Source: Streptomyces sp. NRRL S-350 (lineage in GTDB: Bacteria > Actinomycetota > Actinomycetes > Streptomycetales > Streptomycetaceae). From it: a stretch of DNA of 64,000 bases. The position numbers were made by a program, and so were the translations under genes. The DNA is taken from NCBI RefSeq assembly GCF_000719705.1, contig NZ_JOHO01000026.1, positions 35,115-99,114 on the forward strand. Direction: 5' to 3'. Shown in pieces: positions 1-64,000 of this stretch. How positions within the stretch are numbered: position 1 is the first letter of the stretch; every line of letters starts with the position of its first letter. Below the pieces are notes generated by a model. It worked only from the letters and a program-made list of their open reading frames with translations, was not told the DNA's origin and made no database searches.

Positions 1-715
1 CCGCGGCGTCAGCGAGGTCATCGCGACCATCATGCTGAACGCCATCGCGCTCGCGATCGTCGGTCTGCTGCTCGTCCCCGGCGTCTTCGCGCCGAAGGTC
101 AGCGGCACCAGCAACTCGATCCAGACCGAGCCGATCTCGCAGTCCAGCCACTTCTTCGGCATCGAGACGGCCGGCGGCACCCTCTGGGGCTTCCTCTTCA
201 TCGCCGTCCTGGTCGGTGTGCTCTTCCAGTTCACCCTGACCCGCACCCGCTTCGGCTTCGACCTGCGCGCCACCGGCCGCTCGGAGTCCGCCGCGACCGC
301 GTCCGGCGTGAACGTCAAGAAGATGGTGGTCGTCTCGATGGCCGTCTCCGGTGCGATCGCCGGTCTGATCGGCATGCCGGAGCTGCTGCAGAACTCCTTC
401 TACTACGGCCAGAGCTTCCAGCCCGGCCTCGGCTTCCTGGGCATCTCGATCGCCCTGCTCGGCCGCAACAGCCCGATCGGCATGGCCTTCGCGGCCCTGC
501 TGTTCGCCTTCCTGGACGCCACCGGCGCGCAGCTGCCCCTGCAGGGCGGCTTCCCGTCCGAGATCGTCTCGGTCATGCAGGGCACCATCGTCATCTGCGT
601 CGTCGTCGCGTACGAGCTGGTGCGCCGCTACGGCCTGAAGCGCCAGCAGCAGAAGGTCGGCGAGCAGCTCGCCGCCCAGCTCGCGGCCACTGAGAAGAAG
701 GAGGTGTCCGCGTGA
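1..715 (+). CDS. Nucleoside ABC transporter permease, 5'-truncated by window edge
   Basis: Inner-membrane permease of the YufP/NupP type (COG4603), which imports nucleosides together with a BMP-type lipoprotein and an ATPase. The reading frame is open to the left edge. Translation from base 2 gives RGVSEVIATIMLN, the conserved cytoplasmic EAA-like loop of this family, so the first ATG at 32 is internal and the N-terminal part is off the window. Several hydrophobic segments and the later loop with GRSESAATASGVNV are visible. The C-terminus is short and basic. The stop overlaps the GTG start of the next permease (GTGA), so the two are translationally coupled. The substrate assignment rests on family and on the adjoining cdd, deoA and add genes. 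Confidence 0.88.
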   Translation, partial: RGVSEVIATIMLNAIALAIVGLLLVPGVFAPKVSGTSNSIQTEPISQSSHFFGIETAGGTLWGFLFIAVLVGVLFQFTLTRTRFGFDLRATGRSESAATASGVNVKKMVVVSMAVSGAIAGLIGMPELLQNSFYYGQSFQPGLGFLGISIALLGRNSPIGMAFAALLFAFLDATGAQLPLQGGFPSEIVSVMQGTIVICVVVAYELVRRYGLKRQQQKVGEQLAAQLAATEKKEVSA

Positions 716-1977
716 GCACGGCTACCGCTGCCCGTCCGAAGTCGTCGGGCGCACCCGCGAAGAAGCGCAAGCTGTCCTGGCCGGTGGTGCTGCTCCTGAT
801 CGCGGGCGCCCTGGTCCTGTTCTCCGCCGTGGGCATGGCCACCGGCAACCACTCGCTGACGTCCTCCGGTCAGGTCACCGCCGCGCTCAGTGCCGCCGTG
901 CCGATCGGCATGGCCGGTCTCGGCGGTCTCTGGTCCGAGCGGGCCGGTGTGGTCAACATCGGCCTCGAAGGCATGATGGTCGCCGGCACCTTCTGCGGCG
1001 CCTGGGCCGGGTACCTGGTCAACCCGTGGGTCGGCCTGCTGGCCGGCATGCTCGGCGGGGCGCTCGGCGGTCTGCTGCACGCGATCATCACCGTCACGTT
1101 CGGCGTCGACCACATCGTCTCCGGTGTCGGGATCAACCTGCTGATCCCCGGCATCTGCGCGTACGTCAACCGGATCTACTACAAGGACTACATCTCGGCC
1201 GGTGCCGGGGCGAACCAGTCCCCGCCGGCGGATCCGCTGCCGTACATCACCATTCCGGGGCTGTCCTCGGGCCTGAAGACCATCGAGAACCACCACTGGT
1301 TCCTGGTCTCCGACATCGCCGGCGTGGTCGGCGGCCTGGTCACCAACATCTCGGTGGTCGTGGTCCTGGCCGGCGCGCTGATCGTGGTCAGCTACTTCCT
1401 GCTGTGGCGCACGGTGTTCGGCCTGCGGCTGCGCTCCTGCGGCGAGAACCCGACCGCCGCCGAGTCGCTGGGCGTCAACGTCTACAAGTACAAGTACCTG
1501 GCGGTCATCGCCTCCGGCGCCTTCGCGGGCCTCGGCGGTGCGTACCTCTCGCTGGTCGCCGCGCACTTCTACAAGGACGGCCAGACCCTGGGCCGCGGGT
1601 TCATCGGCCTCGCGGCGATGATCTTCGGCAACTGGATGCCCGGCGGTCTCGCCATGGGCGCGGGCCTGTTCGGCTTCACCGACAGCCTCCAGCTGCGCGA
1701 CCCGGAGTCGGTGCACGTGCTGATCCTCACCGTCGGCATCGCGATGATCCTGCTCGCCCTGTGGCAGCTGTACCGGCGCAAGTTCACCGCGACGGTGGTC
1801 TCCTTCGTCATCGCCGGCGGTCTGATCGCCTGGTACTCGCTGACCGACCAGGTGCAGCGTCCGCTGATCGTCGCCACGCCGTACCTGATCACCCTGATCG
1901 TGCTCTCGCTGGCGTCCCAGCGGCTGCGGATGCCGAAGGCGGACGGTCAGATCTACCGCAAGGGCCAGGGCAAGTGA
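712..1977 (+). CDS. Nucleoside ABC transporter permease (second subunit)
   Basis: A 421-residue permease of the YufQ/NupQ type (COG1079), partner of the preceding one. The N-terminus is a basic Ala/Lys-rich tail, followed by about ten hydrophobic segments. WSERAGVVNIGLEGMM and the loop SCGENPTAAESLGVNV are hallmarks of the BMP-family nucleoside permeases. The GTG start is set by the GTGA overlap with the upstream gene. The last codons overlap the GTG of cdd in the same way, so permease-permease-cdd is one operon. The matching BMP lipoprotein and ATPase genes should lie left of the window. It is a little long for the family because of a C-terminal hydrophobic extension. Confidence 0.9.
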   Translation: MSTATAARPKSSGAPAKKRKLSWPVVLLLIAGALVLFSAVGMATGNHSLTSSGQVTAALSAAVPIGMAGLGGLWSERAGVVNIGLEGMMVAGTFCGAWAGYLVNPWVGLLAGMLGGALGGLLHAIITVTFGVDHIVSGVGINLLIPGICAYVNRIYYKDYISAGAGANQSPPADPLPYITIPGLSSGLKTIENHHWFLVSDIAGVVGGLVTNISVVVVLAGALIVVSYFLLWRTVFGLRLRSCGENPTAAESLGVNVYKYKYLAVIASGAFAGLGGAYLSLVAAHFYKDGQTLGRGFIGLAAMIFGNWMPGGLAMGAGLFGFTDSLQLRDPESVHVLILTVGIAMILLALWQLYRRKFTATVVSFVIAGGLIAWYSLTDQVQRPLIVATPYLITLIVLSLASQRLRMPKADGQIYRKGQGK

Positions 1978-2375
1978 CGGCGCCGACGCCCTCGGCGATC
2001 GACTGGGAGCGGCTGCGCGAGGCGGCGCGCGAGGCCATGGGCCACGCGTACGCCCCGTACAGCAAGTTCCCGGTCGGCGCGGCCGCGCTGGTGGACGACG
2101 GGCGGGTGGTCACCGGCTGCAACGTCGAGAACGCCTCGTACGGGCTCGGGCTGTGCGCCGAGTGCGGCCTGGTGTCCGCGCTGTACGCCACCGGCGGGGG
2201 ACGGCTGACGGCCTTCACCTGCGTGGACGGCGGGGGCGAGCTGCTGATGCCGTGCGGGCGCTGCCGCCAGTTGCTGTACGAGCACGGCGGGCCGGACCTG
2301 CTGGTCGACCTCGCGTCGGGAGTGAAGCCGATGAGTGAGGTCCTACCCGACGCGTTCGGGCCGGAGCGGCTCTAG
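1974..2375 (+). CDS. cdd: Cytidine deaminase
   Basis: Converts cytidine and deoxycytidine to uridine and deoxyuridine in the cytosol. At 133 residues it is the usual length of the homotetrameric form. The zinc site is complete: NVENASYG, then the catalytic C-A-E motif (LCAECG) and PCGRC carrying the second and third zinc cysteines. The GTG at 1974 overlaps the stop of the permease gene (GTGA). An upstream extension of the open frame to 1026 is only a shadow of the permease. Deamination feeds pyrimidine nucleosides to deoA immediately downstream. Confidence 0.96.
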   Translation: MTAPTPSAIDWERLREAAREAMGHAYAPYSKFPVGAAALVDDGRVVTGCNVENASYGLGLCAECGLVSALYATGGGRLTAFTCVDGGGELLMPCGRCRQLLYEHGGPDLLVDLASGVKPMSEVLPDAFGPERL

Positions 2376-2387
2376 CCTCTCCGTTTG

Positions 2388-2399
2388 TTACGCGCGTAG
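2388..2399. promoter_or_regulatory. Nucleoside-regulon palindrome upstream of deoA
   Basis: TTACGCGCGTAG, one base off the 12-bp perfect palindrome CTACGCGCGTAG found upstream of add, deoC and the purine nucleoside phosphorylase gene. The core TACGCGCGTA (2389-2398) is exact. It lies 83 bp before the deoA start. That it is an operator is inferred from recurrence next to functionally related genes. Confidence 0.7.
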
Positions 2400-2446
2400 A
2401 GTGTCGCGAGTGGGCCGGAACCCGGTCATCTCGCGGCACTCTACGC
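2394..2446 (+). repeat. 17-bp inverted repeat in the deoA leader, overlapping the operator
   Basis: Arms 2394-2410 and 2430-2446 pair over 17 bp with a single T-G mismatch, which is a wobble pair in RNA, around a 19-nt loop. The left arm begins inside the TACGCGCGTA palindrome and the right arm ends in CTACGC, another operator half. It could be a terminator for cdd, an attenuator of deoA, or a second half-operator. No T-run follows directly; one lies at 2456-2460. Confidence 0.7.
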
Positions 2447-2481
2447 ATTTCACGCTTTTTGAAACCCCTCTTGGAGCACGC

Positions 2482-3759
2482 ATGGACGCCATCTCCGTCA
2501 TCAGGACCAAGCGCGATCGCGGAGAGCTGAGCGACGCTCAGATCGACTGGGTCATCGACGCCTACACCCGCGGCGAGGTCGCCGACGAGCAGATGTCCGC
2601 GCTGGCCATGGCGATCCTGCTGAACGGCATGCAGCCGCGCGAGATCAGCCGCTGGACCGACGCGATGATCCGCTCCGGCGTCCGGATGGACTTCTCCTCG
2701 CTGCCGCTGCCAACCAGCGACAAGCACTCCACCGGCGGCGTCGGCGACAAGATCACCCTCCCGCTCGCCCCGCTGGTCGCCGCCTGCGGCGCCGCCGTCC
2801 CGCAGCTCTCCGGCCGCGGCCTCGGCCACACCGGCGGCACCCTGGACAAGCTGGAGTCCATCCCCGGCTGGCGCGCCCTGCTCTCCAACGAGGAGATGAT
2901 GGACGTGCTGCGCGACGCGGGCGCCGTCATCTGCGCGGCCGGCGACGGCCTCGCGCCCGCTGACAAGAAGCTGTACGCGCTGCGCGACGTCACCGGCACC
3001 GTCGAGGCGATCCCGCTGATCGCCTCCTCGATCATGTCCAAGAAGATCGCCGAAGGCACCGGCGCGCTGGTCCTCGACGTCAAGGTCGGCTCCGGCGCCT
3101 TCATGAAGAACCTGGACGACGCCCGCGAGCTCGCCCGGACCATGGTGGGCCTGGGCACCACGGCGGGGGTCAACACCGTCGCCCTGCTCACCGACATGTC
3201 CACCCCCCTCGGCCTCACCGCGGGCAACGCGCTGGAGGTCCGCGAGTCCGTCGAGGTCCTGGCCGGCGGCGGCCCGGCCGACGTCGTCGAGCTGACCATC
3301 GCGCTCGCCCGCGAGATGCTCGCCGCGGCCGGCGTCCAGGGCAAGGACCCGGCCGACGCGCTGCGCGACGGCTCCGCGATGGACCACTGGCGCCGCATGA
3401 TCGCCGCCCAGGGCGGCGACGTGGACGCCCCCCTCCCGGTCGCCCGCGAGCAGCACGTCATCCCCGCGCCCGCCTCCGGCGTGCTCACCGAGCTCGACGC
3501 CTACGCCATCGGCGTCTGCGCCTGGCGCCTGGGCGCCGGCCGCGCCCGCAAGGAGGACCCGGTCCAGGCCGGTGCCGGTGTCGAGATGCACGCCAAGCCC
3601 GGTGACACCGTGGTGGCCGGCCAGCCGCTGCTGACCCTCCACACCGACACCCCGGAGCGCTACGAGTACGCCATCGAGGCCCTGGCGGGCGGCGTCACCG
3701 TCGCCCCCGAGGGCACGGCGTTCACCCCGAACCCGATCGTCCTCGACCGCATCGCCTGA
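2482..3759 (+). CDS. deoA: Thymidine/pyrimidine-nucleoside phosphorylase
   Basis: Phosphorolyses thymidine and deoxyuridine to the base plus deoxyribose-1-phosphate. At 425 residues it has the family length. The N-terminal helical domain is followed by the phosphate-binding KHSTGGVGDK motif, then the glycosyltransferase family-3 core (GRGLGHTGGTLDKLESIPG) and a C-terminal PYNP domain (AWRLGAGRARKEDP). The ATG at 2482 follows TTGGAGC at a sensible distance; the longer upstream frame runs through the operator and hairpin and is not coding. The product enters the mutase-DeoC-aldehyde dehydrogenase route encoded at 15.9-21.9 kb. Confidence 0.97.
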   Translation: MDAISVIRTKRDRGELSDAQIDWVIDAYTRGEVADEQMSALAMAILLNGMQPREISRWTDAMIRSGVRMDFSSLPLPTSDKHSTGGVGDKITLPLAPLVAACGAAVPQLSGRGLGHTGGTLDKLESIPGWRALLSNEEMMDVLRDAGAVICAAGDGLAPADKKLYALRDVTGTVEAIPLIASSIMSKKIAEGTGALVLDVKVGSGAFMKNLDDARELARTMVGLGTTAGVNTVALLTDMSTPLGLTAGNALEVRESVEVLAGGGPADVVELTIALAREMLAAAGVQGKDPADALRDGSAMDHWRRMIAAQGGDVDAPLPVAREQHVIPAPASGVLTELDAYAIGVCAWRLGAGRARKEDPVQAGAGVEMHAKPGDTVVAGQPLLTLHTDTPERYEYAIEALAGGVTVAPEGTAFTPNPIVLDRIA

Positions 3760-3768
3760 CGGGCGCGA

Positions 3769-3810
3769 GGTCCGCTCACGTGCGCCGGTTCAGGCGTGCG
3801 TGAGCGGACC
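3769..3810. terminator. Hairpin terminator between deoA and the MFS operon
   Basis: Perfect 12-bp arms 3769-3780 and 3799-3810 with an 18-nt loop between convergent genes. There is no T-run, as is usual in this GC range. It overlaps the end of the small minus-strand frame 3790-3939. Confidence 0.7.
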
Positions 3811-3939
3811 GCCGGTGTCGACCGTCGAGGGGCCGACGCCGATCCCGTCGCCGAAGGTGAACTTCTCGCGGGACTCGTGACCGGGTTCCGGACGCACGGT
3901 GCCGGTCATGTTCCGGACCGTGTCGGCGTCGGCTGTCAC
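3790..3939 (-). CDS. Small hypothetical protein coupled to the MFS gene
   Basis: A 49-residue frame whose GTG start overlaps the MFS stop codon (GTGA), the same coupling used by the real operons in this window. Codon third positions are almost all G or C. The product is soluble and acidic, contains EKFTFGDGIGVGPSTV, and has no membrane segment. I do not recognise a family. An internal ATG at 3909 could give a 39-residue form. The 3' end runs into the terminator hairpin, which is the main reason for doubt. Confidence 0.45.
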   Translation of the reverse strand: MTADADTVRNMTGTVRPEPGHESREKFTFGDGIGVGPSTVDTGGPLTHA

Positions 3940-5222
3940 GCGTCCGCGACCGCTCGCCGGGCCGTGTGCGCCTGCCGGGTGGCGTAGAGCGTCACGCCGG
4001 CGGCCAGGGTCATGGCGGTGAGGCCGACGGCGGCGGCGCCGGGCCAGCCGGTGGCGTGGTAGGCGTCTGCACCGACGGTGCCGCCGAGGCTGTTGCCGAG
4101 GTAGTAGGCGATCAGGTACAGCGCGGAGGCCTGGGCGCGGCCCGCAGTGGCGGTGCGGCCGACGGCGGACGACGCGGTGGCGTGGCCGGCGAAGAAGCCG
4201 GCGGTGATCAGGACCAGGCCGAGCAGCGCGCAGACCAGCGAGTCGGCGAGGGAGAGCAGCAGGCCGGTGGCGGTGACGCCGATGGAGACGTAGAGGGCGC
4301 CCCGGCGGCCGAGGCGGCCGGAGAGGCGGCCGGCCGCGGCGGAGGTGCCGGTGCCGACCAGGTAGACCACGAAGATCGAGGCGGCGATCGACTCCGGCAG
4401 GTGGAACGGCGCGCCGATCAGCCGGTAGCCGACGGTGTTGTAGACCGCGCCGAACACGGCCATGAACAGCATTCCGAGCGCGTACAGCCGCACCAGCAGC
4501 GGGTTGCGCAGGTGCCCCGCGACGGTGCGGCCGAGCGCGCGGGCGTCCACCGGCGCGGGGGTGAAGTGCCGGGCGGCGGGGATCAGCAGCCGGAAGGCGA
4601 GGGTGGCGAGCAGCGCGAGGGCGGCGGAGGCGGCGAGGCCCCAGCGCCACCCGAAGCCGGCGGCCGTCCAGCCGGAGAGCAGTCGGCCGCCCATGCCGCC
4701 GATGCTGTTGCCGGCCACGTACAGGCCCATCGCGGAGGCCAGGGCGCTGGGGTGGACCTCCTCGGCGAGGTAGGCCATGGCGGTGGCCGGGAGCCCGGCG
4801 AGGGCGGCGCCCTGGAGGACGCGCAGCACCACGAGGGTGGTGAGGTCCGGTGCGAAGGGCAGCGCGAGGGCGAGGGCGGAGGCGGCGAGGGTGGAGGCCG
4901 TCATCACCGCGGTGCGGCCGTACTTGTCGGACAGCGCGCTCGCCGGGAGCAGCCCGAGGGCGAGTCCGAGGGTGGCGGCGGAGGCCGTCCAGCTGGCCTG
5001 GCCGGGGGTGAGGTCGAGGTCGGCGGAGAGGACCGGCAGCAGGCCCTGGGTGGAGTAGAGCAGGACGAAGGTCGCGACCCCGGCGGAGAACAGGGCGAGG
5101 TTGGCGCGGCGGAAGGCGCGCTGCCCCGGGCGGTGGCGGTCGTCCTCGGTGGGGCGGGTGTCGGGGCCGGTGGCTGGGGCATCCGGGGCGGTCACGGATG
5201 CCCTGGTATCGGAGGGCTGCAT
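3936..5222 (-). CDS. MFS transporter (exporter-like)
   Basis: A 428-residue major facilitator protein with about twelve hydrophobic segments. The loop LSDKYGRTAV between segments 2 and 3 and the equivalent RLSGRLGRRGALY in the second half are the MFS A-motifs. Closest in character to the YnfM/arabinose-efflux branch of small-molecule exporters; the substrate is unknown. It is divergent from a LysR regulator 92 bp away, the usual arrangement for a regulator and its exporter target. It splits the nucleoside genes and need not belong to that pathway. The ATG at 5222 is the first in frame after the divergent promoter. Confidence 0.9.
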   Translation of the reverse strand: MQPSDTRASVTAPDAPATGPDTRPTEDDRHRPGQRAFRRANLALFSAGVATFVLLYSTQGLLPVLSADLDLTPGQASWTASAATLGLALGLLPASALSDKYGRTAVMTASTLAASALALALPFAPDLTTLVVLRVLQGAALAGLPATAMAYLAEEVHPSALASAMGLYVAGNSIGGMGGRLLSGWTAAGFGWRWGLAASAALALLATLAFRLLIPAARHFTPAPVDARALGRTVAGHLRNPLLVRLYALGMLFMAVFGAVYNTVGYRLIGAPFHLPESIAASIFVVYLVGTGTSAAAGRLSGRLGRRGALYVSIGVTATGLLLSLADSLVCALLGLVLITAGFFAGHATASSAVGRTATAGRAQASALYLIAYYLGNSLGGTVGADAYHATGWPGAAAVGLTAMTLAAGVTLYATRQAHTARRAVADA

Positions 5223-5314
5223 GACATCGACGGTAGGCCCGCCGCCGTTGATGCGTCCAATGCATGAAGCGTGGATGATCGATGCACTGGCGTATGAGTC
5301 GAGGTGGTGGCGCG

Positions 5315-6283
5315 ATGACCGGTCCCGAGGTGTCGGACGGTGGCGAACAGCGGTACCGGCTGGCCGAGTTGGAGTCGGACGGGCCGGCCGTCCGGCTGGC
5401 GCCCCGGCTCGCGCAGTTCGCGGCGGTGGCCCGGCTGGAGCACGTGACGCAGGCGGCGGCGCTGCTCGGGGTGCCGCAGCCGACGCTGTCGCGCGCGGTG
5501 GCCCGGCTGGAGGAGGACCTGGGCGTGGACCTGCTGGCGCGGCAGGGCCGTACGGTCCGGCTGACCAGGGCGGGCTGGCTGCTGCTGGCCGCCGTGGAGC
5601 GGGCGCTGGCCGAGGTCGAGCGCGGCGCGCAGGCGGCCCGGGCGGAGGCGGACCCGGAGGTGGGCCTGGTGGCCTTCGGCTTCCTGCACACGATGGGTCC
5701 GGACACGGTGCCGGCCCTGCTGCGGGGCTTCCGCGCGGCGCACCCGAAGGTGCGGTTCCAGTTGGTGCAGGACTACGGCGCGGCGATGCTGGAGCGGCTG
5801 CGGGCCGGTGAGCTGGACCTGTGCCTGGTGTCGCCGCTGCCGGACGACCCGGCGTTCACGGCCCGCCCGCTGGACGAGCAGCGCCTGCACCTGGTCGTGC
5901 CGGCGGACCACCGGCTGGCCGGGCGGCGGAGGATCCGGCTGGCGGAGGTCGCCGAGGAGCCGTTCGTCGGCCTGGAGCAGGGGTACGGGCTGCGGGCGAT
6001 CACGGAGGGCTTCTGCGCGGAGGCGGGTTTCGTGCCCCGGCTGGCGTTCGAGGGGGAGGAGGCGGAGACGCTGCGGGGGCTGGTGGCGGCCGGGCTGGGG
6101 GTGGCGCTGCTGCCGCCGGCCCTGGTGCCGAGGCCGGGGGTGGTGGAGCTGGAGGTGACGGCGCCGCGCACCCGGCGGGCGATCGGGGTGGCCTGGGCGG
6201 CGGGGCGGCCGCTGACCCCGCCGGCGAGGGCGTTCCGGGACTTCGTGCTGTCCCGGCGCGGGCGGCTGCTCCAGCACGACTGA
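5315..6283 (+). CDS. LysR-family transcriptional regulator
   Basis: A 322-residue LysR regulator. The N-terminal winged helix-turn-helix includes VTQAAALLGVPQPTLSRAVARLEEDLG (recognition helix PQPTLSRAV), followed by a periplasmic-binding-like effector domain. I chose the ATG at 5315 because GAGGTGG lies 7 nt upstream; ATGs at 5282 and 5294 have no ribosome site. It probably controls the divergent MFS gene; the 92-bp spacer has several ATGC repeats around 5249-5285 that could be its site. The 3' end, including the stop, lies in a 24-bp tandem repeat. Confidence 0.93.
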   Translation: MTGPEVSDGGEQRYRLAELESDGPAVRLAPRLAQFAAVARLEHVTQAAALLGVPQPTLSRAVARLEEDLGVDLLARQGRTVRLTRAGWLLLAAVERALAEVERGAQAARAEADPEVGLVAFGFLHTMGPDTVPALLRGFRAAHPKVRFQLVQDYGAAMLERLRAGELDLCLVSPLPDDPAFTARPLDEQRLHLVVPADHRLAGRRRIRLAEVAEEPFVGLEQGYGLRAITEGFCAEAGFVPRLAFEGEEAETLRGLVAAGLGVALLPPALVPRPGVVELEVTAPRTRRAIGVAWAAGRPLTPPARAFRDFVLSRRGRLLQHD

Positions 6284-6334
6284 CGGGTGCTGCTCCAGCA
6301 CGACTGACGGGTGCCGCTCGGCACGACCGGGGGT
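6265..6334. repeat. 24-bp tandem repeat across the LysR stop codon
   Basis: Two exact 24-bp copies (6265-6288, 6289-6312) and a degenerate 22-bp third copy (6313-6334). The first copy contains the LysR stop codon, so the extra copies are untranslated. This looks like a recent slippage duplication. Confidence 0.85.
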
Positions 6335-6476
6335 GCTGCTCCGGCAGGCCGGTGGCGTTGCTCCGCCGGGCCCCGCGGAGCCGCCCCGGGAGGTCGGCGT
6401 TTGGCGGATCGCATGGACCGGCCGGTGGAATTCCGGGTGCGGTTTGGACCATCCGGTGGTACTCCCGGTGGTAGGT

Positions 6477-6488
6477 CTACGCGCGTAG
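6477..6488. promoter_or_regulatory. Nucleoside-regulon palindrome upstream of add
   Basis: An exact CTACGCGCGTAG palindrome ending 16 bp before the add start codon. A repressor bound here would block the start of transcription or translation. No Shine-Dalgarno sequence lies between it and the ATG, so the message may be leaderless or nearly so. Confidence 0.75.
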
Positions 6489-6504
6489 GGGCTATATTTC
6501 CGCA

Positions 6505-7662
6505 ATGGAAAAGCAGATCCCCGTCACCACCGCGGGCACCGGCCCGCGCATCCCCACCGCCGACCAGATCCGCCGCGCGCCGAAGGTCCTCCTGCACGAC
6601 CACCTCGACGGTGGGCTGCGCCCGGAGACCGTGGTCGAGCTGGCCGCCGCCGTCGGCTACCAGGGCCTTCCCACCACCGACCCGAAGGAGCTCGGCGAGT
6701 GGTTCCGCGAGGCCGCCGACTCCGGCTCGCTGGTCCGCTACCTGGAGACCTTCGCGCACACCTGCGCCGTGATGCAGACCCGCGAGGCCCTGATCAAGGT
6801 CGCCGCCGACTGCGCCGAGGACCTGGCCGCCGACGGCGTCGTGTACGCCGAGGTCCGCTACGCCCCCGAGCAGCACCTGGAGGCCGGCCTGACCCTCGAC
6901 GAGGTCGTCGAAGCCGTCCAGGAGGGCTTCCGCCTCGGCGAGGCCAACGCCCGCGAGGCCGGCCGCCGGATCCGGGTCGGCACCCTGCTGACCGCGATGC
7001 GGCACGCCGCCCGCTCCACCGAGATCGCCGAACTGGCCAACCGCTACCGGGACCAGGGCGTCGTCGGCTTCGACATCGCGGGTGCCGAGGCCGGCTACCC
7101 CCCCACCCGCCACCAGGCCGCCTTCGACTACCTCAAGGGCGAGAACAACCACTTCACCATCCACGCGGGCGAGGCCTTCGGCCTGCCGTCGATCTGGGAG
7201 GCCCTGCAGTGCTGCGGCGCCGACCGGCTCGGCCACGGCGTGCGGATCGTCGACGACATCACGGTGGGCGAGGACGGTGCGGTCGAGCTCGGCCGGCTGG
7301 CCGCGTACGTGCGCGACAAGCGCATCCCGCTGGAGATGTGCCCGACGTCCAACATCCAGACCGGCGCGGCCACCTCGTACGCCGAGCACCCGATCGGGCT
7401 GCTCAGCCGGCTGAAGTTCCGGGTCACCGTGAACACCGACAACCGGCTGATGAGCGGCACCAGCATGAGCCAGGAGTTCGGCCACGTGGTGGAGGCCTTC
7501 GGCTACACGCTGGGGGACCTGGAGTGGTTCACCGTGAACGCGATGAAGTCCGCGTTCCTGCCCTTCGACGAGCGGCTGGCGATGATCAACGACGTGATCA
7601 AGCCGGGCTACGCCGAGCTGAAGGCGGAATGGCTGTTCAGCGCGGGTGTCGGCGGCAACTGA
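6505..7662 (+). CDS. add: Adenosine deaminase
   Basis: Deaminates adenosine and deoxyadenosine to inosine and deoxyinosine, which the purine nucleoside phosphorylase at 22.3 kb can then cleave. 385 residues. All zinc/catalytic elements are present: HDHLDGG near the N-terminus (HxH metal ligands), HAGE with the catalytic glutamate, GHG, and NTDN near the C-terminus. The ATG at 6505 lies only 16 bp after the palindromic operator with no obvious ribosome site. It appears monocistronic: the LysR gene upstream is separated by 221 bp of repeats and promoter, and a 10-bp hairpin follows. Confidence 0.96.
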
Positions 7663-7674
7663 GCCGTGGCGCCG

Positions 7675-7705
7675 GGCCCGTTCCCGGGTGTCGGAGGAAC
7701 GGGCC
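7675..7705 (+). terminator. Hairpin after add
   Basis: Perfect 10-bp arms 7675-7684 and 7696-7705 around an 11-nt loop, 12 bp after the add stop. Confidence 0.65.
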
Positions 7706-7739
7706 GATCGGACACGGAAGTTGGCGTTCATCGGACTAC

Positions 7740-7755
7740 TCACTCGGGTGAGTGA
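7740..7755. promoter_or_regulatory. Palindrome upstream of the small secreted protein gene
   Basis: TCACTCGGGTGAGTGA, 6-bp arms with a 4-bp spacer, 134 bp before the ATG at 7889. It shares the outer TCAC...GTGA and several inner bases with the 16-bp palindrome I recall for BldM homodimers, but differs at about three positions. Confidence 0.4.
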
Positions 7756-7888
7756 ACGGCCTTTGGTCCTCGCGCGACCGGCTCACTACGGTGTGCCAGT
7801 CATTGCCGACCAGGCGCGGTGGCGGCCTCCCGGTCGTCGGAACCCGTACGCGAGGCCGGCCACCGACGAGGACCCAAGGGGACGAACC

Positions 7889-8260
7889 ATGAAGCAGGCT
7901 CTCAAGGCCGCCGGCACCGCGGCGCTCGGCATCGCCATCGCGGCGGTCGGCGCCGGCACCGCCTCCGCCGACGCCGCCCCGGCGCCCGGCGGCCTCGGAC
8001 TGCCCACCGGCGCGGTGACGAACCCCGCGGTCACGGGGGCGGTCACCGACACCGCCACCAAGCTGCCCGGCGGTGACAAGGTCACCGGCACGCTCGGCAG
8101 CCTCGCGCCGTCCGTCGGCCGTGCCGCCCCGGCCGCCGCCGCCCCGATCGCCGGGGTCACCCAGCAGCGCGGCGCCGTCCCGTCCGTCCCGGGTCTCGAC
8201 AAGACCCCCATCGGCGGGCTGACCGGCGCCCTGCCGGGTCTGCCGGGCCTGGGCGGCTGA
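7889..8260 (+). CDS. Small secreted Gly/Pro-rich protein
   Basis: 123 residues. A clear Sec signal peptide (KQALKAAGTAALGIAIA then ASA cleavage site near residue 27) is followed by a low-complexity Ala/Gly/Pro/Thr-rich mature region ending LPGLPGLGG. No catalytic motif or cysteine is visible, so a surface or matrix role is possible but unproven. AAGGGGA precedes the ATG at good spacing. It is flanked by a palindrome upstream and a 24-bp perfect terminator downstream, so it is expressed on its own. Confidence 0.8.
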   Translation: MKQALKAAGTAALGIAIAAVGAGTASADAAPAPGGLGLPTGAVTNPAVTGAVTDTATKLPGGDKVTGTLGSLAPSVGRAAPAAAAPIAGVTQQRGAVPSVPGLDKTPIGGLTGALPGLPGLGG

Positions 8261-8276
8261 TCCGAGCCACCCGACA

Positions 8277-8329
8277 CGGCGACGGGCCGCCCGCCCCCGG
8301 GATCACCGGGGGCGGGCGGCCCGTCGCCG
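8277..8329. terminator. 24-bp bidirectional terminator
   Basis: Perfect 24-bp arms 8277-8300 and 8306-8329 with a 5-nt loop, between the convergent secreted-protein and PspC genes. It is the strongest hairpin in the window. Confidence 0.9.
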
Positions 8330-8336
8330 TTCCCTC

Positions 8337-8522
8337 CTACGGCTCCTGGGGCAGGAGCACCCAGAGGGCGAGGTAGAGCAGGAACTGCGGGCCGGGCAGC
8401 AGGCAGGAGAGCAGGAAGATCAGGCGGACGGTCCACGGGGTCAGGCCGAAGCGGTCGGCGATCCCGGCGCAGACGCCGGCGATGACACGGTTGTGGCGGG
8501 GTCGGGCGAGGCGGGCGCTCAT
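8337..8522 (-). CDS. PspC domain protein
   Basis: 61-residue small membrane protein. The PspC signature is plain: basic RHNRVIAGVCAGIADRFG, then TPWTVRLIF and a hydrophobic hairpin ending LALWVLLP. Members of this family act in envelope-stress sensing (phage-shock response) or as sensor-kinase N-termini; this is the stand-alone form common in Streptomyces. The ATG at 8522 gives the standard domain start, and the longer frame to 8693 runs through the promoter. A 19-bp palindrome at 8682-8700 lies in the likely promoter. Confidence 0.9.
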   Translation of the reverse strand: MSARLARPRHNRVIAGVCAGIADRFGLTPWTVRLIFLLSCLLPGPQFLLYLALWVLLPQEP

Positions 8523-8681
8523 GATCCACTCCTGATCTGCTTCGCACGGTGGCGGCCCGGTCCGGCCGGTCCGGCGGGGTACTTCCATCCTGCTCCGCGA
8601 CCGCCGGGCGGTCCTCAACCCGCGAGGTGATTCTCCGACCCCCCGGCTCACCGGCGAGGCGGAGCCGAACGTCGGGGTCGC

Positions 8682-8700
8682 CCTCAGGGTCACCCTGAGG
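8682..8700. promoter_or_regulatory. Perfect palindrome upstream of the PspC gene
   Basis: CCTCAGGGTCACCCTGAGG: 9-bp arms around one base, about 160 bp before the PspC start. It matches Streptomyces promoter-proximal operators in style, but I do not recognise the regulator. Confidence 0.5.
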
Positions 8701-8707
8701 AAACCGC

Positions 8708-8756
8708 GGAAGGCCCGCCCGGCCCCGCTCGACGGCGGGGCACGGACGGGCCTTCC
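8708..8756 (-). terminator. Terminator of the gene at 8799-9362
   Basis: Outer 10-bp perfect arms 8708-8717 and 8747-8756 with a second GC hairpin inside, 43 bp beyond the stop codon of the minus-strand gene. Confidence 0.7.
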
Positions 8757-8798
8757 GGTGCGCGTACGCGGGCGCGCGTACGGCGGGCGTGCGGCCGG

Positions 8799-9362
8799 TC
8801 AGCCGACCGGGTGCGGCGGCTGCGGCTGCCCGGGCTGAGCCGGCGGCGCGGGCTGCGCGTACGGGTTGTCCGCCACCGGCTGCGGCGGCAGGCCGGGCTG
8901 GTACGGCGAGCCGCCCTGCGGCGGCGCCGCCTGCGGAGCGGCCGGCGGCACGGCCGGCGGCACGGGCGCGCCCGGGTGCGGGGCGTTGGGGTTGTACGGC
9001 GGCTGCGGCGCGTTGGGGTCGTACGGAGCCTGCGGGGCGTTCGGGTTGAACGCGGCGGCCTGCGCGGCCGGCTGCCGCTTGGCCCTGCTGCGCTCGGCCA
9101 TCGTCTTCACCGAGTAGACGATCATCGCGACGGGCAGGATGAACACCTTGAAGAAGAGGTAGTACGTGCCGCCCTCGAAGACGAAGGCGAGGTAGTAGGC
9201 GTACCCCAGGAAACCGAGGCCGATGAGGACGTTGAGGATCCGCAGGCCGACCTTCAGTCCGCCGCCGACGGCGCCGAGCACCACCATGAGGATGCCGCTG
9301 AGCGCCAGCAGGACGACGTACCAGGAGAACAGCGGCTCGGCGCTGAAATCGAGATTGTTCAA
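8799..9362 (-). CDS. Hypothetical membrane protein with proline-rich tail
   Basis: 187 residues. Three to four hydrophobic segments span residues 10-100 (for example LLALSGILMVVLGAVGGGLKV and FFKVFILPVAMIVYSV), then an asparagine/proline-rich cytoplasmic tail has repeats of the form NPNAPQ-PYDPNAPQPPY. The start is a TTG at 9362, chosen because AGGAAA lies 6 nt upstream; the only in-frame ATGs are inside a membrane segment or far upstream in noncoding DNA. Family not recognised. The repeated YNPNAP units resemble tails of other actinobacterial membrane proteins that bind partners. Confidence 0.75.
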   Translation of the reverse strand: MNNLDFSAEPLFSWYVVLLALSGILMVVLGAVGGGLKVGLRILNVLIGLGFLGYAYYLAFVFEGGTYYLFFKVFILPVAMIVYSVKTMAERSRAKRQPAAQAAAFNPNAPQAPYDPNAPQPPYNPNAPHPGAPVPPAVPPAAPQAAPPQGGSPYQPGLPPQPVADNPYAQPAPPAQPGQPQPPHPVG

Positions 9363-9507
9363 GGGGGGTTTCCTGTGGGAGGGAAGTGGGACGGCGGAGC
9401 CGTTCGGGGACGAGAGCGCACAGTACTGGAGGCGGCCGACATCCGTCGCGGCCTTTGTGTCACGGTGTCGTTGCGCTCTTCCCGGAAGGTGATCGACGAG
9501 GTGGGAA

Positions 9508-10182
9508 ATGACTGGACATGAGGTGCTGCGGGTCTTTTGCGGGCCCGGCGGGGAGCACGGGAACGAGCTCGGGGTGGTGCGTGACGGGGCGTCCGTGCCG
9601 CACCGCCGGGACCGGCAGCGGATCGCGCGCGAACTCGCTTTCGGCGAGACGGTGTTCATCGACGATCCGGAGCGCGGGGAGATCGACATCTACACCCCGT
9701 CGGTGCGCCTGCCCTTCGCCGGCCACCCGTGCGTCGGGGCCGCCTGGCTGCTCGGGGTGGACCGCCTGGTCACGGCCGCCGGTGCGGTGGGCGTGCGGCG
9801 CGAGGACGGGCTGACCAGGATCGCGGCCCGGCCGGAGTGGGCCCCGGGGCGCACGCTGCGGCAGTACGGCTCGGTGGCCGAGGTGGAGGCGCTGGAGGTG
9901 CCGCCGCCGGGGGAGTGGATCTACGCCTGGGCCTGGCAGGACGAGGCGGCCGGCACCGTCCGGGCACGGGCCTTCCCCGGGCGGGGTGACGGCATCGACG
10001 AGGACGAGGCGACGGGTGCGGCCGCCCTGCTGCTGGCCGCGCGGTTCGGCCGTGCGCTGACCGTCACCCAGGGCCGGGGCTCCCGGCTGCTGGCCGGGCC
10101 GCGGCCCGACGGGCTGGTCGAGGTCGGCGGCCTGGTGGTGGCCGGGGCGGCTCAGCCCGCGGGCGGTGTCGGCTCGGCGTAG
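9508..10182 (+). CDS. PhzF/PhzC-family isomerase-like protein
   Basis: 224 residues with the PhzF fold signatures: an N-terminal strand with VFCGPGGEHGNELGVV, the FGETVF segment holding the family's catalytic glutamate, PFAGHPCVGAAWLL, and a second-half DEDEATGAAALLL. Members are isomerases or epimerases acting on small acidic metabolites; the substrate cannot be read from sequence. It is shorter than the usual 260-290 residues, mainly in the linker between the two half-domains. It is divergent from the membrane protein gene, and its last 31 bases overlap the convergent VanZ-like gene. Confidence 0.8.
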   Translation: MTGHEVLRVFCGPGGEHGNELGVVRDGASVPHRRDRQRIARELAFGETVFIDDPERGEIDIYTPSVRLPFAGHPCVGAAWLLGVDRLVTAAGAVGVRREDGLTRIAARPEWAPGRTLRQYGSVAEVEALEVPPPGEWIYAWAWQDEAAGTVRARAFPGRGDGIDEDEATGAAALLLAARFGRALTVTQGRGSRLLAGPRPDGLVEVGGLVVAGAAQPAGGVGSA

Positions 10183-10808
10183 GCGCGGGGGCGGGCGGCG
10201 TGCACGCCGACCACCACGGGGACGGCGGCCAACGGGACGGTGGTCACCGGCGGGCCGGCCGGGTCGGCGGGCCCTGACGCCCGGGGGGCCGCCGGCCGAC
10301 GTTCCCGCAGCAGGCGCCGCAGGCCGGGGACCAGCGTGAGGTGCACGACGGCGACGCCGATGACGGCGAACAGGATGTGGTCCACGTTGAGGACGTGCCC
10401 GGGGGCCCAGGAGGAGAGGAACTCCAGCGCGGTGCCCAGCAGCGCGCAGGCGCCGGTGGTGCGCAGGAAGGAGGGCAGCCAAGGGGCTCGCAGGCGCCCG
10501 CCGGCCAGTGGCAGCAGGATGCCGAGCGGGGCCAGCAGCAGGAGCTCGCCGGCCACCTGCCAGGCCGTGGAGGAGCGGAGTGAGGCCAGCGGCGTCAGGT
10601 TGGCGTCGTAGACCCAGGCCACCGGCAGGGGTCTGAGCACCAGCCAGAGCACCAGTGTCAGGTGGCAGGCCAGGCCCGCCAGTCCGGCCAGCCGGAGGGA
10701 ACGGTGGACGACCGCCGCCGGGCTGCTTTCGGTCCCCGCGCCGGAACGCTCGTCGCGTGTCCTGGTGCCATCTCGCTGCACGGGGGGAAGGACGTGAGCC
10801 GGTGGCAC
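10152..10808 (-). CDS. VanZ-family membrane protein
   Basis: 218 residues with a 40-residue hydrophilic N-terminus, then about five hydrophobic segments. NLTPLASLR, LLLLAPLGILLPL and the acidic HVLNVDHILFAVIG stretch are typical of VanZ-like proteins. VanZ gives low teicoplanin resistance in enterococci; the many actinobacterial homologues have no assigned role. The GTG at 10808 is the longest choice; a shorter start near residue 8 or 33 is possible. The C-terminus overlaps the convergent PhzF gene. Confidence 0.8.
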   Translation of the reverse strand: MPPAHVLPPVQRDGTRTRDERSGAGTESSPAAVVHRSLRLAGLAGLACHLTLVLWLVLRPLPVAWVYDANLTPLASLRSSTAWQVAGELLLLAPLGILLPLAGGRLRAPWLPSFLRTTGACALLGTALEFLSSWAPGHVLNVDHILFAVIGVAVVHLTLVPGLRRLLRERRPAAPRASGPADPAGPPVTTVPLAAVPVVVGVHAARPRAYAEPTPPAG

Positions 10809-10959
10809 GGCGGTTCCACGCTGGGCGTGAACATTCCCGGACGCGCCCCCGCCGGTTCGTCCGGCGGTTCCCCCGCCGGTTCCTCCGGCAGCTCCTCCGG
10901 CCGGTTCTTCCCGCCTCCCCGGGTTGCCGTCGCCGCAGCCCTCCGGGCCGCCCGTACGG

Positions 10960-11274
10960 CTACTTGCAGGGTGCGGCCGTCGGCACCGCGCTGAACACGT
11001 TGTCCGGCGGCGGGCTGCCCGGCGCCACGGGCGCGGGTGACGGGCTGGGGCTCGTGGACGCCTTGGCGGCGCCGCGGGCCGGGGTGGGCGACGGCGCGGG
11101 GCCGGGCGCGGTGGCCGGCGCGGTCGGTATGTGCGGGGTGGTCGGGCAGGCCGTCCGGCTGGCCGGGGCGCCGGCGTCGACCGGTACGGCGGTCGGCCGG
11201 ATGCCGCAGCCGGAGGCCAGTGCGAGCAGGAGCAGGACGCCGCCGACGCGGCGCAGGGGGGCGGGGGCGGTCAC
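10960..11274 (-). CDS. Small lipoprotein of the afsQ operon (AfsQ3 type)
   Basis: 104 residues with a type-II signal peptide: a hydrophobic LLLLALA stretch and lipobox ASGC near residue 23. The mature part is a flexible Pro/Ala/Ser-rich linker with three further cysteines, which could form disulfides outside the membrane. GTG start overlapping the AfsQ2 stop (GTGA), so it is the third gene of afsQ1-afsQ2-lipoprotein. In S. coelicolor the equivalent gene follows afsQ2; by analogy with CseA it may tune the sensor kinase, which is inference. Confidence 0.85.
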   Translation of the reverse strand: MTAPAPLRRVGGVLLLLALASGCGIRPTAVPVDAGAPASRTACPTTPHIPTAPATAPGPAPSPTPARGAAKASTSPSPSPAPVAPGSPPPDNVFSAVPTAAPCK

Positions 11275-12812
11275 GTGGCGTCCTTGTTCTCGGCGGCGTC
11301 GCGGGCGGGGCCGCCGGCGGTCTCGCCCGCGGACGGCGCCGGCGGGGCCAGTGGCAGTGTCAGGGTGAACACCGCGCCGACCTCACCGTTCGCCGCGGTG
11401 ATCGTCCCCCCGTGTATCCGGGCGTTGGCCATCGCGATCGACAGGCCCAGACCGCTGCCCTCCGAGCGGGCGCGGCCCCGGTCCGCCTTGTAGAAGCGGT
11501 CGAAGACGTGCGGCAGCACGTCCTCGGGGATGCCCGGGCCGCTGTCGGAGACCTCGACCACGACCGAGTCCTCGGTCTGCCGGACCTTGACCCGCACCGG
11601 CGAGCCGCCGTGCTTGAGCGCGTTGCCGATCAGGTTGGCGAAGACCACGTCGAGCCGGCGCGGGTCGACCACGGCCAGGACGCCGCGCGGGGCGTCCAGC
11701 TCGACGGCGTCGTACCAGGCCCGCCCGTCGATGCAGGACATGATCAGGTCGGCGATGTCCACCTCGTCGGCGACGAGTTTGGCGGTGCCCGCGTCGAAGC
11801 GGGTCACCTCCATCAGGTTCTCCACCAGGTCGGACAGCCGCCGGGTCTCGCTGACCACGAGCCGGACGGCCGGCTCGATCATCGGGTCCAGCGACTCGGC
11901 CTCGTCCTCCAGGATGTCGGTGACGGCGGTCATCGCGGTCAGCGGGGTGCGCAGTTCGTGCGACATGTCGGCGACGAACCGCCGGCTCTGTGCCTCGCGT
12001 GCGCTGAGCTCCTCGACCTGCTCGTGCAGCGACTCCGCGGCCCGGTTGAACGTCCTCGCCAGATCGGCGAGTTCGTCGGAGCCGTCGACTTCGAGCCGGG
12101 TGTCCAGGTGCCCCTGCCCGAGCCGCCGGGCGGCGTCGCCGAGCCGCCTGACCGGCCGCAGCACGGTGGCCGAGGCGGCCTGGGCGAGCAGGGCCGAGCC
12201 GATCAGCGCGAGCAGGGTCGCGATGGCCAGCGACATGGCCAGCGTGTTGAGGTCGGCCCGCTCGTTCTCCAGCGACTTGAACATGTACGCCGTCGGGCCG
12301 TTCGGCACCACCTTGGTGCCGCCGATCACGAACGGCCGGCCGTCCAGGTTCTGCCGCTGCCAGTACAGGTGGTACGGGTACGGGTTGTTCTCGGTGATCT
12401 CGCGCGGCTTGGCGACGGTGGACTGCAGCGCGGTCGGCACGTCGGCCAGCGTGAAGCGCGAGGGGTCGGAGGAAGGCGCGCACTCCGGGTGTGCCGGGTC
12501 GACCACCACCACGTCGTAACTCAGGCCCGAGCTGGCCACGTTGGACGCCAGCGCGGCAAGCTCCGGGCAACTCGCGTTCAACGGCAGCTCGGAGACGTTG
12601 CGGCTGAGTGAGACCCGGAAGTCGTTCAGCGCGGTGTCCTGGGCACGCTTGAGCACGGCGTCGCGGTTCAGCCAGTACGCGATGCCGGAGGCCGAGACGG
12701 CGGCGAGCAGCGCGACCGCCGCGAACACCGCGATCAGCCGCACCCGCAGGGAGCGCAGCCGTCGCCACCGGCCCGCCGGGAAGCGCCGGGCAGTCGTCTG
12801 ATGGTCAGTCAC
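11271..12812 (-). CDS. afsQ2: Sensor histidine kinase AfsQ2
   Basis: 513 residues. TM1 spans about residues 24-46, an extracellular sensor about 47-188, and TM2 about 190-212. HAMP follows, then HisKA with phospho-accepting His285 in MSHELRTPL, then HATPase (N-box LIGNALKHG, G-boxes DSGPGIP and GSGLGLS). Partner of AfsQ1; the system responds to nitrogen source and controls antibiotic production and development in S. coelicolor. GTG start. A gap of 87 bp separates it from the regulator gene upstream. The identification rests on family, gene order and the divergent sigQ. Confidence 0.93.
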   Translation of the reverse strand: MTDHQTTARRFPAGRWRRLRSLRVRLIAVFAAVALLAAVSASGIAYWLNRDAVLKRAQDTALNDFRVSLSRNVSELPLNASCPELAALASNVASSGLSYDVVVVDPAHPECAPSSDPSRFTLADVPTALQSTVAKPREITENNPYPYHLYWQRQNLDGRPFVIGGTKVVPNGPTAYMFKSLENERADLNTLAMSLAIATLLALIGSALLAQAASATVLRPVRRLGDAARRLGQGHLDTRLEVDGSDELADLARTFNRAAESLHEQVEELSAREAQSRRFVADMSHELRTPLTAMTAVTDILEDEAESLDPMIEPAVRLVVSETRRLSDLVENLMEVTRFDAGTAKLVADEVDIADLIMSCIDGRAWYDAVELDAPRGVLAVVDPRRLDVVFANLIGNALKHGGSPVRVKVRQTEDSVVVEVSDSGPGIPEDVLPHVFDRFYKADRGRARSEGSGLGLSIAMANARIHGGTITAANGEVGAVFTLTLPLAPPAPSAGETAGGPARDAAENKDAT

Positions 12813-12899
12813 AAGAGCCTGTCGTGATACGGGAGTTCAGCGCCGGCAAGGGAAAGGGAAGAGAAGCGGAGGACGGTGGGAACGGTGGGAGGGGCCGGG

Positions 12900-13577
12900 T
12901 CAGATCGGCGGGTCCAGCCGGTAGCCCACCCCGCGCACGGTGCGGATCAGCGTCGGCGCGGACGGCACGTCCTCGACCTTGGCCCGCAGCCGCTGCACGC
13001 AGGCGTCCACCAGCCGGGAGTCACCGAGGTAGTCGTGCTCCCAGACCAGCCGCAGCAGCTGCTGGCGGGAGAGCGCCTGCCCGGGGCGGCGGCTGAGTTC
13101 CAACAGCAGTCGCAGCTCGGTCGGGGTGAGCTGGAGGTCCTGCCCGTCCTTGGTGACGGTCATCGCCGCCCGGTCGATCACCACGCTGCCGTACGCGGAG
13201 GAGTCGGAGCTCTCCCGCTCGCCGCGCCGCAGCACCGCCCGGATCCGGGCGTCCAGCACGCGTGGCTGCACCGGCTTGACCACGTAGTCGTCCGCGCCGG
13301 ACTCCAGACCCACCACCACGTCGATGTCGTCGGAGCGGGCGGTCAGCAGGATGATCGGCAGCTGGTCGGTGCGGCGGATCCGGCGGCACACCTCGAAGCC
13401 GTCGATCCCGGGCAGCATGACGTCCAGCACGATCAGATCGGGCCGCTGCTCCTTGAAGAGCCTCAGACCGTCTTCGCCGGAGGCGGCGGTGGCCACACGG
13501 TGGCCCTGGCGGGTGAGGGCGAGTTCGAGGCCGGTCCGGATGGCGTCGTCGTCCTCGATCAGTAGGAGGAAAGGCAC
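12900..13577 (-). CDS. afsQ1: Response regulator AfsQ1
   Basis: 225-residue OmpR-type regulator. Receiver domain with acidic pocket EDDD and phospho-acceptor Asp52 in LIVLDVMLPG, then KPVQ; C-terminal winged helix (TPTELRLLLEL, VRGVGYRL). The frame opens 45 codons earlier, but the GTG at 13577 starts exactly at VPFLLLIEDDD, the family N-terminus, and leaves room for the promoter. AfsQ1 activates sigQ and its own operon; two GTGAC half-sites with a 6-bp spacer sit at 13706-13721 between the divergent genes. Confidence 0.95.
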   Translation of the reverse strand: MPFLLLIEDDDAIRTGLELALTRQGHRVATAASGEDGLRLFKEQRPDLIVLDVMLPGIDGFEVCRRIRRTDQLPIILLTARSDDIDVVVGLESGADDYVVKPVQPRVLDARIRAVLRRGERESSDSSAYGSVVIDRAAMTVTKDGQDLQLTPTELRLLLELSRRPGQALSRQQLLRLVWEHDYLGDSRLVDACVQRLRAKVEDVPSAPTLIRTVRGVGYRLDPPI

Positions 13578-13705
13578 GGCCCCATTTTGGCCCACCCGCA
13601 GCGTCGAATCACCCCCCGGCCCACTCACGGCCGTTCGGGAACCGGAAGGACCGCCACCGGCGTCCGGTACGGAGGGAGGCGGACCGGGACGAAAGGCCCA
13701 CCCCT

Positions 13706-13721
13706 GTGACACCCCTGTGAC
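13706..13721. promoter_or_regulatory. AfsQ1 binding box between afsQ1 and sigQ
   Basis: GTGAC-N6-GTGAC (13706-13710 and 13717-13721), an exact fit to the GTnAC-n6-GTnAC consensus reported for AfsQ1. It is 129 bp from the afsQ1 start and 125 bp from the sigQ start, so one box can serve both promoters. Confidence 0.85.
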
Positions 13722-13845
13722 AGTCGGCGGACAGTGCCATCACAACCGGCGGGCAGGATTTTCCGTGTCGCCGCAGGACGGCGGGCCGGAAGGCCTGCCG
13801 GAGGGCGGCTACCGGAACCGCTCGTACCGACCCAGGGGGCGCACG

Positions 13846-14829
13846 ATGAACGCCACGCTTCAGACCCGGACCAACCCGGCTGTCCGGACCGCGCGTTCGT
13901 CAGCCACGGCCCACCGGACCCGGTACGAGATCAGGACCGACGAGAACTCCGGTGCCGTGACCGTACGGGGGTGCGCGCACAGCACCGGTGGAAACCCTGT
14001 CGCCCGCCGGGTGAGCGGCGGTGCCAGGACGGGGGAGCTGTACGGAATCGGCCGGCTGGGGAGTGCGGTCGACTCCGCCGACACCCTCACGCTGCGGGGG
14101 ATCCTCCCCGTCCGCGTCGAGGGCAAGGACGCCCCGGAGGGGAACCGGGGGACCGGGGGGAACGGCCTGCGGACGGTCGGCTCGGGGGAGCCGGCCGGTC
14201 GCGAGGCCGCCGGTGCGACGCTGCTGCGGCTGAACCCCGCAGCGGCCCGCACCGCCGAGGCCGGACAGGGAGGCGCGCAGGGGGAGCACTCGGCCGCCGC
14301 GGAGGACCACATCACGGAGTTCACCGCGTACGTGCGCGAGCGCCGCGCCTCCCTGTACGCCACGGCGTACCACCTCACCGGTGACCGCTACGAGGCCGAG
14401 GACCTGCTGCAGAGCGCGCTCTTCAGCACCTACCGCGCCTGGGGCCGGATCACCGACAAGGCGGCGGTCGGGGGCTACCTCCGCCGCACCATGACCAACC
14501 TGCACATCTCCGCCTGGCGGCGCCGCAAGGTCAACGAGTACCCGACCGAGGAGCTGCCGGAGACGGCCGGCGACACCGACGCGATGGGCGGCACCGAGCT
14601 GCGCACCGTGCTCTGGCAGGCGCTGGCGAAGCTGCCGGAGAACCAGCGGACCATGCTGGTGCTGCGGTACTACGAGGGCAAGACCGACCCGGAGATCGCC
14701 GACGTGCTGGGGATCAGCGTCGGCACGGTCAAGAGCAGCATCTGGCGTGCCCTGCGCCGCCTGCGCGACGACGAGCACCTGAACAAGTCGGGCGACACCG
14801 TCCGGGCGTTCGGCGAGCTGGTCGCGTAA
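13846..14829 (+). CDS. sigQ: ECF sigma factor SigQ
   Basis: 327-residue SigE-family extracytoplasmic-function sigma factor. The first 160 residues are a poorly conserved, probably disordered extension. Region 2 follows (RRASLYATAYHLTGDRYEAEDLLQ), then region 4 (LPENQRTMLVLRYYEGKTDPEIADVLGISVGTVKSSI). The start at 13846 follows CAGGGGGC; the open frame to 13324 is the shadow of afsQ1. Divergent from afsQ1 and, in S. coelicolor, an AfsQ1 target that antagonises it. There is no anti-sigma gene next door. Confidence 0.92.
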   Translation: MNATLQTRTNPAVRTARSSATAHRTRYEIRTDENSGAVTVRGCAHSTGGNPVARRVSGGARTGELYGIGRLGSAVDSADTLTLRGILPVRVEGKDAPEGNRGTGGNGLRTVGSGEPAGREAAGATLLRLNPAAARTAEAGQGGAQGEHSAAAEDHITEFTAYVRERRASLYATAYHLTGDRYEAEDLLQSALFSTYRAWGRITDKAAVGGYLRRTMTNLHISAWRRRKVNEYPTEELPETAGDTDAMGGTELRTVLWQALAKLPENQRTMLVLRYYEGKTDPEIADVLGISVGTVKSSIWRALRRLRDDEHLNKSGDTVRAFGELVA

Positions 14830-14948
14830 CGCGGCACGCAGGGGAAGGACTCCCGTCGGGGGACGGGAAGCGGACGGTCACGGTCCGGGGGCGGCGGCTC
14901 GGGGGAGCGCGCCCGTGGGGGAGCCGAGGACCGTTCGGGAAGGCGACG

Positions 14949-14975
14949 GCCCGGTGCGGGGGAGACGCACCGGGC
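14949..14975 (+). terminator. Hairpin after sigQ
   Basis: Perfect 10-bp arms 14949-14958 and 14966-14975 with a 7-nt loop, between the convergent sigQ and uridine-kinase-like genes. Confidence 0.65.
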
Positions 14976-15038
14976 TCGTCGTTCTGCCCTTCCGGCCGCC
15001 CTTGCGGGCCGTTCGGCGCGCCCTGCCGCCCTACGGCC

Positions 15039-15665
15039 TCAGGCCGCGGCGGAGAGCACGGTCGGCCGGGCCGCGGCACGGATCCGCCGCTCGGCCTCCG
15101 GGCCGGCGCACGCGTACGAGCCGAGCGCGACCTGCCGCCCGACGATGGACCGCTCCGCCCGCATCAGCCGCAGGCCCCGGCGCAGCAGCACCGGCAGCGA
15201 CTTGCGGCCCTCCCGGACGTCCCGGCGCAGCCGGCGCCAGGCCGTGGTGAGCGCGCCGTTGCGCAGGCACAGGGCGTCGCCGAGCAGGCCCTCCTCGGTG
15301 CACGCGCCGGTGATCTCGGCCGCGAAGATGCCCTCCGCGATGAACGCCTCGGCGCCGCCGAGGTCCAGGGTGCGGGTGTCGATCCGGCCGTTGTCCGGGA
15401 TGGAGTACACCGGGACGTCCGTGCGGCCGTGCTCGTGCAGGGCGCGGATGGCGGCGAGGGCCTGGTCGCGGTGCCAGGCGAGCGGGGAGTCCCAGTCGAC
15501 GGCGCCGTCCGGCAGCCTCGGCAGGGTGGGGTCGTCCCCGTCCTTGTAGAAGTCGTCGAGCTGGAGCACCGGCAGGCCGCTGCGCTCGGCGAGCGAGGAC
15601 TTCCCCGACCCGGAGGGCCCGGAGAGCAGGATCACCCGGGCGTGCGAGGTCGGTGCGGGGTTCAT
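15039..15665 (-). CDS. Uridine-kinase-like P-loop ATPase
   Basis: 208 residues. Walker A GPSGSGKSS near the N-terminus, then LQLDDFYKDGDDP (the uridine-kinase DFY motif) and PVYSIPDNGRID. Family members phosphorylate uridine or related small molecules; here a salvage role would fit the surrounding nucleoside genes, but sequence alone does not fix the substrate. The start is uncertain: the ATG at 15665 gives the family N-terminus but has no clear ribosome site, and a GTG at 15680 would add five residues. Confidence 0.85.
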   Translation of the reverse strand: MNPAPTSHARVILLSGPSGSGKSSLAERSGLPVLQLDDFYKDGDDPTLPRLPDGAVDWDSPLAWHRDQALAAIRALHEHGRTDVPVYSIPDNGRIDTRTLDLGGAEAFIAEGIFAAEITGACTEEGLLGDALCLRNGALTTAWRRLRRDVREGRKSLPVLLRRGLRLMRAERSIVGRQVALGSYACAGPEAERRIRAAARPTVLSAAA

Positions 15666-15964
15666 GGGGGAGTCACTCACGGGACACCAGTCTGACGCAT
15701 CAGGGCCCGTTGCCGAAACCGGTCGGGACGGACCTTCTGCGGCGATCCGGGCTGCGACCGCGATCTGTCGCACCGGGTGACGGAATCCGACGGAAGTCGA
15801 CGGAACGCGACGGACCCGCGCCAGGGGGGGAGAGGCGCGGGTCCGTCCAATGACCGTCCGGGCCCTGGGGGGGGTAGGGCACTGGGGACGGCCAGTCTGT
15901 GGGGTTGTCACTCCACCGTCCGGTCTGTCGGGCGGAGCGGTGGAGCGGGTGGAGCGTCGAAGGG
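15666..15964. other. Gene-free stretch with two hairpins
   Basis: Holds the promoter of the uridine-kinase-like gene and the 3' ends of nothing else coding. Hairpin 1 has perfect 13-bp arms (15810-15822, 15834-15846). Hairpin 2 has 8-bp arms (15911-15918, 15938-15945), and just follows the stop of the minus-strand aldehyde dehydrogenase-like gene, so is probably its terminator. I see no supported coding frame. Confidence 0.65.
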
Positions 15965-16870
15965 TCAGATACCCATCGGGTGCCAGACCGTCTTCGTCTC
16001 CAGGAACGAGAGTAGCCGGTCCGTACCGGGCGCATTGGTCCAGTCCTGGGCGAACGGGTCCAGCACCGGACGGACCACCCTCTTCAGGGTATCCGCGGCG
16101 GCCGCTTCCAGCGCCTGCGCCGCGCCGGGACCGTCGGCGGCGATCGCCCCGGTGAGGTCCAGCGCGTTGACGTCCTGGTGCGAGGCCAGGGTGGGGGCGA
16201 TGTCCGCGGTCCGGCCCGAGACGATGTTGACCACGCCGCCCGGGACGTCCGAGGTGGCGAGCACCTCGCCCAGCGACAGCGCGGGCAGCGGGGCGTCCGC
16301 GGCGGCCGCGACCACGACCGTGTTGCCGGTGGCGATCGCCGGGGCGATCACCGAGACCAGGCCGAGCAGCGAGTGCCCGTAGCCGGCCTGCGGGGCGACG
16401 ATCCCGACCACGCCGGTCGGCTCCGGGGCCGACAGGTTGAAGTACGGACCGGCGACGGGGTTGGCACCGCCCGCGATCTGGGCGACCTTGTCCGTCCAGC
16501 CCGCGTACCAGACCCAGCGGTCGATCGCGGCGTCCACCAGCGCGGCGGCCTTCTTCGGGCCGATGCCCTCGGAGGCGGCCACCTCGGCGGCGAACTGCTC
16601 GCGCCGGCCCTGCAGCATCTCGGCGACCCGGTACAGCACCTGGCCGCGGTTGTACGCGGTGGTGCCGGCCCAGCCCTTGACCGCCGCGCGGGCCGCCAGC
16701 ACGGCGTCCCGGGTGTCCTTGCGGGTGCCCAGCGGGGCGTTGGCGAGCCACTGGCCGTTCGAGTCGGTCACCTCGTACACCCGCCCGCTCTCGGAGCGCG
16801 GGAACTTCCCGCCGACGTACAGCTTGTAGGTCTTGAGGACGTCAAGACGCGCGAAGGTCGTGTCAGACAT
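15965..16870 (-). CDS. Degenerate aldehyde dehydrogenase partner (pseudoenzyme)
   Basis: 301 residues, against about 480-500 for a full aldehyde dehydrogenase. The N-terminal and cofactor-binding regions are recognisable (KLYVGGKFPRSESGR, GVVGIVAPQAGYGHSLL, ATGNTVVVAAAADAPLPALS, VPGGVVNIVSG). The ELGGK glutamate loop, the catalytic cysteine and most of the catalytic domain are missing. The PWNFP motif reads APQAG. Its ATG overlaps the stop of the complete dehydrogenase by 8 bases, so both are made from one message with deoC. A structural or regulatory subunit is likelier than decay, because the frame is intact and codon use is normal. Confidence 0.85.
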   Translation of the reverse strand: MSDTTFARLDVLKTYKLYVGGKFPRSESGRVYEVTDSNGQWLANAPLGTRKDTRDAVLAARAAVKGWAGTTAYNRGQVLYRVAEMLQGRREQFAAEVAASEGIGPKKAAALVDAAIDRWVWYAGWTDKVAQIAGGANPVAGPYFNLSAPEPTGVVGIVAPQAGYGHSLLGLVSVIAPAIATGNTVVVAAAADAPLPALSLGEVLATSDVPGGVVNIVSGRTADIAPTLASHQDVNALDLTGAIAADGPGAAQALEAAAADTLKRVVRPVLDPFAQDWTNAPGTDRLLSFLETKTVWHPMGI

Positions 16871-18344
16871 CGAGGTAGGCCTCCAGACCGTGGCGGCCAC
16901 CTTCGCGGCCGTAGCCCGACTCCTTGTAGCCGCCGAACGGCGAGGTCGGGTCGAACTTGTTGAAGGTGTTGGCCCAGACCACGCCGGCCTTGAGCTTGTC
17001 GGCCGCCCAGAGGATGCGCGAGCCCTTTTCCGTCCAGATGCCGGCGGAGAGGCCGTACGGGGTGTTGTTGGCCTTCTCGATCGCCTCGGCGGGGGTGCGG
17101 AAGGTCAGCACCGAAAGCACCGGGCCGAAGATCTCCTCCTGGGCGATCCGGTGGGCCTGGCTGACGCCGGTGAACAGGGTCGGCCGGAACCAGAAGCCGC
17201 TGCCGGGGAGTTCGCACTCCGGCGACCAGCGGTCCGCGCCCTCGGCCTCGCCGGCGTCGGTCAGCTCGGTGATCCGGGCCAGCTGCGCGGCCGAGTTGAT
17301 GGCGCCGATGTCGGTGTTCTTGTCCAGCGGGTCGCCGACCCGCAGGGTGGCCATCCGGCGCTTCAGGGCGTCCAGCAGCTCGTCCTGGACCGACTCCTGG
17401 ACCAGCAGGCGCGAGCCCGCGCAGCAGACGTGGCCCTGGTTGAAGAAGATGCCGTTGACGATGCCCTCGACGGCCTGGTCGATCGGCGCGTCGTCGAAGA
17501 CGATGTTGGCGGCCTTGCCGCCGAGCTCCAGCGACAGCCGCTTGCGGCTGCCGGCCAGCTGCTTGGCGATCGCCCGGCCGACCGGGGTGGAGCCGGTGAA
17601 GGCGACTTTGTTGACGTCCGGGTGCGCGGTCAGCGCGGCGCCGGTGCGGCCGTCGCCGGTGACGATGTTGACGACGCCCTTCGGCAGACCGGCCTGGCGG
17701 CAGATCTCGGCGAAGCGCAGCGCCGTCAGCGGCGTGGTCTCGGCCGGCTTCAGCACGACCGTGTTGCCGGTCGCCAGCGCGGGCGCGATCTTCCAGGCCA
17801 GCATCATCAGCGGGAAGTTCCACGGGATGACCTGGCCGGCCACGCCGAGCGGGCGCGGGTTGGCGCCGAAGCCCGCGTAGTCCAGCTTGTCCGCCCAGCC
17901 CGCGTAGTAGAAGAACCACGCGGCGACGGTCGGGATGTCGAAGTCGCGGGTCTCGCGGATCGGCTTGCCGTTGTCGATCGACTCCAGCACGGCCAGCTCG
18001 CGGCCGCGCTCCTGGATGATCCGGGCGATCCGGAACATGTACTTGGCGCGCTCGCTGCCGGGCAGCGCCGACCAGTCGCCGAACGCCTTGCGGGCGGCGG
18101 CGACCGCGCGGTCCACGTCCTCGTCGGTGCCCTGGGCGAACTCGGCGAGCACCTGCTCGGTGGCCGGGTTGACCGTCTTCAGGGCCTCGCTGCCGGAGGA
18201 GTCGACGAACTCGCCGCCGATGAAGTGGCCGTAGGAGGAGGCGATGTCGCCCGCGGCGGCGGGGGACTCGGGGGCCGGGGCGTAGGTGAAGAGGCCTCCG
18301 GCGGGCTTGCCCGTCGGCTCCTCGATGTTCTTCTTCTTGGCCAT
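16863..18344 (-). CDS. Aldehyde dehydrogenase, catalytic
   Basis: NAD(P)-dependent aldehyde oxidation; 493 residues. All the key motifs are present: VIPWNFPLMM, KPAETTPLTA, the Rossmann TGSTPVG, LELGGKAANIV with the general base Glu, GHVCCAGSR with the nucleophilic Cys, and EEIFGPVLSV. Starts 5 bp after the deoC stop, so it is in the same operon. DeoC releases acetaldehyde from deoxyribose-5-phosphate, and this enzyme is the natural candidate to oxidise it. That substrate is inferred from operon position; the N-terminal 30 residues are an atypical Lys/Pro/Ala-rich extension. Confidence 0.94.
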   Translation of the reverse strand: MAKKKNIEEPTGKPAGGLFTYAPAPESPAAAGDIASSYGHFIGGEFVDSSGSEALKTVNPATEQVLAEFAQGTDEDVDRAVAAARKAFGDWSALPGSERAKYMFRIARIIQERGRELAVLESIDNGKPIRETRDFDIPTVAAWFFYYAGWADKLDYAGFGANPRPLGVAGQVIPWNFPLMMLAWKIAPALATGNTVVLKPAETTPLTALRFAEICRQAGLPKGVVNIVTGDGRTGAALTAHPDVNKVAFTGSTPVGRAIAKQLAGSRKRLSLELGGKAANIVFDDAPIDQAVEGIVNGIFFNQGHVCCAGSRLLVQESVQDELLDALKRRMATLRVGDPLDKNTDIGAINSAAQLARITELTDAGEAEGADRWSPECELPGSGFWFRPTLFTGVSQAHRIAQEEIFGPVLSVLTFRTPAEAIEKANNTPYGLSAGIWTEKGSRILWAADKLKAGVVWANTFNKFDPTSPFGGYKESGYGREGGRHGLEAYLDV

Positions 18345-18349
18345 GGTGA

Positions 18350-19336
18350 TCAGTCCACCGTCACGTAGTCGGGGCCGGAGTAGCGGCCGGTGGCGAGCTT
18401 CTGGCGCTGCATCAGCAGGTCGTTGAGCAGGCTGGAGGCGCCGAAGCGGAACCAGTGCGGGGTCAGCCAGTCGTCGCCGAGGGTCTCGTTGACCATGACC
18501 AGGTACTTCATGGCGTCCTTGGTGGTCTTGATGCCACCGGCGGGCTTCACGCCGACCTGGACGCCGGTGGCCGCGCGGAAGTCGCGGACCGCCTCCAGCA
18601 TCAGCAGGGTGACCGGCGGCGTCGCGTTGACGGCGACCTTGCCGGTGGAGGTCTTGATGAAGTCGGCGCCGGCCAGCATCGCCAGCCAGGAGACCCGGCG
18701 GACGTTGTCGTAGGTCTGCAGCTCGCCGGTCTCGAAGATCACCTTGAGGTGGGCGGAGCTGCCATCGGGACGCTTGCACGCCTCCTTGACGGCCACGATC
18801 TCGTTGAAGACGTCGAGGTAGCGGCCGGAGAGGAAGGCGCCGCGGTCGATCACCATGTCGATCTCATCGGCGCCCGCGGCGACCGCGTCGGCGGTGTCGG
18901 CGAGCTTGACCGGGAGGGCGGCACGGCCGGCCGGGAAGGCGGTGGCCACCGAGGCGACCTGGATGTCGGTGCCCCGCAGGGCGGCCTTCGCGGTGGCGAC
19001 CATGTCCGGGTAGACACAGATGGCGGCGACGCGGGGGGTGGTCGGGTCGGTCGGGTCGGGGGTCCTGCCCTTGGCGCACAGTGCGCGCACCTTGCCGACC
19101 GTGTCCGCGCCCTCCAGCGTGGTCAGGTCGATCATCGAGATCGCCAGGTCGATGGCATAGGCCTTCGCCGTGGTCTTGATCGAGCGGGTACCGAGGGTGG
19201 CGGCACGCGCCTCAAGGCCGACCTGGTCGACGCCGGGCAGGCCGTGCAGGAAGCGGCGGAGCGAGGCCTCGGACGCCGCAACGTCCTGAAGGCCGCTGCC
19301 CGCAACGCCGGGGGCATTGGCTGCAACAGTGGACAT
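18350..19336 (-). CDS. deoC: Deoxyribose-phosphate aldolase
   Basis: Splits 2-deoxyribose-5-phosphate into acetaldehyde and glyceraldehyde-3-phosphate through a Schiff base. 328 residues, the longer actinobacterial type. TIM-barrel motifs include VAAICVYPDMV, ADEIDMVIDRGAFL, LKVIFETGEL, FIKTSTGKV with the Schiff-base lysine, and GVKPAGGIKT. The ATG at 19336 follows GGTGAC weakly; the longer frame runs through the operator at 19356-19367. First gene of deoC-ALDH-ALDH-like. Confidence 0.96.
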   Translation of the reverse strand: MSTVAANAPGVAGSGLQDVAASEASLRRFLHGLPGVDQVGLEARAATLGTRSIKTTAKAYAIDLAISMIDLTTLEGADTVGKVRALCAKGRTPDPTDPTTPRVAAICVYPDMVATAKAALRGTDIQVASVATAFPAGRAALPVKLADTADAVAAGADEIDMVIDRGAFLSGRYLDVFNEIVAVKEACKRPDGSSAHLKVIFETGELQTYDNVRRVSWLAMLAGADFIKTSTGKVAVNATPPVTLLMLEAVRDFRAATGVQVGVKPAGGIKTTKDAMKYLVMVNETLGDDWLTPHWFRFGASSLLNDLLMQRQKLATGRYSGPDYVTVD

Positions 19337-19355
19337 AGTCACCAGACCAGCATAT

Positions 19356-19367
19356 CTACGCGCGTAG
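19356..19367. promoter_or_regulatory. Nucleoside-regulon palindrome upstream of deoC
   Basis: An exact CTACGCGCGTAG, 19 bp before the deoC start codon and 75 bp before the divergent PH-domain-type gene. It is the same 12-mer as at add and the phosphorylase gene. Confidence 0.78.
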
Positions 19368-19442
19368 TAGTGCGCCAGGGTGGCGGCCTTTCGTGGCCGG
19401 ACCGAGACCTCGGGGGGAAAGCCATGGGGCAGAATCGAGGCC

Positions 19443-20123
19443 ATGACCGATTCCGACGGCAGGCCCGACCGGGGCCCCGCCGCCCCCGACGGGGAACCCG
19501 AGTACGCGGACCGCGTGTACCGCTCCGTTCCCGGCGTGATCTCCGGAGTGCTCCTGCTGGCCGTCGCCGCCTGGCTGATCGGCGACGCGGCGGTGACCGG
19601 GACCGGGAAGACCCCCTACGTCTCGCTCGCCGCGGTGCCGGTGTTCGCCTTCCCGGTGATCGCCTACACGCTGCGCCCGGAGGTACGGGCCGGCCGCGGC
19701 CGGCTGGTGGTGCGCAATCCGTGGCGGACCATCGTCGCGCCGTGGGCCTCGGTGGAGGGGCTGCGCGCCGGCTACTCGGTCGAACTGTTCGCCGGCGGCC
19801 GCAAGTACCAGGTGTGGGCGGTGCCCGTCTCGCTGCGCCAGCGCAAGCGCGCCGCCCGCGCGCAGGGCCGCGGCAGCGCCGAGCACGCCTCCCGGACGGG
19901 CCTGGGGCCGGGCCTCGCCGCCCGTACCAACCCGGTCGTCCAGGGCTCGTCCGACCCGACCCGCGCCTGGTCCGACCAGGTCACCGACGTGCTGCAGGGG
20001 ATGGCCGAGCGCAACGCCGCCCGCCCCGACGCGGCCGGCCCGGTCGTGGTGCGCTGGTGCTGGTGGGTGATCGCCCCCACCCTGGTGGGCCTGATCGCGC
20101 TGATCACGGTCATCGCGGTCTGA
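19443..20123 (+). CDS. PH-domain-like membrane protein
   Basis: 226 residues. Two hydrophobic segments near the N-terminus (GVISGVLLLAVAAWLIG and VSLAAVPVFAFPVIAYTL) are followed by a bacterial PH-like sheet (GRLVVRNPWRTIVAPWASVEGLRAGYSVEL) and a final hydrophobic segment WVIAPTLVGLIALITVIAV. Such proteins are usual next to deoC in Streptomyces, but the role is unknown. Start at 19443, with a gap of 106 bp to divergent deoC. It ends in the hairpin at 20137-20179. Confidence 0.8.
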   Translation: MTDSDGRPDRGPAAPDGEPEYADRVYRSVPGVISGVLLLAVAAWLIGDAAVTGTGKTPYVSLAAVPVFAFPVIAYTLRPEVRAGRGRLVVRNPWRTIVAPWASVEGLRAGYSVELFAGGRKYQVWAVPVSLRQRKRAARAQGRGSAEHASRTGLGPGLAARTNPVVQGSSDPTRAWSDQVTDVLQGMAERNAARPDAAGPVVVRWCWWVIAPTLVGLIALITVIAV

Positions 20124-20136
20124 CGCCGCCCGACGA

Positions 20137-20179
20137 CGCGCGAGGGCCCGCCGGTTCGCCGCCGGCGGGCCCTCGCGCG
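20137..20179. terminator. 18-bp bidirectional terminator
   Basis: Perfect arms 20137-20154 and 20162-20179 with a 7-nt loop between the convergent PH-domain and mutase genes. Confidence 0.88.
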
Positions 20180-20193
20180 TTGCTGGGCGGGGG

Positions 20194-21918
20194 TCAGACG
20201 GTGATGCCGGCCGCCGCGGCGAGGTCCTGCTTGACGGTGGCGAGGAGGGCGGCGGCCCGGTCGCGGGTGGCGGCCAGGTCGGCTGCGGAGGCGACCGGGA
20301 GAACGACCTCCAGGTAGCACTTGAGCTTGGGCTCGGTGCCGGAGGGGCGGACCACGATGCGGGCCGAGCGGACGCCCTCGCCCGCCAGGTAGTACCGCAG
20401 GCCGTCGGTGGGCGGCAGGTCGTCGGAGCCGGCCGCGAGGTCGTCGGCGCGGGTGACGGCCAGGCCGGCCAGGACGGTCGGCGGCTGCTCGCGCAGGCGG
20501 CGCATGGCGTCGCCGATCAGCGAGAGGTCCTGGACCCGGACGGAGAGCTGGTCGGTGGCGTGCAGGCCGTGCTCCAGCGCCAGGTCGTCCAGCAGGTCGG
20601 ACAGGGTGCGGCCGGACCGCTTGAGGGTGGCGGCGAGCTCGGCGACCAGCAGGGCGGCGGTGATGCCGTCCTTGTCCCGGACGCCCTGCGGGTCGACGCA
20701 GTAGCCGAGCGCCTCCTCGTAGCCGTAGCGCAGGCCGTCGGCGCGGGAGATCCACTTGAAGCCGGTCAGCGTCTCGGCGTAGCCCAGGCCCGCCGCCTCG
20801 GCGATCCGGCCCAGCAGCGTCGCGGAGACGATGGTGGTGGCGAAGGTGCCCTCGGCCTTCTTCGCGACCAGGGCGGAGCCGAGCAGGGCGCCGACCTCGT
20901 CGCCGCGCAGCATCCGCCAGCCCGAGCTGCCGTTGCCGCTGCCGACCGCGTTGCCGTTGGTGGGGACGGCCACCGCGCAGCGGTCGGCGTCCGGGTCGTT
21001 GGCGATCACGATGTCGGGGCCGACCGCGGCGGCGGTGCGGAAGGCGAGGTCCATCGCCCCCGGCTCCTCCGGGTTGGGGAAGGCCACGGTCGGGAAGTCC
21101 GGGTCCGGCTCGGCCTGTTCGGCGACCACGGTCGGCGCGGGGAAGCCGGCCCGGCGGAAGGCGGCGACGAGGGTGTCGCGGCCGACGCCGTGCATCGGGG
21201 TGTAGACGACGTCGAGCTCGCGCGGGGTGTGCTCGTCGACGATGGAGACGGCCCGGGCCAGGTAGGCGTCGACGACGTCCTCGCCGAGCACCTCCCAGCC
21301 GTCCTCGGCGCGCGGGACCTCCGCCAGCGAGGCGATCGCGTCGATCTCGGCGGCGATCCCGGCGTCGGCCGGCGGGACGATCTGCGAGCCGTCGCCCAGA
21401 TAGACCTTGTAGCCGTTGTCCTGCGGCGGGTTGTGGCTGGCGGTGACGGTGACGCCGGCGGCCGCGCCCAGGTGGCGGACGGCGAACGCGAGCACCGGCG
21501 TGGGCAGCGGGCGGGGCAGCAGGGCGGCGCGCAGGCCGGCGCCGACCACCACGGCGGCGGTGTCGCGGGCGAAGTCGTACGACTTGTGCCGGGCGTCGTA
21601 GCCGATGACGACCAGGTCGCCCAGGCCCTGCTTCCGGACGTACGCGACCAGGCCGGCGGCGGCCCGGATCACCACGGCGCGGTTCATCCGCATCGGGCCG
21701 GCGCCGAGTTCGCCGCGCAGGCCGGCGGTGCCGAACTGGAGGCGGTCGGAGAAGCGCTCGGCGAGCTCCGCCCAGGCGGTCTTGCTGTCCGATTCGGCGT
21801 CCGGGCCCTCGGCCCGGGCCAGCAGGGCGGTGAGCTCCTCGCGGGTCTGCGGGTCGGGGTCCTCGGCCAGCCAGGCCCTGGCCCGGGTGAGGAGGTCGGT
21901 GGTGGGTGCCTGCGTCAT
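20194..21918 (-). CDS. Phospho-sugar mutase (phosphoglucomutase/phosphopentomutase-like)
   Basis: 574-residue alpha-D-phosphohexomutase superfamily enzyme. Active-site serine Ser161 in TASHNP, metal loop DPDADR, sugar-specificity loop GYEEALGYCV, and C-terminal phosphate-binding RPSGTEPKLKCY. Length and the FGTAGLRG N-terminal motif place it with the PGM2/YbbT-like branch, whose members include phosphopentomutases. No DeoB-type phosphopentomutase is seen in the window, and the gene sits between deoC and the purine nucleoside phosphorylase. Interconversion of (deoxy)ribose-1- and 5-phosphate is therefore a strong inference. Confidence 0.9.
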   Translation of the reverse strand: MTQAPTTDLLTRARAWLAEDPDPQTREELTALLARAEGPDAESDSKTAWAELAERFSDRLQFGTAGLRGELGAGPMRMNRAVVIRAAAGLVAYVRKQGLGDLVVIGYDARHKSYDFARDTAAVVVGAGLRAALLPRPLPTPVLAFAVRHLGAAAGVTVTASHNPPQDNGYKVYLGDGSQIVPPADAGIAAEIDAIASLAEVPRAEDGWEVLGEDVVDAYLARAVSIVDEHTPRELDVVYTPMHGVGRDTLVAAFRRAGFPAPTVVAEQAEPDPDFPTVAFPNPEEPGAMDLAFRTAAAVGPDIVIANDPDADRCAVAVPTNGNAVGSGNGSSGWRMLRGDEVGALLGSALVAKKAEGTFATTIVSATLLGRIAEAAGLGYAETLTGFKWISRADGLRYGYEEALGYCVDPQGVRDKDGITAALLVAELAATLKRSGRTLSDLLDDLALEHGLHATDQLSVRVQDLSLIGDAMRRLREQPPTVLAGLAVTRADDLAAGSDDLPPTDGLRYYLAGEGVRSARIVVRPSGTEPKLKCYLEVVLPVASAADLAATRDRAAALLATVKQDLAAAAGITV

Positions 21919-22286
21919 CCCAACTCCTTGCGTGGTTGCCCCGGGTACGGGTCAGGGCGTCTGGACGGGTGGTTCTCACTGTGTCGCCTCGGCGGCGTCG
22001 TGGCGTTGCCGAGGCGTGCCGCCGGGCCGGCGGGGGGTCGGGTCCGCGGAGCCGGTGGGCGGCCGCGGGCCGGGACCGCCGCCCCGGCCGGCGATCCTCG
22101 TGGGCGGCCGGCCGTGGAGCGGACGCGTCCGCTCGGGAGGGAGGGCGGCCGGGGCTCCGGGCGCGGTGCGGTCAAGGCTGCCGGCTCCGTCCCGAGGCGG
22201 TGGGCGGCACGCGGACGGGGCCCGCGGGCGGGTGTGATCAGCGGATCACTGTTTCCCGCGGGCCCCGTCGCTCATGCGTGTGGGCG
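21919..22286. other. Gene-free stretch: mutase promoter and phosphorylase terminator
   Basis: No convincing coding frame; the one open frame on the minus strand is Pro/Arg shadow sequence. The right end holds a strong hairpin (perfect 15-bp arms 22214-22228 and 22255-22269, with an inner GTGATC/GATCAC stem) that should terminate the purine nucleoside phosphorylase message. The rest is a very GC-rich leader of the mutase gene, without the nucleoside palindrome. Confidence 0.7.
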
Positions 22287-23108
22287 TCAGATCCGTTCGA
22301 GGACCTTCGCCAGCAGCTCGCCCATGCGCTCGGCGGAGGCCTTGCCGGCCTCCAGCACCTCGGCGTGGTTGAGCGGCTCGCCGGTGATGCCGGCGGCCAG
22401 GTTGGTGACCAGGGAGATGCCCAGCACCTCGGCGCCGGCCTCGCGGGCGGCGATGGCCTCCAGGGTGGTGGACATGCCGACCAGCTCGCCGCCGATCACC
22501 CGGGCCATGTTGACCTCGGCCGGGGTCTCGTAGTGCGGGCCGCGGAACTGCACGTAGACGGCCTCGTCCAGGGACGGATCCACCTCGCGGCAGAGCGCGC
22601 GCAGGCGCTTGGAGTAGAGGTCGGTGAGGTCGACGAAGTTGGCGCCGACGATCGGGGAGTCCGCGGTCAGGTTGATGTGGTCGCTGATCAGGACCGGCTG
22701 GCCCGGGGTCCAGCCCTGGCGCAGGCCGCCGCAGCCGTTGGTCAGCACGATGATGCCGCAGCCGGCCGCGGCGGCGGTGCGCACGCCGTGGACGACGGTC
22801 GCCACGCCGTGGCCCTCGTAGTAGTGGTTGCGGCCGAGGAAGATCAGGGCGCGCTTGTCGCCGATCTTCACCGAGCGGATCGTGCCGGCGTGGCCGGCGA
22901 CGGCGGGGGCGGGGAAGCCGGGCAGGTCGGTGACCGGGAACTCGGCCACGGTCTCGCCCAGGGCGTCGGCGGCCGGCACCCAGCCGGAGCCCATCACCAG
23001 GGCGACGTCGTGCCGCTCGGCACCGGTCAGCTCGCGCAGGCGCTCGGCGGCGGCCTGGGCGGCGGCGTAGGGGTCGGCGGAGACGACCGACTGAGGAGAA
23101 GCGTTCAC
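22287..23108 (-). CDS. Purine nucleoside phosphorylase
   Basis: Cleaves (deoxy)inosine and (deoxy)guanosine with phosphate to base plus (deoxy)ribose-1-phosphate. 273 residues, the trimeric PNP type (PunA-like). [11 protein letters not shown] phosphate loop, [17 protein letters not shown], and [17 protein letters not shown] with the base-binding Glu region. GTG start at 23108, since the frame further upstream runs across the operator. Takes the product of adenosine deaminase and supplies the mutase. Confidence 0.95.
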
Positions 23109-23133
23109 GGGTCCGAGGATAGACGGGAATCGG

Positions 23134-23145
23134 CTACGCGCGTAG
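23134..23145. promoter_or_regulatory. Nucleoside-regulon palindrome upstream of the phosphorylase
   Basis: Exact CTACGCGCGTAG, 25 bp before the GTG start. Confidence 0.78.
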
Positions 23146-23375
23146 AAAATCGGGCGCGGCATGCCGGAATCGTTACCCGGTTGACCCGAAAGCACAGCTC
23201 GGTGGCGCTTTTCGGGTGACCCGGCTCGTCGTTTTCCACACATTCGGAGCCTCGCGCCTCCCGCCCGTCCCGGGTACCCGCACCGCGTGCGGGCCCGCCG
23301 CCGGTCGGGCGTCCGGTCCGGCGGCCGGCCGGGCGGGCAGCCGGGCGGGCAGCCGGGCGGTCGGTCGGTCGGGTG

Positions 23376-23813
23376 TCAGCAGGGACGGCGGCGCAGGTCC
23401 ATGACGTAGTCGTGCGGGGCGCCGGCGCTCTCGGCCGCGTCGGCGATCAGGCCGAGGTAGCGGGCCGCGGGCAGGCCGCCCTCGTAGTCGTTCAGCACGT
23501 ACGTCCAGACCGAGATGGAGCCGTCCAGGGTCTGCGCGCGCAGCTTGATCTTGCGGTAGATGCCGAGCTGGACGCCCTCCCAGCGGTCCAGGCCGTCCTC
23601 GTCCATCGGCGAGACGTCGTACAGCGAGACGAAGACCTGGTCCTTCTCGTCCTCGACGACGGTGGCCAGCGAGCCCTCCCAGCCGAGCTGCTCGCCACCG
23701 AAGGTGAGCCGCCAGCCGTCCAGCCACCCCGTACCGCGCAGCGGGGAGTGCGGGGCGCGGCGGGTCATCTGCCGGGCATCGAGGTTGGTGGCATACGCGG
23801 CGTAAAGGGGCAT
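23376..23813 (-). CDS. Gamma-glutamylcyclotransferase-like protein
   Basis: 145 residues with the GGCT fold N-terminus MPLYAAYATNLDARQM (the YxSNM-type substrate-binding loop), WRLTFGGEQLGWEG, and DWxxLDxWEGV-like DRWEGVQLGIYRK. Family members cyclise gamma-glutamyl groups; here the substrate is unknown. The catalytic glutamate region is conserved in outline. Start fixed at MPLYAAY; the longer frame overlaps the divergent LpdA gene's promoter. The 3' flank (23329-23370) is a short CCGGGCGGGCAG repeat. Confidence 0.82.
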   Translation of the reverse strand: MPLYAAYATNLDARQMTRRAPHSPLRGTGWLDGWRLTFGGEQLGWEGSLATVVEDEKDQVFVSLYDVSPMDEDGLDRWEGVQLGIYRKIKLRAQTLDGSISVWTYVLNDYEGGLPAARYLGLIADAAESAGAPHDYVMDLRRRPC

Positions 23814-23929
23814 GGGGGCCAGCGTAGCCGGGCGGCGGGTGGCGGGAGTTCGGAGCCCGCCCCCGGATTTCGCACACGAGCGCGGACCCCGGCGTGGCGG
23901 CGCTCCCGGCGTGCGGGACAATGGGGAGC

Positions 23930-25375
23930 GTGACTCGGATCGTGATCATCGGTGGCGGACCCGGCGGCTACGAGGCGGCCCTGGTCGCCGCACAGCTCGG
24001 CGCGGAGGTGACCGTCGTCGACCGCGACGGTCTTGGCGGATCGGCGGTGCTCACGGACTGCGTTCCGTCGAAGACCCTGATCGCGACCGCGGAGGTGATG
24101 ACGACCTTCGACAGCTCCTACGAGGAACTGGGCATCCTGGTCGCGGACGACACCCCGCCGAACGAGCAGGCCGCCCGCGTCATCGGCGTGGACCTGGGCA
24201 AGGTCAACCGACGGGTGAAGCGGCTCGCGATCGCGCAGTCCCACGACATCACCCAGTCCGTCACCCGGGCCGGCGTCACCGTGCTGCGCGGCCGCGGCCG
24301 GCTCGGCAGCGGCGGGCAGGCCGCGGACGGCTCCCGCGAGGTCCTGGTGGACGCCCCCGACGGCACCGTCCAGTCGCTGCGCGCCGACGCGGTGCTGATC
24401 GCCACCGGCGCCCACCCGCGCGAACTGCCGGACGCCCAGCCGGACGGCGAGCGGATCCTGACCTGGACCCAGGTGTACGACCTGGAGGAGCTGCCCCGCG
24501 AGCTGATCGTGGTCGGCTCCGGCGTGACCGGCGCCGAGTTCGCCGGCGCGTACCAGGCGATCGGCTCCAAGGTCACCCTGGTCTCCTCGCGCGACCGGGT
24601 GCTGCCGGGCGAGGACCCGGACGCGGCCGAGGTGCTGGAGGACGTCTTCCGCCGCCGCGGCATGAACGTGATGGGCCGCTCGCGCGCCGAGAGCGTCAAG
24701 CGGATCGGCGACCGGGTCGAGGTGACCCTGGCGGACGGCAAGGTGATCGAGGGCTCGCACTGCCTGATGGCGGTCGGCTCGATCCCCAACACCGCCGAGA
24801 TGGGCCTGGAGGAGGCCGGGGTCAAGCTCAACGACTGGGGCCAGATCCAGGTCGACCGGGTCTCCCGCACCACCGCCCCGGGCGTCTACGCGGCGGGCGA
24901 CTGCACCGGCGTCTTCATGCTCGCCTCGGTGGCGGCCATGCAGGGCCGGATCGCGATGTACCACGCCCTCGGCGACGCGGTGCAGCCGCTGAACCTCAAG
25001 ACCGTGGCCTCCAACGTCTTCACCGACCCGGAGATCGCCACCGTCGGCTACACCGCGGCCGACGTGGAGTGCGGCAAGATGGACGCCGTCGTGGTCAAGC
25101 TCCCGCTGCGCGGCAACCCGCGGGCGAAGATGCAGGGCATCCGGGACGGCTTCGTGAAGCTGTTCTGCCGCCCGGGCACCGGCATCGTGGTCGGCGGCGT
25201 GGTCGTCGCCCCGCGCGCCAGCGAACTGATCCACCCCATCTCGCTCGCGGTGGACGCCAATCTGACGGTCGAACAGGTGGCCAGCGCCTTCACCGTCTAC
25301 CCGTCCGTCTCGGGTTCGACCGCCGAGGCGGCCCGGCAGCTGCACATCCGCAAGCGGGCCGACGGCGAATCCTGA
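23930..25375 (+). CDS. lpdA: NAD(P)H-quinone reductase, LpdA-type flavoprotein
   Basis: 481-residue pyridine nucleotide-disulfide reductase family member. FAD-binding GGGPGGYEAAL at the N-terminus, second Rossmann VVGSGVTGAEFAG, and YAAGDCTG. The redox-active CxxxxC of dihydrolipoamide dehydrogenase is missing: the segment reads GLGGSAVLTDCVPSK. It therefore matches the Mycobacterium LpdA (Rv3303c) type, which reduces quinones and not lipoamide. The GTG at 23930 gives the family N-terminus; an ATG at 23921 would add three residues. It is divergent from the GGCT-like gene. Confidence 0.9.
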   Translation: MTRIVIIGGGPGGYEAALVAAQLGAEVTVVDRDGLGGSAVLTDCVPSKTLIATAEVMTTFDSSYEELGILVADDTPPNEQAARVIGVDLGKVNRRVKRLAIAQSHDITQSVTRAGVTVLRGRGRLGSGGQAADGSREVLVDAPDGTVQSLRADAVLIATGAHPRELPDAQPDGERILTWTQVYDLEELPRELIVVGSGVTGAEFAGAYQAIGSKVTLVSSRDRVLPGEDPDAAEVLEDVFRRRGMNVMGRSRAESVKRIGDRVEVTLADGKVIEGSHCLMAVGSIPNTAEMGLEEAGVKLNDWGQIQVDRVSRTTAPGVYAAGDCTGVFMLASVAAMQGRIAMYHALGDAVQPLNLKTVASNVFTDPEIATVGYTAADVECGKMDAVVVKLPLRGNPRAKMQGIRDGFVKLFCRPGTGIVVGGVVVAPRASELIHPISLAVDANLTVEQVASAFTVYPSVSGSTAEAARQLHIRKRADGES

Positions 25376-25392
25376 GCGCCCGGCGCGCAGTT

Positions 25393-25424
25393 GAGGGGCG
25401 GCTGCCGGTCGGCGGCCGCCCCTC
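25393..25424 (+). terminator. Hairpin after lpdA
   Basis: Perfect 10-bp arms 25393-25402 and 25415-25424, 18 bp after the stop. Confidence 0.65.
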
Positions 25425-25473
25425 GCGCGCACGGGCCCTCACCCGGACGGCGGGCGCAGTTCCGGGCTATTGA

Positions 25474-25500
25474 CGGCGCGTATTGTACGGTCACGCGCCG
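25474..25500. promoter_or_regulatory. Inverted repeat in the DeoR-family gene promoter
   Basis: 8-bp arms CGGCGCGT / ACGCGCCG with an 11-bp spacer. The spacer and right arm include ACGGTCACGC (25487-25496), repeated directly at 25549-25558 just before the start codon. A plausible autoregulatory site. Confidence 0.5.
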
Positions 25501-25575
25501 CTCGTGCGTGAGCAATTCCCGCTACTAGCTGGAAACGCCTGAAAGCAGACGGTCACGCAGGTTACGGTCGGTTCT

Positions 25576-26565
25576 GTGTTTGCAGCAGAACGTCGCCAGT
25601 TGATCCTCGAAATGGTGCGCGCCAACGGAGCGGTCTCGCTCCGGGAGTTGGCCCGCGTCGTCCAGACCTCCGAAGTGACCGTGCGTCGTGACGTGCGCGC
25701 CCTGGAGGCAGAAGGGCTCCTCGACCGCCGGCACGGCGGCGCGGTGCTCCCCGGCGGCTTCAGCCGCGAACCCGGTTACCCGCAGAAGACCCACTTGGCC
25801 GCGGCGGAGAAGAGCGCCATCGCGGACCTCGCCGCCGCCCTCGTGGAGGAGGGCGACGCGGTCGTGGTCGGCGCCGGGACCACCACCCAGGAGCTGGCCC
25901 GCCGGCTGGCCCGGGTGCCCGGCCTGACCGTCGTCACCAACTCGCTGCTGGTCGCCCAGGCGCTGGCGCACGCCAACCGGGTCGAGGTGGTGATGACCGG
26001 CGGCACCCTGCGCGGGTCCAACTACGCGCTGGTGGGCAGCGGCGCCGAGCAGTCGCTGCAGGGGTTGCGGGTCACCAAGGCCTTCATCTCCGGCAGCGGA
26101 CTGACCGCCGAACGCGGCCTGTCGACCGCGAACATGCTGTCCGCGAGCGTGGACCGGGCACTGGTGCAGTCGGCCGCCGAGGTCATCGTCCTCGCCGACC
26201 ACACCAAGCTCGGCACGGACAGCATGTTCCCGACCGTCGCCACCGAGACCATCACCCGGCTGGTCACCGACGAGCAGGCCACCGCGGACGACGCCACCGC
26301 CCGGGAGCTGGACGCGCTCGCCGACTGCGGGGTGCAGATCGACCTGGCGCCGCTCGGCGCGGCCCCCAGCGGCGACGCCCCGGTGCACGGCACCGGCAGC
26401 GGCCCGGTGCACCAGACCCAGCCCGGCCCGATGGGCCGCCGCACCGCACCGCCCCCCGGCGGCGCCCCGCTGCCCGGCCAGCGCCGCCCCGGGGCGCACG
26501 GCGGCCCGGGCGGCCCCGGGATGCCCGTCCGGCTGGCCGAGCTGGGCCTGCAGCGGGGGCGCTGA
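25576..26565 (+). CDS. DeoR/GlpR-family transcriptional regulator
   Basis: 329 residues. N-terminal DeoR helix-turn-helix (RRQLILEMVRANGAVSLRELA, TSEVTVRRDVRALEAEGLLDRRHGGAV), then a DeoR C-terminal sugar-phosphate sensor domain (GAGTTTQELARRL, TVVTNSLLVA, VMTGGTLR, ADHTKLG). The last 70 residues are an unusual Pro/Gly-rich tail not found in typical members. It closes the nucleoside region, and its class often senses phosphosugars such as deoxyribose-5-phosphate, so it is a candidate (not proven) for the CTACGCGCGTAG factor. GTG start. Confidence 0.9.
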   Translation: MFAAERRQLILEMVRANGAVSLRELARVVQTSEVTVRRDVRALEAEGLLDRRHGGAVLPGGFSREPGYPQKTHLAAAEKSAIADLAAALVEEGDAVVVGAGTTTQELARRLARVPGLTVVTNSLLVAQALAHANRVEVVMTGGTLRGSNYALVGSGAEQSLQGLRVTKAFISGSGLTAERGLSTANMLSASVDRALVQSAAEVIVLADHTKLGTDSMFPTVATETITRLVTDEQATADDATARELDALADCGVQIDLAPLGAAPSGDAPVHGTGSGPVHQTQPGPMGRRTAPPPGGAPLPGQRRPGAHGGPGGPGMPVRLAELGLQRGR

Positions 26566-26606
26566 GCAGCCGCCGCCACGGCCCGCACCCGGCCGGTACG
26601 AAAGCG

Positions 26607-26642
26607 ACCGGTCCGCACACCCCGAAGGGCGTACGGACCGGT
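26607..26642. terminator. Hairpin between convergent deoR-type and accA2 genes
   Basis: Perfect 9-bp arms 26607-26615 and 26634-26642; both genes end within 45 bp of it. Confidence 0.65.
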
Positions 26643-26661
26643 CGGGGCCCGACGGGGCGGG

Positions 26662-28437
26662 TCAGTCCTTGATCTCGCAGAGCGCGGCGCCGCTGCTGAC
26701 GCTGCCGCCCACCGCGGCCTTGAGGCCGACGACGGTGCCCGCCTTGTGGGCGTTCAGCGGCTGCTCCATCTTCATCGCCTCCAGGACCACGATCAGCTCG
26801 CCCTCGGCGACGACCTGGCCCTCCTCCACGGCGACCTTGACGATGGTGCCCTGCATCGGCGAGGCCAGGGTGTCACCGCTGACGGCGGAGCCGGCCTTCT
26901 TGGCGCCCACCCGGCGCTTGGCCTTGGCGGCACCCGCCGCGCCGGCCGCCGGGGCCGCCGCGACGCCCAGCGAGGACGGCAGCGACACCTCGATCCGCTT
27001 GCCGCCGACCTCGACCACGACGGTCTCCCGGCCCTCGGCCTCCTCGCCGTCGCCGGCCGCGCCCGCGAACGGCGGGATGGTGTTGTTGAACTCGGTCTCG
27101 ATCCACCGGGTGAACACGGTGAACGGCTCGTCGCTGCCGTGCACCTCGGGCGCGAACGCCGGGTCGGTGACGACCGCCTGGTGGAACGGGATGGCGGTGG
27201 CCATGCCCTCCACCTTGAACTCGGAGAGCGCGCGGCGGGCCCGCTCCAGGGCCTGCTTGCGGTCGCGGCCGGTGACGACCAGCTTGGCCAGCAGCGAGTC
27301 CCAGGCGGGGCCGATGACCGAGCCGCTCTCCACGCCGGAGTCCAGGCGCACGCCCGGGCCGGACGGCGGGGCGAACAGCGTCACGGTGCCGGGCGCGGGC
27401 AGGAAGCCCCGGCCCGGGTCCTCGCCGTTGATGCGGAACTCGAAGGAGTGGCCGCGCACCTCGGGGTCGCCGTAGCCGAGCTCCTCGCCGTCGGCGATCC
27501 GGAACATCTCGCGGACCAGGTCGAGGCCGGTGACCTCCTCGGTGACCGGGTGCTCGACCTGCAGGCGGGTGTTGACCTCCAGGAAGGAGATCGTGCCGTC
27601 CATCGCCACCAGGAACTCGCAGGTCCCGGCGCCCTCGTAGCCGGCCTCCTTCAGGATGGCCTTGGACGCCCGGTACAGCTCGGCGTTCTGCTCGGGGGTC
27701 AGGAACGGCGCGGGCGCCTCCTCGACCAGCTTCTGGTGCCGGCGCTGCAGCGAGCAGTCACGGGTGGAGACGACCACCACGTTGCCGTGCTTGTCGGCCA
27801 GGCACTGGGTCTCCACGTGCCGCGGGTTGTCGAGGTACCGCTCCACGAAGCACTCCCCGCGACCGAAGGCGGCGACCGCCTCGCGCACCGCGGAGTCGTA
27901 CAGCTCCGGGATCTCCTCCAGGTTGCGGGCGACCTTGAGGCCGCGGCCGCCGCCGCCGAAGGCCGCCTTGATGGCGACCGGCAGGCCGTGCTCCCGGGCG
28001 AAGGCGACGACCTCGTCGGCGCCCGAGACCGGGTCCGGCGTGCCGGCGACCAGCGGGGCACCGGCGCGCTGCGCCACGTGCCGGGCGGTCACCTTGTCGC
28101 CGAGGTCGCGGATGGCCTGCGGCGGCGGGCCGATCCAGATCAGACCCGCGTCGAGGACGGCCTGGGCGAAGTCGGCGTTCTCCGACAGGAACCCGTAGCC
28201 GGGGTGGACGGCGTCGGCACCGGAGTCGGCGGCCGCCTTGAGGACCTTGGCGATGTCCAGGTAGCTGGTAGCGGGGGTGTCACCGCCCAGCGCGTAAGCC
28301 TCGTCGGCCGCGCGGACGTGCAGCGCATCCCGGTCCGGCTCGGCGTAGACGGCGACGCTGGCGATACCGGCGTCCGAGCAGGCCCGGGCGACGCGGACTG
28401 CGATTTCCCCGCGGTTGGCGATGAGCACCTTGCGCAC
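26662..28437 (-). CDS. accA2: Acyl-CoA carboxylase alpha subunit (biotin carboxylase + BCCP)
   Basis: 591 residues. Biotin carboxylase domain with [16 protein letters not shown] at the start, ATP-grasp loop [12 protein letters not shown], and [14 protein letters not shown]; a linker; then a C-terminal biotinyl domain with EAMKMEQ carrying the biotinyl-lysine. Works with the beta and epsilon subunits at 30.4-32.2 kb in acetyl-/propionyl-CoA carboxylation. The GTG at 28437 gives the family N-terminus [11 protein letters not shown]. The biotin is attached by the BirA encoded at 32.5 kb. Confidence 0.95.
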
Positions 28438-28671
28438 TGTGGCTCCCTTCTTGAACCTCGATGAGTTTATGGATTCCCGGGCAGTACCGGCGAGTAGCCC
28501 CGGGTTGTGAACTATCCCACACGCTCGGTGATGGAATTCCGGGCCCCCGTCCGGCCCCGTCGAAGACTGCGCAGGTCGTGGCGGGCGGGGCCGGGACGGC
28601 GGGGGCCACGGCGGGTGACCGAGGGCGGCGTGGCGGGACGGTGGCATGGGCCACACTCTCGCGCGGACGGC

Positions 28672-29406
28672 TCAAGCGGCGCCTGAGCGGGCGGTGGGCC
28701 GCCGCACCGCCCCCGCCGTGACGTCGGCCGCCACCTCGACCATGTCCGGCCCGTAGGCCTTGGGCTTGACCACCCGCAGGACCACCGCGAAGGTGCCGTT
28801 GCGGCCGTACTCGCGGGCGAGTTCGCGGTGGTGCGCGACCAGGTGGCGCACGCCCGCCTGGTTGGCGGTGCCGGTCTGGCCGGAGACGAGGAAGACGGGA
28901 CGGCCGCCGTCCGGGGTGGCGATCCTGGCCAGCAGGGTGTGCACCTGGTCGTGGTCGGCCGTGAAGTCGCGCTCGCCCACCGTGATGACGTTGCTGCCCG
29001 GCTCGGCGCCGGAGGCGATCAGTGCGCCCGGCAGGCCCCAGGCGAGGTGGGCGGCCGTCCGCTCGTTGCTGACCGGGCCGCCGATGCAGAACTCGGTCTT
29101 GGCACCGAGGCCCCGGTTCGCCGAGTCGTGCGCGACGATCTCGGCCCTGGCCCCGCAGTTCTCGACCAGCCCGGCCAGCGACATCAGCGCGTAGGCGTCC
29201 CGGCGGGTGACGGTGCCGGCGTCCGAGCCCGCGCCGATGCTGCGGGGCACCACGACCAGGCACTCCCCGCCGGCCGGCAGCCCGAAGAACTCCCGGACCC
29301 GCTCGGCCTTGCGGCGCCGCCGCACGGCCTGGGCGAGCCAGCCGAGTCCGGCGCTGATGGCGCTGGCCACCAGGCCCAGCACCACGTTGAGCACGCTGTC
29401 GGTCAT
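28672..29406 (-). CDS. Hypothetical membrane-anchored protein
   Basis: 244 residues. A single N-terminal hydrophobic segment (LNVVLGLVASAISAGLGWLAQAV) is followed by a basic RRRRKAE stop-transfer and a large cytoplasmic domain with ECLVVVPRSIGAG, TEFCIGGPVSNERTAAHLAW and VFLVSGQTGTANQAGVRHL. The last segment looks like a ligand- or nucleotide-binding fold, but I cannot assign a family. Lies between accA2 and maf in the carboxylase region. Confidence 0.75.
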   Translation of the reverse strand: MTDSVLNVVLGLVASAISAGLGWLAQAVRRRRKAERVREFFGLPAGGECLVVVPRSIGAGSDAGTVTRRDAYALMSLAGLVENCGARAEIVAHDSANRGLGAKTEFCIGGPVSNERTAAHLAWGLPGALIASGAEPGSNVITVGERDFTADHDQVHTLLARIATPDGGRPVFLVSGQTGTANQAGVRHLVAHHRELAREYGRNGTFAVVLRVVKPKAYGPDMVEVAADVTAGAVRRPTARSGAA

Positions 29407-29471
29407 TGCCGCGTTCCCTCCCCGGTTCGGACGGCGGCCAGCTTAGAGGCCCAACGGGTGGACGCGGCAGG

Positions 29472-30074
29472 TCACTTGGCCCACAGGTCGGTGATCCGCA
29501 GGTCGAGTTCGGCGAGCAGGCGGCGCAGCAGCGGCAGGGAGAGGCCGATGACGTTGCCCGGATCCCCGTCGATGCCGTCGACGAACGGCGCCGAGCGGCC
29601 GTCCAGGGTGAACGCCCCGGCCACGTGCAGCGGTTCGCCGGAGGCCACGTAGGCGGCGATCTCGTCGTCGTCCGGGGTGCCGAAGCGGACGGTGGTGGAG
29701 GCGGTGGCCGAGGCCTGCCGGCCGGTCGCCGTGTCGATCACGCAGTGGCCGGTGCGCAGCACGCCGGCGCGGCCGCGCATCGACTGCCAGCGGGCCAGTG
29801 CCTCGGCGGCGTCGGCGGGCTTGCCGAGGGCCTGCCCGTCCAGTTCCAGGACGGAGTCGCAGCCGATGACCAGCTCGCCGCCGGCGAGTCCGGCGGCGAC
29901 GGCCTTCGCCTTGGCCTCGGCCAGGACGAGGGCGAGTTCGGCGGGGGTGGCGGCGGTGATCGCGTCCTCGTCGACGCCGCTGACCACGACGCGGGGGTCG
30001 AGCCCGGCCTGGCGCAGCAGGCCGAGGCGGGCGGGGGAGGCGGAGGCGAGGACGAGGGTGCGCTGGTCGGTCAT
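29472..30074 (-). CDS. maf: Maf-family nucleotide pyrophosphatase
   Basis: 200 residues. N-terminal [12 protein letters not shown] phosphate-binding motif, then SGVDEDAI, a [10 protein letters not shown] acidic site and [24 protein letters not shown] at the C-terminus. Hydrolyses non-canonical or modified nucleoside triphosphates, and is implicated in septum control. ATG at 30074 chosen; a GTG two codons upstream is possible. Co-oriented with mmpB-like and carboxylase genes. Confidence 0.93.
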
Positions 30075-30121
30075 GGCCACCAGGGTAGGGGGTGCCGTTG
30101 TCCGCCGTTCGGGTGAACGGG

Positions 30122-30262
30122 TCAGGTGAACGACAGGGAGACCATGATCAGGACGGCGCCCACCAGCACCAGGGTGGCGAGCACCCTTCCGGCCCGCTGC
30201 ATCCGCTCCTGCATCCGACGGGCCTCGGGCGAGGGCTCGTCGCGGGGGTCTGACCAGAGCAC
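30122..30262 (-). CDS. mmpB: Small membrane protein, MmpB-like
   Basis: A 46-residue frame read from GTG at 30262: it starts [20 protein letters not shown], has a short amphipathic helix, then one transmembrane segment [17 protein letters not shown] and ends SFT. The LWSDP-acidic-Met/Gln helix plus TM layout fits the morphogenic membrane protein MmpB family of Streptomyces as I recall it. Codon use is strongly GC3. It lies between maf and pccE, with a 20-bp palindrome at 30296-30315 just upstream of the start. Confidence 0.65.
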
Positions 30263-30295
30263 TCGTCCAGGGTGCGCCGCGCGGGGGCCCGGCCG

Positions 30296-30315
30296 CCTGA
30301 GTATCCGTACTCAGG
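30296..30315. promoter_or_regulatory. Palindrome upstream of the mmpB-like gene
   Basis: CCTGAGTATCCGTACTCAGG, 8-bp arms and a 4-bp spacer, 33 bp before the GTG at 30262 and 73 bp beyond the pccE stop. Position suits an operator for the small gene; it could also be a weak terminator of the carboxylase operon, but its A/T content and short stem favour protein binding. Confidence 0.5.
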
Positions 30316-30388
30316 TTTCGGGCGGTCCGGGCGCGGCCACGGCAACGGCGCGGGAAGTCGGACGGGCCGACTTCCCGCGCCGGCTGCG

Positions 30389-30610
30389 TCAGCGCGCCCA
30401 GCCCGACGTCCGCCAGGCGTTGACGCCCGGGTGGACGGCGGGGCGGAGCAGGCGGGAGCGGTCGTTCCAGGGGGAGGCCGGGCCGGCGCCGGCCCGGCGC
30501 GCCGCCTCGGCGGCGGCCTGCGCGGCGGCGGCCCGGGCTTGGACCACCGCCAGGACGGTGGCCAACTCCTCGGGGGTCGGCTGCCCGTGCAGCACGTGGA
30601 TCGGGGACAT
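30389..30610 (-). CDS. pccE: Acyl-CoA carboxylase epsilon subunit
   Basis: 73-residue small subunit unique to actinobacterial acyl-CoA carboxylases; stimulates the alpha-beta complex. [18 protein letters not shown] helix and the C-terminal [26 protein letters not shown] signature. It starts 29 bp after the beta-subunit stop, so is in the same operon. Confidence 0.93.
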
Positions 30611-30639
30611 GGCTGTTCTCTCCCGACAGGGATGGGGGC

Positions 30640-32229
30640 CTACAGGGGGATGTTGCCGTGCTTCTTCGGCGGGAGCACCTCGCGCTTGCCGCGCAGCGCC
30701 CGCAGGCCCCGGACGATGTGCCGGCGGGTCTCGCTCGGCGCGATGACCGCGTCGACGTAGCCCCGCTCGGCCGCCAGGTACGGGTTCAGCAGGGTGTCCT
30801 CGTACGAGGCGACCAGTTCGGCGCGCTTCGCGTCGGCGTGGCCGGCCGCCTCGGCCTCGGCGATCTCCCGGCGGTGCAGGATGTTGACCGCGCCCTGCGC
30901 GCCCATCACGGCGATCTGCGCCGTCGGCCAGGCCAGGTTGAGGTCCGCGCCCAGGTGCTTGGAGCCCATGACGTCGTACGCGCCGCCGAAGGCCTTGCGG
31001 GTGATCACGGTGATCAGCGGGACGGTGGCCTCGGCGTAGGCGTAGATCAGCTTGGCGCCGCGGCGGATGATGCCGTCCCACTCCTGCTCGGTGCCGGGCA
31101 GGAAGCCGGGCACGTCCACGAAGGTCAGCACCGGGATGTTGAAGGAGTCGCAGGTCCGGATGAAGCGGGCGGCCTTCTCGCTGGCGTTGATGTCGAGGCA
31201 GCCCGCCAGGTCCATCGGCTGGTTGCCGACGATGCCGACCGACTGGCCCTCGACCCGGCCGAAGCCGGTGATGATGTTGCCCGCGTACAGCGGCTGCGTC
31301 TCCAGGAACTCGCCGTCGTCGACGATGTGCTCGATCACCTTGTGCATGTCGTACGGCTGGTTCGCCGAGTCCGGCACGATCGTGTCGAGTTCGAGGTCCT
31401 CGTCGGTGACCGCGAGGTCGGCCTGCTCCGGGTAGGACGGCGGGTCGCTCAGGTTGTTGGACGGCAGGTACGAGAGCAGGCTCTTGACGTACTCGACCGC
31501 CTCCTTCTCGTCCGCGGCCAGGTAGTGCGCGTTGCCGGACTTGGTGTTGTGGGTGCGCGCGCCGCCCAGTTCCTCCATGCCGACGTCCTCGCCGGTGACG
31601 GTCTTGATGACGTCCGGGCCGGTGATGAACATGTGCGAGGTCTGGTCGGCCATCACCACGAAGTCGGTGATCGCGGGGGAGTACACCGCGCCGCCCGCGC
31701 AGGGGCCCATGATCAGCGAGATCTGCGGGATGACGCCCGACGCGTGCACGTTGCGGCGGAAGATCTCGCCGTACAGGCCGAGCGAGACGACGCCCTCCTG
31801 GATCCGGGCGCCGCCGGAGTCGTTGATGCCGATGACGGGGCAGCCGGTCTTCAGCGCGAAGTCCATCACCTTGACGATCTTCTCGCCGAAGACCTCGCCG
31901 AGGGAGCCGCCGAAGACGGTGAAGTCCTGGGCGAACACGGCCACCTGACGGCCGTCGACGGTGCCGTAGCCGGTCACCACGCCGTCGCCGTACGGGCGGT
32001 TCCGTTCCTGGCCGAAGTTGGTCGAGCGGTGCCGGGCGAACTCGTCGAACTCCACGAAGGAGTCCTCGTCCAGCAGTTCCACGACGCGCTCGCGGGCGGT
32101 CAGCTTGCCCTTGGCGTGCTGCTTCTCGACCGCCTTGGCGGAGCCGGAGTGCACCGCCTCGTCCAGCCTGCGCCGCAGGTCGGCGAGCTTGCCCGCGGTG
32201 GTGTGGGGGTCGTACGGCGCCTCGGTCAT
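30640..32229 (-). CDS. pccB: Acyl-CoA carboxylase beta subunit (carboxyltransferase)
   Basis: 529 residues, the PccB/AccB type. N-terminal crotonase-like half with [19 protein letters not shown] and [13 protein letters not shown]; the acyl-CoA oxyanion loop [12 protein letters not shown]; the second half with [13 protein letters not shown] and the biotin-side oxyanion loop [14 protein letters not shown]. Produces methylmalonyl- or malonyl-CoA with the AccA2-type subunit; the residue that decides acetyl versus propionyl specificity would need alignment. Divergent from birA. A complex palindrome (32317-32344) sits in the promoter. Confidence 0.95.
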
Positions 32230-32316
32230 CCGGTGGCTCTCCCTGATCCTGGGCCGCGACCTGTTCGAGTGCACGCGGGCCGGATGGTGGGGGCCCGCGC
32301 ATGAGGGCAGGGCGGC

Positions 32317-32344
32317 GCTACGAACTACCGTTGGGTAGCGTAGC
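32317..32344. promoter_or_regulatory. Nested palindrome in the pccB-birA intergenic region
   Basis: Inner CTACC-GTTG-GGTAG (32325-32338), with outer GCTAC (32317-32321) and GTAGC (32340-32344) also pairing. Lies 88 bp before pccB and 127 bp before birA. A probable binding site for a regulator of acyl-CoA carboxylase; the regulator is unknown to me. Confidence 0.5.
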
Positions 32345-32470
32345 CAGCGCGCAGGGCGATCCGTCATGTCCTGGCGTTATGGCCATCGACACAGTTTTGC
32401 TGACGCGGGTTCTGCGGGACGATGGGGCGGCCTGCGCCCCGGTGTCGCGGCCCCCCTCTAGGGTTTCCCC

Positions 32471-33364
32471 ATGAGTGCACCCGACACCCCCCGCCGCAGC
32501 GGACTGCGCGGCTTCGGCCACGGCGGACCGTCGCCCTGGACCGACCTGGACCGTCCGCCGCTGGACGAGGAGGCCCTGCGCCACGACCTGCTCCTGCCGG
32601 GCGGGCTCTGGACCTCCCTGGACGTCGTCACCGAGACCGGCTCCACCAACAGCGACCTCGCCGCCCGCGCCAGGGCGGGTGCCGGGCAGGGCGCGGTGCT
32701 GGTCGCCGAGGCGCAGAGCGCCGCGCGCGGCCGACTGGACCGGCAGTGGACCGCCCCGGCCCGCTCGGGGCTGTTCCTGTCCCTCCTGCTGCGCCCCGAG
32801 GAGGTCCCGGTCGAGCGCTACGGCTGGCTGCCGATCCTGGTCGGGGTGGCCGCGGCCGCCACCCTCGGCCGGGTCGCCGAGGTCGAGGTCGGCCTGAAGT
32901 GGCCCAACGACCTGCAGGTGGAGATCGACGGCGCGGAGCGCAAGGTCGGCGGCATCCTCACCGAACTGGCGGGCGGCGCGGTGGTCGTCGGCCTCGGCCT
33001 CAACGTGTCGCTGCGCGCCGCGGAGCTGCCCGTCCCCACCGCGGCCTCGCTCGCACTGGCCGGCGCCGCCACCACCGACCGGGGCACCCTGCTGCGGGCC
33101 CTGCTGCGCGAGCTCGCCGAGCTGTACCGCGAGTGGACGGCCGCCGCCGGCGACCCGCACGCGAGCGACCTGCTGCGCGCCTACGTGGACCGCTGCACCA
33201 CCCTCGGCCGCCAGGTGAGGGTCCACCTGCCCGGCGACCGCGAGCTGACCGGCGAGGCGGTGGCGGTGGACGGCGACGGGCGGCTGGTGGTCCGTACACC
33301 CGACGGCGCACGCCGGGCGGTCGGCGCGGGCGACGTCGTCCACGTGCGCCCCGAACCCCGCTGA
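32471..33364 (+). CDS. birA: Biotin-[acetyl-CoA-carboxylase] ligase
   Basis: 297 residues. Biotin/lipoate ligase core: TGSTNSDLAARARAG, biotin loop SAARGRLDRQWTAPARSGL, KWPNDLQ, ERKVGGILTE; C-terminal SH3-like domain (GRQVRVHLPGDRELTGEA). There is no N-terminal helix-turn-helix, so it is a class-I ligase and not a repressor. Its job is to biotinylate the AccA2-type protein. Divergent from pccB. Confidence 0.95.
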   Translation: MSAPDTPRRSGLRGFGHGGPSPWTDLDRPPLDEEALRHDLLLPGGLWTSLDVVTETGSTNSDLAARARAGAGQGAVLVAEAQSAARGRLDRQWTAPARSGLFLSLLLRPEEVPVERYGWLPILVGVAAAATLGRVAEVEVGLKWPNDLQVEIDGAERKVGGILTELAGGAVVVGLGLNVSLRAAELPVPTAASLALAGAATTDRGTLLRALLRELAELYREWTAAAGDPHASDLLRAYVDRCTTLGRQVRVHLPGDRELTGEAVAVDGDGRLVVRTPDGARRAVGAGDVVHVRPEPR

Positions 33365-33537
33365 ACGGCACTCTTCACCTCTCCTTGACCCGGGCTGATG
33401 CCCCGGATCCGGCGATTCCGTGCGAACATTCCACCTGGCAGCGGTGTGAGGCGCGCCACTGCCCGCACGGGTGGCGGACGGCGTGCCCGGACAGGTAGGA
33501 CACGAGGCGAGTGCGGCGACCGCACGGGGACGGACCG

Positions 33538-34662
33538 GTGGCAGAAGACGGCAGCAGCGGCATGACGCCGGGCACCAACGACCCCACGGTCGCGCTCGAA
33601 CTGGAACGCCTGATCCTGGACGCGCCCCGCCGCTACACGCCGTACCAGGCCGCGCGTGCCGCCGACGTCCCGATGGAGCTGGCCACCCGCTTCTGGCGGG
33701 CCATGGGCTTCCCCGACATCGGCCAGTCCCGGGCCCTCACCGACGGTGACGTGATCGCGCTGCGACGGCTGGCCGGCCTGGTCGAGTCCGGGCTGCTCAG
33801 CGAGTCGATGGCGATCCAGGTGGCCCGCTCCACCGGTCAGACCACGGCCCGGCTGGCCGGCTGGCAGATGGACACCTTCCTGGAGAACCTCACCCAGTCC
33901 GTCGAGCCGGGGCTGACCCGCGCCGACGTCGCGTACCCGCTGGTCGAGCTGCTGCTGCCGGAGCTGGAGCAGTTCCTGGTGTACGTCTGGCGGCGCCAGC
34001 TGGCCGCCGTCACCGGCCGGGTGGTGCAGGCCGCCGAGGACAACGAGATCACCAGCGGGCGGCTCGCCGTCGGCTTCGCGGACCTGGTCGGCTTCACCCG
34101 GCTGTCCCGGCGACTGGAGGAGGAGGAGCTCGGCGAGCTGGTCGAGACCTTCGAGAACACCTGCTCCGACCTGATCGTCGGCCAGGGCGGCCGGGTGATC
34201 AAGACCCTCGGCGACGAGATCCTCTACGTCTCCGAGGATCCGGCGACCGCCGCCGAGATCGCGCTCGGCCTGATCGAGGCGCTGGCCGGGGACGACACCA
34301 TCCCGCCGGTGCGGGTCGGCATGGCCTTCGGCACGGTCACCTCGCGGATGGGCGACGTCTTCGGCACCACCGTCAACCTGGCCAGCCGGCTCACGTCCAT
34401 CGCGCCCAAGGACGCGGTGCTGATCGACGGCGAGTTCGCCGCCGCGCTGGAGCAGAACGGCAGCGTCGCCCCGGCCGACTCGGAGGGGCCGGGCCTGGCC
34501 GAGGCGCTGTCGGCCGCCGCCGGGATGCCCGCCTCCGGGCTGCCCGTGCCGGGGCCGGAGGCCGGGGCCCGGTTCCACCTGCAGCCGATGTGGCGCCGGC
34601 CGGTGCGGGGGCTCGGGCTGGTCGAGCCGTGGCTGCTCACCCGGAGGCTGAAGGCGGAGTAG
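33538..34662 (+). CDS. cya: Class III adenylate cyclase
   Basis: 374 residues. N-terminal regulatory domain (RRYTPYQAARAADV, ARSTGQTTARLAGW), then a cyclase homology domain from about residue 170: metal-binding FADLVGFTRLSRRL, KTLGDEILYV with the second aspartate, GMAFGTVTSRMGD, VNLASRL with the transition-state Asn/Arg. It makes cAMP; Streptomyces Cya is needed for germination and affects development. GTG at 33538 is preferred because GGGGACGGA precedes it; a GTG at 33511 is possible. Confidence 0.93.
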   Translation: MAEDGSSGMTPGTNDPTVALELERLILDAPRRYTPYQAARAADVPMELATRFWRAMGFPDIGQSRALTDGDVIALRRLAGLVESGLLSESMAIQVARSTGQTTARLAGWQMDTFLENLTQSVEPGLTRADVAYPLVELLLPELEQFLVYVWRRQLAAVTGRVVQAAEDNEITSGRLAVGFADLVGFTRLSRRLEEEELGELVETFENTCSDLIVGQGGRVIKTLGDEILYVSEDPATAAEIALGLIEALAGDDTIPPVRVGMAFGTVTSRMGDVFGTTVNLASRLTSIAPKDAVLIDGEFAAALEQNGSVAPADSEGPGLAEALSAAAGMPASGLPVPGPEAGARFHLQPMWRRPVRGLGLVEPWLLTRRLKAE

Positions 34663-34882
34663 CGGAGTGGACCGCTGCGGGCGGGGTAGCCGGGAGCGGA
34701 CGCGCTCCGGTGGCGGCCTCCGGGTGCCGAACGGTTGAAACCCGTACTGTCTGGCGCAGCTCTGTCCGAGCAAACGGGGCATAACCGGACGAAATCGCCA
34801 TAGTCTTGGTGCAAGCGGCCGACCGGGTGCGTCCGGCCGACGGGGGTCCGGCAGGACCGAGCACAGGGAGCGAGGCGAGCCG

Positions 34883-36721
34883 GTGGGCAGTGAGGCGATC
34901 ATGGCGGACCGCGGCTTCGACCGCGGCGAGGGCTCGCGGCACCACGACCCGCTGCCCGACCTGAGACTGCAGTCCGTGGTCGAGCTGGCCCAGGACATGG
35001 CCGGCGCGCTCACCCCCCTGGAAGCCGTCCGGGCCGCCGCCGCCCGCGCCACCGAAGCACTGGGCGCCACCATGGCCGCCGTCTCCGTCTGGGACCGCGA
35101 GTCCGGCCGGCTGCGGGTCCTCGTCAACCACGGCGACCTCGCCCCCGGCGAGGAGGAACTGCCCGAGGACGAGTCGTACCCCGTCGCCGACTTCCCCGAG
35201 ATCGTCACGTACCTCGACGAGCGCTGGAGCACCGGACGGCTGCCGCGCGCCTGGCTGCAGAGCGCCGAGGACAGCGAGCCGCACACCGGCCACACCCACC
35301 CCACCGCCGGCGCGTACTGCCAGGAGCGCGCCGCCGGGCTGCGCCGGCGCGGGCGGGCCTGCTGCGTGGTCGCGCCGATCGTGCTGCACGGGCAGGCCTG
35401 GGGCGAGCTGTACCTCGCCCGGTCGGTCGGGATGCCCGAGTTCACCGACGCCGACGCCGACTACGCCACCCTGCTCGCCGCCCAGGTCTCCGCCGGGCTC
35501 GCCCAGACCGAGCGCCTCGCCGACCTGCGCAAGCTCGCCTTCTCCGACCCGCTCACCGGCCTCGCCAACCGGCGCGCCGTCGACGCCAGGCTGGAGAGCG
35601 CGCTGCAGGCCCACAACCGGGACAACACCGTCGTCTCGCTCGTCGTCTGCGACGTCAACGGGTTGAAGCGGGTCAACGACCAGCTCGGCCACGAGATGGG
35701 CGACCGGCTGCTGGAACGGTTCGCCCACCAGCTCTCGCTGGCCGCCGCCAAACTCCCCGGCAGCCTCGCCGCCCGGCTCGGCGGCGACGAGTTCTGCCTG
35801 CTGGTGGAAGGACAGAAGGCCGACGAGGTGGTCGCCGTCGCCGAGGAGCTGTGCGCCCGGGCGCTCGCGCTGTCCGAAGGCGAGGGCGTGGCCTGCGGCG
35901 TCGCCTCCACCGGGGACTCGATCGGACCCGTCACCACCCCCGACCGGCTCTTCCGGCTCGCCGACGCCGCCCAGTACCGGGCCAAGGCGGCCCGCGCCGC
36001 CCACCCCGTCGTCGCCGGACGCAGCCACGGCCCCGGCTTCTCGCCCGACCCCACCGTGCTGCTCGCCGACGCCGCCGACCCGCACCACCGGGCGGACGGC
36101 CGGCGCGGGCCCAACGGGCGGGCCGGTGCCGGCGACCGCCGCCGGTTCCGCGGCGCCGCCCACAGCGCCGACCCGGGCCAGCTGCTCACGGCCGTCCTGA
36201 CCGCCCTCGACCAGGCCTCCGCCACCCGGGCCGTCCACCCGGCCGACACCCTCGGCAAACTGGTCGTCGTCGCCGAGGCCTCCGCCCGGCTGCTGGACGC
36301 CGTCGGCTGGTGGATCTCGTACGTCCCGCCCGGCACCCACCTCATGCGCACCGCCCAGCACGCCGTCTACCGGATGACCAGCGGCCCCAGCAGCAGCCGC
36401 GCCGAGACCCAGCGCGCCCAGATCGAGGCCCCCGACGCGGTCTTCGACCTGCGGCACTACCCGATGACCCGCCGTGCCGTCCGCGGCGGCGCCTTCGCCC
36501 TGCGGGCCGGTGCCGCCGGCAACGACCCGGCGGAGGAGGCCATGCTCGTCGTCTCCGGCTACCGCGGCATGGTCGCCGCCGGCGGCCAGAACCCGGCCGG
36601 CGGCTGGCTCGTCGAACTGTTCGCCGACGACGCCACCCTGCCCCTCGGCCAGGCGGCCTTCGCCATGCGCGCCCTGGTCGCCGTCGCCCTGGCGGGCGCG
36701 GCCTCGCCGCCGGCGGTGTGA
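34883..36721 (+). CDS. GAF-GGDEF-GAF protein, probable diguanylate cyclase
   Basis: 612 residues. A GAF-like sensor at about residues 20-205, GGDEF domain about 210-365 with DPLTGLANRRAVDARLE and an intact active-site LGGDEF, then a linker rich in Arg/Gly and a second GAF-like C-terminal domain. No RxxD inhibitory site lies five residues before GGDEF. Intact signature argues for cyclic di-GMP synthesis, which in Streptomyces acts through BldD. GTG at 34883 follows GGAGCGAGG. It lies next to cya, so both nucleotide-messenger enzymes are co-oriented but with 220 bp between them. Confidence 0.9.
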   Translation: MGSEAIMADRGFDRGEGSRHHDPLPDLRLQSVVELAQDMAGALTPLEAVRAAAARATEALGATMAAVSVWDRESGRLRVLVNHGDLAPGEEELPEDESYPVADFPEIVTYLDERWSTGRLPRAWLQSAEDSEPHTGHTHPTAGAYCQERAAGLRRRGRACCVVAPIVLHGQAWGELYLARSVGMPEFTDADADYATLLAAQVSAGLAQTERLADLRKLAFSDPLTGLANRRAVDARLESALQAHNRDNTVVSLVVCDVNGLKRVNDQLGHEMGDRLLERFAHQLSLAAAKLPGSLAARLGGDEFCLLVEGQKADEVVAVAEELCARALALSEGEGVACGVASTGDSIGPVTTPDRLFRLADAAQYRAKAARAAHPVVAGRSHGPGFSPDPTVLLADAADPHHRADGRRGPNGRAGAGDRRRFRGAAHSADPGQLLTAVLTALDQASATRAVHPADTLGKLVVVAEASARLLDAVGWWISYVPPGTHLMRTAQHAVYRMTSGPSSSRAETQRAQIEAPDAVFDLRHYPMTRRAVRGGAFALRAGAAGNDPAEEAMLVVSGYRGMVAAGGQNPAGGWLVELFADDATLPLGQAAFAMRALVAVALAGAASPPAV

Positions 36722-36921
36722 CGGGGCCTCCTGGGCTGCGCGGGCCTGCGCGTGTCTCCGCGCGCCTGCGTGCCTCCTCGGCCTCCGCGCGCGGCCCGGC
36801 TGTGTGCCGGTTCGGTGACCGGCGTGTCGCGGGTGGGTCGCGGTCGGCGCCCGGGGGTGCCGCGGCCGGGCGGGGTGGTGGGAGGGTGGGTGGCCGGTCG
36901 AGCGGGAGCGGGGGTCCGGTC

Positions 36922-37293
36922 ATGGGCAGACGGTTGGTGGGTGCGGCGGTCGTCGGGGTGCTGGTGCTCGGCGGCGGCGGGGTGGCGGCGGCCGCTCCGG
37001 TGTCGGCGGCTGCCGCGTCGGCGGCTGCTGTGCCGTCGGCGCCGGTGGGGGCGGGGCGGACGGTGCCGGAGCGGACGCCGCAGGTGGGGGGCGTCCGGAC
37101 GCACCGCATCACCCAGGTCGCCGGACTGAGGTCGAAGTCGAAGTCGAAGCTGAGGAAGAAGGCCAAGCGCGGCCTCGCCCGCCGGGTGTTCGGCGGCGTA
37201 TTCCTGTGGTTCGCCGTGGCCCTGCTGGTCGTGCTGCTGGCCGCCGTCCTGGCCGTGCTGTGGGTCAGGCGCCGGAACCGCCGTCAGGGGTAG
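36922..37293 (+). CDS. Small secreted/membrane-anchored protein
   Basis: 123 residues. Signal peptide (VGAAVVGVLVLGGGGVAAAA, cleavage after APVSA-type site), a basic extracytoplasmic stretch with KSKSKLRKKAKR, and a C-terminal hydrophobic segment LWFAVALLVVLLAAVLAVLWV followed by RRRNRR. The basic linker before the final segment is odd for an outside region, so one of the two hydrophobic parts may be reoriented. Not a sortase substrate (no LPXTG or LAXTG). Family unknown. Its 3' end overlaps the convergent TetR gene by 29 bp. Confidence 0.72.
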   Translation: MGRRLVGAAVVGVLVLGGGGVAAAAPVSAAAASAAAVPSAPVGAGRTVPERTPQVGGVRTHRITQVAGLRSKSKSKLRKKAKRGLARRVFGGVFLWFAVALLVVLLAAVLAVLWVRRRNRRQG

Positions 37294-37885
37294 GCGGGTT
37301 GAGGGCGCGCAGCGCCGCGTCGACCAGCCGGTCGGCGTGGTCGTGGCCGAGCGGGCCGAGCCGGTGGAGCCAGCGGTAGTGCAGCGGGCCGTAGAGGAGT
37401 TCTACGGCCAGGTCGAGGTCGGCGTCGGGGGCGAGCTGGCCGGCCCGGCGGGCGCTGCGCAGGCGGTCGCGGGTGATCTCCAGCAGGGGGTCCAGCAGGC
37501 GGGTGCGGTATTCGGCCTGCAGGGCCGGGTCGTTGAGGATCTCGGCGCTGAGGGCGCGGTAGGTGCGGTCGGAGGCCGGGTCGGCGAGTTCGTCGGAGCT
37601 GGCGCGCAGGACGGTCCGCAGGTCGGCGGCGAGGTCGCCGGTGTCGGGGAGGGCGAGGCCGCCGTCGTGCCGGCCGGCGGCGAGGAAGGCGTCGAAGACG
37701 ACCGCTCCCTTCGAGGGCCACCACCGGTAGATGGTCTGCTTGCCGACGCCGGCCCGGGCGGCGATCGCCTCGATGGTGAGTTTGCCGTAGCCGATCTCGG
37801 TGACGAGTTCGGCGGCGGCGGTGAGGACGGCGGCGTGTGAGCGTTCGTTGCGGCGGGCCGGGTCCGGGGCGGTTCTGGGGGTCAT
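37265..37885 (-). CDS. TetR-family regulator
   Basis: 206 residues. N-terminal HTH (NERSHAAVLTAAAELVTEIGYGKLTIEAIAARAGVGKQTIYRWWPSKGAVVFDAF) of the TetR/AcrR type; the C-terminal ligand domain matches the TetR_C group that often controls exporters and modifying enzymes. Divergent from a macrolide-type glycosyltransferase 103 bp away. A perfect palindrome at 37929-37948 lies between the two and is the likely operator. Confidence 0.9.
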   Translation of the reverse strand: MTPRTAPDPARRNERSHAAVLTAAAELVTEIGYGKLTIEAIAARAGVGKQTIYRWWPSKGAVVFDAFLAAGRHDGGLALPDTGDLAADLRTVLRASSDELADPASDRTYRALSAEILNDPALQAEYRTRLLDPLLEITRDRLRSARRAGQLAPDADLDLAVELLYGPLHYRWLHRLGPLGHDHADRLVDAALRALNPPTPDGGSGA

Positions 37886-37928
37886 GGGGAAAATTCTATG
37901 CGCGATGGCGAGACGCAACGTATCGTCT

Positions 37929-37948
37929 TCTCGCGAGGCGTCGCGAGA
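37929..37948. promoter_or_regulatory. Operator palindrome between the TetR and MGT genes
   Basis: TCTCGCGAGGCGTCGCGAGA, 8-bp perfect arms with a 4-bp spacer. A smaller GAGACG/CGTCTC repeat follows. Located centrally between the divergent starts (37885 and 37988). Confidence 0.65.
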
Positions 37949-37987
37949 CGGGACGTCTCGTCTCATTCACTGTTCCCGGAGGTGCCC

Positions 37988-39178
37988 GTGATCCGCCCCG
38001 CACACATCCTGATGGTCTCCGTACCGGCCCACGGGCACGTCAACCCCAGCCTCGCCGTGATCACCGAGCTGGTCGCCCGGGGCCACCGGGTCAGCTACGT
38101 CAACGACGCCTCCTTCCGGGAGGCCGTCGAGTCCACCGGCGCCGCCTTCGTCCCGTACCCGACGAAGCTGCCGCTCGCCGACGACCCGAACGGCTGGGTG
38201 GAGGACCCGGTGGCGATCCAGGAGCTCTTCCTGGACGACGCGCTCGCGATGTGGCCCGTCCTGCTGGAGGCCTTCGCCGACGACCGCCCCGACCTGGTGC
38301 TCTACGACATCGCGGGCTACGCGGGCCGGGCGTTCGGCGAGCGGCTGGGCGTGCCGGTCGTGCAGCTGTCGCCGGCCTTCGTCGGCTGGGAGGGCATCGA
38401 ACGGGACCTGCCGGAGGTCTTCGAGGCGATCCGCGCGGCGCCCGGCGGCGCCGAGCACTACCGGCGGTTCGCCGACTGGCTGGCCGCGGCCGGTGCGGTG
38501 CAGCGCGACGTGGATGCCTTCAAGGGCCGCCCCGAGCGGGCGATCGCGCTCATCCCGCGCGCCCTGCAGCCCAACGCCGACCGGGTCGACGGGCGGCGCG
38601 TCAGCTTCGTCGGGCCCTGCTTCGGCGACCGGGCCCGCCAGGGGCGATGGCAGCGGCCGGAGGGCGCCGAGAAGGTGCTGCTGGTCTCGTTGGGATCGGC
38701 CTTCACCCACCGGCCCGCGTTCTACCGGGCCTGCATCCGGGCCTTCGGCGAGCTGCCGGGCTGGCACACCGTGCTGCAGATCGGCGCGCACACCGACCTC
38801 GCCGAGCTCGGCGAGGTGCCGGACACCGTCGAGGTCCACCGGTGGGTGCCGCAGCTGTCGGTGCTCGCCCAGGCGGACGCCTTCGTCACCCACGCGGGCA
38901 TGGGCGGCTCCAGCGAGGGGCTGTTCCACGCGGTGCCGATGATCGCGGTGCCGCAGGCCGTGGACCAGTTCGCCAACGCGGACGCGCTGGTGGGCCTCGG
39001 TGTCGCCCGCCGTCTGGACACCGACGGGGCCACTCCCGAGGAGCTGCGTTCGGTGCTGCTGGAGCTGGTCGGCGATCCGGCGGTGGCGGAGCGGCTGCGG
39101 GAGCTGTCCGCCGCCGGACGGGCCGAGGGCGGCACCGTCCGGGCGGCCGACCTGGTCGAGGCGGAGCTCCGGAGGTAG
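37988..39178 (+). CDS. Macrolide-family glycosyltransferase
   Basis: 396-residue GT1 enzyme of the MGT/OleD type. N-terminal acceptor domain starts with VPAHGHVNPSLAVITELVARGHRVSYV; C-terminal UDP-sugar motif HAGMGGSSEGLFHAVPMIAVPQAVDQFANA. These enzymes inactivate macrolides or other aglycones by O-glucosylation from UDP-glucose. GTG at 37988 has GGAGG upstream. Paired with its TetR regulator; likely self-protection or drug modification, acceptor unknown. Confidence 0.92.
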   Translation: MIRPAHILMVSVPAHGHVNPSLAVITELVARGHRVSYVNDASFREAVESTGAAFVPYPTKLPLADDPNGWVEDPVAIQELFLDDALAMWPVLLEAFADDRPDLVLYDIAGYAGRAFGERLGVPVVQLSPAFVGWEGIERDLPEVFEAIRAAPGGAEHYRRFADWLAAAGAVQRDVDAFKGRPERAIALIPRALQPNADRVDGRRVSFVGPCFGDRARQGRWQRPEGAEKVLLVSLGSAFTHRPAFYRACIRAFGELPGWHTVLQIGAHTDLAELGEVPDTVEVHRWVPQLSVLAQADAFVTHAGMGGSSEGLFHAVPMIAVPQAVDQFANADALVGLGVARRLDTDGATPEELRSVLLELVGDPAVAERLRELSAAGRAEGGTVRAADLVEAELRR

Positions 39179-39276
39179 GGGGCAGCCGGGGGCGCGGCAG
39201 GGGGTGGCGGGGGTGTGGCGTGCGGCACGGATCCGGACGACGGAGAATCCGGATGACGAACACCTGTTGTCATATC

Positions 39277-39294
39277 TTCATTCACCTGATGTGA
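39277..39294 (+). promoter_or_regulatory. Candidate hut regulatory site upstream of hutH
   Basis: TTCATTCAC (39277-39285) recurs in inverse orientation upstream of hutU (43491-43499). It overlaps TCAC-N5-GTGA (39282-39294), which fits the loose BldD half-site pattern TnAC-N5-GTnA. It lies within 30 bp of the hutH start codon. Confidence 0.4.
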
Positions 39295-39302
39295 TGGTGT
39301 AT

Positions 39303-40886
39303 ATGGATATGCACAGTGCTGTGGCCCCCGACGCTCCGCTGGTCCTGGTCGGCAAGGCCGACGTCAGCGCCGAGGACGTCCTCGCCGTCGCCCGGGGCAA
39401 CGCCCGGGTCGAGATCGGTCCCGACGCGCTGGCCGAGATGGCGACCGCCCGGGCGCGGATCGACGCCCTCGCGGCCGAGCCGCGCCCCGTCTACGGCGTG
39501 TCGACCGGCTTCGGCGCGCTCGCCGTGCGCCACATCAGCCCCGAGCTGCGCGCCCAGCTGCAGCGGTCGCTGGTGCGCTCGCACGCCGCCGGCATGGGCC
39601 CGGCGGTCGAGCGCGAGGTGGTCCGCGCCCTGGTGTTCCTGCGGATGAAGACCCTGGCCTCCGGCCGTACCGGGGTGCGCCCCCTGGTCGCGCAGACCAT
39701 GGCCGCCCTGCTCAACGCGGGCATCACCCCGGTCGTCCGCGAGTTCGGCTCCCTCGGCTGCTCCGGCGACCTCGCCCCGCTGTCGCACTGCGCGCTGGTG
39801 CTGATGGGCGAGGGCACCGCCACCGGCCCCGACGGCGTGGAGAAGCCCGCCGGTGAACTGCTCGCCGCCGCCGGGATCGAGCCGGTCGAGCTGCTGGAGA
39901 AGGAGGGCCTGGCCCTCATCAACGGCACCGACGGCATGCTCGGCATGCTGGTGATGGCCGTCGCCGACCTGCAGCGGCTGTTCACCACCGCCGACATCAC
40001 CGCCGCGATGACCCTGGAGGCGCTGCTCGGCACCGACAAGGTGCTCGCCCCCGAACTGCACGCCCCGATCCGCCCGCACCCGGGCCAGGCGCTGAGCGCC
40101 GCCAACATGCTGGCCGTCCTCAAGGACTCCGGCCTCACCGGCCACCACCAGGACGACGCGCCGCGCGTCCAGGACGCCTACTCGATCCGCTGCGCCCCGC
40201 AGGTGGCCGGCGCCGGCCGGGACACCCTGGCCCACGCCCAGCTGGTCGCCTCCCGCGAGCTGGCCGCCTCGGTGGACAACCCGGTGGTGCTCCCGGACGG
40301 CCGGGTCGAGTCCAACGGCAACTTCCACGGCGCCCCGGTCGCGTACGTGCTGGACTTCCTCGCCATCGCCGCCGCCGACCTCGGCTCGATCTCCGAGCGC
40401 CGCACGGACCGCCTGCTGGACAAGGCCCGCTCGCACGGCCTGCCGGCCTTCCTGGCCGACGACCCGGGCGTGGACTCCGGCCTGATGATCGCCCAGTACA
40501 CCCAGGCGGCGCTGGTCAGCGAGAACAAGCGGCTCGCCGTCCCGGCCTCGGTCGACTCGATCCCGTCCTCCGCGATGCAGGAGGACCACGTGTCGATGGG
40601 CTGGTCGGCCGCGCGCAAGCTGCGCCAGGCCGTCGAGAACCTCGGCCGGATCCTGGCCGTCGAACTCACCGCCGCCGCGCGGGCGCTGGAGATCCGTCAG
40701 CAGGCCGACGGCGCCGGCCGGATCGCCCCGGCCACCGCGGCCGCGCTGGCCGCCGCCCGGGAGGCCGGGGTCGGCGGCGCCGGCCGCGACCGGTTCCTCT
40801 CGCCGGACCTGGAGGCGGCCGCGGCGCTGGTCGCCTCCGGGGAGCTGGTGCGGGCCGTCGAGCGGGTCACCGGCCCGCTGGCCTGA
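39303..40886 (+). CDS. hutH: Histidine ammonia-lyase
   Basis: Deaminates histidine to urocanate, the first step of histidine use. 527 residues. The electrophilic MIO cofactor forms from Cys153-Ser154-Gly155 in GSLGCSGDLAPLSH; Cys in place of Ala is the known Streptomyces form. YGVSTGFG with the catalytic Tyr and SNGNFHGAPVAY are present. Three in-frame ATGs lie close together (39294, 39303, 39309); 39303 gives the MDMH N-terminus I recall for S. coelicolor HutH. No ribosome site is evident. It stands 2.6 kb from hutU, with an RpiR gene between. Confidence 0.95.
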   Translation: MDMHSAVAPDAPLVLVGKADVSAEDVLAVARGNARVEIGPDALAEMATARARIDALAAEPRPVYGVSTGFGALAVRHISPELRAQLQRSLVRSHAAGMGPAVEREVVRALVFLRMKTLASGRTGVRPLVAQTMAALLNAGITPVVREFGSLGCSGDLAPLSHCALVLMGEGTATGPDGVEKPAGELLAAAGIEPVELLEKEGLALINGTDGMLGMLVMAVADLQRLFTTADITAAMTLEALLGTDKVLAPELHAPIRPHPGQALSAANMLAVLKDSGLTGHHQDDAPRVQDAYSIRCAPQVAGAGRDTLAHAQLVASRELAASVDNPVVLPDGRVESNGNFHGAPVAYVLDFLAIAAADLGSISERRTDRLLDKARSHGLPAFLADDPGVDSGLMIAQYTQAALVSENKRLAVPASVDSIPSSAMQEDHVSMGWSAARKLRQAVENLGRILAVELTAAARALEIRQQADGAGRIAPATAAALAAAREAGVGGAGRDRFLSPDLEAAAALVASGELVRAVERVTGPLA

Positions 40887-40896
40887 GCCGCGCACC

Positions 40897-41016
40897 GTCC
40901 GGCGCCCGTCCGGCGCCTGCCCGGCGCCTGCCCGGCGCCTGCTCGGTGCTTGCTCGGCGCCCGCCCGGTGCCGCTCGGTGCCCGTCCGGTGTTGTGCTCG
41001 GTGCCCGCGCGGCACC
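40897..41016. repeat. 11-bp minisatellite after hutH
   Basis: About eleven tandem copies of a unit near GCCCGGCGCCT, mostly 11 bp with single copies of 10 and 12 bp, starting 11 bp after the hutH stop. Copies 2-4 are almost identical and later ones are degenerate. It separates convergent genes and may act as a terminator region; it is not CRISPR, having no spacers. Confidence 0.9.
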
Positions 41017-41040
41017 GGCCGGCCGCGGGGCGGCCGGGAC

Positions 41041-41481
41041 TCAGTCCCAGTCGCTCCGCGGCCGGCGGTCCTCCCGGTTGCGGCGCTCGCCGAACGCGGC
41101 GGCGAAGTTGATCCCGACGAGGCCCGCCCAGCAGACCAGCAGGCCGGCGAAGCCGCCGGTCTCCGGGTTGCCGGCGATTGCCGTCAGCGGGATGCCGAAG
41201 GCCATGGAGACCACCGCGAGCCCGTTGCCGGAGCGCTTGCCCCAACCGGAGCGGCGCGGGTGCCGGTCGCGGTGGTGGTGCGGGTGGCGCTCGTAGCCGT
41301 CCGTCCGCTCGTAGCCGTCCATCCGCGCGGAGACGGAGCGCTCGACCCTGGCGTCCAGACGGGCGTCGAGGCGCTTCATGAAGGAGTCGAGGAGTTCGTC
41401 CTCGTACTCCTTGCCGAGCTCCTTGCGAGCCTGCAGGGTGGCGTCGAGGTCGCGCCGCAGTTCGTCCTGGCGAGTGTCCAT
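41041..41481 (-). CDS. Small hypothetical membrane protein with His-rich linker
   Basis: 146 residues. The N-terminal 50 residues form a charged helix (RQDELRRDLDATLQARKELGKEYEDELLDSF, likely coiled coil), then a His/Arg-rich linker RHPHHHRDRHPRR that could bind metal, then two hydrophobic segments (LAVVSMAFGIPLTAI, FAGLLVCWAGLVGINFAAAF). This layout is common in Streptomyces but has no assigned role. ATG at 41481. Confidence 0.8.
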   Translation of the reverse strand: MDTRQDELRRDLDATLQARKELGKEYEDELLDSFMKRLDARLDARVERSVSARMDGYERTDGYERHPHHHRDRHPRRSGWGKRSGNGLAVVSMAFGIPLTAIAGNPETGGFAGLLVCWAGLVGINFAAAFGERRNREDRRPRSDWD

Positions 41482-41655
41482 GGGGGACAGCCTGGTGCCA
41501 CCGCGGTGCCCGGTCCATCCGTTCGCGGGGGAATCCGGGCGGGCTCAGGGAGAAATCAGGGTTACCCCGAGCCGCCGACCGCAGTGACTCCGCAGCACGG
41601 CGGCTCCGCCCGCTCCGTCCGCTCCGCCCGCTCCGCCGCTCCGTCCGCTTCCCGG

Positions 41656-41690
41656 GACGTCTCACGAGGTGTCCCGCCGTACGAGACGTC
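41656..41690. promoter_or_regulatory. Widely spaced inverted repeat upstream of the RpiR gene
   Basis: GACGTCTC (41656-41663) and GAGACGTC (41683-41690) with a 19-bp spacer, ending 66 bp before the RpiR start. Suits a dimeric or tetrameric regulator and possible autoregulation. Confidence 0.5.
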
Positions 41691-41756
41691 TTTGCCAGGC
41701 GCGACGCGCTGCTGCACAGTCGTCGTCCGACCCGCTCGCATCCGGAGGTACCGCTG

Positions 41757-42626
41757 ATGACCGCCATCGACGAGACCGGCAGCGTCGGCCCCTCCGCCCG
41801 ACTGCTCCAACTGTTCGAGGGGCACCGGCTGACGCCCACCCAGCGCCGGATCGCGCACTCGCTGGTGCGGCACGCCACCGAGGCGCCCTTCCTGTCCAGC
41901 GTCGAGGTCGCCGAACTCGCGGGCGTCAGCCAGCCGTCCGTCACCCGCTTCGCGGTCGCGCTCGGCTACGACGGCTACCCGGCGCTGCGCAAGCAGCTGC
42001 GCGAGCTCGGCGGGGGAGAGCCGGCCGCGCCGGAGAGCCCGGACGACGCGGTGCGCAACGAGCACCAGCAGGCCGTGCTCGCCGAGATCGAGCACCTGCG
42101 CCACCTCGCCGAACTCCTCGCCGACCCGGAGCCGATCCTGCGGGCCGCCCGGCTGCTCGCCGCCTCCCGCCCGCTGCCGGTGCTCGGCCTGCGGGCCGCC
42201 TCGGCCCAGGCCCGCGGCTTCGCGTACTTCGCGGCCAAGGTGCATCCCGACATCCGGCTGCTGGACGAGGGCGGCAGCATGCTCGCCGACCGGCTGGAAC
42301 AGGCCGCCGCGGCGGGCGCGACCGCGCTGCTCTGCTTCGCCCTGCCGCGCTACCCGCGGGAACTGATGGACGCTCTGACGGTGGCCCGGGAGTGCGGGCT
42401 GACCGTGCTGACGGTGGCCGACAGCGCCTTCGCGCCGGTCGCCAAACTGTCCGACCTGATGCTGCCGGCCGCCGTCGGCACCGGCCTGGTCTTCGACACC
42501 GCGTGCGCGCCGATGATGCTCGGCCGGGTGCTGCTGCAGACCATGTGCGACGAACTCCCGGGCGCGGAGGCCCGGTTGGAGGCGATCGAGCAGTCCGCCA
42601 CGGCGCGCGGCCTGTTCCTGGAGTAG
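41757..42626 (+). CDS. MurR/RpiR-family transcriptional regulator
   Basis: 289 residues. N-terminal RpiR HTH_6 domain (TPTQRRIAHSLVRHATEAPFLSSVEVAELAGVSQPSVTRFAVALG), then a SIS-type sugar/ligand domain (ASRPLPVLGLRAASAQARGFAYF). ATG with GGAGGT 11 bp upstream. It lies between hutH and hutU, so is the best local candidate for a hut repressor or activator; HutC itself (GntR family) is absent. Ligands for this branch are unknown; for a hut regulator one would expect urocanate. Confidence 0.92.
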   Translation: MTAIDETGSVGPSARLLQLFEGHRLTPTQRRIAHSLVRHATEAPFLSSVEVAELAGVSQPSVTRFAVALGYDGYPALRKQLRELGGGEPAAPESPDDAVRNEHQQAVLAEIEHLRHLAELLADPEPILRAARLLAASRPLPVLGLRAASAQARGFAYFAAKVHPDIRLLDEGGSMLADRLEQAAAAGATALLCFALPRYPRELMDALTVARECGLTVLTVADSAFAPVAKLSDLMLPAAVGTGLVFDTACAPMMLGRVLLQTMCDELPGAEARLEAIEQSATARGLFLE

Positions 42627-42684
42627 GCGCGGCGGGAGTAGCCGCCACAAACCCGGGCATCCCCTACAGCAGGGGGTGCCGCCC

Positions 42685-43020
42685 ATGCGCGTGATCCACG
42701 AGATGAAGTTCGTCGCCCGCCTGTCCTCGGGTGCCGACGAATGGTCCTGCCCCGCCTGCGGACGCCGCGTCACCCTGCGGCGCCTGCCCGAACCCGAACT
42801 GTCCGTCCTCGATCCGGGCGACGAGTCCGCCGTCCACGTCGGCGTCATCGAACCCGACACCGGCGCCGACGCCGGCTCGGCCGCGGCGGCCGCCGAGAAG
42901 TACGGCCTCGGCCCGGTCCAGAACGTCCCCCGCCCGCCGTCCCCGCCTGCCCCCGACGCCGACGACCGCCGCTGGCTCGCCGAGATCGGCATCGACTGGG
43001 ACGGCGGGGCGGCGGCCTGA
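42685..43020 (+). CDS. Hypothetical protein with zinc-ribbon knuckle
   Basis: 111 residues. One CPACGRRV knuckle (half of a zinc site) near residue 25, then an acidic Pro/Ala-rich stretch and a final RRWLAEIGIDWDGG. Close relatives in Streptomyces are uncharacterised. ATG at 42685 with AGGGGGTG upstream; a GTG at 42676 would add three residues. Confidence 0.72.
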   Translation: MRVIHEMKFVARLSSGADEWSCPACGRRVTLRRLPEPELSVLDPGDESAVHVGVIEPDTGADAGSAAAAAEKYGLGPVQNVPRPPSPPAPDADDRRWLAEIGIDWDGGAAA

Positions 43021-43025
43021 GGCGC

Positions 43026-43341
43026 TCAGCGCTTGGGCGTGTGGAGCGGCAGGTCGGCGGTGTCCGGCTCGACGGACAGCGGTGCGGGCAGCGGTGCGGG
43101 CAGCGGGACGGGCTCGCCGTACTTGCCGGGCGGCACGCCCTGGTACTCGCCGTCGCGGGCGTGGGTGTGGAGCGTCCAGACGCCCTCGCGGGGGTCGACC
43201 GCGAGGAGGACCGGCACGCCCGCGATCGCGTACCAGCTGGTCTTGGCCGCGATGTGGCTGACGCGCTCGGAGGTGGAGATGACCTCTACGGCCGACTCCA
43301 CGTGGTGTGGGTCGGCCGGGCCGTACGCCGATGGCCGTCAT
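43026..43341 (-). pseudogene. Uma2-family nuclease remnant
   Basis: The frame 43026-43301 encodes the C-terminal third of a Uma2-type PD-(D/E)XK endonuclease: SAVEVISTSERVSHIAAKTSWYAIAGVPVLLAVDPREG, followed by LHTHARDGEYQ and a Pro/Leu tail. An ATG at 43341 with an intact GGAGGA ribosome site begins MTAIGVRPG, the usual start of this family, but in a different frame, and about 100 residues including the catalytic core are missing. Deletion plus frameshift, so no active nuclease. Confidence 0.75.
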
Positions 43342-43473
43342 CGTGTCCTCCGCTTCCTGGTGCTGGGCCGAGTGGCTGGTGTTCGCCGGGTTCAGGCCGG
43401 CGGGCCAAGTCGGCCGGGGCCGTGGCTGATCGGATTGCGCCGGGGTCTGGTCGAACGGTGCTTGTTTAGATAT

Positions 43474-43499
43474 ATTCAGCCAGGCGTAGCGTGAATGAA
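43474..43499 (+). promoter_or_regulatory. Candidate hut regulatory site upstream of hutU
   Basis: ATTCA-N13-TGAAT (43474-43496) with GTGAATGAA (43491-43499), the reverse complement of the TTCATTCAC motif before hutH. The region is notably A/T-rich and lies 24 bp before the hutU start. Confidence 0.45.
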
Positions 43500-43522
43500 T
43501 CCATCCGCAGGAAGGCCGGGAC

Positions 43523-45211
43523 ATGGTGCAGCAGCAGGCGAGCGGGCCGCGTGAGGTCAGGGCAGCACGCGGGACGGGGCTGACGACCCAGGGGTGGCAG
43601 CAGGAGGCCGCCCTGCGGATGCTGATGAACAACCTCGACCCCGAGGTGGCCGAGCACCCGTCGAAGCTGGTCGTGTACGGCGGCACCGGCAAGGCCGCGC
43701 GGGACTGGCGCTCCTTCGACGCCATGGTGCGGACGCTGCAGGGGCTGAAGCAGGACGAGACCATGCTGGTCCAGTCCGGCCGTCCGGTCGGCGTCATGCA
43801 GACCCACGAGTGGGCGCCCCGCGTACTGATCGCCAACTCCAACCTCGTCGGCGACTGGGCCAACTGGGAGGAGTTCCGCCGGCTGGAGAGCCTCGGGCTC
43901 ACCATGTACGGCCAGATGACCGCCGGCTCCTGGATCTACATCGGCACCCAGGGCATCCTCCAGGGCACCTACGAGACCTTCGCCGCCGTCGCCGCCAAGC
44001 GCTACAACGGCTCGCTGGAGGGCACCATCACCCTCACCGCCGGCCTCGGCGGCATGGGCGGCGCCCAGCCGCTGGCCGTCACCATGAACGGCGGCGTGGC
44101 GATCTGCATCGACTGCGACCCGTCCCGGATCGCCCGCCGGATCGAGCACCGCTACCTGGACGTCGAGGCCAAGGACCTCGGCCACGCGCTGGAGCTCGCC
44201 ACCGCCGCCCGCGACAGGAAGCAGCCGCTCTCCATCGGCGTGCTCGGCAACGCCGCCGAACTGGTCCCGCAGCTGCTCGCGATGGACGCGCCGATCGACA
44301 TCGTCACCGACCAGACCAGCGCCCACGACCCGCTCAGCTACCTGCCGGTCGGCGTCGCCTTCGAGGACATGGCGGACTACGCCGCCGCCAAGCCCGCCGA
44401 GTTCACCGAGCGGGCCCGCGAGTCGATGGCCCGGCACGTCGAGGCGATGGTCGGCTTCCTGGACCGCGGCGCCGAGGTCTTCGACTACGGCAACTCGATC
44501 CGCGGCGAGGCCCAGCTGGCCGGCTACGACCGCGCCTTCGCCTTCCCCGGGTTCGTCCCCGCCTACATCCGCCCGCTGTTCTGCGAGGGCAAGGGCCCGT
44601 TCCGCTGGGCGGCCCTGTCCGGCGACCCGCAGGACATCCACAAGACCGACAAGGCCGTCCTCGACCTCTTCCCGGAGAACGAGTCGCTGGCCCGCTGGAT
44701 CAAGCTCGCCCAGGAGAAGGTGCACTTCCAGGGCCTGCCCGCGCGTATCTGCTGGCTCGGCTACGGCGAGCGCGACAAGGCCGGCGAGCGCTTCAACGAC
44801 ATGGTCGCCTCGGGCGAGCTGTCCGCGCCGATCGTCATCGGCCGCGACCACCTGGACTGCGGCTCGGTCGCCTCCCCCTACCGGGAGACCGAGGCGATGC
44901 TGGACGGCTCCGACGCGATCGCCGACTGGCCGCTGCTCAACGCCATGGTCAACGTCGCCTCCGGCGCCTCCTGGGTCTCCATCCACCACGGCGGCGGCGT
45001 CGGCATCGGCCGCTCGATCCACGCCGGCCAGGTCACCGTCGCCGACGGCACCGCGCTGGCCGGGGAGAAGATCCGCCGGGTGCTCACCAACGACCCGGGC
45101 ATGGGCGTCATCCGGCACGTCGACGCGGGGTACGACCGGGCCACCGAGGTCGCCGCCGAGCGCGGCGTCCGCGTCCCCATGACCGAGCACGGCCCGACGG
45201 GTGAGCTGTGA
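43523..45211 (+). CDS. hutU: Urocanate hydratase
   Basis: Hydrates urocanate to imidazolonepropionate. 562 residues. NAD-binding and catalytic elements: [34 protein letters not shown] with the catalytic Cys/NAD-binding cluster, and GDGSDAI-type end. ATG at 43523. First gene of hutU-M20-hutF-hutI; its stop overlaps the GTG of the next gene (GTGA). Confidence 0.96.
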
Positions 45212-46413
45212 CGGCTCCGTCCTTCGAGGAGATGTGGGCGGAGCTGCTCCCCGTGGGCCGCTCCGCCTCCTCCGGCGGCTACCGCCGCTTCGCCTGGAAC
45301 TCCGCCGACGCCGAGTGCCGCGCCTGGTTCGAGCAGCAGGCCCGCAGCCGCGGCCTGGCGTACGAGCTGGACCGCAACGGCAACCAGTGGGCCTGGCTGG
45401 GCGACCCGCAGGCCGGCGGGGCCGTCGTCACCGGCTCCCACCTGGACTCCGTCCCGGACGGCGGCGCCTTCGACGGCCCGCTCGGCGTGGTCTCCTCCTT
45501 CGCCGCCCTGGACGAACTCCGCGCCCGGGGCACCGAGCTCACCCGGCCGCTGGCGATCGTCAACTTCGGCGACGAGGAGGGCGCCCGGTTCGGCGTGGCC
45601 TGCATCGGCTCCCGGCTGACCGCCGGCGTGCTCTCCCGCGAGGCTGCCTACGAGCTGCGCGACGCCGACGGCCTCCGGCTGCCCGACGCGATGGAGAAGG
45701 CCGGCTACGACCCGGGCGCGATCGGCGCGGACGACGACCGGCTGGCCCGGATCGGCGCCTTCGTCGAACTCCACGTCGAACAGGGCCGCTACCTCGCCGA
45801 GGACCAGCCCGTCGGAGTGGCCGGCGCGATCTGGCCGCACGGCCGCTGGCGGTTCGACTTCCACGGCGAGGCCAACCACGCCGGCACCACCCGCATCGAC
45901 GACCGCCGCGACCCGATGCTGACCTACGCCAACACCGTGCTCGCCGCCCGCAAGAAGGCCGGACTGGCAGGCGCGCTGGCCACCTTCGGCAAGGTCGCCG
46001 TCGAGCCCAACGGCACCAACGCGATCGCCTCGCTGGTGCGCGGCTGGCTGGACTCCCGGGCCGCCGACGAGCGCACACTCATCGCGCTGGTCGCCGAGAT
46101 CGAGCGGGCCGCCGCCGAACGCGGCGAGCGCGACGGCGTCCGGGTCGAGCTGACCCGCGAGTCGTACACCCCGGTGGTGGAGTTCGACGGCCCGCTGCGC
46201 GACCGGCTCGCCAAGCGGCTGGACGCCCCGGTGCTGCCCACCGGCGCCGGACACGACGCCGGGATCCTGGCCTCCGCGATCCCGACCGCCATGCTGTTCG
46301 TGCGCAACCCCAGCGGCGTCTCGCACTCCCCGGCCGAACACGCCGAGGAGGCCGACTGCCTGGCCGGGGTCGCCGCCCTCGCCGACGTACTGGAGGACCT
46401 GGCGTGCCAGTGA
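45208..46413 (+). CDS. M20-family amidohydrolase in the hut operon
   Basis: 401 residues of the allantoate amidohydrolase/N-carbamoyl-amino-acid hydrolase family. Metal ligands in [47 protein letters not shown]; dimerisation-domain [17 protein letters not shown]; final GAGHDAGIL. Placed between hutU and hutF by 4-bp and 10-bp overlaps. hutF makes N-formylglutamate, and no hutG (formylglutamase) is seen; this enzyme is the natural candidate to hydrolyse formylglutamate to glutamate and formate. Annotated as allantoate amidohydrolase in related genomes by similarity only. Confidence 0.85.
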
Positions 46414-47813
46414 CCGCAGCGACCACCGCGACTTCCGCCACCCCGGCGACCCCGGCGACCGCGAGCGCGGCGAGCTACTGGGCGCAGTACGCCTGGCTGC
46501 CGCACCCCAACGGGCCGGTGGTCGAGCGGGACGTGCTGATCGCCACCGGCCCCGGCGGACTGATCACCGCGGTCACGCCGGACAGCGGCCCCTGCCCGCC
46601 CGGCGCCGTCCGCCTCGACGGGCTGCTGCTGCCCGGCCAGGCGAACGCCCACTCGCACGCCTTCCACCGGGCGCTGCGCGGGCACGTCCAGGTCGGCTCC
46701 GGCACCTTCTGGACCTGGCGCGACACCATGTACCGGTTCGCCGGCGCGCTCGACCCGGACAGCTACCTGCACCTCGCCACCGCCGTCTACGCCGAGATGG
46801 CGCTCGCCGGGATCACCGCCGTCGGCGAGTTCCACTACCTGCACCACGCGCCCGGCGGCGCCCGCTACACCGACCCGAACGCGATGGGCGAGGCGCTGAT
46901 CGAGGCCGCCGCCCGGGCCGGCATCCGGATCACCCTGCTCGACACCTGCTACCTGTCCTCCGGCTTCGGTGCCGAGCCGACCCACCCGCAGCTGCGGTTC
47001 AGCGACGGCGACGCCGAGGCCTGGGCGGTACGGGCGGACGCGCTCAAGCCGCGCGAGCACGCCCGGATCGGCGCCGCCATCCACTCTGTCCGGGCCGTCC
47101 CGGCCGAGCAGCTGGGCACCGTCGCCCAGTGGGCGGCGACCCGCGAGGCGCCACTGCACGTCCACCTGTCCGAGCAGACCGCCGAGAACGACGCCTGCCT
47201 CGCCGCGCACGGCGTCACCCCGACCCGGCTGCTCGCCGACCACGGCGCGCTCGGCCCGCGCACCTCGGCCGTGCACGCCACCCACCTCACCGACGAGGAC
47301 GTCAAGCTCCTCACCGACTCCTCCACCACCATCTGCATGTGCCCCACCACCGAGCGGGACCTCGCGGACGGCATCGGCCCGGCCCGCCGGCTCGCCTCGG
47401 CGGGCTGCCCGGTCACCCTGGGCAGCGACAGCCACGCGGTCATCGACCCGTTCGAGGAGGCCCGCGCGCTGGAGCTGGACGAGCGGCTGCGCACCCGCAC
47501 CCGCGGGCACTGGACGGCGAACGCCCTGCTGCGGGCCGGCACCGAGGACGGACACGCCTCGCTCGGCTGGCCGGAGGCCGGACGGATCGAGACCGGGGCG
47601 CTCGCCGACTTCACCGTGATCGCCCTGGACTCCGTCCGCACCGCGGGCCCGCCGCCCCGGCTCGGCGCCGAGACCGCGGTCTTCGCGGCCTCCGCGGCGG
47701 ACGTGCGCCACCTGGTGGTCGGCGGCCGGCACGTCGTCCGGGACGGCGTGCACCAGCTGGTCGCCGACGTGCCGCGGGCGCTGCACTCCGCCATCGGCGC
47801 GCTGGACTGCTGA
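46404..47813 (+). CDS. hutF: Formimidoylglutamate deiminase
   Basis: Converts N-formimino-glutamate to N-formylglutamate and ammonia. 469-residue amidohydrolase-superfamily enzyme. Zinc ligands [23 protein letters not shown], and [10 protein letters not shown] with the catalytic Asp; [13 protein letters not shown] is typical of HutF. GTG at 46404, 10 bp inside the upstream gene, with GGAGGA 5 nt before it. HutF, not HutG, shows the two-step route. Confidence 0.93.
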
Positions 47814-47847
47814 TTCCTCCGTTCGACTCCCTTCGGAAGGCGTTGCC

Positions 47848-49023
47848 TTGAGCAGCAGCACCACCTTGATCACCGGCATCGGCAGCCTGGTCACCAACGA
47901 CCCCGGACACGGCACCGGGCCGCTCGGCCTGCTGGCCGACGCGGCCGTGGTGATCGACGGCGACACCGTCGCCTGGGTCGGCCCGGCGGCGCAGGCACCC
48001 GCCGCGGACGAGCGCTTCGACGCCGAGGGGCGGGCCCTGCTGCCCGGCTTCGTCGACTCGCACGCCCACCTGGTGTTCGCGGGCGACCGCACCGCCGAGT
48101 TCAACGCCCGGATGTCCGGACAGGCGTACACGGCGGGCGGGATCCGGACCACGGTGGCGGCCACCCGGGCCGCGACCGACGCCGAACTGGACGCCAACCT
48201 GGCGGGGTTCGTCCGGGAGGCGCTGGGCCAGGGCACCACCACCATCGAGTGCAAGTCCGGCTACGGGCTGACGGTCGAGGACGAGGCCCGGGCACTGCGG
48301 ATCGCCTCCCGGCACACCCCGGAGACCACCTACCTGGGCGCGCACGTGGTCGCCCCCGAGTACGCCGAGGACCCGGCCGGGTACGTCGACCTGGTCACCG
48401 GCGAGATGCTGGACGCCTGCGCGCCGCACGCCCGCTGGGTGGACGTGTTCTGCGAGAAGGGCGCCTTCGACAGCGACCAGGCGCGGGCCGTCCTGACCGC
48501 CGGCATCCAGCGCGGCCTCACGCCCCGGGTGCACGCCAACCAGCTCGGCTACGGACCGGGCGTGCAGCTCGCCGTCGAGCTGGGGGCCGCCTCGGCGGAC
48601 CACTGCACCCACCTGACGGACGAGGACGTGGCGGCGCTGGCCGGGTCGGGGACGGTCGCGACCCTGCTGCCGGGGGCGGAGTTCTCCACCCGGGCCGAGT
48701 ACCCGAGCGGGCGCCGACTGCTGGACGCGGGGGCGGTGGTGGCGCTCTCGACGGACTGCAACCCCGGCTCCAGCTTCACGAGTTCGATGGCGTTCTGCAT
48801 CGCGGTCGCGGTGCGGGAGATGGGGATGACGCCGGACGAAGCGGTCTGGGCGGCGACCGCGGGCGGCGCGCGGGCGCTGCGGCGCAGTGACGTGGGGACG
48901 GTGGCGGTCGGCTCGCGGGCGGACCTGCTGCTGCTCGACGCGCCCTCGCACGTACACCTGGCGTACCGGCCGGGCGTGCCGCTGACGGCAGCGGTCTGGC
49001 GGGCGGGAGTCCGGGAGGTCTAG
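47848..49023 (+). CDS. hutI: Imidazolonepropionase
   Basis: Opens the imidazolone ring to N-formimino-glutamate. 391 residues. [12 protein letters not shown] (metal HxH), [35 protein letters not shown] with the catalytic Asp. TTG start at 47848 with GGAAGG upstream; gap of 34 bp from hutF. It is the last gene of the operon. Confidence 0.96.
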
Positions 49024-49079
49024 GACCCCGGCCGGAGACGGCCCCCGCGCCCCCGGGGTGGCGGGCGCGGGGGCTCTGG

Positions 49080-49277
49080 CTAGTTGGCGGTGAGGTGGTC
49101 GAACTCGCCGGCCTTGGCTCCGCGGAGGAAGGCGGCGAACTTGGGGCGAGTGGTGCGGACGATGACGTCTCCCTCGTCGGACTCACGGAGCTCGATGGAC
49201 CCGTCGACAGTCCGCACCTCGACGCAGTCAGCGTTGGAGCCGGAGTAACTGGACTTCTGCCAAGCAGAGTTAGACAT
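49080..49277 (-). CDS. DUF397-domain protein
   Basis: 65 residues: NSAWQKSSYSGSNADCVEVRT, then VRTTRPKFAAFLRGAKAGEFD. DUF397 proteins pair with XRE/DUF5753 regulators and act in bld-type development. Its ATG overlaps the XRE stop by 8 bp, so both are co-translated. Confidence 0.92.
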   Translation of the reverse strand: MSNSAWQKSSYSGSNADCVEVRTVDGSIELRESDEGDVIVRTTRPKFAAFLRGAKAGEFDHLTAN

Positions 49278-50133
49278 ACTTGCTTTCCATGTCCTTCTTG
49301 ATGGATCGAATGAAATCTCGGGACTCGTCCACCGAGAGGGCAGCCGAGCCGATCTGGGCAAGCAGCGACCGGAATCGAGCCGTGTGGGCTGGTGCATCAA
49401 AGAGAAAGTTGCCGACGCCCGAGTCCGCCTGGACCGTGTCGAGTTCCTGCACCGGACCTTTGACGTACGTGAAGTTCTCGTTCGGGAGCGGGATCATGTC
49501 GACCTCGAACAGGACGACTTGAACCGAGATGTTGGGCTGCTCGGAGGCCGCGATGAGGGCGCCGAGTTGTTCACTCTGAACCTTGGCTCCGCTGAACTGC
49601 ATGCGCAGCGCGGCCTCATGGATGTATGCCGAGTACGGCAAGTCGCCGGATCGAAGGATGTGCTGCCGCCGCATGCGGAAGGCGGTCCTCAGTTCGACCG
49701 CCTGGCGCGGTAGAGGCGGATAGGACCGGCCGAACACGGCCGAGGCGTAGGCATCGGTCTGGAGCAGCCCGGGAATGAAGGCCATCGTGTAGAGCGATAT
49801 TCCTCGGGCTCGACTCTCGATTTCGGCAACCTCAAGGAAGTCATCTGAGAGGCTCCCGCGGAATTCCTCCCACCAACTCCCTTTGTCGTCATCCGCGACG
49901 CTGTCCGCCAGGGCGTCGATCAGGGGAGTGTTGGCGCACATGCAAGCCGCCGCGATCTCGCGTAGGCGCTGCTCGCTGACTGCCGACTTCCCGTTCTCCA
50001 TCTGGGTCACCAGTGCGGGCGTCACCCCGAGCAGGCGAGCGAGGTGGCTGCCACCGAAGCCGGCTTGCTCTCGCATCCTCCGCAGCTCGCTGCCGAGGCG
50101 CCGCTGACGAAGGGTCGGGATCCGGTTGGCCAT
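49270..50133 (-). CDS. XRE-family regulator with DUF5753 (WhiJ-like)
   Basis: 287 residues. N-terminal helix-turn-helix (RLGSELRRMREQAGFGGSHLARLLGVTPALVTQMENGK) then DUF5753 from about residue 90 (ESRARGISLYTMAFIPGLLQTDAYA, PNISVQVVLF). WhiJ and its relatives control differentiation with DUF397 partners. Base composition is visibly lower in G+C than the neighbours (for instance around 49260-49640), suggesting acquisition. Confidence 0.92.
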   Translation of the reverse strand: MANRIPTLRQRRLGSELRRMREQAGFGGSHLARLLGVTPALVTQMENGKSAVSEQRLREIAAACMCANTPLIDALADSVADDDKGSWWEEFRGSLSDDFLEVAEIESRARGISLYTMAFIPGLLQTDAYASAVFGRSYPPLPRQAVELRTAFRMRRQHILRSGDLPYSAYIHEAALRMQFSGAKVQSEQLGALIAASEQPNISVQVVLFEVDMIPLPNENFTYVKGPVQELDTVQADSGVGNFLFDAPAHTARFRSLLAQIGSAALSVDESRDFIRSIKKDMESKYV

Positions 50134-50231
50134 GGCGTCCTCTCTGCAGGTACAGGCCTCAGTCTGCCGTGCCTTGGACACGGCCCGCCACCAGGCCCGG
50201 CACTCCATCGGGGGAACGTTCGCGGATCCAT

Positions 50232-50243
50232 CTTAACTTTAAG
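50232..50243. promoter_or_regulatory. CTTAACTTTAAG palindrome in the XRE promoter
   Basis: 5-bp arms with a 2-bp centre in an A/T-rich patch about 100 bp before the XRE start and 174 bp before the ATP-binding gene. A plausible operator for the XRE regulator. Confidence 0.45.
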
Positions 50244-50271
50244 TGGCGATGCGCTATCGTTGTCGCCAGAT

Positions 50272-50286
50272 CGATCCGACGGATCG
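50272..50286. promoter_or_regulatory. 15-bp palindrome in the same divergent promoter
   Basis: CGATCCGACGGATCG, perfect 7-bp arms about a single base, between the divergent XRE and ATP-binding genes. Confidence 0.45.
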
Positions 50287-50416
50287 TCAGTAATGCCTGC
50301 ATCCACGGCAGTAGGCGCCTGCTGCCCGCGCGCCGAAGAGCAGCCGCCGCCCCGGCCTGGCTCACGGTGACGACCGCCGTCACCTCTTCCCACACCACCG
50401 CCTCACGGAGGTTCCC

Positions 50417-50779
50417 GTGTGCATCCGCAACACCCCCTCGCTCACCCTCTCCAAGCAGGCCCTGCGGGACGCCATGACCCGCAACGGCTGGGACGCCGAG
50501 ACCATCTTCAACGCCGAACTCGCCCTCTGCGAGCTGATCGTCAACGCCTGGCGGCACGGCGGCACCCCCGCGCCCGTCGTCTGGTTCTCCATCCTCGACC
50601 GCACCCTCCGGGTCACCGTCTCCGACGAGAGTGACGCCCTCCCCCAGCCGCGAACGCCCGCCGACCTCGCCGAGGCAGGGCGGGGCCTCCAGCTCGTGGA
50701 GGGGCTCACCCACCGCTGGGGCGTCGACCCCCAGAAGCGCGGCAAGATCACCTGGTACGAGCTGGACTCCCTCGCGTGA
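50417..50779 (+). CDS. ATP-binding (RsbW/AbaA-like) protein
   Basis: 120 residues, HATPase_c fold: ELALCELIVNAWRHGG (N-box), VSDESDALPQPR, and GRGLQLVEGLTHRWG (G2 box). These are anti-sigma-like kinases common beside WhiJ-type regulators. It is shorter than the family's 140 residues, missing part of the N-terminus; GTG at 50417 has GGAGG upstream. Divergent from the XRE/DUF397 pair. Confidence 0.88.
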   Translation: MCIRNTPSLTLSKQALRDAMTRNGWDAETIFNAELALCELIVNAWRHGGTPAPVVWFSILDRTLRVTVSDESDALPQPRTPADLAEAGRGLQLVEGLTHRWGVDPQKRGKITWYELDSLA

Positions 50780-51027
50780 CCCGCGACCCGATCGCGCCGG
50801 ACGACCCCCGGCTGCGCGACTACACCGGGGCCCACATCACCGCCCTGCTCGGCGAGTTGCACCGGCGCGGCATGCCCCACGGGCTCCTCTGGGGCTCCGC
50901 CTCGGCGGGCGAGACCACCCTCGACGGCCGCATCCTGGTCGACTTCGGCAACGCGCCGGTCAGCACTCTGCTCAACCTCCTCCACCTGCTCCGCGACCTG
51001 GAGCGGGACGAGCCGTGGCGCCGGTGA
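50776..51027 (+). CDS. Small hypothetical protein
   Basis: 83 residues, GTG start overlapping the ATP-binding stop (GTGA). Soluble, with DYTGAHITALLGELHRRGMPHGLLWG and a leucine-rich end (STLLNLLHLLRDLERDEPW). Not recognised; translational coupling and codon bias support it as real. Confidence 0.7.
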   Translation: MTRDPIAPDDPRLRDYTGAHITALLGELHRRGMPHGLLWGSASAGETTLDGRILVDFGNAPVSTLLNLLHLLRDLERDEPWRR

Positions 51028-51134
51028 GGCTCTTCGTCGGCGCGATCCTCGTCGCCCTGTTCGCCCTCGCGGTCGCCACCGTGGCTCCCGGCGTCATCGC
51101 GACGTTCGAGGCGCCCCGCGCCGAGCGGCACTGA
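51024..51134 (+). CDS. Small single-span membrane peptide
   Basis: 36 residues from a GTG that overlaps the previous stop (GTGA): RLFVGAILVALFALAVATVAPGVIAT forms one hydrophobic segment, then a short charged tail. It is third in a coupled row with the ATP-binding gene; a GTG at 51015 would add three residues. Function unknown. Confidence 0.55.
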   Translation: MRLFVGAILVALFALAVATVAPGVIATFEAPRAERH

Positions 51135-51278
51135 GACACGCGAAGGCCCCCGCCCGTCCAGGGCGTGGGCCTCGCGGGAGCCCGTGGGCTCTGCCGCGAG
51201 CGGGCTGGACCGGCTGCGGCCCCATGGTGCTGCGTCCGGAAGAAGCCCTTACCGGTCGGCGCTGGGAAGCAACTTTAT

Positions 51279-51294
51279 TTGACCTCAAGGTCAA
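51279..51294. promoter_or_regulatory. Palindrome upstream of the TetR gene
   Basis: TTGACCTCAAGGTCAA, 7-bp arms with a 2-bp centre, 21 bp before the TetR ATG. Likely autoregulatory operator, overlapping the promoter or start region. Confidence 0.6.
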
Positions 51295-51315
51295 GAATGA
51301 TGCTACGGTGGCGTC

Positions 51316-51894
51316 ATGGGCAGACCCAAGGAGTTCGATCCGGACGTGGCGGTGGAACGCGCCATGGGCGTGTTCTGGCGCAAGGGATACGCCGCGACGA
51401 CGCCGCAGGACCTCGTGGACGAGATCGGCATCGGCAAGGGCAGTCTGTACAACGCCTTCGGCAGTAAGCGTGCCCTGTTCGAGCGGGCGCTCATGCGCTA
51501 CCGCGACTCACAGGCCGCGTGGCTGGAGGAGCTTCTCGATCACCCCGGTTCGGCGAAGGACCGACTGCGGGGTGCGCTGGAGGCGCTGGTCGAGCTCGAC
51601 CTGGGTGACCCGGATCGGCGTGGCTGCATGGCGGTCAACACCGCCGCCGAGTTGGCCACCTCGGACGCCGGAGCGACGGACGCGGTGCGCAAGATGTTCG
51701 CGCGTACGGAGAGTGCGTTGCGGGCGACCGTCGAGGAAGGCCAGCGGACCGGTGAGATCGCCGGCGGCCACGACGCGGCGGCGCTGGCCGCCTGGTTGCT
51801 CGCAACGGTGATCGGTATGCGGGTGCTGGCGAAGACCGCCGAGGACGCAACGCAGTTGAGGCGGGTCGTGGACGCGGCGATCGGGTCGCTGTAG
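51316..51894 (+). CDS. TetR/AcrR-family regulator
   Basis: 192 residues. HTH region GRPKEFDPDVAVERAMGVFWRKGYAATTPQDLVDEIGIGKGSLYNAFGSKRALFERAL is of the AcrR/YxaF-like type; ligand-binding C-terminus has VELDLGDPDRRGCMAVNTAAE. ATG at 51316 just after the palindromic site. Followed by an oxidoreductase in the same direction, its likely target. Confidence 0.92.
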   Translation: MGRPKEFDPDVAVERAMGVFWRKGYAATTPQDLVDEIGIGKGSLYNAFGSKRALFERALMRYRDSQAAWLEELLDHPGSAKDRLRGALEALVELDLGDPDRRGCMAVNTAAELATSDAGATDAVRKMFARTESALRATVEEGQRTGEIAGGHDAAALAAWLLATVIGMRVLAKTAEDATQLRRVVDAAIGSL

Positions 51895-51903
51895 TCCGAC
51901 GCC

Positions 51904-51925
51904 GCCGGTCGGCGCCGGCTTTTTT
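51904..51925 (+). terminator. Intrinsic terminator with T-run after the TetR gene
   Basis: Short GCCGG/CCGGC stem (51904-51908, 51915-51919) followed at once by six Ts (51920-51925). One of few classical T-run terminators in the window. Confidence 0.65.
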
Positions 51926-51973
51926 GCGGGCCAGTTTTGTACCTGTAATTCAAATACATTCAAGGAGTCCGAC

Positions 51974-52756
51974 ATGGAGCTCGACCTCGCTGGGAAGACC
52001 GCCGTCGTCACCGGAGCCAGCCGGGGCGTGGGCCTCGCGATCACCCGGCAGCTCATCGCCGAAGGGGTCCGCGTGGTGGGTGCGGCCCGCACGATCACGG
52101 CCGAGCTGAAGGAGGCCGGGGCCCACCCGGTCGCGGTCGACCTGAGCACGCCGGAAGGCGCCGAGGAGTTGGGGGCGCAGGCGCTCGCGGAGCTGGGCGG
52201 GGTGGACATCCTGGTCAACAACCTGGGCGGCGGCGACTCGTTCACCTTCGGCGGGTTCCTCGCGACCGACGACACCCTGTGGGCGCAGAGCTTCGAGGTC
52301 AACCTGTTCGGCACGGTCCGGGTCACCCGTCGGCTGCTGCCGAGCCTCCTGGAGCGCCGCGGTTCGGTGGTGAACATCTCGTCGATGAGCGCACGCCTGC
52401 CGGGCACGGGCCCGATCGAGTACGGCGTCGCGAAGGCGGGTCTCAACGCGTTCGGCAAGGCGCTGTCCGAGGAGTTCGGCCCGCAGGGCGTACGCGTGAA
52501 CACCGTCTCTCCCGGTCCGACGCGTACCGGCATGTGGGAGGACGCCGACGGCTTCGGTGCCCGCCTCGCAGAGGCGAACGGTGTCGGTCACCGCGACTTC
52601 GTGGCCGGGGTGCCCGCGGCGATGGGCCTGACCACCGGCCGCATGGTCGAGCCCGATGAGGTCGCGGCCGTCGTCGCGTTTCTCGTCTCGGACCGCGCGG
52701 CAAGCGTCACCGGCGCTGACTACGTCGTCGAGGGCGGCGGCATCAAGACGGTGTGA
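51974..52756 (+). CDS. Short-chain dehydrogenase/reductase
   Basis: 260 residues. NAD(P)-binding TGASRGVG near the N-terminus, NNLGG (variant of NNAG), catalytic Ser in NISSM, YGVAK (YxxxK) and PGPTRTGMW. AAGGAG precedes the ATG at 51974. Separate from the TetR gene by a terminator, but co-oriented. Substrate unknown. Confidence 0.9.
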   Translation: MELDLAGKTAVVTGASRGVGLAITRQLIAEGVRVVGAARTITAELKEAGAHPVAVDLSTPEGAEELGAQALAELGGVDILVNNLGGGDSFTFGGFLATDDTLWAQSFEVNLFGTVRVTRRLLPSLLERRGSVVNISSMSARLPGTGPIEYGVAKAGLNAFGKALSEEFGPQGVRVNTVSPGPTRTGMWEDADGFGARLAEANGVGHRDFVAGVPAAMGLTTGRMVEPDEVAAVVAFLVSDRAASVTGADYVVEGGGIKTV

Positions 52757-52869
52757 GACGACCGGCGCGCTGTGCGGCCAAGACCCGGCGGTTCCGGGCA
52801 ATGCGCCTCGATCGGGTTCGCACCGGACGCCTTCATCGGGGTGAAGCTTTCCTCGCACTCCACCTGAAC

Positions 52870-52902
52870 GCGCAGGAAGTCGGCCCGGCCGACTTCCTGC
52901 GC
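52870..52902. terminator. 15-bp bidirectional terminator
   Basis: Perfect 15-bp arms 52870-52884 and 52888-52902 with a 3-nt loop, followed by TTTC, between the convergent SDR and S9 peptidase genes. Confidence 0.85.
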
Positions 52903-52974
52903 TTTCTGGTGCTGTCTACGCGCCGGCCGGATGGTCGGCGACCGGGCAGCGGCGTCCGGTGGCGCGGGTGCGAC

Positions 52975-54993
52975 TCACTCCACGCCCAACGACCGCCGCA
53001 GGAAGTCGAGTTCGTGCCACAGCAGGTTCTCCACCGCCGCCTCGTCGGCGGGCCGGTGCCCGGCGCCGCGCAGCGGCAGCACCTCGTGCGGGCGGCCGGC
53101 GGCGAGCAGGGCGTGGGAGAGCCGCAGGGTGTGGGCGGGGAAGACGTTGTCGTCCGCGAGGCCCTGGATCAGCAGCAGCGGGCGGCTGAGCTTCGGTGCC
53201 TCGGTGGTCAGGTCGCAGGAGTCGTAGTGCTCGGGATGCTCGTCCGGGTGGCCGAGGAATCGTTCCTGCCAGTGGGTGTCGTAGAGCCGGCTGTCGGTGG
53301 GCGCGGCCCCGGCCGAGGCGGCGTGGAAGACGTCCGGGCGGCGCAGCACCGCGAGGGCGGCGAGGAAGCCGCCGTAGGACCAGCCGCGGATGGCCACCCG
53401 GTCGAGGTCGAGCAGCCCGGGCCGCAGCCGGGCGACCTCCCGCAGGCCGTCGATCTGGTCCTCCAGCGCGGGTCCGCCCTTGTCACCGTAGATCGTCTTG
53501 TCCCACAGCGGACCGCGCCCCGGGGTGCCCCGGCCGTCCACCACCAGCACCGCGAAGCCCTGCTCGGCGAACCACCGGGAGACGAGATCCCACCAGACGC
53601 CGCCCGCGGTGACCTTCTGCGTGGCGGGCCCGCCGTACGGGTCGAGCAGGACGGGCAGCGGGCCGTCCCCGGGGCGGTGGCCGGTGGGCAGGAAGAGGCC
53701 GGCACGCAGCTCGCGCGGGCCGAGGCGGAGCAGCTCGGGGCGGGCGGTGACGACGGGCGGCTCGGCGTACGAGATGAGCGGGCGGGCCGGAGCGCCGTCC
53801 CGCAGAACGGTCGTGAGATGGGCGGTGGCCCGGGTGGTGACGACCAGCGTGCCGCCCCGCCCGACGCCGGTGTGCAGGCCCGGTCCGTCGCTCGACCTCC
53901 GTACGCCGACCGCGGGTTCGTACGTCCAGAGGTGGGTCTCGGTGGGCTCGTCGGAGGCGGTGAACAGCACCTGCTCGCCCTCCGTGCCGAGGACGGCCCG
54001 CAGCTGCAGTCCGGCCGGGGTGACGGGTTCGCCGTCGACGGTCAGGTGCCGGGTGTCGCCGTCGTCAGCGGTGTCGATCAGCGCGCCGCCCGCCGTTCGG
54101 ACCGGCAGTCCGGGGAGGAGTTCGATCCAGTGCGGGTCGTCGCGTTCGGCGAGCACCCGGGTGGTGCCGTCGGGTCCGATCGCCAGGGTGCGGACGGTGC
54201 GCTGGTCGCGGCTCTGCACGGCGGCGTACGGGCCGTGTCCGTCCCAGCCGGCGGCGGTGACGTACTCGAACGCGGTGCGGTCCCAGCGGACCTCGGTACG
54301 GCTGCCGTCGAGGCCGAGCAGCCACAGCGAGACGTCGGCGTTGGCGGTGCCGGCCAGCGGGTAGCGGATCGTGCGCGGCGGCCGGCGGGGATCGGCGGGG
54401 TCGGCCAGGAAGATCCGGGTGACCGGGCGCTCGTCGACCCGGGCGGCGAGCAGGGCGGTGCCGTCGGGGGACCACCAGTGGCCGCGGGTGCGGTACATCT
54501 CCTCGGCGGCGACGTACTCGGCGAGCCCGTACGTGACGTCCTCGGCCTCGGGCTCGGCGAGCGCCCGGTCGTCCGTACCGTCCGCGCCGACCACCCGCAG
54601 GGCGCCGCCGCTGACATAGGCGATCCGGTGGCCGGTCGGGTCCAGCCGCACCTCCCGGGGCTCACCGGCGGAGGCGACCGCGCGCACGGCCCCCTCGGCG
54701 GTGTCGGCCAGCCACAGCCCGCCGTCCAGCGCGAAGGCCGCGTAGCGGCCGGTGGCGTCGGTGGCGTACGAGGCGATGCCGGTGGTGGAGCCCAGCGCGG
54801 CGGGGTCGGCGACCAGTCGCTCCGCGCCGGTCGCGGTGTCCAGCGCCCAGAGGCGGGTGATCGGGTCGGTGCCGGTGCGGCCGCGCAGGAACAGCACGGT
54901 GGTGCCGTCGGCGGAGGGCTCCGGCTGGACCGGGATGCCCAGGGTGAACCGCCGGGTGCGGGCCAGCTGGCGGGGCAGCGAGTCAGTGGTCAT
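52975..54993 (-). CDS. S9-family prolyl oligopeptidase/dipeptidyl peptidase
   Basis: 672 residues. N-terminal beta-propeller (blades such as YAAFALDGGLWLADTA, WWSPDGTALLAARVD), C-terminal alpha/beta hydrolase: oxyanion-side LDPYGGPATQ, nucleophile Ser in GWSYGG, Asp in LADDNVF, His in GAGHRP. Cleaves small peptides after proline or similar, DPP-IV like; no signal peptide, so probably cytosolic. ATG at 54993. Confidence 0.93.
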   Translation of the reverse strand: MTTDSLPRQLARTRRFTLGIPVQPEPSADGTTVLFLRGRTGTDPITRLWALDTATGAERLVADPAALGSTTGIASYATDATGRYAAFALDGGLWLADTAEGAVRAVASAGEPREVRLDPTGHRIAYVSGGALRVVGADGTDDRALAEPEAEDVTYGLAEYVAAEEMYRTRGHWWSPDGTALLAARVDERPVTRIFLADPADPRRPPRTIRYPLAGTANADVSLWLLGLDGSRTEVRWDRTAFEYVTAAGWDGHGPYAAVQSRDQRTVRTLAIGPDGTTRVLAERDDPHWIELLPGLPVRTAGGALIDTADDGDTRHLTVDGEPVTPAGLQLRAVLGTEGEQVLFTASDEPTETHLWTYEPAVGVRRSSDGPGLHTGVGRGGTLVVTTRATAHLTTVLRDGAPARPLISYAEPPVVTARPELLRLGPRELRAGLFLPTGHRPGDGPLPVLLDPYGGPATQKVTAGGVWWDLVSRWFAEQGFAVLVVDGRGTPGRGPLWDKTIYGDKGGPALEDQIDGLREVARLRPGLLDLDRVAIRGWSYGGFLAALAVLRRPDVFHAASAGAAPTDSRLYDTHWQERFLGHPDEHPEHYDSCDLTTEAPKLSRPLLLIQGLADDNVFPAHTLRLSHALLAAGRPHEVLPLRGAGHRPADEAAVENLLWHELDFLRRSLGVE

Positions 54994-55047
54994 GCCGGGC
55001 ACGATAGGCAGCCGCGGGGTGGTCCCGTCGAGGGGACGAAACGACCG

Positions 55048-55150
55048 GGACGGACACGGCCGGGACGGACCGGACCAGGACGGACACGGCCGGGCCGAAC
55101 AAGACCGGGACCGATACGGCCGGGGGGCACGGCCGGGGGGCACGGCCGGG
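55048..55150. repeat. 30-bp and 15-bp nested tandem repeats
   Basis: Three copies of a 17-bp core like GGACGGACACGGCCGGG at 55048, 55078 and 55108 (period 30; third copy diverged), running into a 15-bp period of GGGGGGCACGGCC. Untranslated, between the S9 peptidase promoter and the POT transporter terminator. Confidence 0.85.
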
Positions 55151-55160
55151 ACGAAAACGA

Positions 55161-55201
55161 CCGGGGCCGCCGTGGATCTCAGGAATCCACGGCGGCCCCG
55201 G
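55161..55201 (-). terminator. 17-bp terminator of the POT transporter gene
   Basis: Perfect arms 55161-55177 and 55185-55201 with a 7-nt loop, 49 bp beyond the transporter stop. Confidence 0.85.
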
Positions 55202-55249
55202 AGTCGTGAGCCGGTCGTCAGCGCGTGAGCGCGTCGGGGGGTCGGCGCG

Positions 55250-56758
<1,509 letters not shown>

Positions 56759-57087
56759 GAATAGGGGTTCCTTGCCTGACAGCGTCCGCCTAGGGGGGTG
56801 GCGGCGGACGTGGACGAAACCACTCTACGTGGCGGTATTTGGATGTATCAGATGACAAAAGCCACGAATTAGGTATGGGAATGGCAAAGTGATCAACAGA
56901 CCTTCCCGATTGATCCATGGTAGATCGGGCAGTCTTCCTTCGGATTCAAGATCCACGGGAGCATTCTTCGCCGAACGGGCGGCCTGCCACGGCGTGTTGA
57001 GCCCAGTCGGATGCCCGCATAACGATCACGCTCTGTGAACTACCTCACAGGGCGTACGGGCTAACCCCGGCGGACTACCATCACCAC
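56759..57087. other. Divergent promoter region with A/T-rich tract
   Basis: No coding frame. Unusually A/T-rich at about 56820-56960. Contains CCCGAT-N13-ATCGGG (56905-56929) and the CRP-like palindrome at 57033-57050. Serves both the POT transporter (minus) and the two-component operon (plus). Confidence 0.7.
57033..57050. promoter_or_regulatory. CRP-like palindrome
   Basis: CTGTGAACTACCTCACAG: 6-bp arms and a 6-bp spacer, an exact match to the E. coli TGTGA-N6-TCACA consensus, and to the GTG-N8-CAC pattern of actinobacterial CRP. It ends 37 bp before the response-regulator start. Confidence 0.55.
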
Positions 57088-57762
<675 letters not shown>

Positions 57763-57824
57763 CCCCGCACGGAGACCGGACCGGACCACGGCCGGTGAAG
57801 CGGAACACCTCGGGGAGCGGCAGC

Positions 57825-59072
57825 GTGAAACGCCGGATGATCAACTCGCTGCTGGGCGTCGTCCTGGTGGTGGTCGTGGTGTTCTGCGTGCCGCTCGCCC
57901 TGGTCGAGAAGCGCACCATCGTCAACTCGGCCCAGGACCGGGTCGACGCGGCCGCCGTCCGGGTGCTCGCCCTGGTCGAGAGCCGGATCGCGGCCGGCGA
58001 GTCGGTCACCGAGGCGCGGGCGTTCGAGAGCCAGGTCACCGAGGGCAGCTACGTCGAGGTGCAGGTCCCCGGCCAGCAGGTCGTCTCGGCCGGCGAACGC
58101 CCGGCCGGCGACCACCTGCTGAAGGCCGTCGAACGCGGCAACAGCGGCGAGACCGTCACCGTCGAACAGTCCCGCCGGGACGTCGACCACGAGATCGCCA
58201 ACAACCTGCTGCTGCTCGGCGTCGTCGCCCTGCTCGCCGTCCAGGCCGCCGTGGCCCTCGCGGTCTGGCAGGCCAAACGACTCGCCCGGCCGCTCACCGA
58301 CCTCGCCGAGACCGCCGAACGGCTCGGATCCGGCGACCCCCGCCCGCGCGACCGCCGCTACGGGGTGCCCGAACTCGACCGGGTCGCCGAAGTGCTGGAC
58401 ACCAGCGCCGAACGGATCGCCCGGATGCTCACCGCCGAGCGCCGACTCGCCGCCGACGCCTCGCACCAGCTGCGCACCCCCCTCACCGCGCTCTCCATGC
58501 GGCTGGAGGAGATCACCGCCCTCGCCGAGGACCCGGAGACGGTCAAGGAAGAGGCCACCATCGCCCTGCAGCAGGTCGAGCGGCTCACCGACGTCGTCCA
58601 GCGGCTGCTCACCACCCAGCGCGACCCGCGCAGCCCCACCGCCGTCGCCTTCGACCTCGACGAGGTGATCAAGCAGCAGGTGGAGGAGTGGGGACCGACC
58701 CTGCGCGAACAGGGCCGGGTGCTGTCCCTGGAGGGCCTGCACGGGATCACCGCCGTCGGCACCCCCGGGACGGTCGCCCAGGTGCTGGCCACCCTGATCG
58801 AGAACTCCCTCATGCACGGCGCCGGAACGATCACCCTGCGGATCCGGCCGTCCGGCACCTCGGTGGTGGTCGAGGTGCAGGACCAGGGCGCCGGAGTACC
58901 GGCGGACCTCGGCAACCGGGTCTTCGAGCGCGCCGTCAGCGGCCGCAACTCCACCGGCATCGGCCTCGCCGTCGCCCGCGACCTCGCGGAGGCGGACGGC
59001 GGGCGGCTCGAACTGCTCTCGCTGAAGCCGGCGGTGTTCGCGCTCTTCCTCGGGCGCAGCCACGAGGACTGA
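57825..59072 (+). CDS. Sensor histidine kinase
   Basis: 415 residues. TM1 about 8-27, short extracytoplasmic loop about 28-125, TM2 about 127-148, HAMP, HisKA with His214 in ADASHQLRTPL, HATPase with LIENSLMHG and STGIGLAVARDL. The SHQLRTPL variant is typical of this actinobacterial group. GTG at 57825 chosen for GGGGAG 7 nt upstream; a GTG at 57795 is possible. Pairs with the regulator just upstream. Confidence 0.93.
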   Translation: MKRRMINSLLGVVLVVVVVFCVPLALVEKRTIVNSAQDRVDAAAVRVLALVESRIAAGESVTEARAFESQVTEGSYVEVQVPGQQVVSAGERPAGDHLLKAVERGNSGETVTVEQSRRDVDHEIANNLLLLGVVALLAVQAAVALAVWQAKRLARPLTDLAETAERLGSGDPRPRDRRYGVPELDRVAEVLDTSAERIARMLTAERRLAADASHQLRTPLTALSMRLEEITALAEDPETVKEEATIALQQVERLTDVVQRLLTTQRDPRSPTAVAFDLDEVIKQQVEEWGPTLREQGRVLSLEGLHGITAVGTPGTVAQVLATLIENSLMHGAGTITLRIRPSGTSVVVEVQDQGAGVPADLGNRVFERAVSGRNSTGIGLAVARDLAEADGGRLELLSLKPAVFALFLGRSHED

Positions 59073-59103
59073 GCGGGGCCACGCGCCGGAGCGGCGGCGG
59101 CCA

Positions 59104-59204
59104 GCACCCGAGGGTGAGGGCCCGGCACCCGAGGCGGGGGCCCGGCACCCGAGGTGAGGATCGGCAGCCAGCCGAGTCAGGCGAGCCAGGCGAGCTAGGC
59201 GAGC
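59104..59204. repeat. Two tandem repeats 3' of the kinase gene
   Basis: Three 20-21-bp units beginning GCACCCGAGG (59104, 59125, 59145), then three 9-bp CAGGCGAGC-like units (59178-59204). The second array includes the stop codon of the convergent small gene at 59195. Confidence 0.85.
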
Positions 59205-59494
59205 TGCATGTCGCGGACCACGTCGAGGTCGGTGAAGGTCGGCGGCGCATCGCAGAGCGCCACCATCTCGCGGAAGATCCGGTCGGTCTCGGGGAGGTCG
59301 GAGTTGCGCATCGCCTCCTCGTAGGAGGGGAACTCCACGACTTCCACCACGTGCCGGGGGTCGGAACGGTCGGTGCCGACCAGCGCGTGGGAGGCCGTGC
59401 GCCTGCCCCGGGTCGCCTCGACCCAGGCGTCCATCAGCCGGTTGAGGTCGTCGAGCCGGTCGGTCCTGCAGTCGATGATCTGGACGAACGTCAT
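59195..59494 (-). CDS. Antibiotic-biosynthesis-monooxygenase-like (ABM-fold) protein
   Basis: 99 residues with a ferredoxin-like dimeric fold: FVQIIDCRTDRLDDLNRLMDAWVEAT, RHVVEVVEFPSYEEAMRNSDLPETDRIFREMVAL. Similar domains bind small ligands or haem. Role unknown; ATG at 59494. Confidence 0.8.
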   Translation of the reverse strand: MTFVQIIDCRTDRLDDLNRLMDAWVEATRGRRTASHALVGTDRSDPRHVVEVVEFPSYEEAMRNSDLPETDRIFREMVALCDAPPTFTDLDVVRDMQLA

Positions 59495-59600
59495 GGCGAG
59501 CCTCCTGGACCCCCTCGGCGGTGATCGTCCGCGGGCCGTGCTCGCCCTCCGCCGCCTTCGCCCCCGTCACCACTGTCCTCCGGTGGCGGCGGACGCGGCA

Positions 59601-59632
59601 AGCCCCGGCGGCCGGTCCGGCCCGCCGGGGCT
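59601..59632 (-). terminator. Hairpin after gtrA
   Basis: Perfect 11-bp arms 59601-59611 and 59622-59632, downstream of the GtrA stop. Confidence 0.65.
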
Positions 59633-59702
59633 GTCGGAGCACTCCCTGCCGGGGCGCAGGGCGCTGGGGCGCTGGGGTGCTCGGGCTGCGCGGCTCCGTG
59701 GC

Positions 59703-60299
59703 CTACTCGGCCTTGGCGAAGCGGATCGGCTCGGCGGCCAGCAGCAGCTCGGCCTCGGCGGCCAGCTCCCGCGCGCTCAGGGTGCCCACCGGCTGCGGCT
59801 GCAGGTGCGGGTGCCGCGCGGTCGGCGCCGTCGGCTCGGTCGGCGCGGTCGGCTCCGGCGCGGCCTTGAACACCCAGGTGCGGTACGAGACGAAGCGGAA
59901 CACGGTGGCCACGGCGAGGCCGATCACCTTGGCGCCCAGCTGCTCGTAGTGCGAGTCCAGCTTCAGCACGTACACCGAGAAGCCCAGCACGCCGGTCTCG
60001 ATCAGCATGCCGATGCCGCTGTAGACCAGGAACAGCGTGATCTCCCGCTTGCGGGAGGCGGCGTCGCGGTCCCGGTACAGCCAGTAGCGGTAGCCGAGGT
60101 AGTTGGTGGCGATCGCGATCACCGTCGCCGCGATGTTCGACCGCACCGAGGCGAGGCCAAGGCCGTTGATGCAGACCCAGAAGACGGCGAAGTTGACCAC
60201 CACGCCGCTCAGGCCGACGATGCCGAACTTCACGACTTCGCCCTTGAGCCCGCGCAGTCTCTGCACGAGCGGGGTCTTCGAAGCTGCGGTCGTCGCCAT
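59703..60299 (-). CDS. GtrA-family membrane protein
   Basis: 198 residues with four hydrophobic segments (GEVVKFGIVGLSGVVVNFAVFWV; SNIAATVIAIATNYLGYRYWLY; ITLFLVYSGIGMLIETGVLG; VIGLAVATVFRFVSYRTWVF), the classic GtrA layout. Such proteins flip or present lipid-linked sugars. A Pro/Thr-rich tail with PTEPTAPT repeats is unusual. Divergent from purK. Confidence 0.92.
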   Translation of the reverse strand: MATTAASKTPLVQRLRGLKGEVVKFGIVGLSGVVVNFAVFWVCINGLGLASVRSNIAATVIAIATNYLGYRYWLYRDRDAASRKREITLFLVYSGIGMLIETGVLGFSVYVLKLDSHYEQLGAKVIGLAVATVFRFVSYRTWVFKAAPEPTAPTEPTAPTARHPHLQPQPVGTLSARELAAEAELLLAAEPIRFAKAE

Positions 60300-60470
60300 T
60301 CCGGACTGCCTCCATGCACCTGGGGGACGATGAGGGGCTGGACGCGGCTTCTCGGCCGCCCCTAGAGCCCTGCGTGCACGCACATGATCAGACCGCGCAG
60401 ACCAGGACCCGGCCGTCCAGGCTACCCGCTTCCGCCGAACGGCTCAGCCCCCTGAACTCCCGACCGGCAT

Positions 60471-60480
60471 CTACGCGCGT
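60471..60480. promoter_or_regulatory. Partial nucleoside palindrome upstream of purK
   Basis: CTACGCGCGT followed by CC, so only 10 of 12 positions match. Lies 62 bp before the purK start. Likely a weak or decayed site. Confidence 0.35.
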
Positions 60481-60541
60481 CCGCCGACAGGGGCCCACAG
60501 GCGGCTCCACCACGCCCCACCGGCCCGGATATCCTGGCCGG

Positions 60542-61699
60542 GTGACTTCCCCGGGCAATGTGAATTTTCCAGTGGTGGGCATGATCGGTGGCGGGCAGCT
60601 GGCCCGCATGGCACACCAAGCGGGGATCCCGCTCGGGGTCAGGTTCAAACTCCTCGCCGACACGCCCCAGGACTCCGCCGCGCAGGTGGTCTCCGACGTC
60701 GTCCTCGGCGACTACCGCGACCTCGACACCCTGCGCCGCTTCGCCGCGGGCTGCGACGTGGTCACCTTCGACCACGAGCACGTCCCCACCGAGCACCTGC
60801 GCGCCCTGGAGGCCGACGGCATCGCCGTCCGCCCCGGCCCCGACGCGCTCGTCAACGCCCAGGACAAGGGCGTGATGCGGGCCAAGCTCGACTCCATCGG
60901 CGTGCCCTGCCCCCGGCACCGGATCGTCGCCGACCCGGCCGACGTCACCGCCTTCGCGCACGAGGGCGCCGGCTACCCCGTCGTCCTCAAGACCGTCCGG
61001 GGCGGCTACGACGGCAAGGGCGTCTGGGTCGTCGACACCGAGGAAGAGGCCCAGGCCCCGTTCCTCGCCGGCGTCCCCGTGCTGGCCGAGGAGAAGGTCG
61101 ACTTCGTCCGCGAACTCGCCGCCAACGTGGTCCGCTCGCCCAGCGGCCAGGCCGTCGCCTACCCGGTGGTCGAGAGCGTCCAGGAGAACGGCGTCTGCGC
61201 CGAGGTCACCGCCCCCGCCCCCGACCTCGACCCGGCCCTCTCCGACGAAGCCCAGCAACTCGCCCTGCGGATCGCCGGCGACCTCGGCATCACCGGCCAC
61301 CTCGCCGTCGAACTGTTCCAGACCCGCGACGGCCGCATCCTGGTCAACGAACTCGCCATGCGCCCGCACAACTCCGGCCACTGGACCCAGGACGGCGCAG
61401 TCACCTCCCAGTTCGAGAACCACCTGCGGGCCGTCCTCGACCTCCCGCTCGGCGACCCCCGGCCGCGCGCCAAGTGGACCGTCATGGTCAACGTCCTCGG
61501 CGGCGACTACCCGGACATGTACCACGCCTTCCTGCACTGCATGGCCCGCGACCCCGGACTGCGGATCCACATGTACGGGAAGGACGTGAAGCCCGTCCGC
61601 AAGGTCGGCCACGTCAACGTCTTCGGGGACGACCTCGAAGACGTCCGCGAGCGCGCCCGCCACGCGGCCGCCTACCTGCGAGGAACGATCACCGAATGA
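60542..61699 (+). CDS. purK: N5-carboxyaminoimidazole ribonucleotide synthase
   Basis: ATP-dependent carboxylation of AIR in de novo purine synthesis. 385-residue ATP-grasp enzyme: [11 protein letters not shown] at the N-terminus, [27 protein letters not shown] at 60542. Stop overlaps the purE start (ATGA). Confidence 0.95.
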
Positions 61700-62226
61700 G
61701 CCCCGCTGCTCCCGTTGTCGGCATCGTGATGGGGTCGGACTCCGACTGGCCCGTCATGGAGGCCGCCGCCCAGGCCCTCGACGAGTTCGAGATCCCCTAC
61801 GAGGTGGACGTCGTCTCCGCCCACCGGATGCCGCGCGAGATGGTCGCGTACGGCGAGAACGCCCACCGGCGCGGGCTGAAGGCGATCATCGCGGGCGCCG
61901 GCGGCGCCGCCCACCTGCCCGGCATGCTCGCCTCGGTCACCCCGCTGCCGGTCATCGGCGTGCCGGTGCCGCTGCGCTACCTCGACGGCATGGACAGCCT
62001 GCTGTCGATCGTCCAGATGCCGGCCGGCGTACCGGTCGCGACCGTCTCGGTGGCCGGCGCGCGCAACGCCGGCCTGCTCGCCGTGCGGATCCTCGCCGCG
62101 TTCGACCCCGAACTCACCGAGAAGATGACCGACTTCCAGGCCGACCTGAACAACCAGGCCACCGAGAAGGGCAAGAAGCTCCGGGCCAAGGTGGCCGGTT
62201 CCTCCTCCTTCGGCTTCGGCAAGTAG
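61696..62226 (+). CDS. purE: N5-carboxyaminoimidazole ribonucleotide mutase
   Basis: Class I PurE, 176 residues: [20 protein letters not shown] with the catalytic His, [15 protein letters not shown]. Coupled to purK by ATGA. The C-terminus is slightly longer than usual ([17 protein letters not shown]). Confidence 0.96.
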
Positions 62227-62262
62227 CCCGTCCGCCCGCCGGGGTGGGGTAGAACAGCTCGC

Positions 62263-63477
62263 ATGACCTCTGACCTGGACTCCCCCACCCCGCTGGACCG
62301 CGCCCGCGCCCTGCTGCGCACCACCCCCGTGGTGGACGGGCACAACGACCTCCCCTGGGCGATGCGCGAGCAGGCCGGGTACGACCTCGGTGCGCTCGAC
62401 CTCGCCGCCGACCAGAGCGAGCGCCTGCACACCGACCTCGACCGGCTCGCGGAAGGCGGGGTCGGCGCGCAGTTCTGGTCCGTCTTCGTCCCCTCCTCCC
62501 TGGCCGGCGACCACGCCGTCAGCGCCACCCTGGAGCAGATCGACTTCGTCCACGCCCTGGTCGAGCGCTACCCCGACCGGCTCCGCCTGGCCCGCACCGC
62601 CGCGGACATGGAGGCCACCCGCGCGGAGGGCCGGATCGCCTCCCTGATGGGCGCCGAAGGCGGCCACTCCATCGACTGCTCACTCGCCACCCTGCGCGCC
62701 CTCTACGAACTCGGCGTGCGCTACCTGACGCTCACCCACAACGACAACGTGCCGTGGGCCGACTCCGCGACCGACGAGCCGGCGGCCGGCGGCCTCACCC
62801 GCTTCGGCGAGGAAGTCGTCCGGGAGATGAACCGGCTCGGCATGCTGGTCGACCTCTCGCACGTCTCCGCCGACACCATGCGGGACGCCCTGCGGGTCAC
62901 CGAGGCGCCGGTGGTCTTCTCGCACTCCTCCGCCCGCGCCGTCTGCGACCACCCGCGCAACATCCCGGACGACGTCCTCGCCCAACTGCCCGCCAACGGC
63001 GGCGTGGCGATGGCCACCTTCGTGCCCAAGTTCATCCTGCCCGCCGCCATCGACTGGACCCTCGCCGCGGACGAGAACATGACCGCCCACGGCTTCCACC
63101 CGCTCGACACCACCCCGGCGGCCATGGCCTGCCAGCACGCCTTCGCGGCCGCGAACCCGCGCCCCGTCACCACCCCGGCCACCGTCGCCGACCACCTCGA
63201 CCACATGCGCGAAGTCGCCGGCATCGACCACATCGGCATCGGCGGCGACTTCGACGGCACCGCCTTCCTGCCCGACGGCCTGGACTCGGTGGCCGGCTAC
63301 CCCAACCTGATCGCCGAACTCCTGCGGCGCCACTGGTCCGAGACCGACCTGGCCAAGCTCACCTGGCACAACGCCGTCCGCGTCCTGCGCGACGCCGAAT
63401 CGGTGGCCGCCACGCTGCGCGCGAGCCGCCGCCCGTCCATCGCCACCATCGCCGCGCTGGACGGCGCGAACGCCTAG
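62263..63477 (+). CDS. Membrane-dipeptidase-type (M19) peptidase
   Basis: 404 residues, renal dipeptidase family. Zinc ligands [31 protein letters not shown]. Cleaves dipeptides; no signal peptide, so cytosolic. Follows purE by 36 bp. The last bases overlap the convergent CoA-binding gene by 4 bp. Confidence 0.94.
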
Positions 63478-63896
63478 CCGGGCTCCGTCAGCAGCGGGAT
63501 CTCGATGGCCGGGCACCTGTCCATCACCATGGCCAGCCCGGCCTCCCGAGTGCGCTCGAACGCGGCCTCGTCCACCACGCCGAGCTGGAACCAGACCGCC
63601 TTCGCCCCGACCGCCACCGCCTGGTCCGCCACCTCCCCGGCCAGCGCACTGTTCACGAACACGTCCACCACGTCGACCGGGAACGGGATTTCGGCGAGCG
63701 AGGCGTAGCCCCGCTCGCCGAGGACGGTCTCGGCCTTGGGGTGCACCGGCACGACCCGCTTGCCGTAGCGCTGCAGGACCCGGGCCACGCCGTGCGCGGC
63801 CCTCGCGGTGTTGGTGGAGAGGCCGACCACCGCCCAGGTGTCCCCGGTGGCGGTGAGGATCTCGCGGACCGTCGCGTCGTCGCCGTAGCTCGTCAT
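63474..63896 (-). CDS. CoA-binding-domain protein
   Basis: 140 residues, Rossmann-type CoA_binding domain: [69 protein letters not shown] at 63896; the longer frame that reaches 63950 reads into adapter sequence and is false. Function of such YccU-like proteins is unknown. Confidence 0.92.
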
Positions 63897-63935
63897 GCCG
63901 GTACCAACGACGCCGGGGCGCGACGGATTCCGGCG

Positions 63936-64000
63936 CTGTCTCTTATACACATCTCCGAGCCCACGAGACAGGCAGAAATCTCGTATGCCGTCTTCTGCTT
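63936..64000. other. Illumina Nextera adapter contamination
   Basis: The Tn5 mosaic end CTGTCTCTTATACACATCT (63936-63954) is followed by CCGAGCCCACGAGAC (63955-63969), an 8-base i7 index AGGCAGAA (63970-63977), and the start of the P7 sequence (63978-64000). The order is that of a Nextera read-through. This is not genomic. Confidence 0.98.

Follow-up and report, generated by a model that had tools for sequence, protein, structure and literature searches.

Several genes of nucleoside metabolism in the window, the 64,000-nt stretch of DNA analysed here, share a 12-letter palindrome, CTACGCGCGTAG, ahead of their start codons, which raises the question of whether this sequence is an operator, which genes it joins and which protein would read it. 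Exact copies lie at 6477..6488, 28 bp 5' of the ATG of add (adenosine deaminase, 6505..7662, plus strand), at 19356..19367, 25 bp from the GTG of deoC (deoxyribose-phosphate aldolase of the DeoC/LacD family, 18350..19342, minus strand), and at 23134..23145, 37 bp from the GTG of a PNP_UDP_1 phosphorylase of the purine nucleoside phosphorylase type (PNP, 22287..23108, minus strand). A one-mismatch copy, TTACGCGCGTAG, is found at 2388..2399 between cdd (cytidine deaminase, 1974..2375, plus strand), the last gene ahead of deoA in a bmp-ABC-cdd run, and deoA itself (pyrimidine nucleoside phosphorylase, 2482..3759, plus strand; distance 94 bp). A two-mismatch copy, CTACGCGCGTCC, lies at 60471..60482, 71 bp 5' of purK (5-(carboxyamino)imidazole ribonucleotide synthase, 60542..61699, plus strand). 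Each distance runs from the site's first base to the start codon, and the sites carry no strand assignment. All of these copies had been listed in a preliminary description and were confirmed. The minus strand also encodes a phosphomannomutase/phosphopentomutase-like gene (20194..21918).

Palindrome copies and promoter anatomy

Under Markov models of the window (order 1 to 4), 0.0017–0.0040 exact copies are expected and three are seen, in agreement with the earlier judgement that the recurrence is unlikely by chance. When up to two mismatches are allowed, the window shows no enrichment (6 seen vs 4.24 expected, a count that 23 of 100 shuffles reach), so that the signal is confined to the exact and one-mismatch copies. 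The deoA copy, which the preliminary description had counted with the others, is present with its single mismatch but is weaker evidence and a doubtful operator, because its right half forms the 5' foot of a conserved 17-pair hairpin. This intercistronic stem-loop (2394..2446, plus strand), of which the 17 pairs form the outer stem, lies between cdd and deoA in a region that folds at −50.7 kcal/mol for 106 nt (z −5.45) and is conserved in the three genomes aligned.

At add, deoC and PNP, the site falls within the −35/−10 region. At add, a TATATT hexamer starts 4 bp past the site and ends 6 bp ahead of the ATG; at deoC, where the promoter consensus was anchored on the site, a single base separates it from a −10-like TATGCT; and at PNP it sits about where the −35 element would lie. 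The three promoters are leaderless-like, with transcription probably beginning at the start codon itself. The flanks of the 12 bp are far less conserved than the site. A repressor dimer bound to this uninterrupted palindrome would block RNA polymerase. An activator bound to the same site is quite unlikely: the PNP site does occupy a position that a class II activator could use, but the site comes as close as 1 bp (deoC) or 4 bp (add) to the −10-like hexamer, and its centre, measured from the start codon, differs by 3 to 12 bp between the three promoters, so that no single helix face is kept. Such close and shifting placement suits occlusion.

Distribution in the genome and the family

On one strand of the 8.78-Mb genome there are four exact copies, against one for the reversed control; the fourth lies upstream of purN-purH, and all four are thus at pathway genes. 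With up to one mismatch, the count is 24 against 17, and in three other genomes the one-mismatch copies likewise show only a modest excess over the control (23/15, 23/13 and 16/11). The scan with up to two mismatches (171 against 435, one strand) was discarded as evidence, its total lying under the control and only part of the sites being among the matches listed.

The preliminary description had proposed two checks, a genome-wide search and a look for conservation upstream of orthologues, and neither outcome speaks against a regulon. Across 13 genomes of the same genus, exact copies are not scattered: all 55 stand at five gene types, namely add (13), deoC (13 of 13 genomes), PNP (13), purN (10) and one secreted-protein gene (6), at near-constant distances to their genes, the add site lying at 28 bp in 13/13. 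The three genomes without an exact purN copy include one (G005) that carries CTACGCGCGTCG there. Structure prediction for the secreted-protein gene product gave a mean pLDDT of 46 (five sequences) and was left out of the reasoning. In a second genus (seven genomes), 26 of 27 exact copies are at add (8), PNP (7), deoC (7) or an ABC ATPase (4), with the odd one at a HAD-type gene. As to orthologues, the exact site is found upstream of PNP in 80/80 named loci, its columns being 100% conserved compared with 59% and 73% in the flanks, and in 26/26 PNP promoters of the family genomes read; at deoC, 43 of 47 testable named loci have it exactly and the other four with one mismatch. A palindrome shared at the promoters of linked genes and kept at their orthologues is the mark of a transcription-factor regulon. 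That the palindrome is a chance or compositional product of GC-rich DNA could be argued from the lack of window enrichment at two mismatches and from the genome total under the control, but the 55/55 placement and 80/80 conservation rule this out for the exact copies and leave it hardly credible overall.

In the genomes read, the limit of the palindrome lies at Streptomycetaceae. At least one exact copy occurs in 80 of 81 family genomes (a control copy in 33), for a family total of 264 exact copies against 41 control copies. The site was not found in the four outgroup PNP promoters read. Single exact copies in seven genomes outside the family (G101, G125, G130, G136, G013, G017 and G018) are not visibly at pathway genes. 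Another such genome, G108, has three exact copies, two of them near transposase-like repeats and the third, which may be chance, 116 bp ahead of a run of genes resembling deazapurine synthesis.

The target genes and a putative purine-shortage response

The preliminary description had proposed a nucleoside-catabolism regulon, and the shared site at linked genes bears out the regulon but not its restriction to catabolism. With one mismatch allowed, the targets extend to purS, purF, folD, GMP reductase, base permeases, and secreted nucleases and nucleotidases. Among the 20 one-mismatch places in the window's own genome, 13 are at pathway-type or other named genes (purS, add2, guaB1, an NCS2 permease, nucH twice, a 5'-nucleotidase, a cpdB-type gene, an RNase, a CN hydrolase, deoA, an MFS gene and rpoB, named by HMM), and seven are at unrelated genes or lack an assignment; most of these targets were found again in three further genomes. 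The RNase copy sits within the first codons of its gene. The pur operons carry the site in graded form, exact at purN (10/13), with one mismatch at purS and purF and with two at purK; rpoB, MFS, folD, purF and gcvP are weaker targets, with one- or two-mismatch copies in one to four of four genomes. The regulon reaches beyond nucleoside catabolism to purine synthesis de novo, to the transport of bases, to GMP reductase and to the secreted enzymes.

We consider it very probable that CTACGCGCGTAG is the repressor operator of a Streptomycetaceae-wide regulon for purines and nucleic-acid scavenging; protein binding, repression, effector and regulator identity are inferred here from sequence. Such a regulon would lead all the way from extracellular nucleic acid to purine nucleotide: nucleosides would be freed by DNase, RNase and nucleotidases that the cell secretes and taken up by base permeases and a BMP-type ABC transporter, salvage would fall to add, add2, cdd, PNP, deoA, deoC and GMP reductase, and purF, purSQL, purNH, purK and folD would serve new synthesis. 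The putative logic is that of a purine-shortage response, repressed when purines are plentiful and released when they run short, and it would be unusual in giving genes of breakdown and of biosynthesis a common repressor.

The PurR regulons of Bacillus subtilis (PRPP-sensing) and Escherichia coli (LacI family) offer a parallel, as they join pur, one-carbon (folD, gcv), GMP reductase and base transport genes under one operator, and repression under plentiful purines is likely here too. Unlike them, the present set includes secreted nucleases, nucleotidases and nucleoside-degrading enzymes, and the operator sequence is unrelated, the E. coli PurR operator being of the ACGCAAACGTTTGCGT type. The E. 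coli DeoR regulon (deoCABD) resembles it in having deoC, deoA and a nucleoside phosphorylase as targets and a palindrome without a spacer, but here the targets are scattered, purine synthesis is included and the operator sequence differs.

Candidate regulators

The best named candidate is the DeoR-family gene at 25576..26565 (plus strand, PF08220 and PF00455), although its claim falls somewhat short of an even chance. Its product would act as a dimer whose sugar-phosphate sensor takes it off the operator as (deoxy)ribose phosphate or PRPP rises, a reading that we hold to be a real but less than even possibility. In the window, 2.4 kb separate the gene from the PNP operator, and it is present in 73/80 named PNP loci (in six of the seven misses the contig ends within 1.3 kb), so that, as in DeoR-family regulons, such a regulator is encoded with targets. 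An orthologue (73% or more) occurs in 31/31 family genomes searched, own genome included, while 7/7 genomes of neighbouring families have only 29–44% matches; the orthologue and the palindrome thus share the same limit, but a single gain on the tree underlies both the gene's presence and this limit. Residues 1–60, the DNA-binding part, are invariant at 57 of 60 positions with a mean identity of 0.999 (92 sequences), compared with 0.77–0.94 for the sensor domain, 0.74–0.87 for PNP, 0.72–0.93 for the neighbouring flavoprotein reductase and, in an overlapping set of loci, 0.894 for the AfsQ1 DNA-binding domain. The E. coli DeoR operator is likewise a palindrome without a spacer, with TA at −5/−4, and the sole solved relative by sequence is the sensor domain of the deoxyribose operon repressor 7l6l (E 7e-7).

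Several observations count against this candidate. Its promoter has no copy of the palindrome (72 promoters searched for shared words, that of the window included) and carries GCAAACG/GCTGAAAGC. AAACG-type repeats are more typical of the DeoR family and occur in promoters of some outgroup DeoR paralogues. The orthologue in Streptomyces coelicolor is, we assume, SCO4920. In the parts of the sources available, SCO4920 belongs to a module of co-expressed genes that includes bldN (PMC3224704) and is listed among glucose-affected regulators (PMC4848846), with purine genes named alongside in neither. The caution of the preliminary description about this gene was fair, yet it remains the best named candidate.

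An even chance, or slightly better, is given to a regulator of another family (e.g., MarR-, BlaI/CopY- or TetR-type) whose gene lies apart from its targets, as with E. coli PurR. The TAC-N4-GTA layout of the site fits MarR (OhrR) and CopY operators, the DeoR promoter hints at a different motif, and, in four genomes read by eye for part of the neighbours, no regulator gene was recognised with a one-mismatch promoter copy, so that a search through autoregulation was given up. The same reading of four genomes yielded no candidate gene of another family, which weighs against it. TetR genes that follow the RNase gene (G000 and G004) or lie near nucH (G000) were rejected as not general.

XdhR, the ppGpp-responsive purine regulator of S. 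coelicolor, is a very improbable reader of the site. It exemplifies transcriptional control of purine salvage in Streptomyces and ties it to (p)ppGpp, but it controls xdhABC and act genes, and no such palindrome is named in the part of that source available (PMC6627660). In the window's own genome, all copies with up to one mismatch are more than 30 kb away from each of the eight xdh-like matches, the xdh promoter itself falling outside the reading; six xdh-like loci read gave two two-mismatch strings.

Eight open papers contain TACGCGCGTA, two of these the whole 12-mer, and none is on a Streptomyces regulator, judged by titles and the starts of abstracts; no report of the CTACGCGCGTAG site was found in the open-access literature, the subscription papers outside this scope being possible holders of one. 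Nor was a Streptomyces operator or regulator covering both purine synthesis and salvage found in the open papers searched; the available part of a study of S. coelicolor iModulons mentions a 'purines' gene set with neither operator nor regulator for it (PMC11538686).

Purine supply sets GTP, ppGpp and c-di-GMP and thereby development and antibiotic production in Streptomyces, according to the part of the source consulted (PMC6627660). The shared palindrome points to one control system, acting via a putative controller, for the scavenging of DNA, RNA and nucleosides and for purine synthesis, and a purine and nuclease operator would tie the secreted nucleases of mycelium recycling to that synthesis. 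The frozen operator with its defined target list can also serve directly as bait to isolate the regulator. A bolder and rather doubtful proposal is that purine genes of Streptomycetaceae are run by a DeoR-type repressor instead of PurR, which would read PRPP or (deoxy)ribose-5-phosphate and unite the digestion of nucleic acid by secreted enzymes, the uptake and breakdown of nucleosides and de novo purine synthesis in a purine-starvation regulon through one frozen 12-bp operator. If true, it would amount to a Pho-like response for purines, well fitted to the reuse of nucleic acid as mycelium lyses.

Exact copies of the palindrome in the genome and its relatives

The preliminary description placed exact 12-bp palindromes at add (6477; gene 6505..7662, + strand), deoC (19356; 18350..19342, −) and the PNP_UDP_1 phosphorylase gene (PNP; 23134; 22287..23108, −), with a variant at deoA and a partial copy near purK (60542..61699, +), and all five are found there. 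Its judgement that chance would hardly produce such a set also stands, as exact copies expected in 64 kb number 0.0017–0.0040 (Markov order 1–4) against the three seen. A search of the whole 8.78 Mb genome returns four exact copies, every one on the window's contig, the fourth lying upstream of purN-purH, 33.8 kb left of the window. Kitasatospora is the name on 8 of the 12 PNP loci with at least 91% identity (best segment) and Streptomyces on 4; judged by sequence, the organism itself probably belongs to Kitasatospora.

Each of the 12 further genomes drawn from this genus carries three to five exact copies, and 0–2 of the reversed control. The stretches surrounding all 55 exact copies in the 13 same-genus genomes place 13 at add (constant distance to the ATG, 28 bp), 13 at deoC (constant distance to the GTG, 25 bp), 13 at PNP (36–38 bp), 10 at purN (124–132 bp) and 6, in 6 of the 13 genomes, at a gene whose secreted product carries He_PIG and CBM_4_9 domains; none of the 55 falls elsewhere. 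For one of the six, truncated where its contig ends, the assignment relies on a shared HRVLFDN-KAETA stretch. This protein of about 570 aa (stretches L035:2619-4334, L034, L044, L045, L059 and L064) has a conserved N-terminal part without a Pfam match above cut-off, and He_PIG and CBM_4_9-like domains in most copies; it is perhaps an uncharacterised nucleic-acid-degrading enzyme. The same draw gave three more exact copies in other families (genomes G013, G017 and G018), in or near unrelated coding sequence by gene calls, a guaB-like gene in two cases.

A second genus of the family, Streptomyces-type by named loci, contributes seven genomes with 27 exact copies, 26 of them at four gene types: add (8, two in one genome), PNP (7), deoC (7) and a nucleoside ABC transporter ATPase gene (4). 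The remaining copy, in G121, precedes a HAD-type hydrolase gene by 17 bp. Genome G077 has a second add-type gene on the opposite chromosome arm, with its own exact operator-like site at the start (L181:2672). A LysR-type gene (window 5312-6283) lies between an MFS gene and add, and beside add in several same-genus genomes; the second-genus genomes examined have a different gene there. At the contig's right end, an ORF (63474-63950) starts VYKRQ, a string that we take to be a common assembly artefact, and the last bases may not be genomic.

The four linked starts first proposed hold for the exact copies at add, deoC and PNP, but the deoA copy is weaker. This copy (TTACGCGCGTAG, at 2388, ahead of deoA at 2482..3759, +) shares its right half with a 17-pair stem, at the stem's 5' foot, located between cdd (1974..2375, +) and deoA. 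The stem-loop (2394-2446; −50.7 kcal/mol for 106 nt, z −5.45, the 17 pairs forming its outer stem) is a possible attenuator or RNA processing element. Its region is conserved in three genomes; in G004 and G011 the 3' arm, CTCTTCGC, breaks one pair and the palindrome side is unchanged. The deoA copy could serve as an operator, as an RNA element or in both roles, and alone would not count.

Conservation within the Streptomycetaceae and its limit

Conservation upstream of orthologues, on which the preliminary description had made its reading depend, is found. The best 80 of at least 560 named loci, spanning Streptomyces, Kitasatospora, Streptacidiphilus, Peterkaempfera, Streptantibioticus, Wenjunlia and one MAG of wider name, all have an exact PNP site. 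All 12 columns are 100% conserved, and commonest-base conservation averages 59% over the 40 bp before and 73% over the 35 bp after. At deoC, 43 of 47 testable loci are exact and 4 have one mismatch. A draw of 81 family genomes holds 264 exact against 41 control copies, with an exact site in 80 genomes and 16 of 17 genera; the sole exception is G171, whose PNP and deoC sites read CTACGCGCGTTA and CTACGCGAGTAG, respectively. Among 20 further family stretches, picked mostly for low copy number, the 17 readable PNP promoters include 9 exact sites, 7 with one mismatch and 1 with two, while deoC, in 13 of these low-copy-biased stretches, has 2 exact sites, 10 with one mismatch and 1 aligned start with no copy.

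The site ends just outside the family, as seen at PNP promoters that are exact in 26 of 26 family cases versus 0 of the 4 outgroup promoters read (4–6 mismatches), the draw including 11 further PNP-bearing outgroup genomes. One outgroup PNP is 78% identical, yet its promoter lacks the site. Across 118 genomes drawn from the whole class, each of the 8 family members carries three to five exact copies; the 110 from elsewhere comprise 105 with none, 4 with a single copy, and G108 with three. One copy in G108, a genome from another family of the class, precedes by 116 bp a gene run encoding PTPS, a PfkB kinase, a radical-SAM protein, IMP dehydrogenase and GTP cyclohydrolase I (L178:7062). The run looks like a deazapurine or nucleoside-antibiotic cluster, and the copy may reflect chance or a transferred promoter.

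Putative targets with one or two mismatches

All places with at most one mismatch were examined in four same-genus genomes (the organism's own, G004, G005 and G011). In the first, 13 of 20 one-mismatch places lie at the following genes: purS (neighbour of an Lsr2-like gene, identified through synteny with G005 and G011), guaB1 (GMP reductase, NF052358), a second adenosine deaminase, an NCS2 permease, an ExeM/NucH-like secreted nuclease whose two places are separated by 58 bp, secreted 5'-nucleotidase-like and cpdB-like genes, a PF00545 RNase, a CN hydrolase, deoA, rpoB and an MFS gene. The remaining 7 fall within coding sequence or beside genes that are unrelated or lack an assignment. With rpoB and MFS included, the same gene kinds account for 10 of 12 such places in G005 and, of 18 each, 10 in G004 and 11 in G011, by a count from N-terminal sequences and some HMM matches. 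Further candidate targets are purF, folD and purN (CTACGCGCGTCG) in G005 and an NCS1 base permease in G004. A copy precedes gcvP by 419 bp in G011 (one mismatch) and by 301 bp in the own genome (two mismatches), where CTACGCGCGTTA also stands 42 bp upstream of a BMP-type ABC operon. The nucleoside-catabolism regulon first proposed thus keeps its salvage genes (add, deoC, PNP), but its scope is wider, taking in purine synthesis, permeases, GMP reductase and secreted nucleases and nucleotidases. Since the CN hydrolase adjoins a dihydropyrimidinase-type gene in G004, the regulon may include pyrimidine breakdown. The RNase copy falls within the gene's opening codons. It includes CTA, which makes up 0.7% of leucine codons across the called genes of the window, and this rarity hints at constraint on the DNA itself.

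Some operator-like copies form pairs: upstream of the cpdB-like gene their spacing is exactly 14 bp in each of two species (L153 and L223, G000:C57:17776 and 17790 of the own genome; L110:1984 and 1998), and at the secreted nuclease it is 58 bp in the own genome and 25 bp in G005. The rplL-rpoB gap holds GTACGCGCGTAG in all four genomes examined (L005:1501, L107:2030, L125:1989, L136:2034); where its distance was measured, it precedes the apparent rpoB start by 43 bp. A TIR-domain gene has CGACGCGCGTAG near its start in G004 and G011 (L122:2047, L137:1999).

Promoter architecture and the candidate regulator

The consensus promoters read as the site followed by GnGCTAnAnTnCCGCAATG at add (26 segments), ATATGCTCGTCTGGTG at deoC (58) and GCnnnnACCGGCTACCCTCGTCCGCGTG at PNP (111). 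Their −10-like hexamers stop 6–7 bp ahead of the start codon, the spacing seen in leaderless Streptomyces promoters. The palindrome sits at about −35 or between −35 and −10, and, measured from the start codon, its centre shifts by 3 to 12 bp among the three promoters. Because of this placement and shift, steric repression fits better than activation, and promoter layout suits a candidate repressor operator better than an activator site.

That the product of the local DeoR-family gene (25576..26565, +) binds the palindrome is plausible, if short of probable. The gene was found in 73 of the 80 named loci, and an orthologue in all 31 family genomes searched, the 7 outgroup genomes giving only 29–44% matches. 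Across 92 sequences, residues 1–60 are invariant at 57 positions (mean identity 0.999), against 0.77–0.94 in the sensor and 0.34–0.38 in the tail; the AfsQ1 DNA-binding domain, in an overlapping set of loci, reaches 0.894 with 76 of 101 invariant. By sequence, a solved relative is found for the sensor only: the deoxyribose operon repressor 7l6l. However, the gene's own promoter, to which a different repeat had rightly been ascribed, has no palindrome copy, and AAACG-like motifs occur there and at some paralogues. We take SCO4920 to be the S. coelicolor orthologue. Published work groups SCO4920 with bldN in one co-expression module (PMC3224704) and tabulates it among regulators affected by glucose (PMC4848846), which also counts against this assignment. 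Chances are about even, or slightly better, that the palindrome is bound instead by a regulator unlinked to its targets. The DeoR promoter (25400-25576) has its own conserved block, GCAAAC..GCTGAAAGC..GTTACTGTC, which includes a likely −35/−10 and extends about 20 bp further upstream.

A repressor with a palindrome and a scattered regulon is a known class of mechanism; we found no description of this operator, its extent or its family limit in the open-access literature, and one may exist elsewhere. A repressor bound at the palindrome would block the promoter sterically, and a single such protein would govern nucleases, uptake, salvage and de novo purine synthesis, the signal for this joint control presumably being purine shortage.
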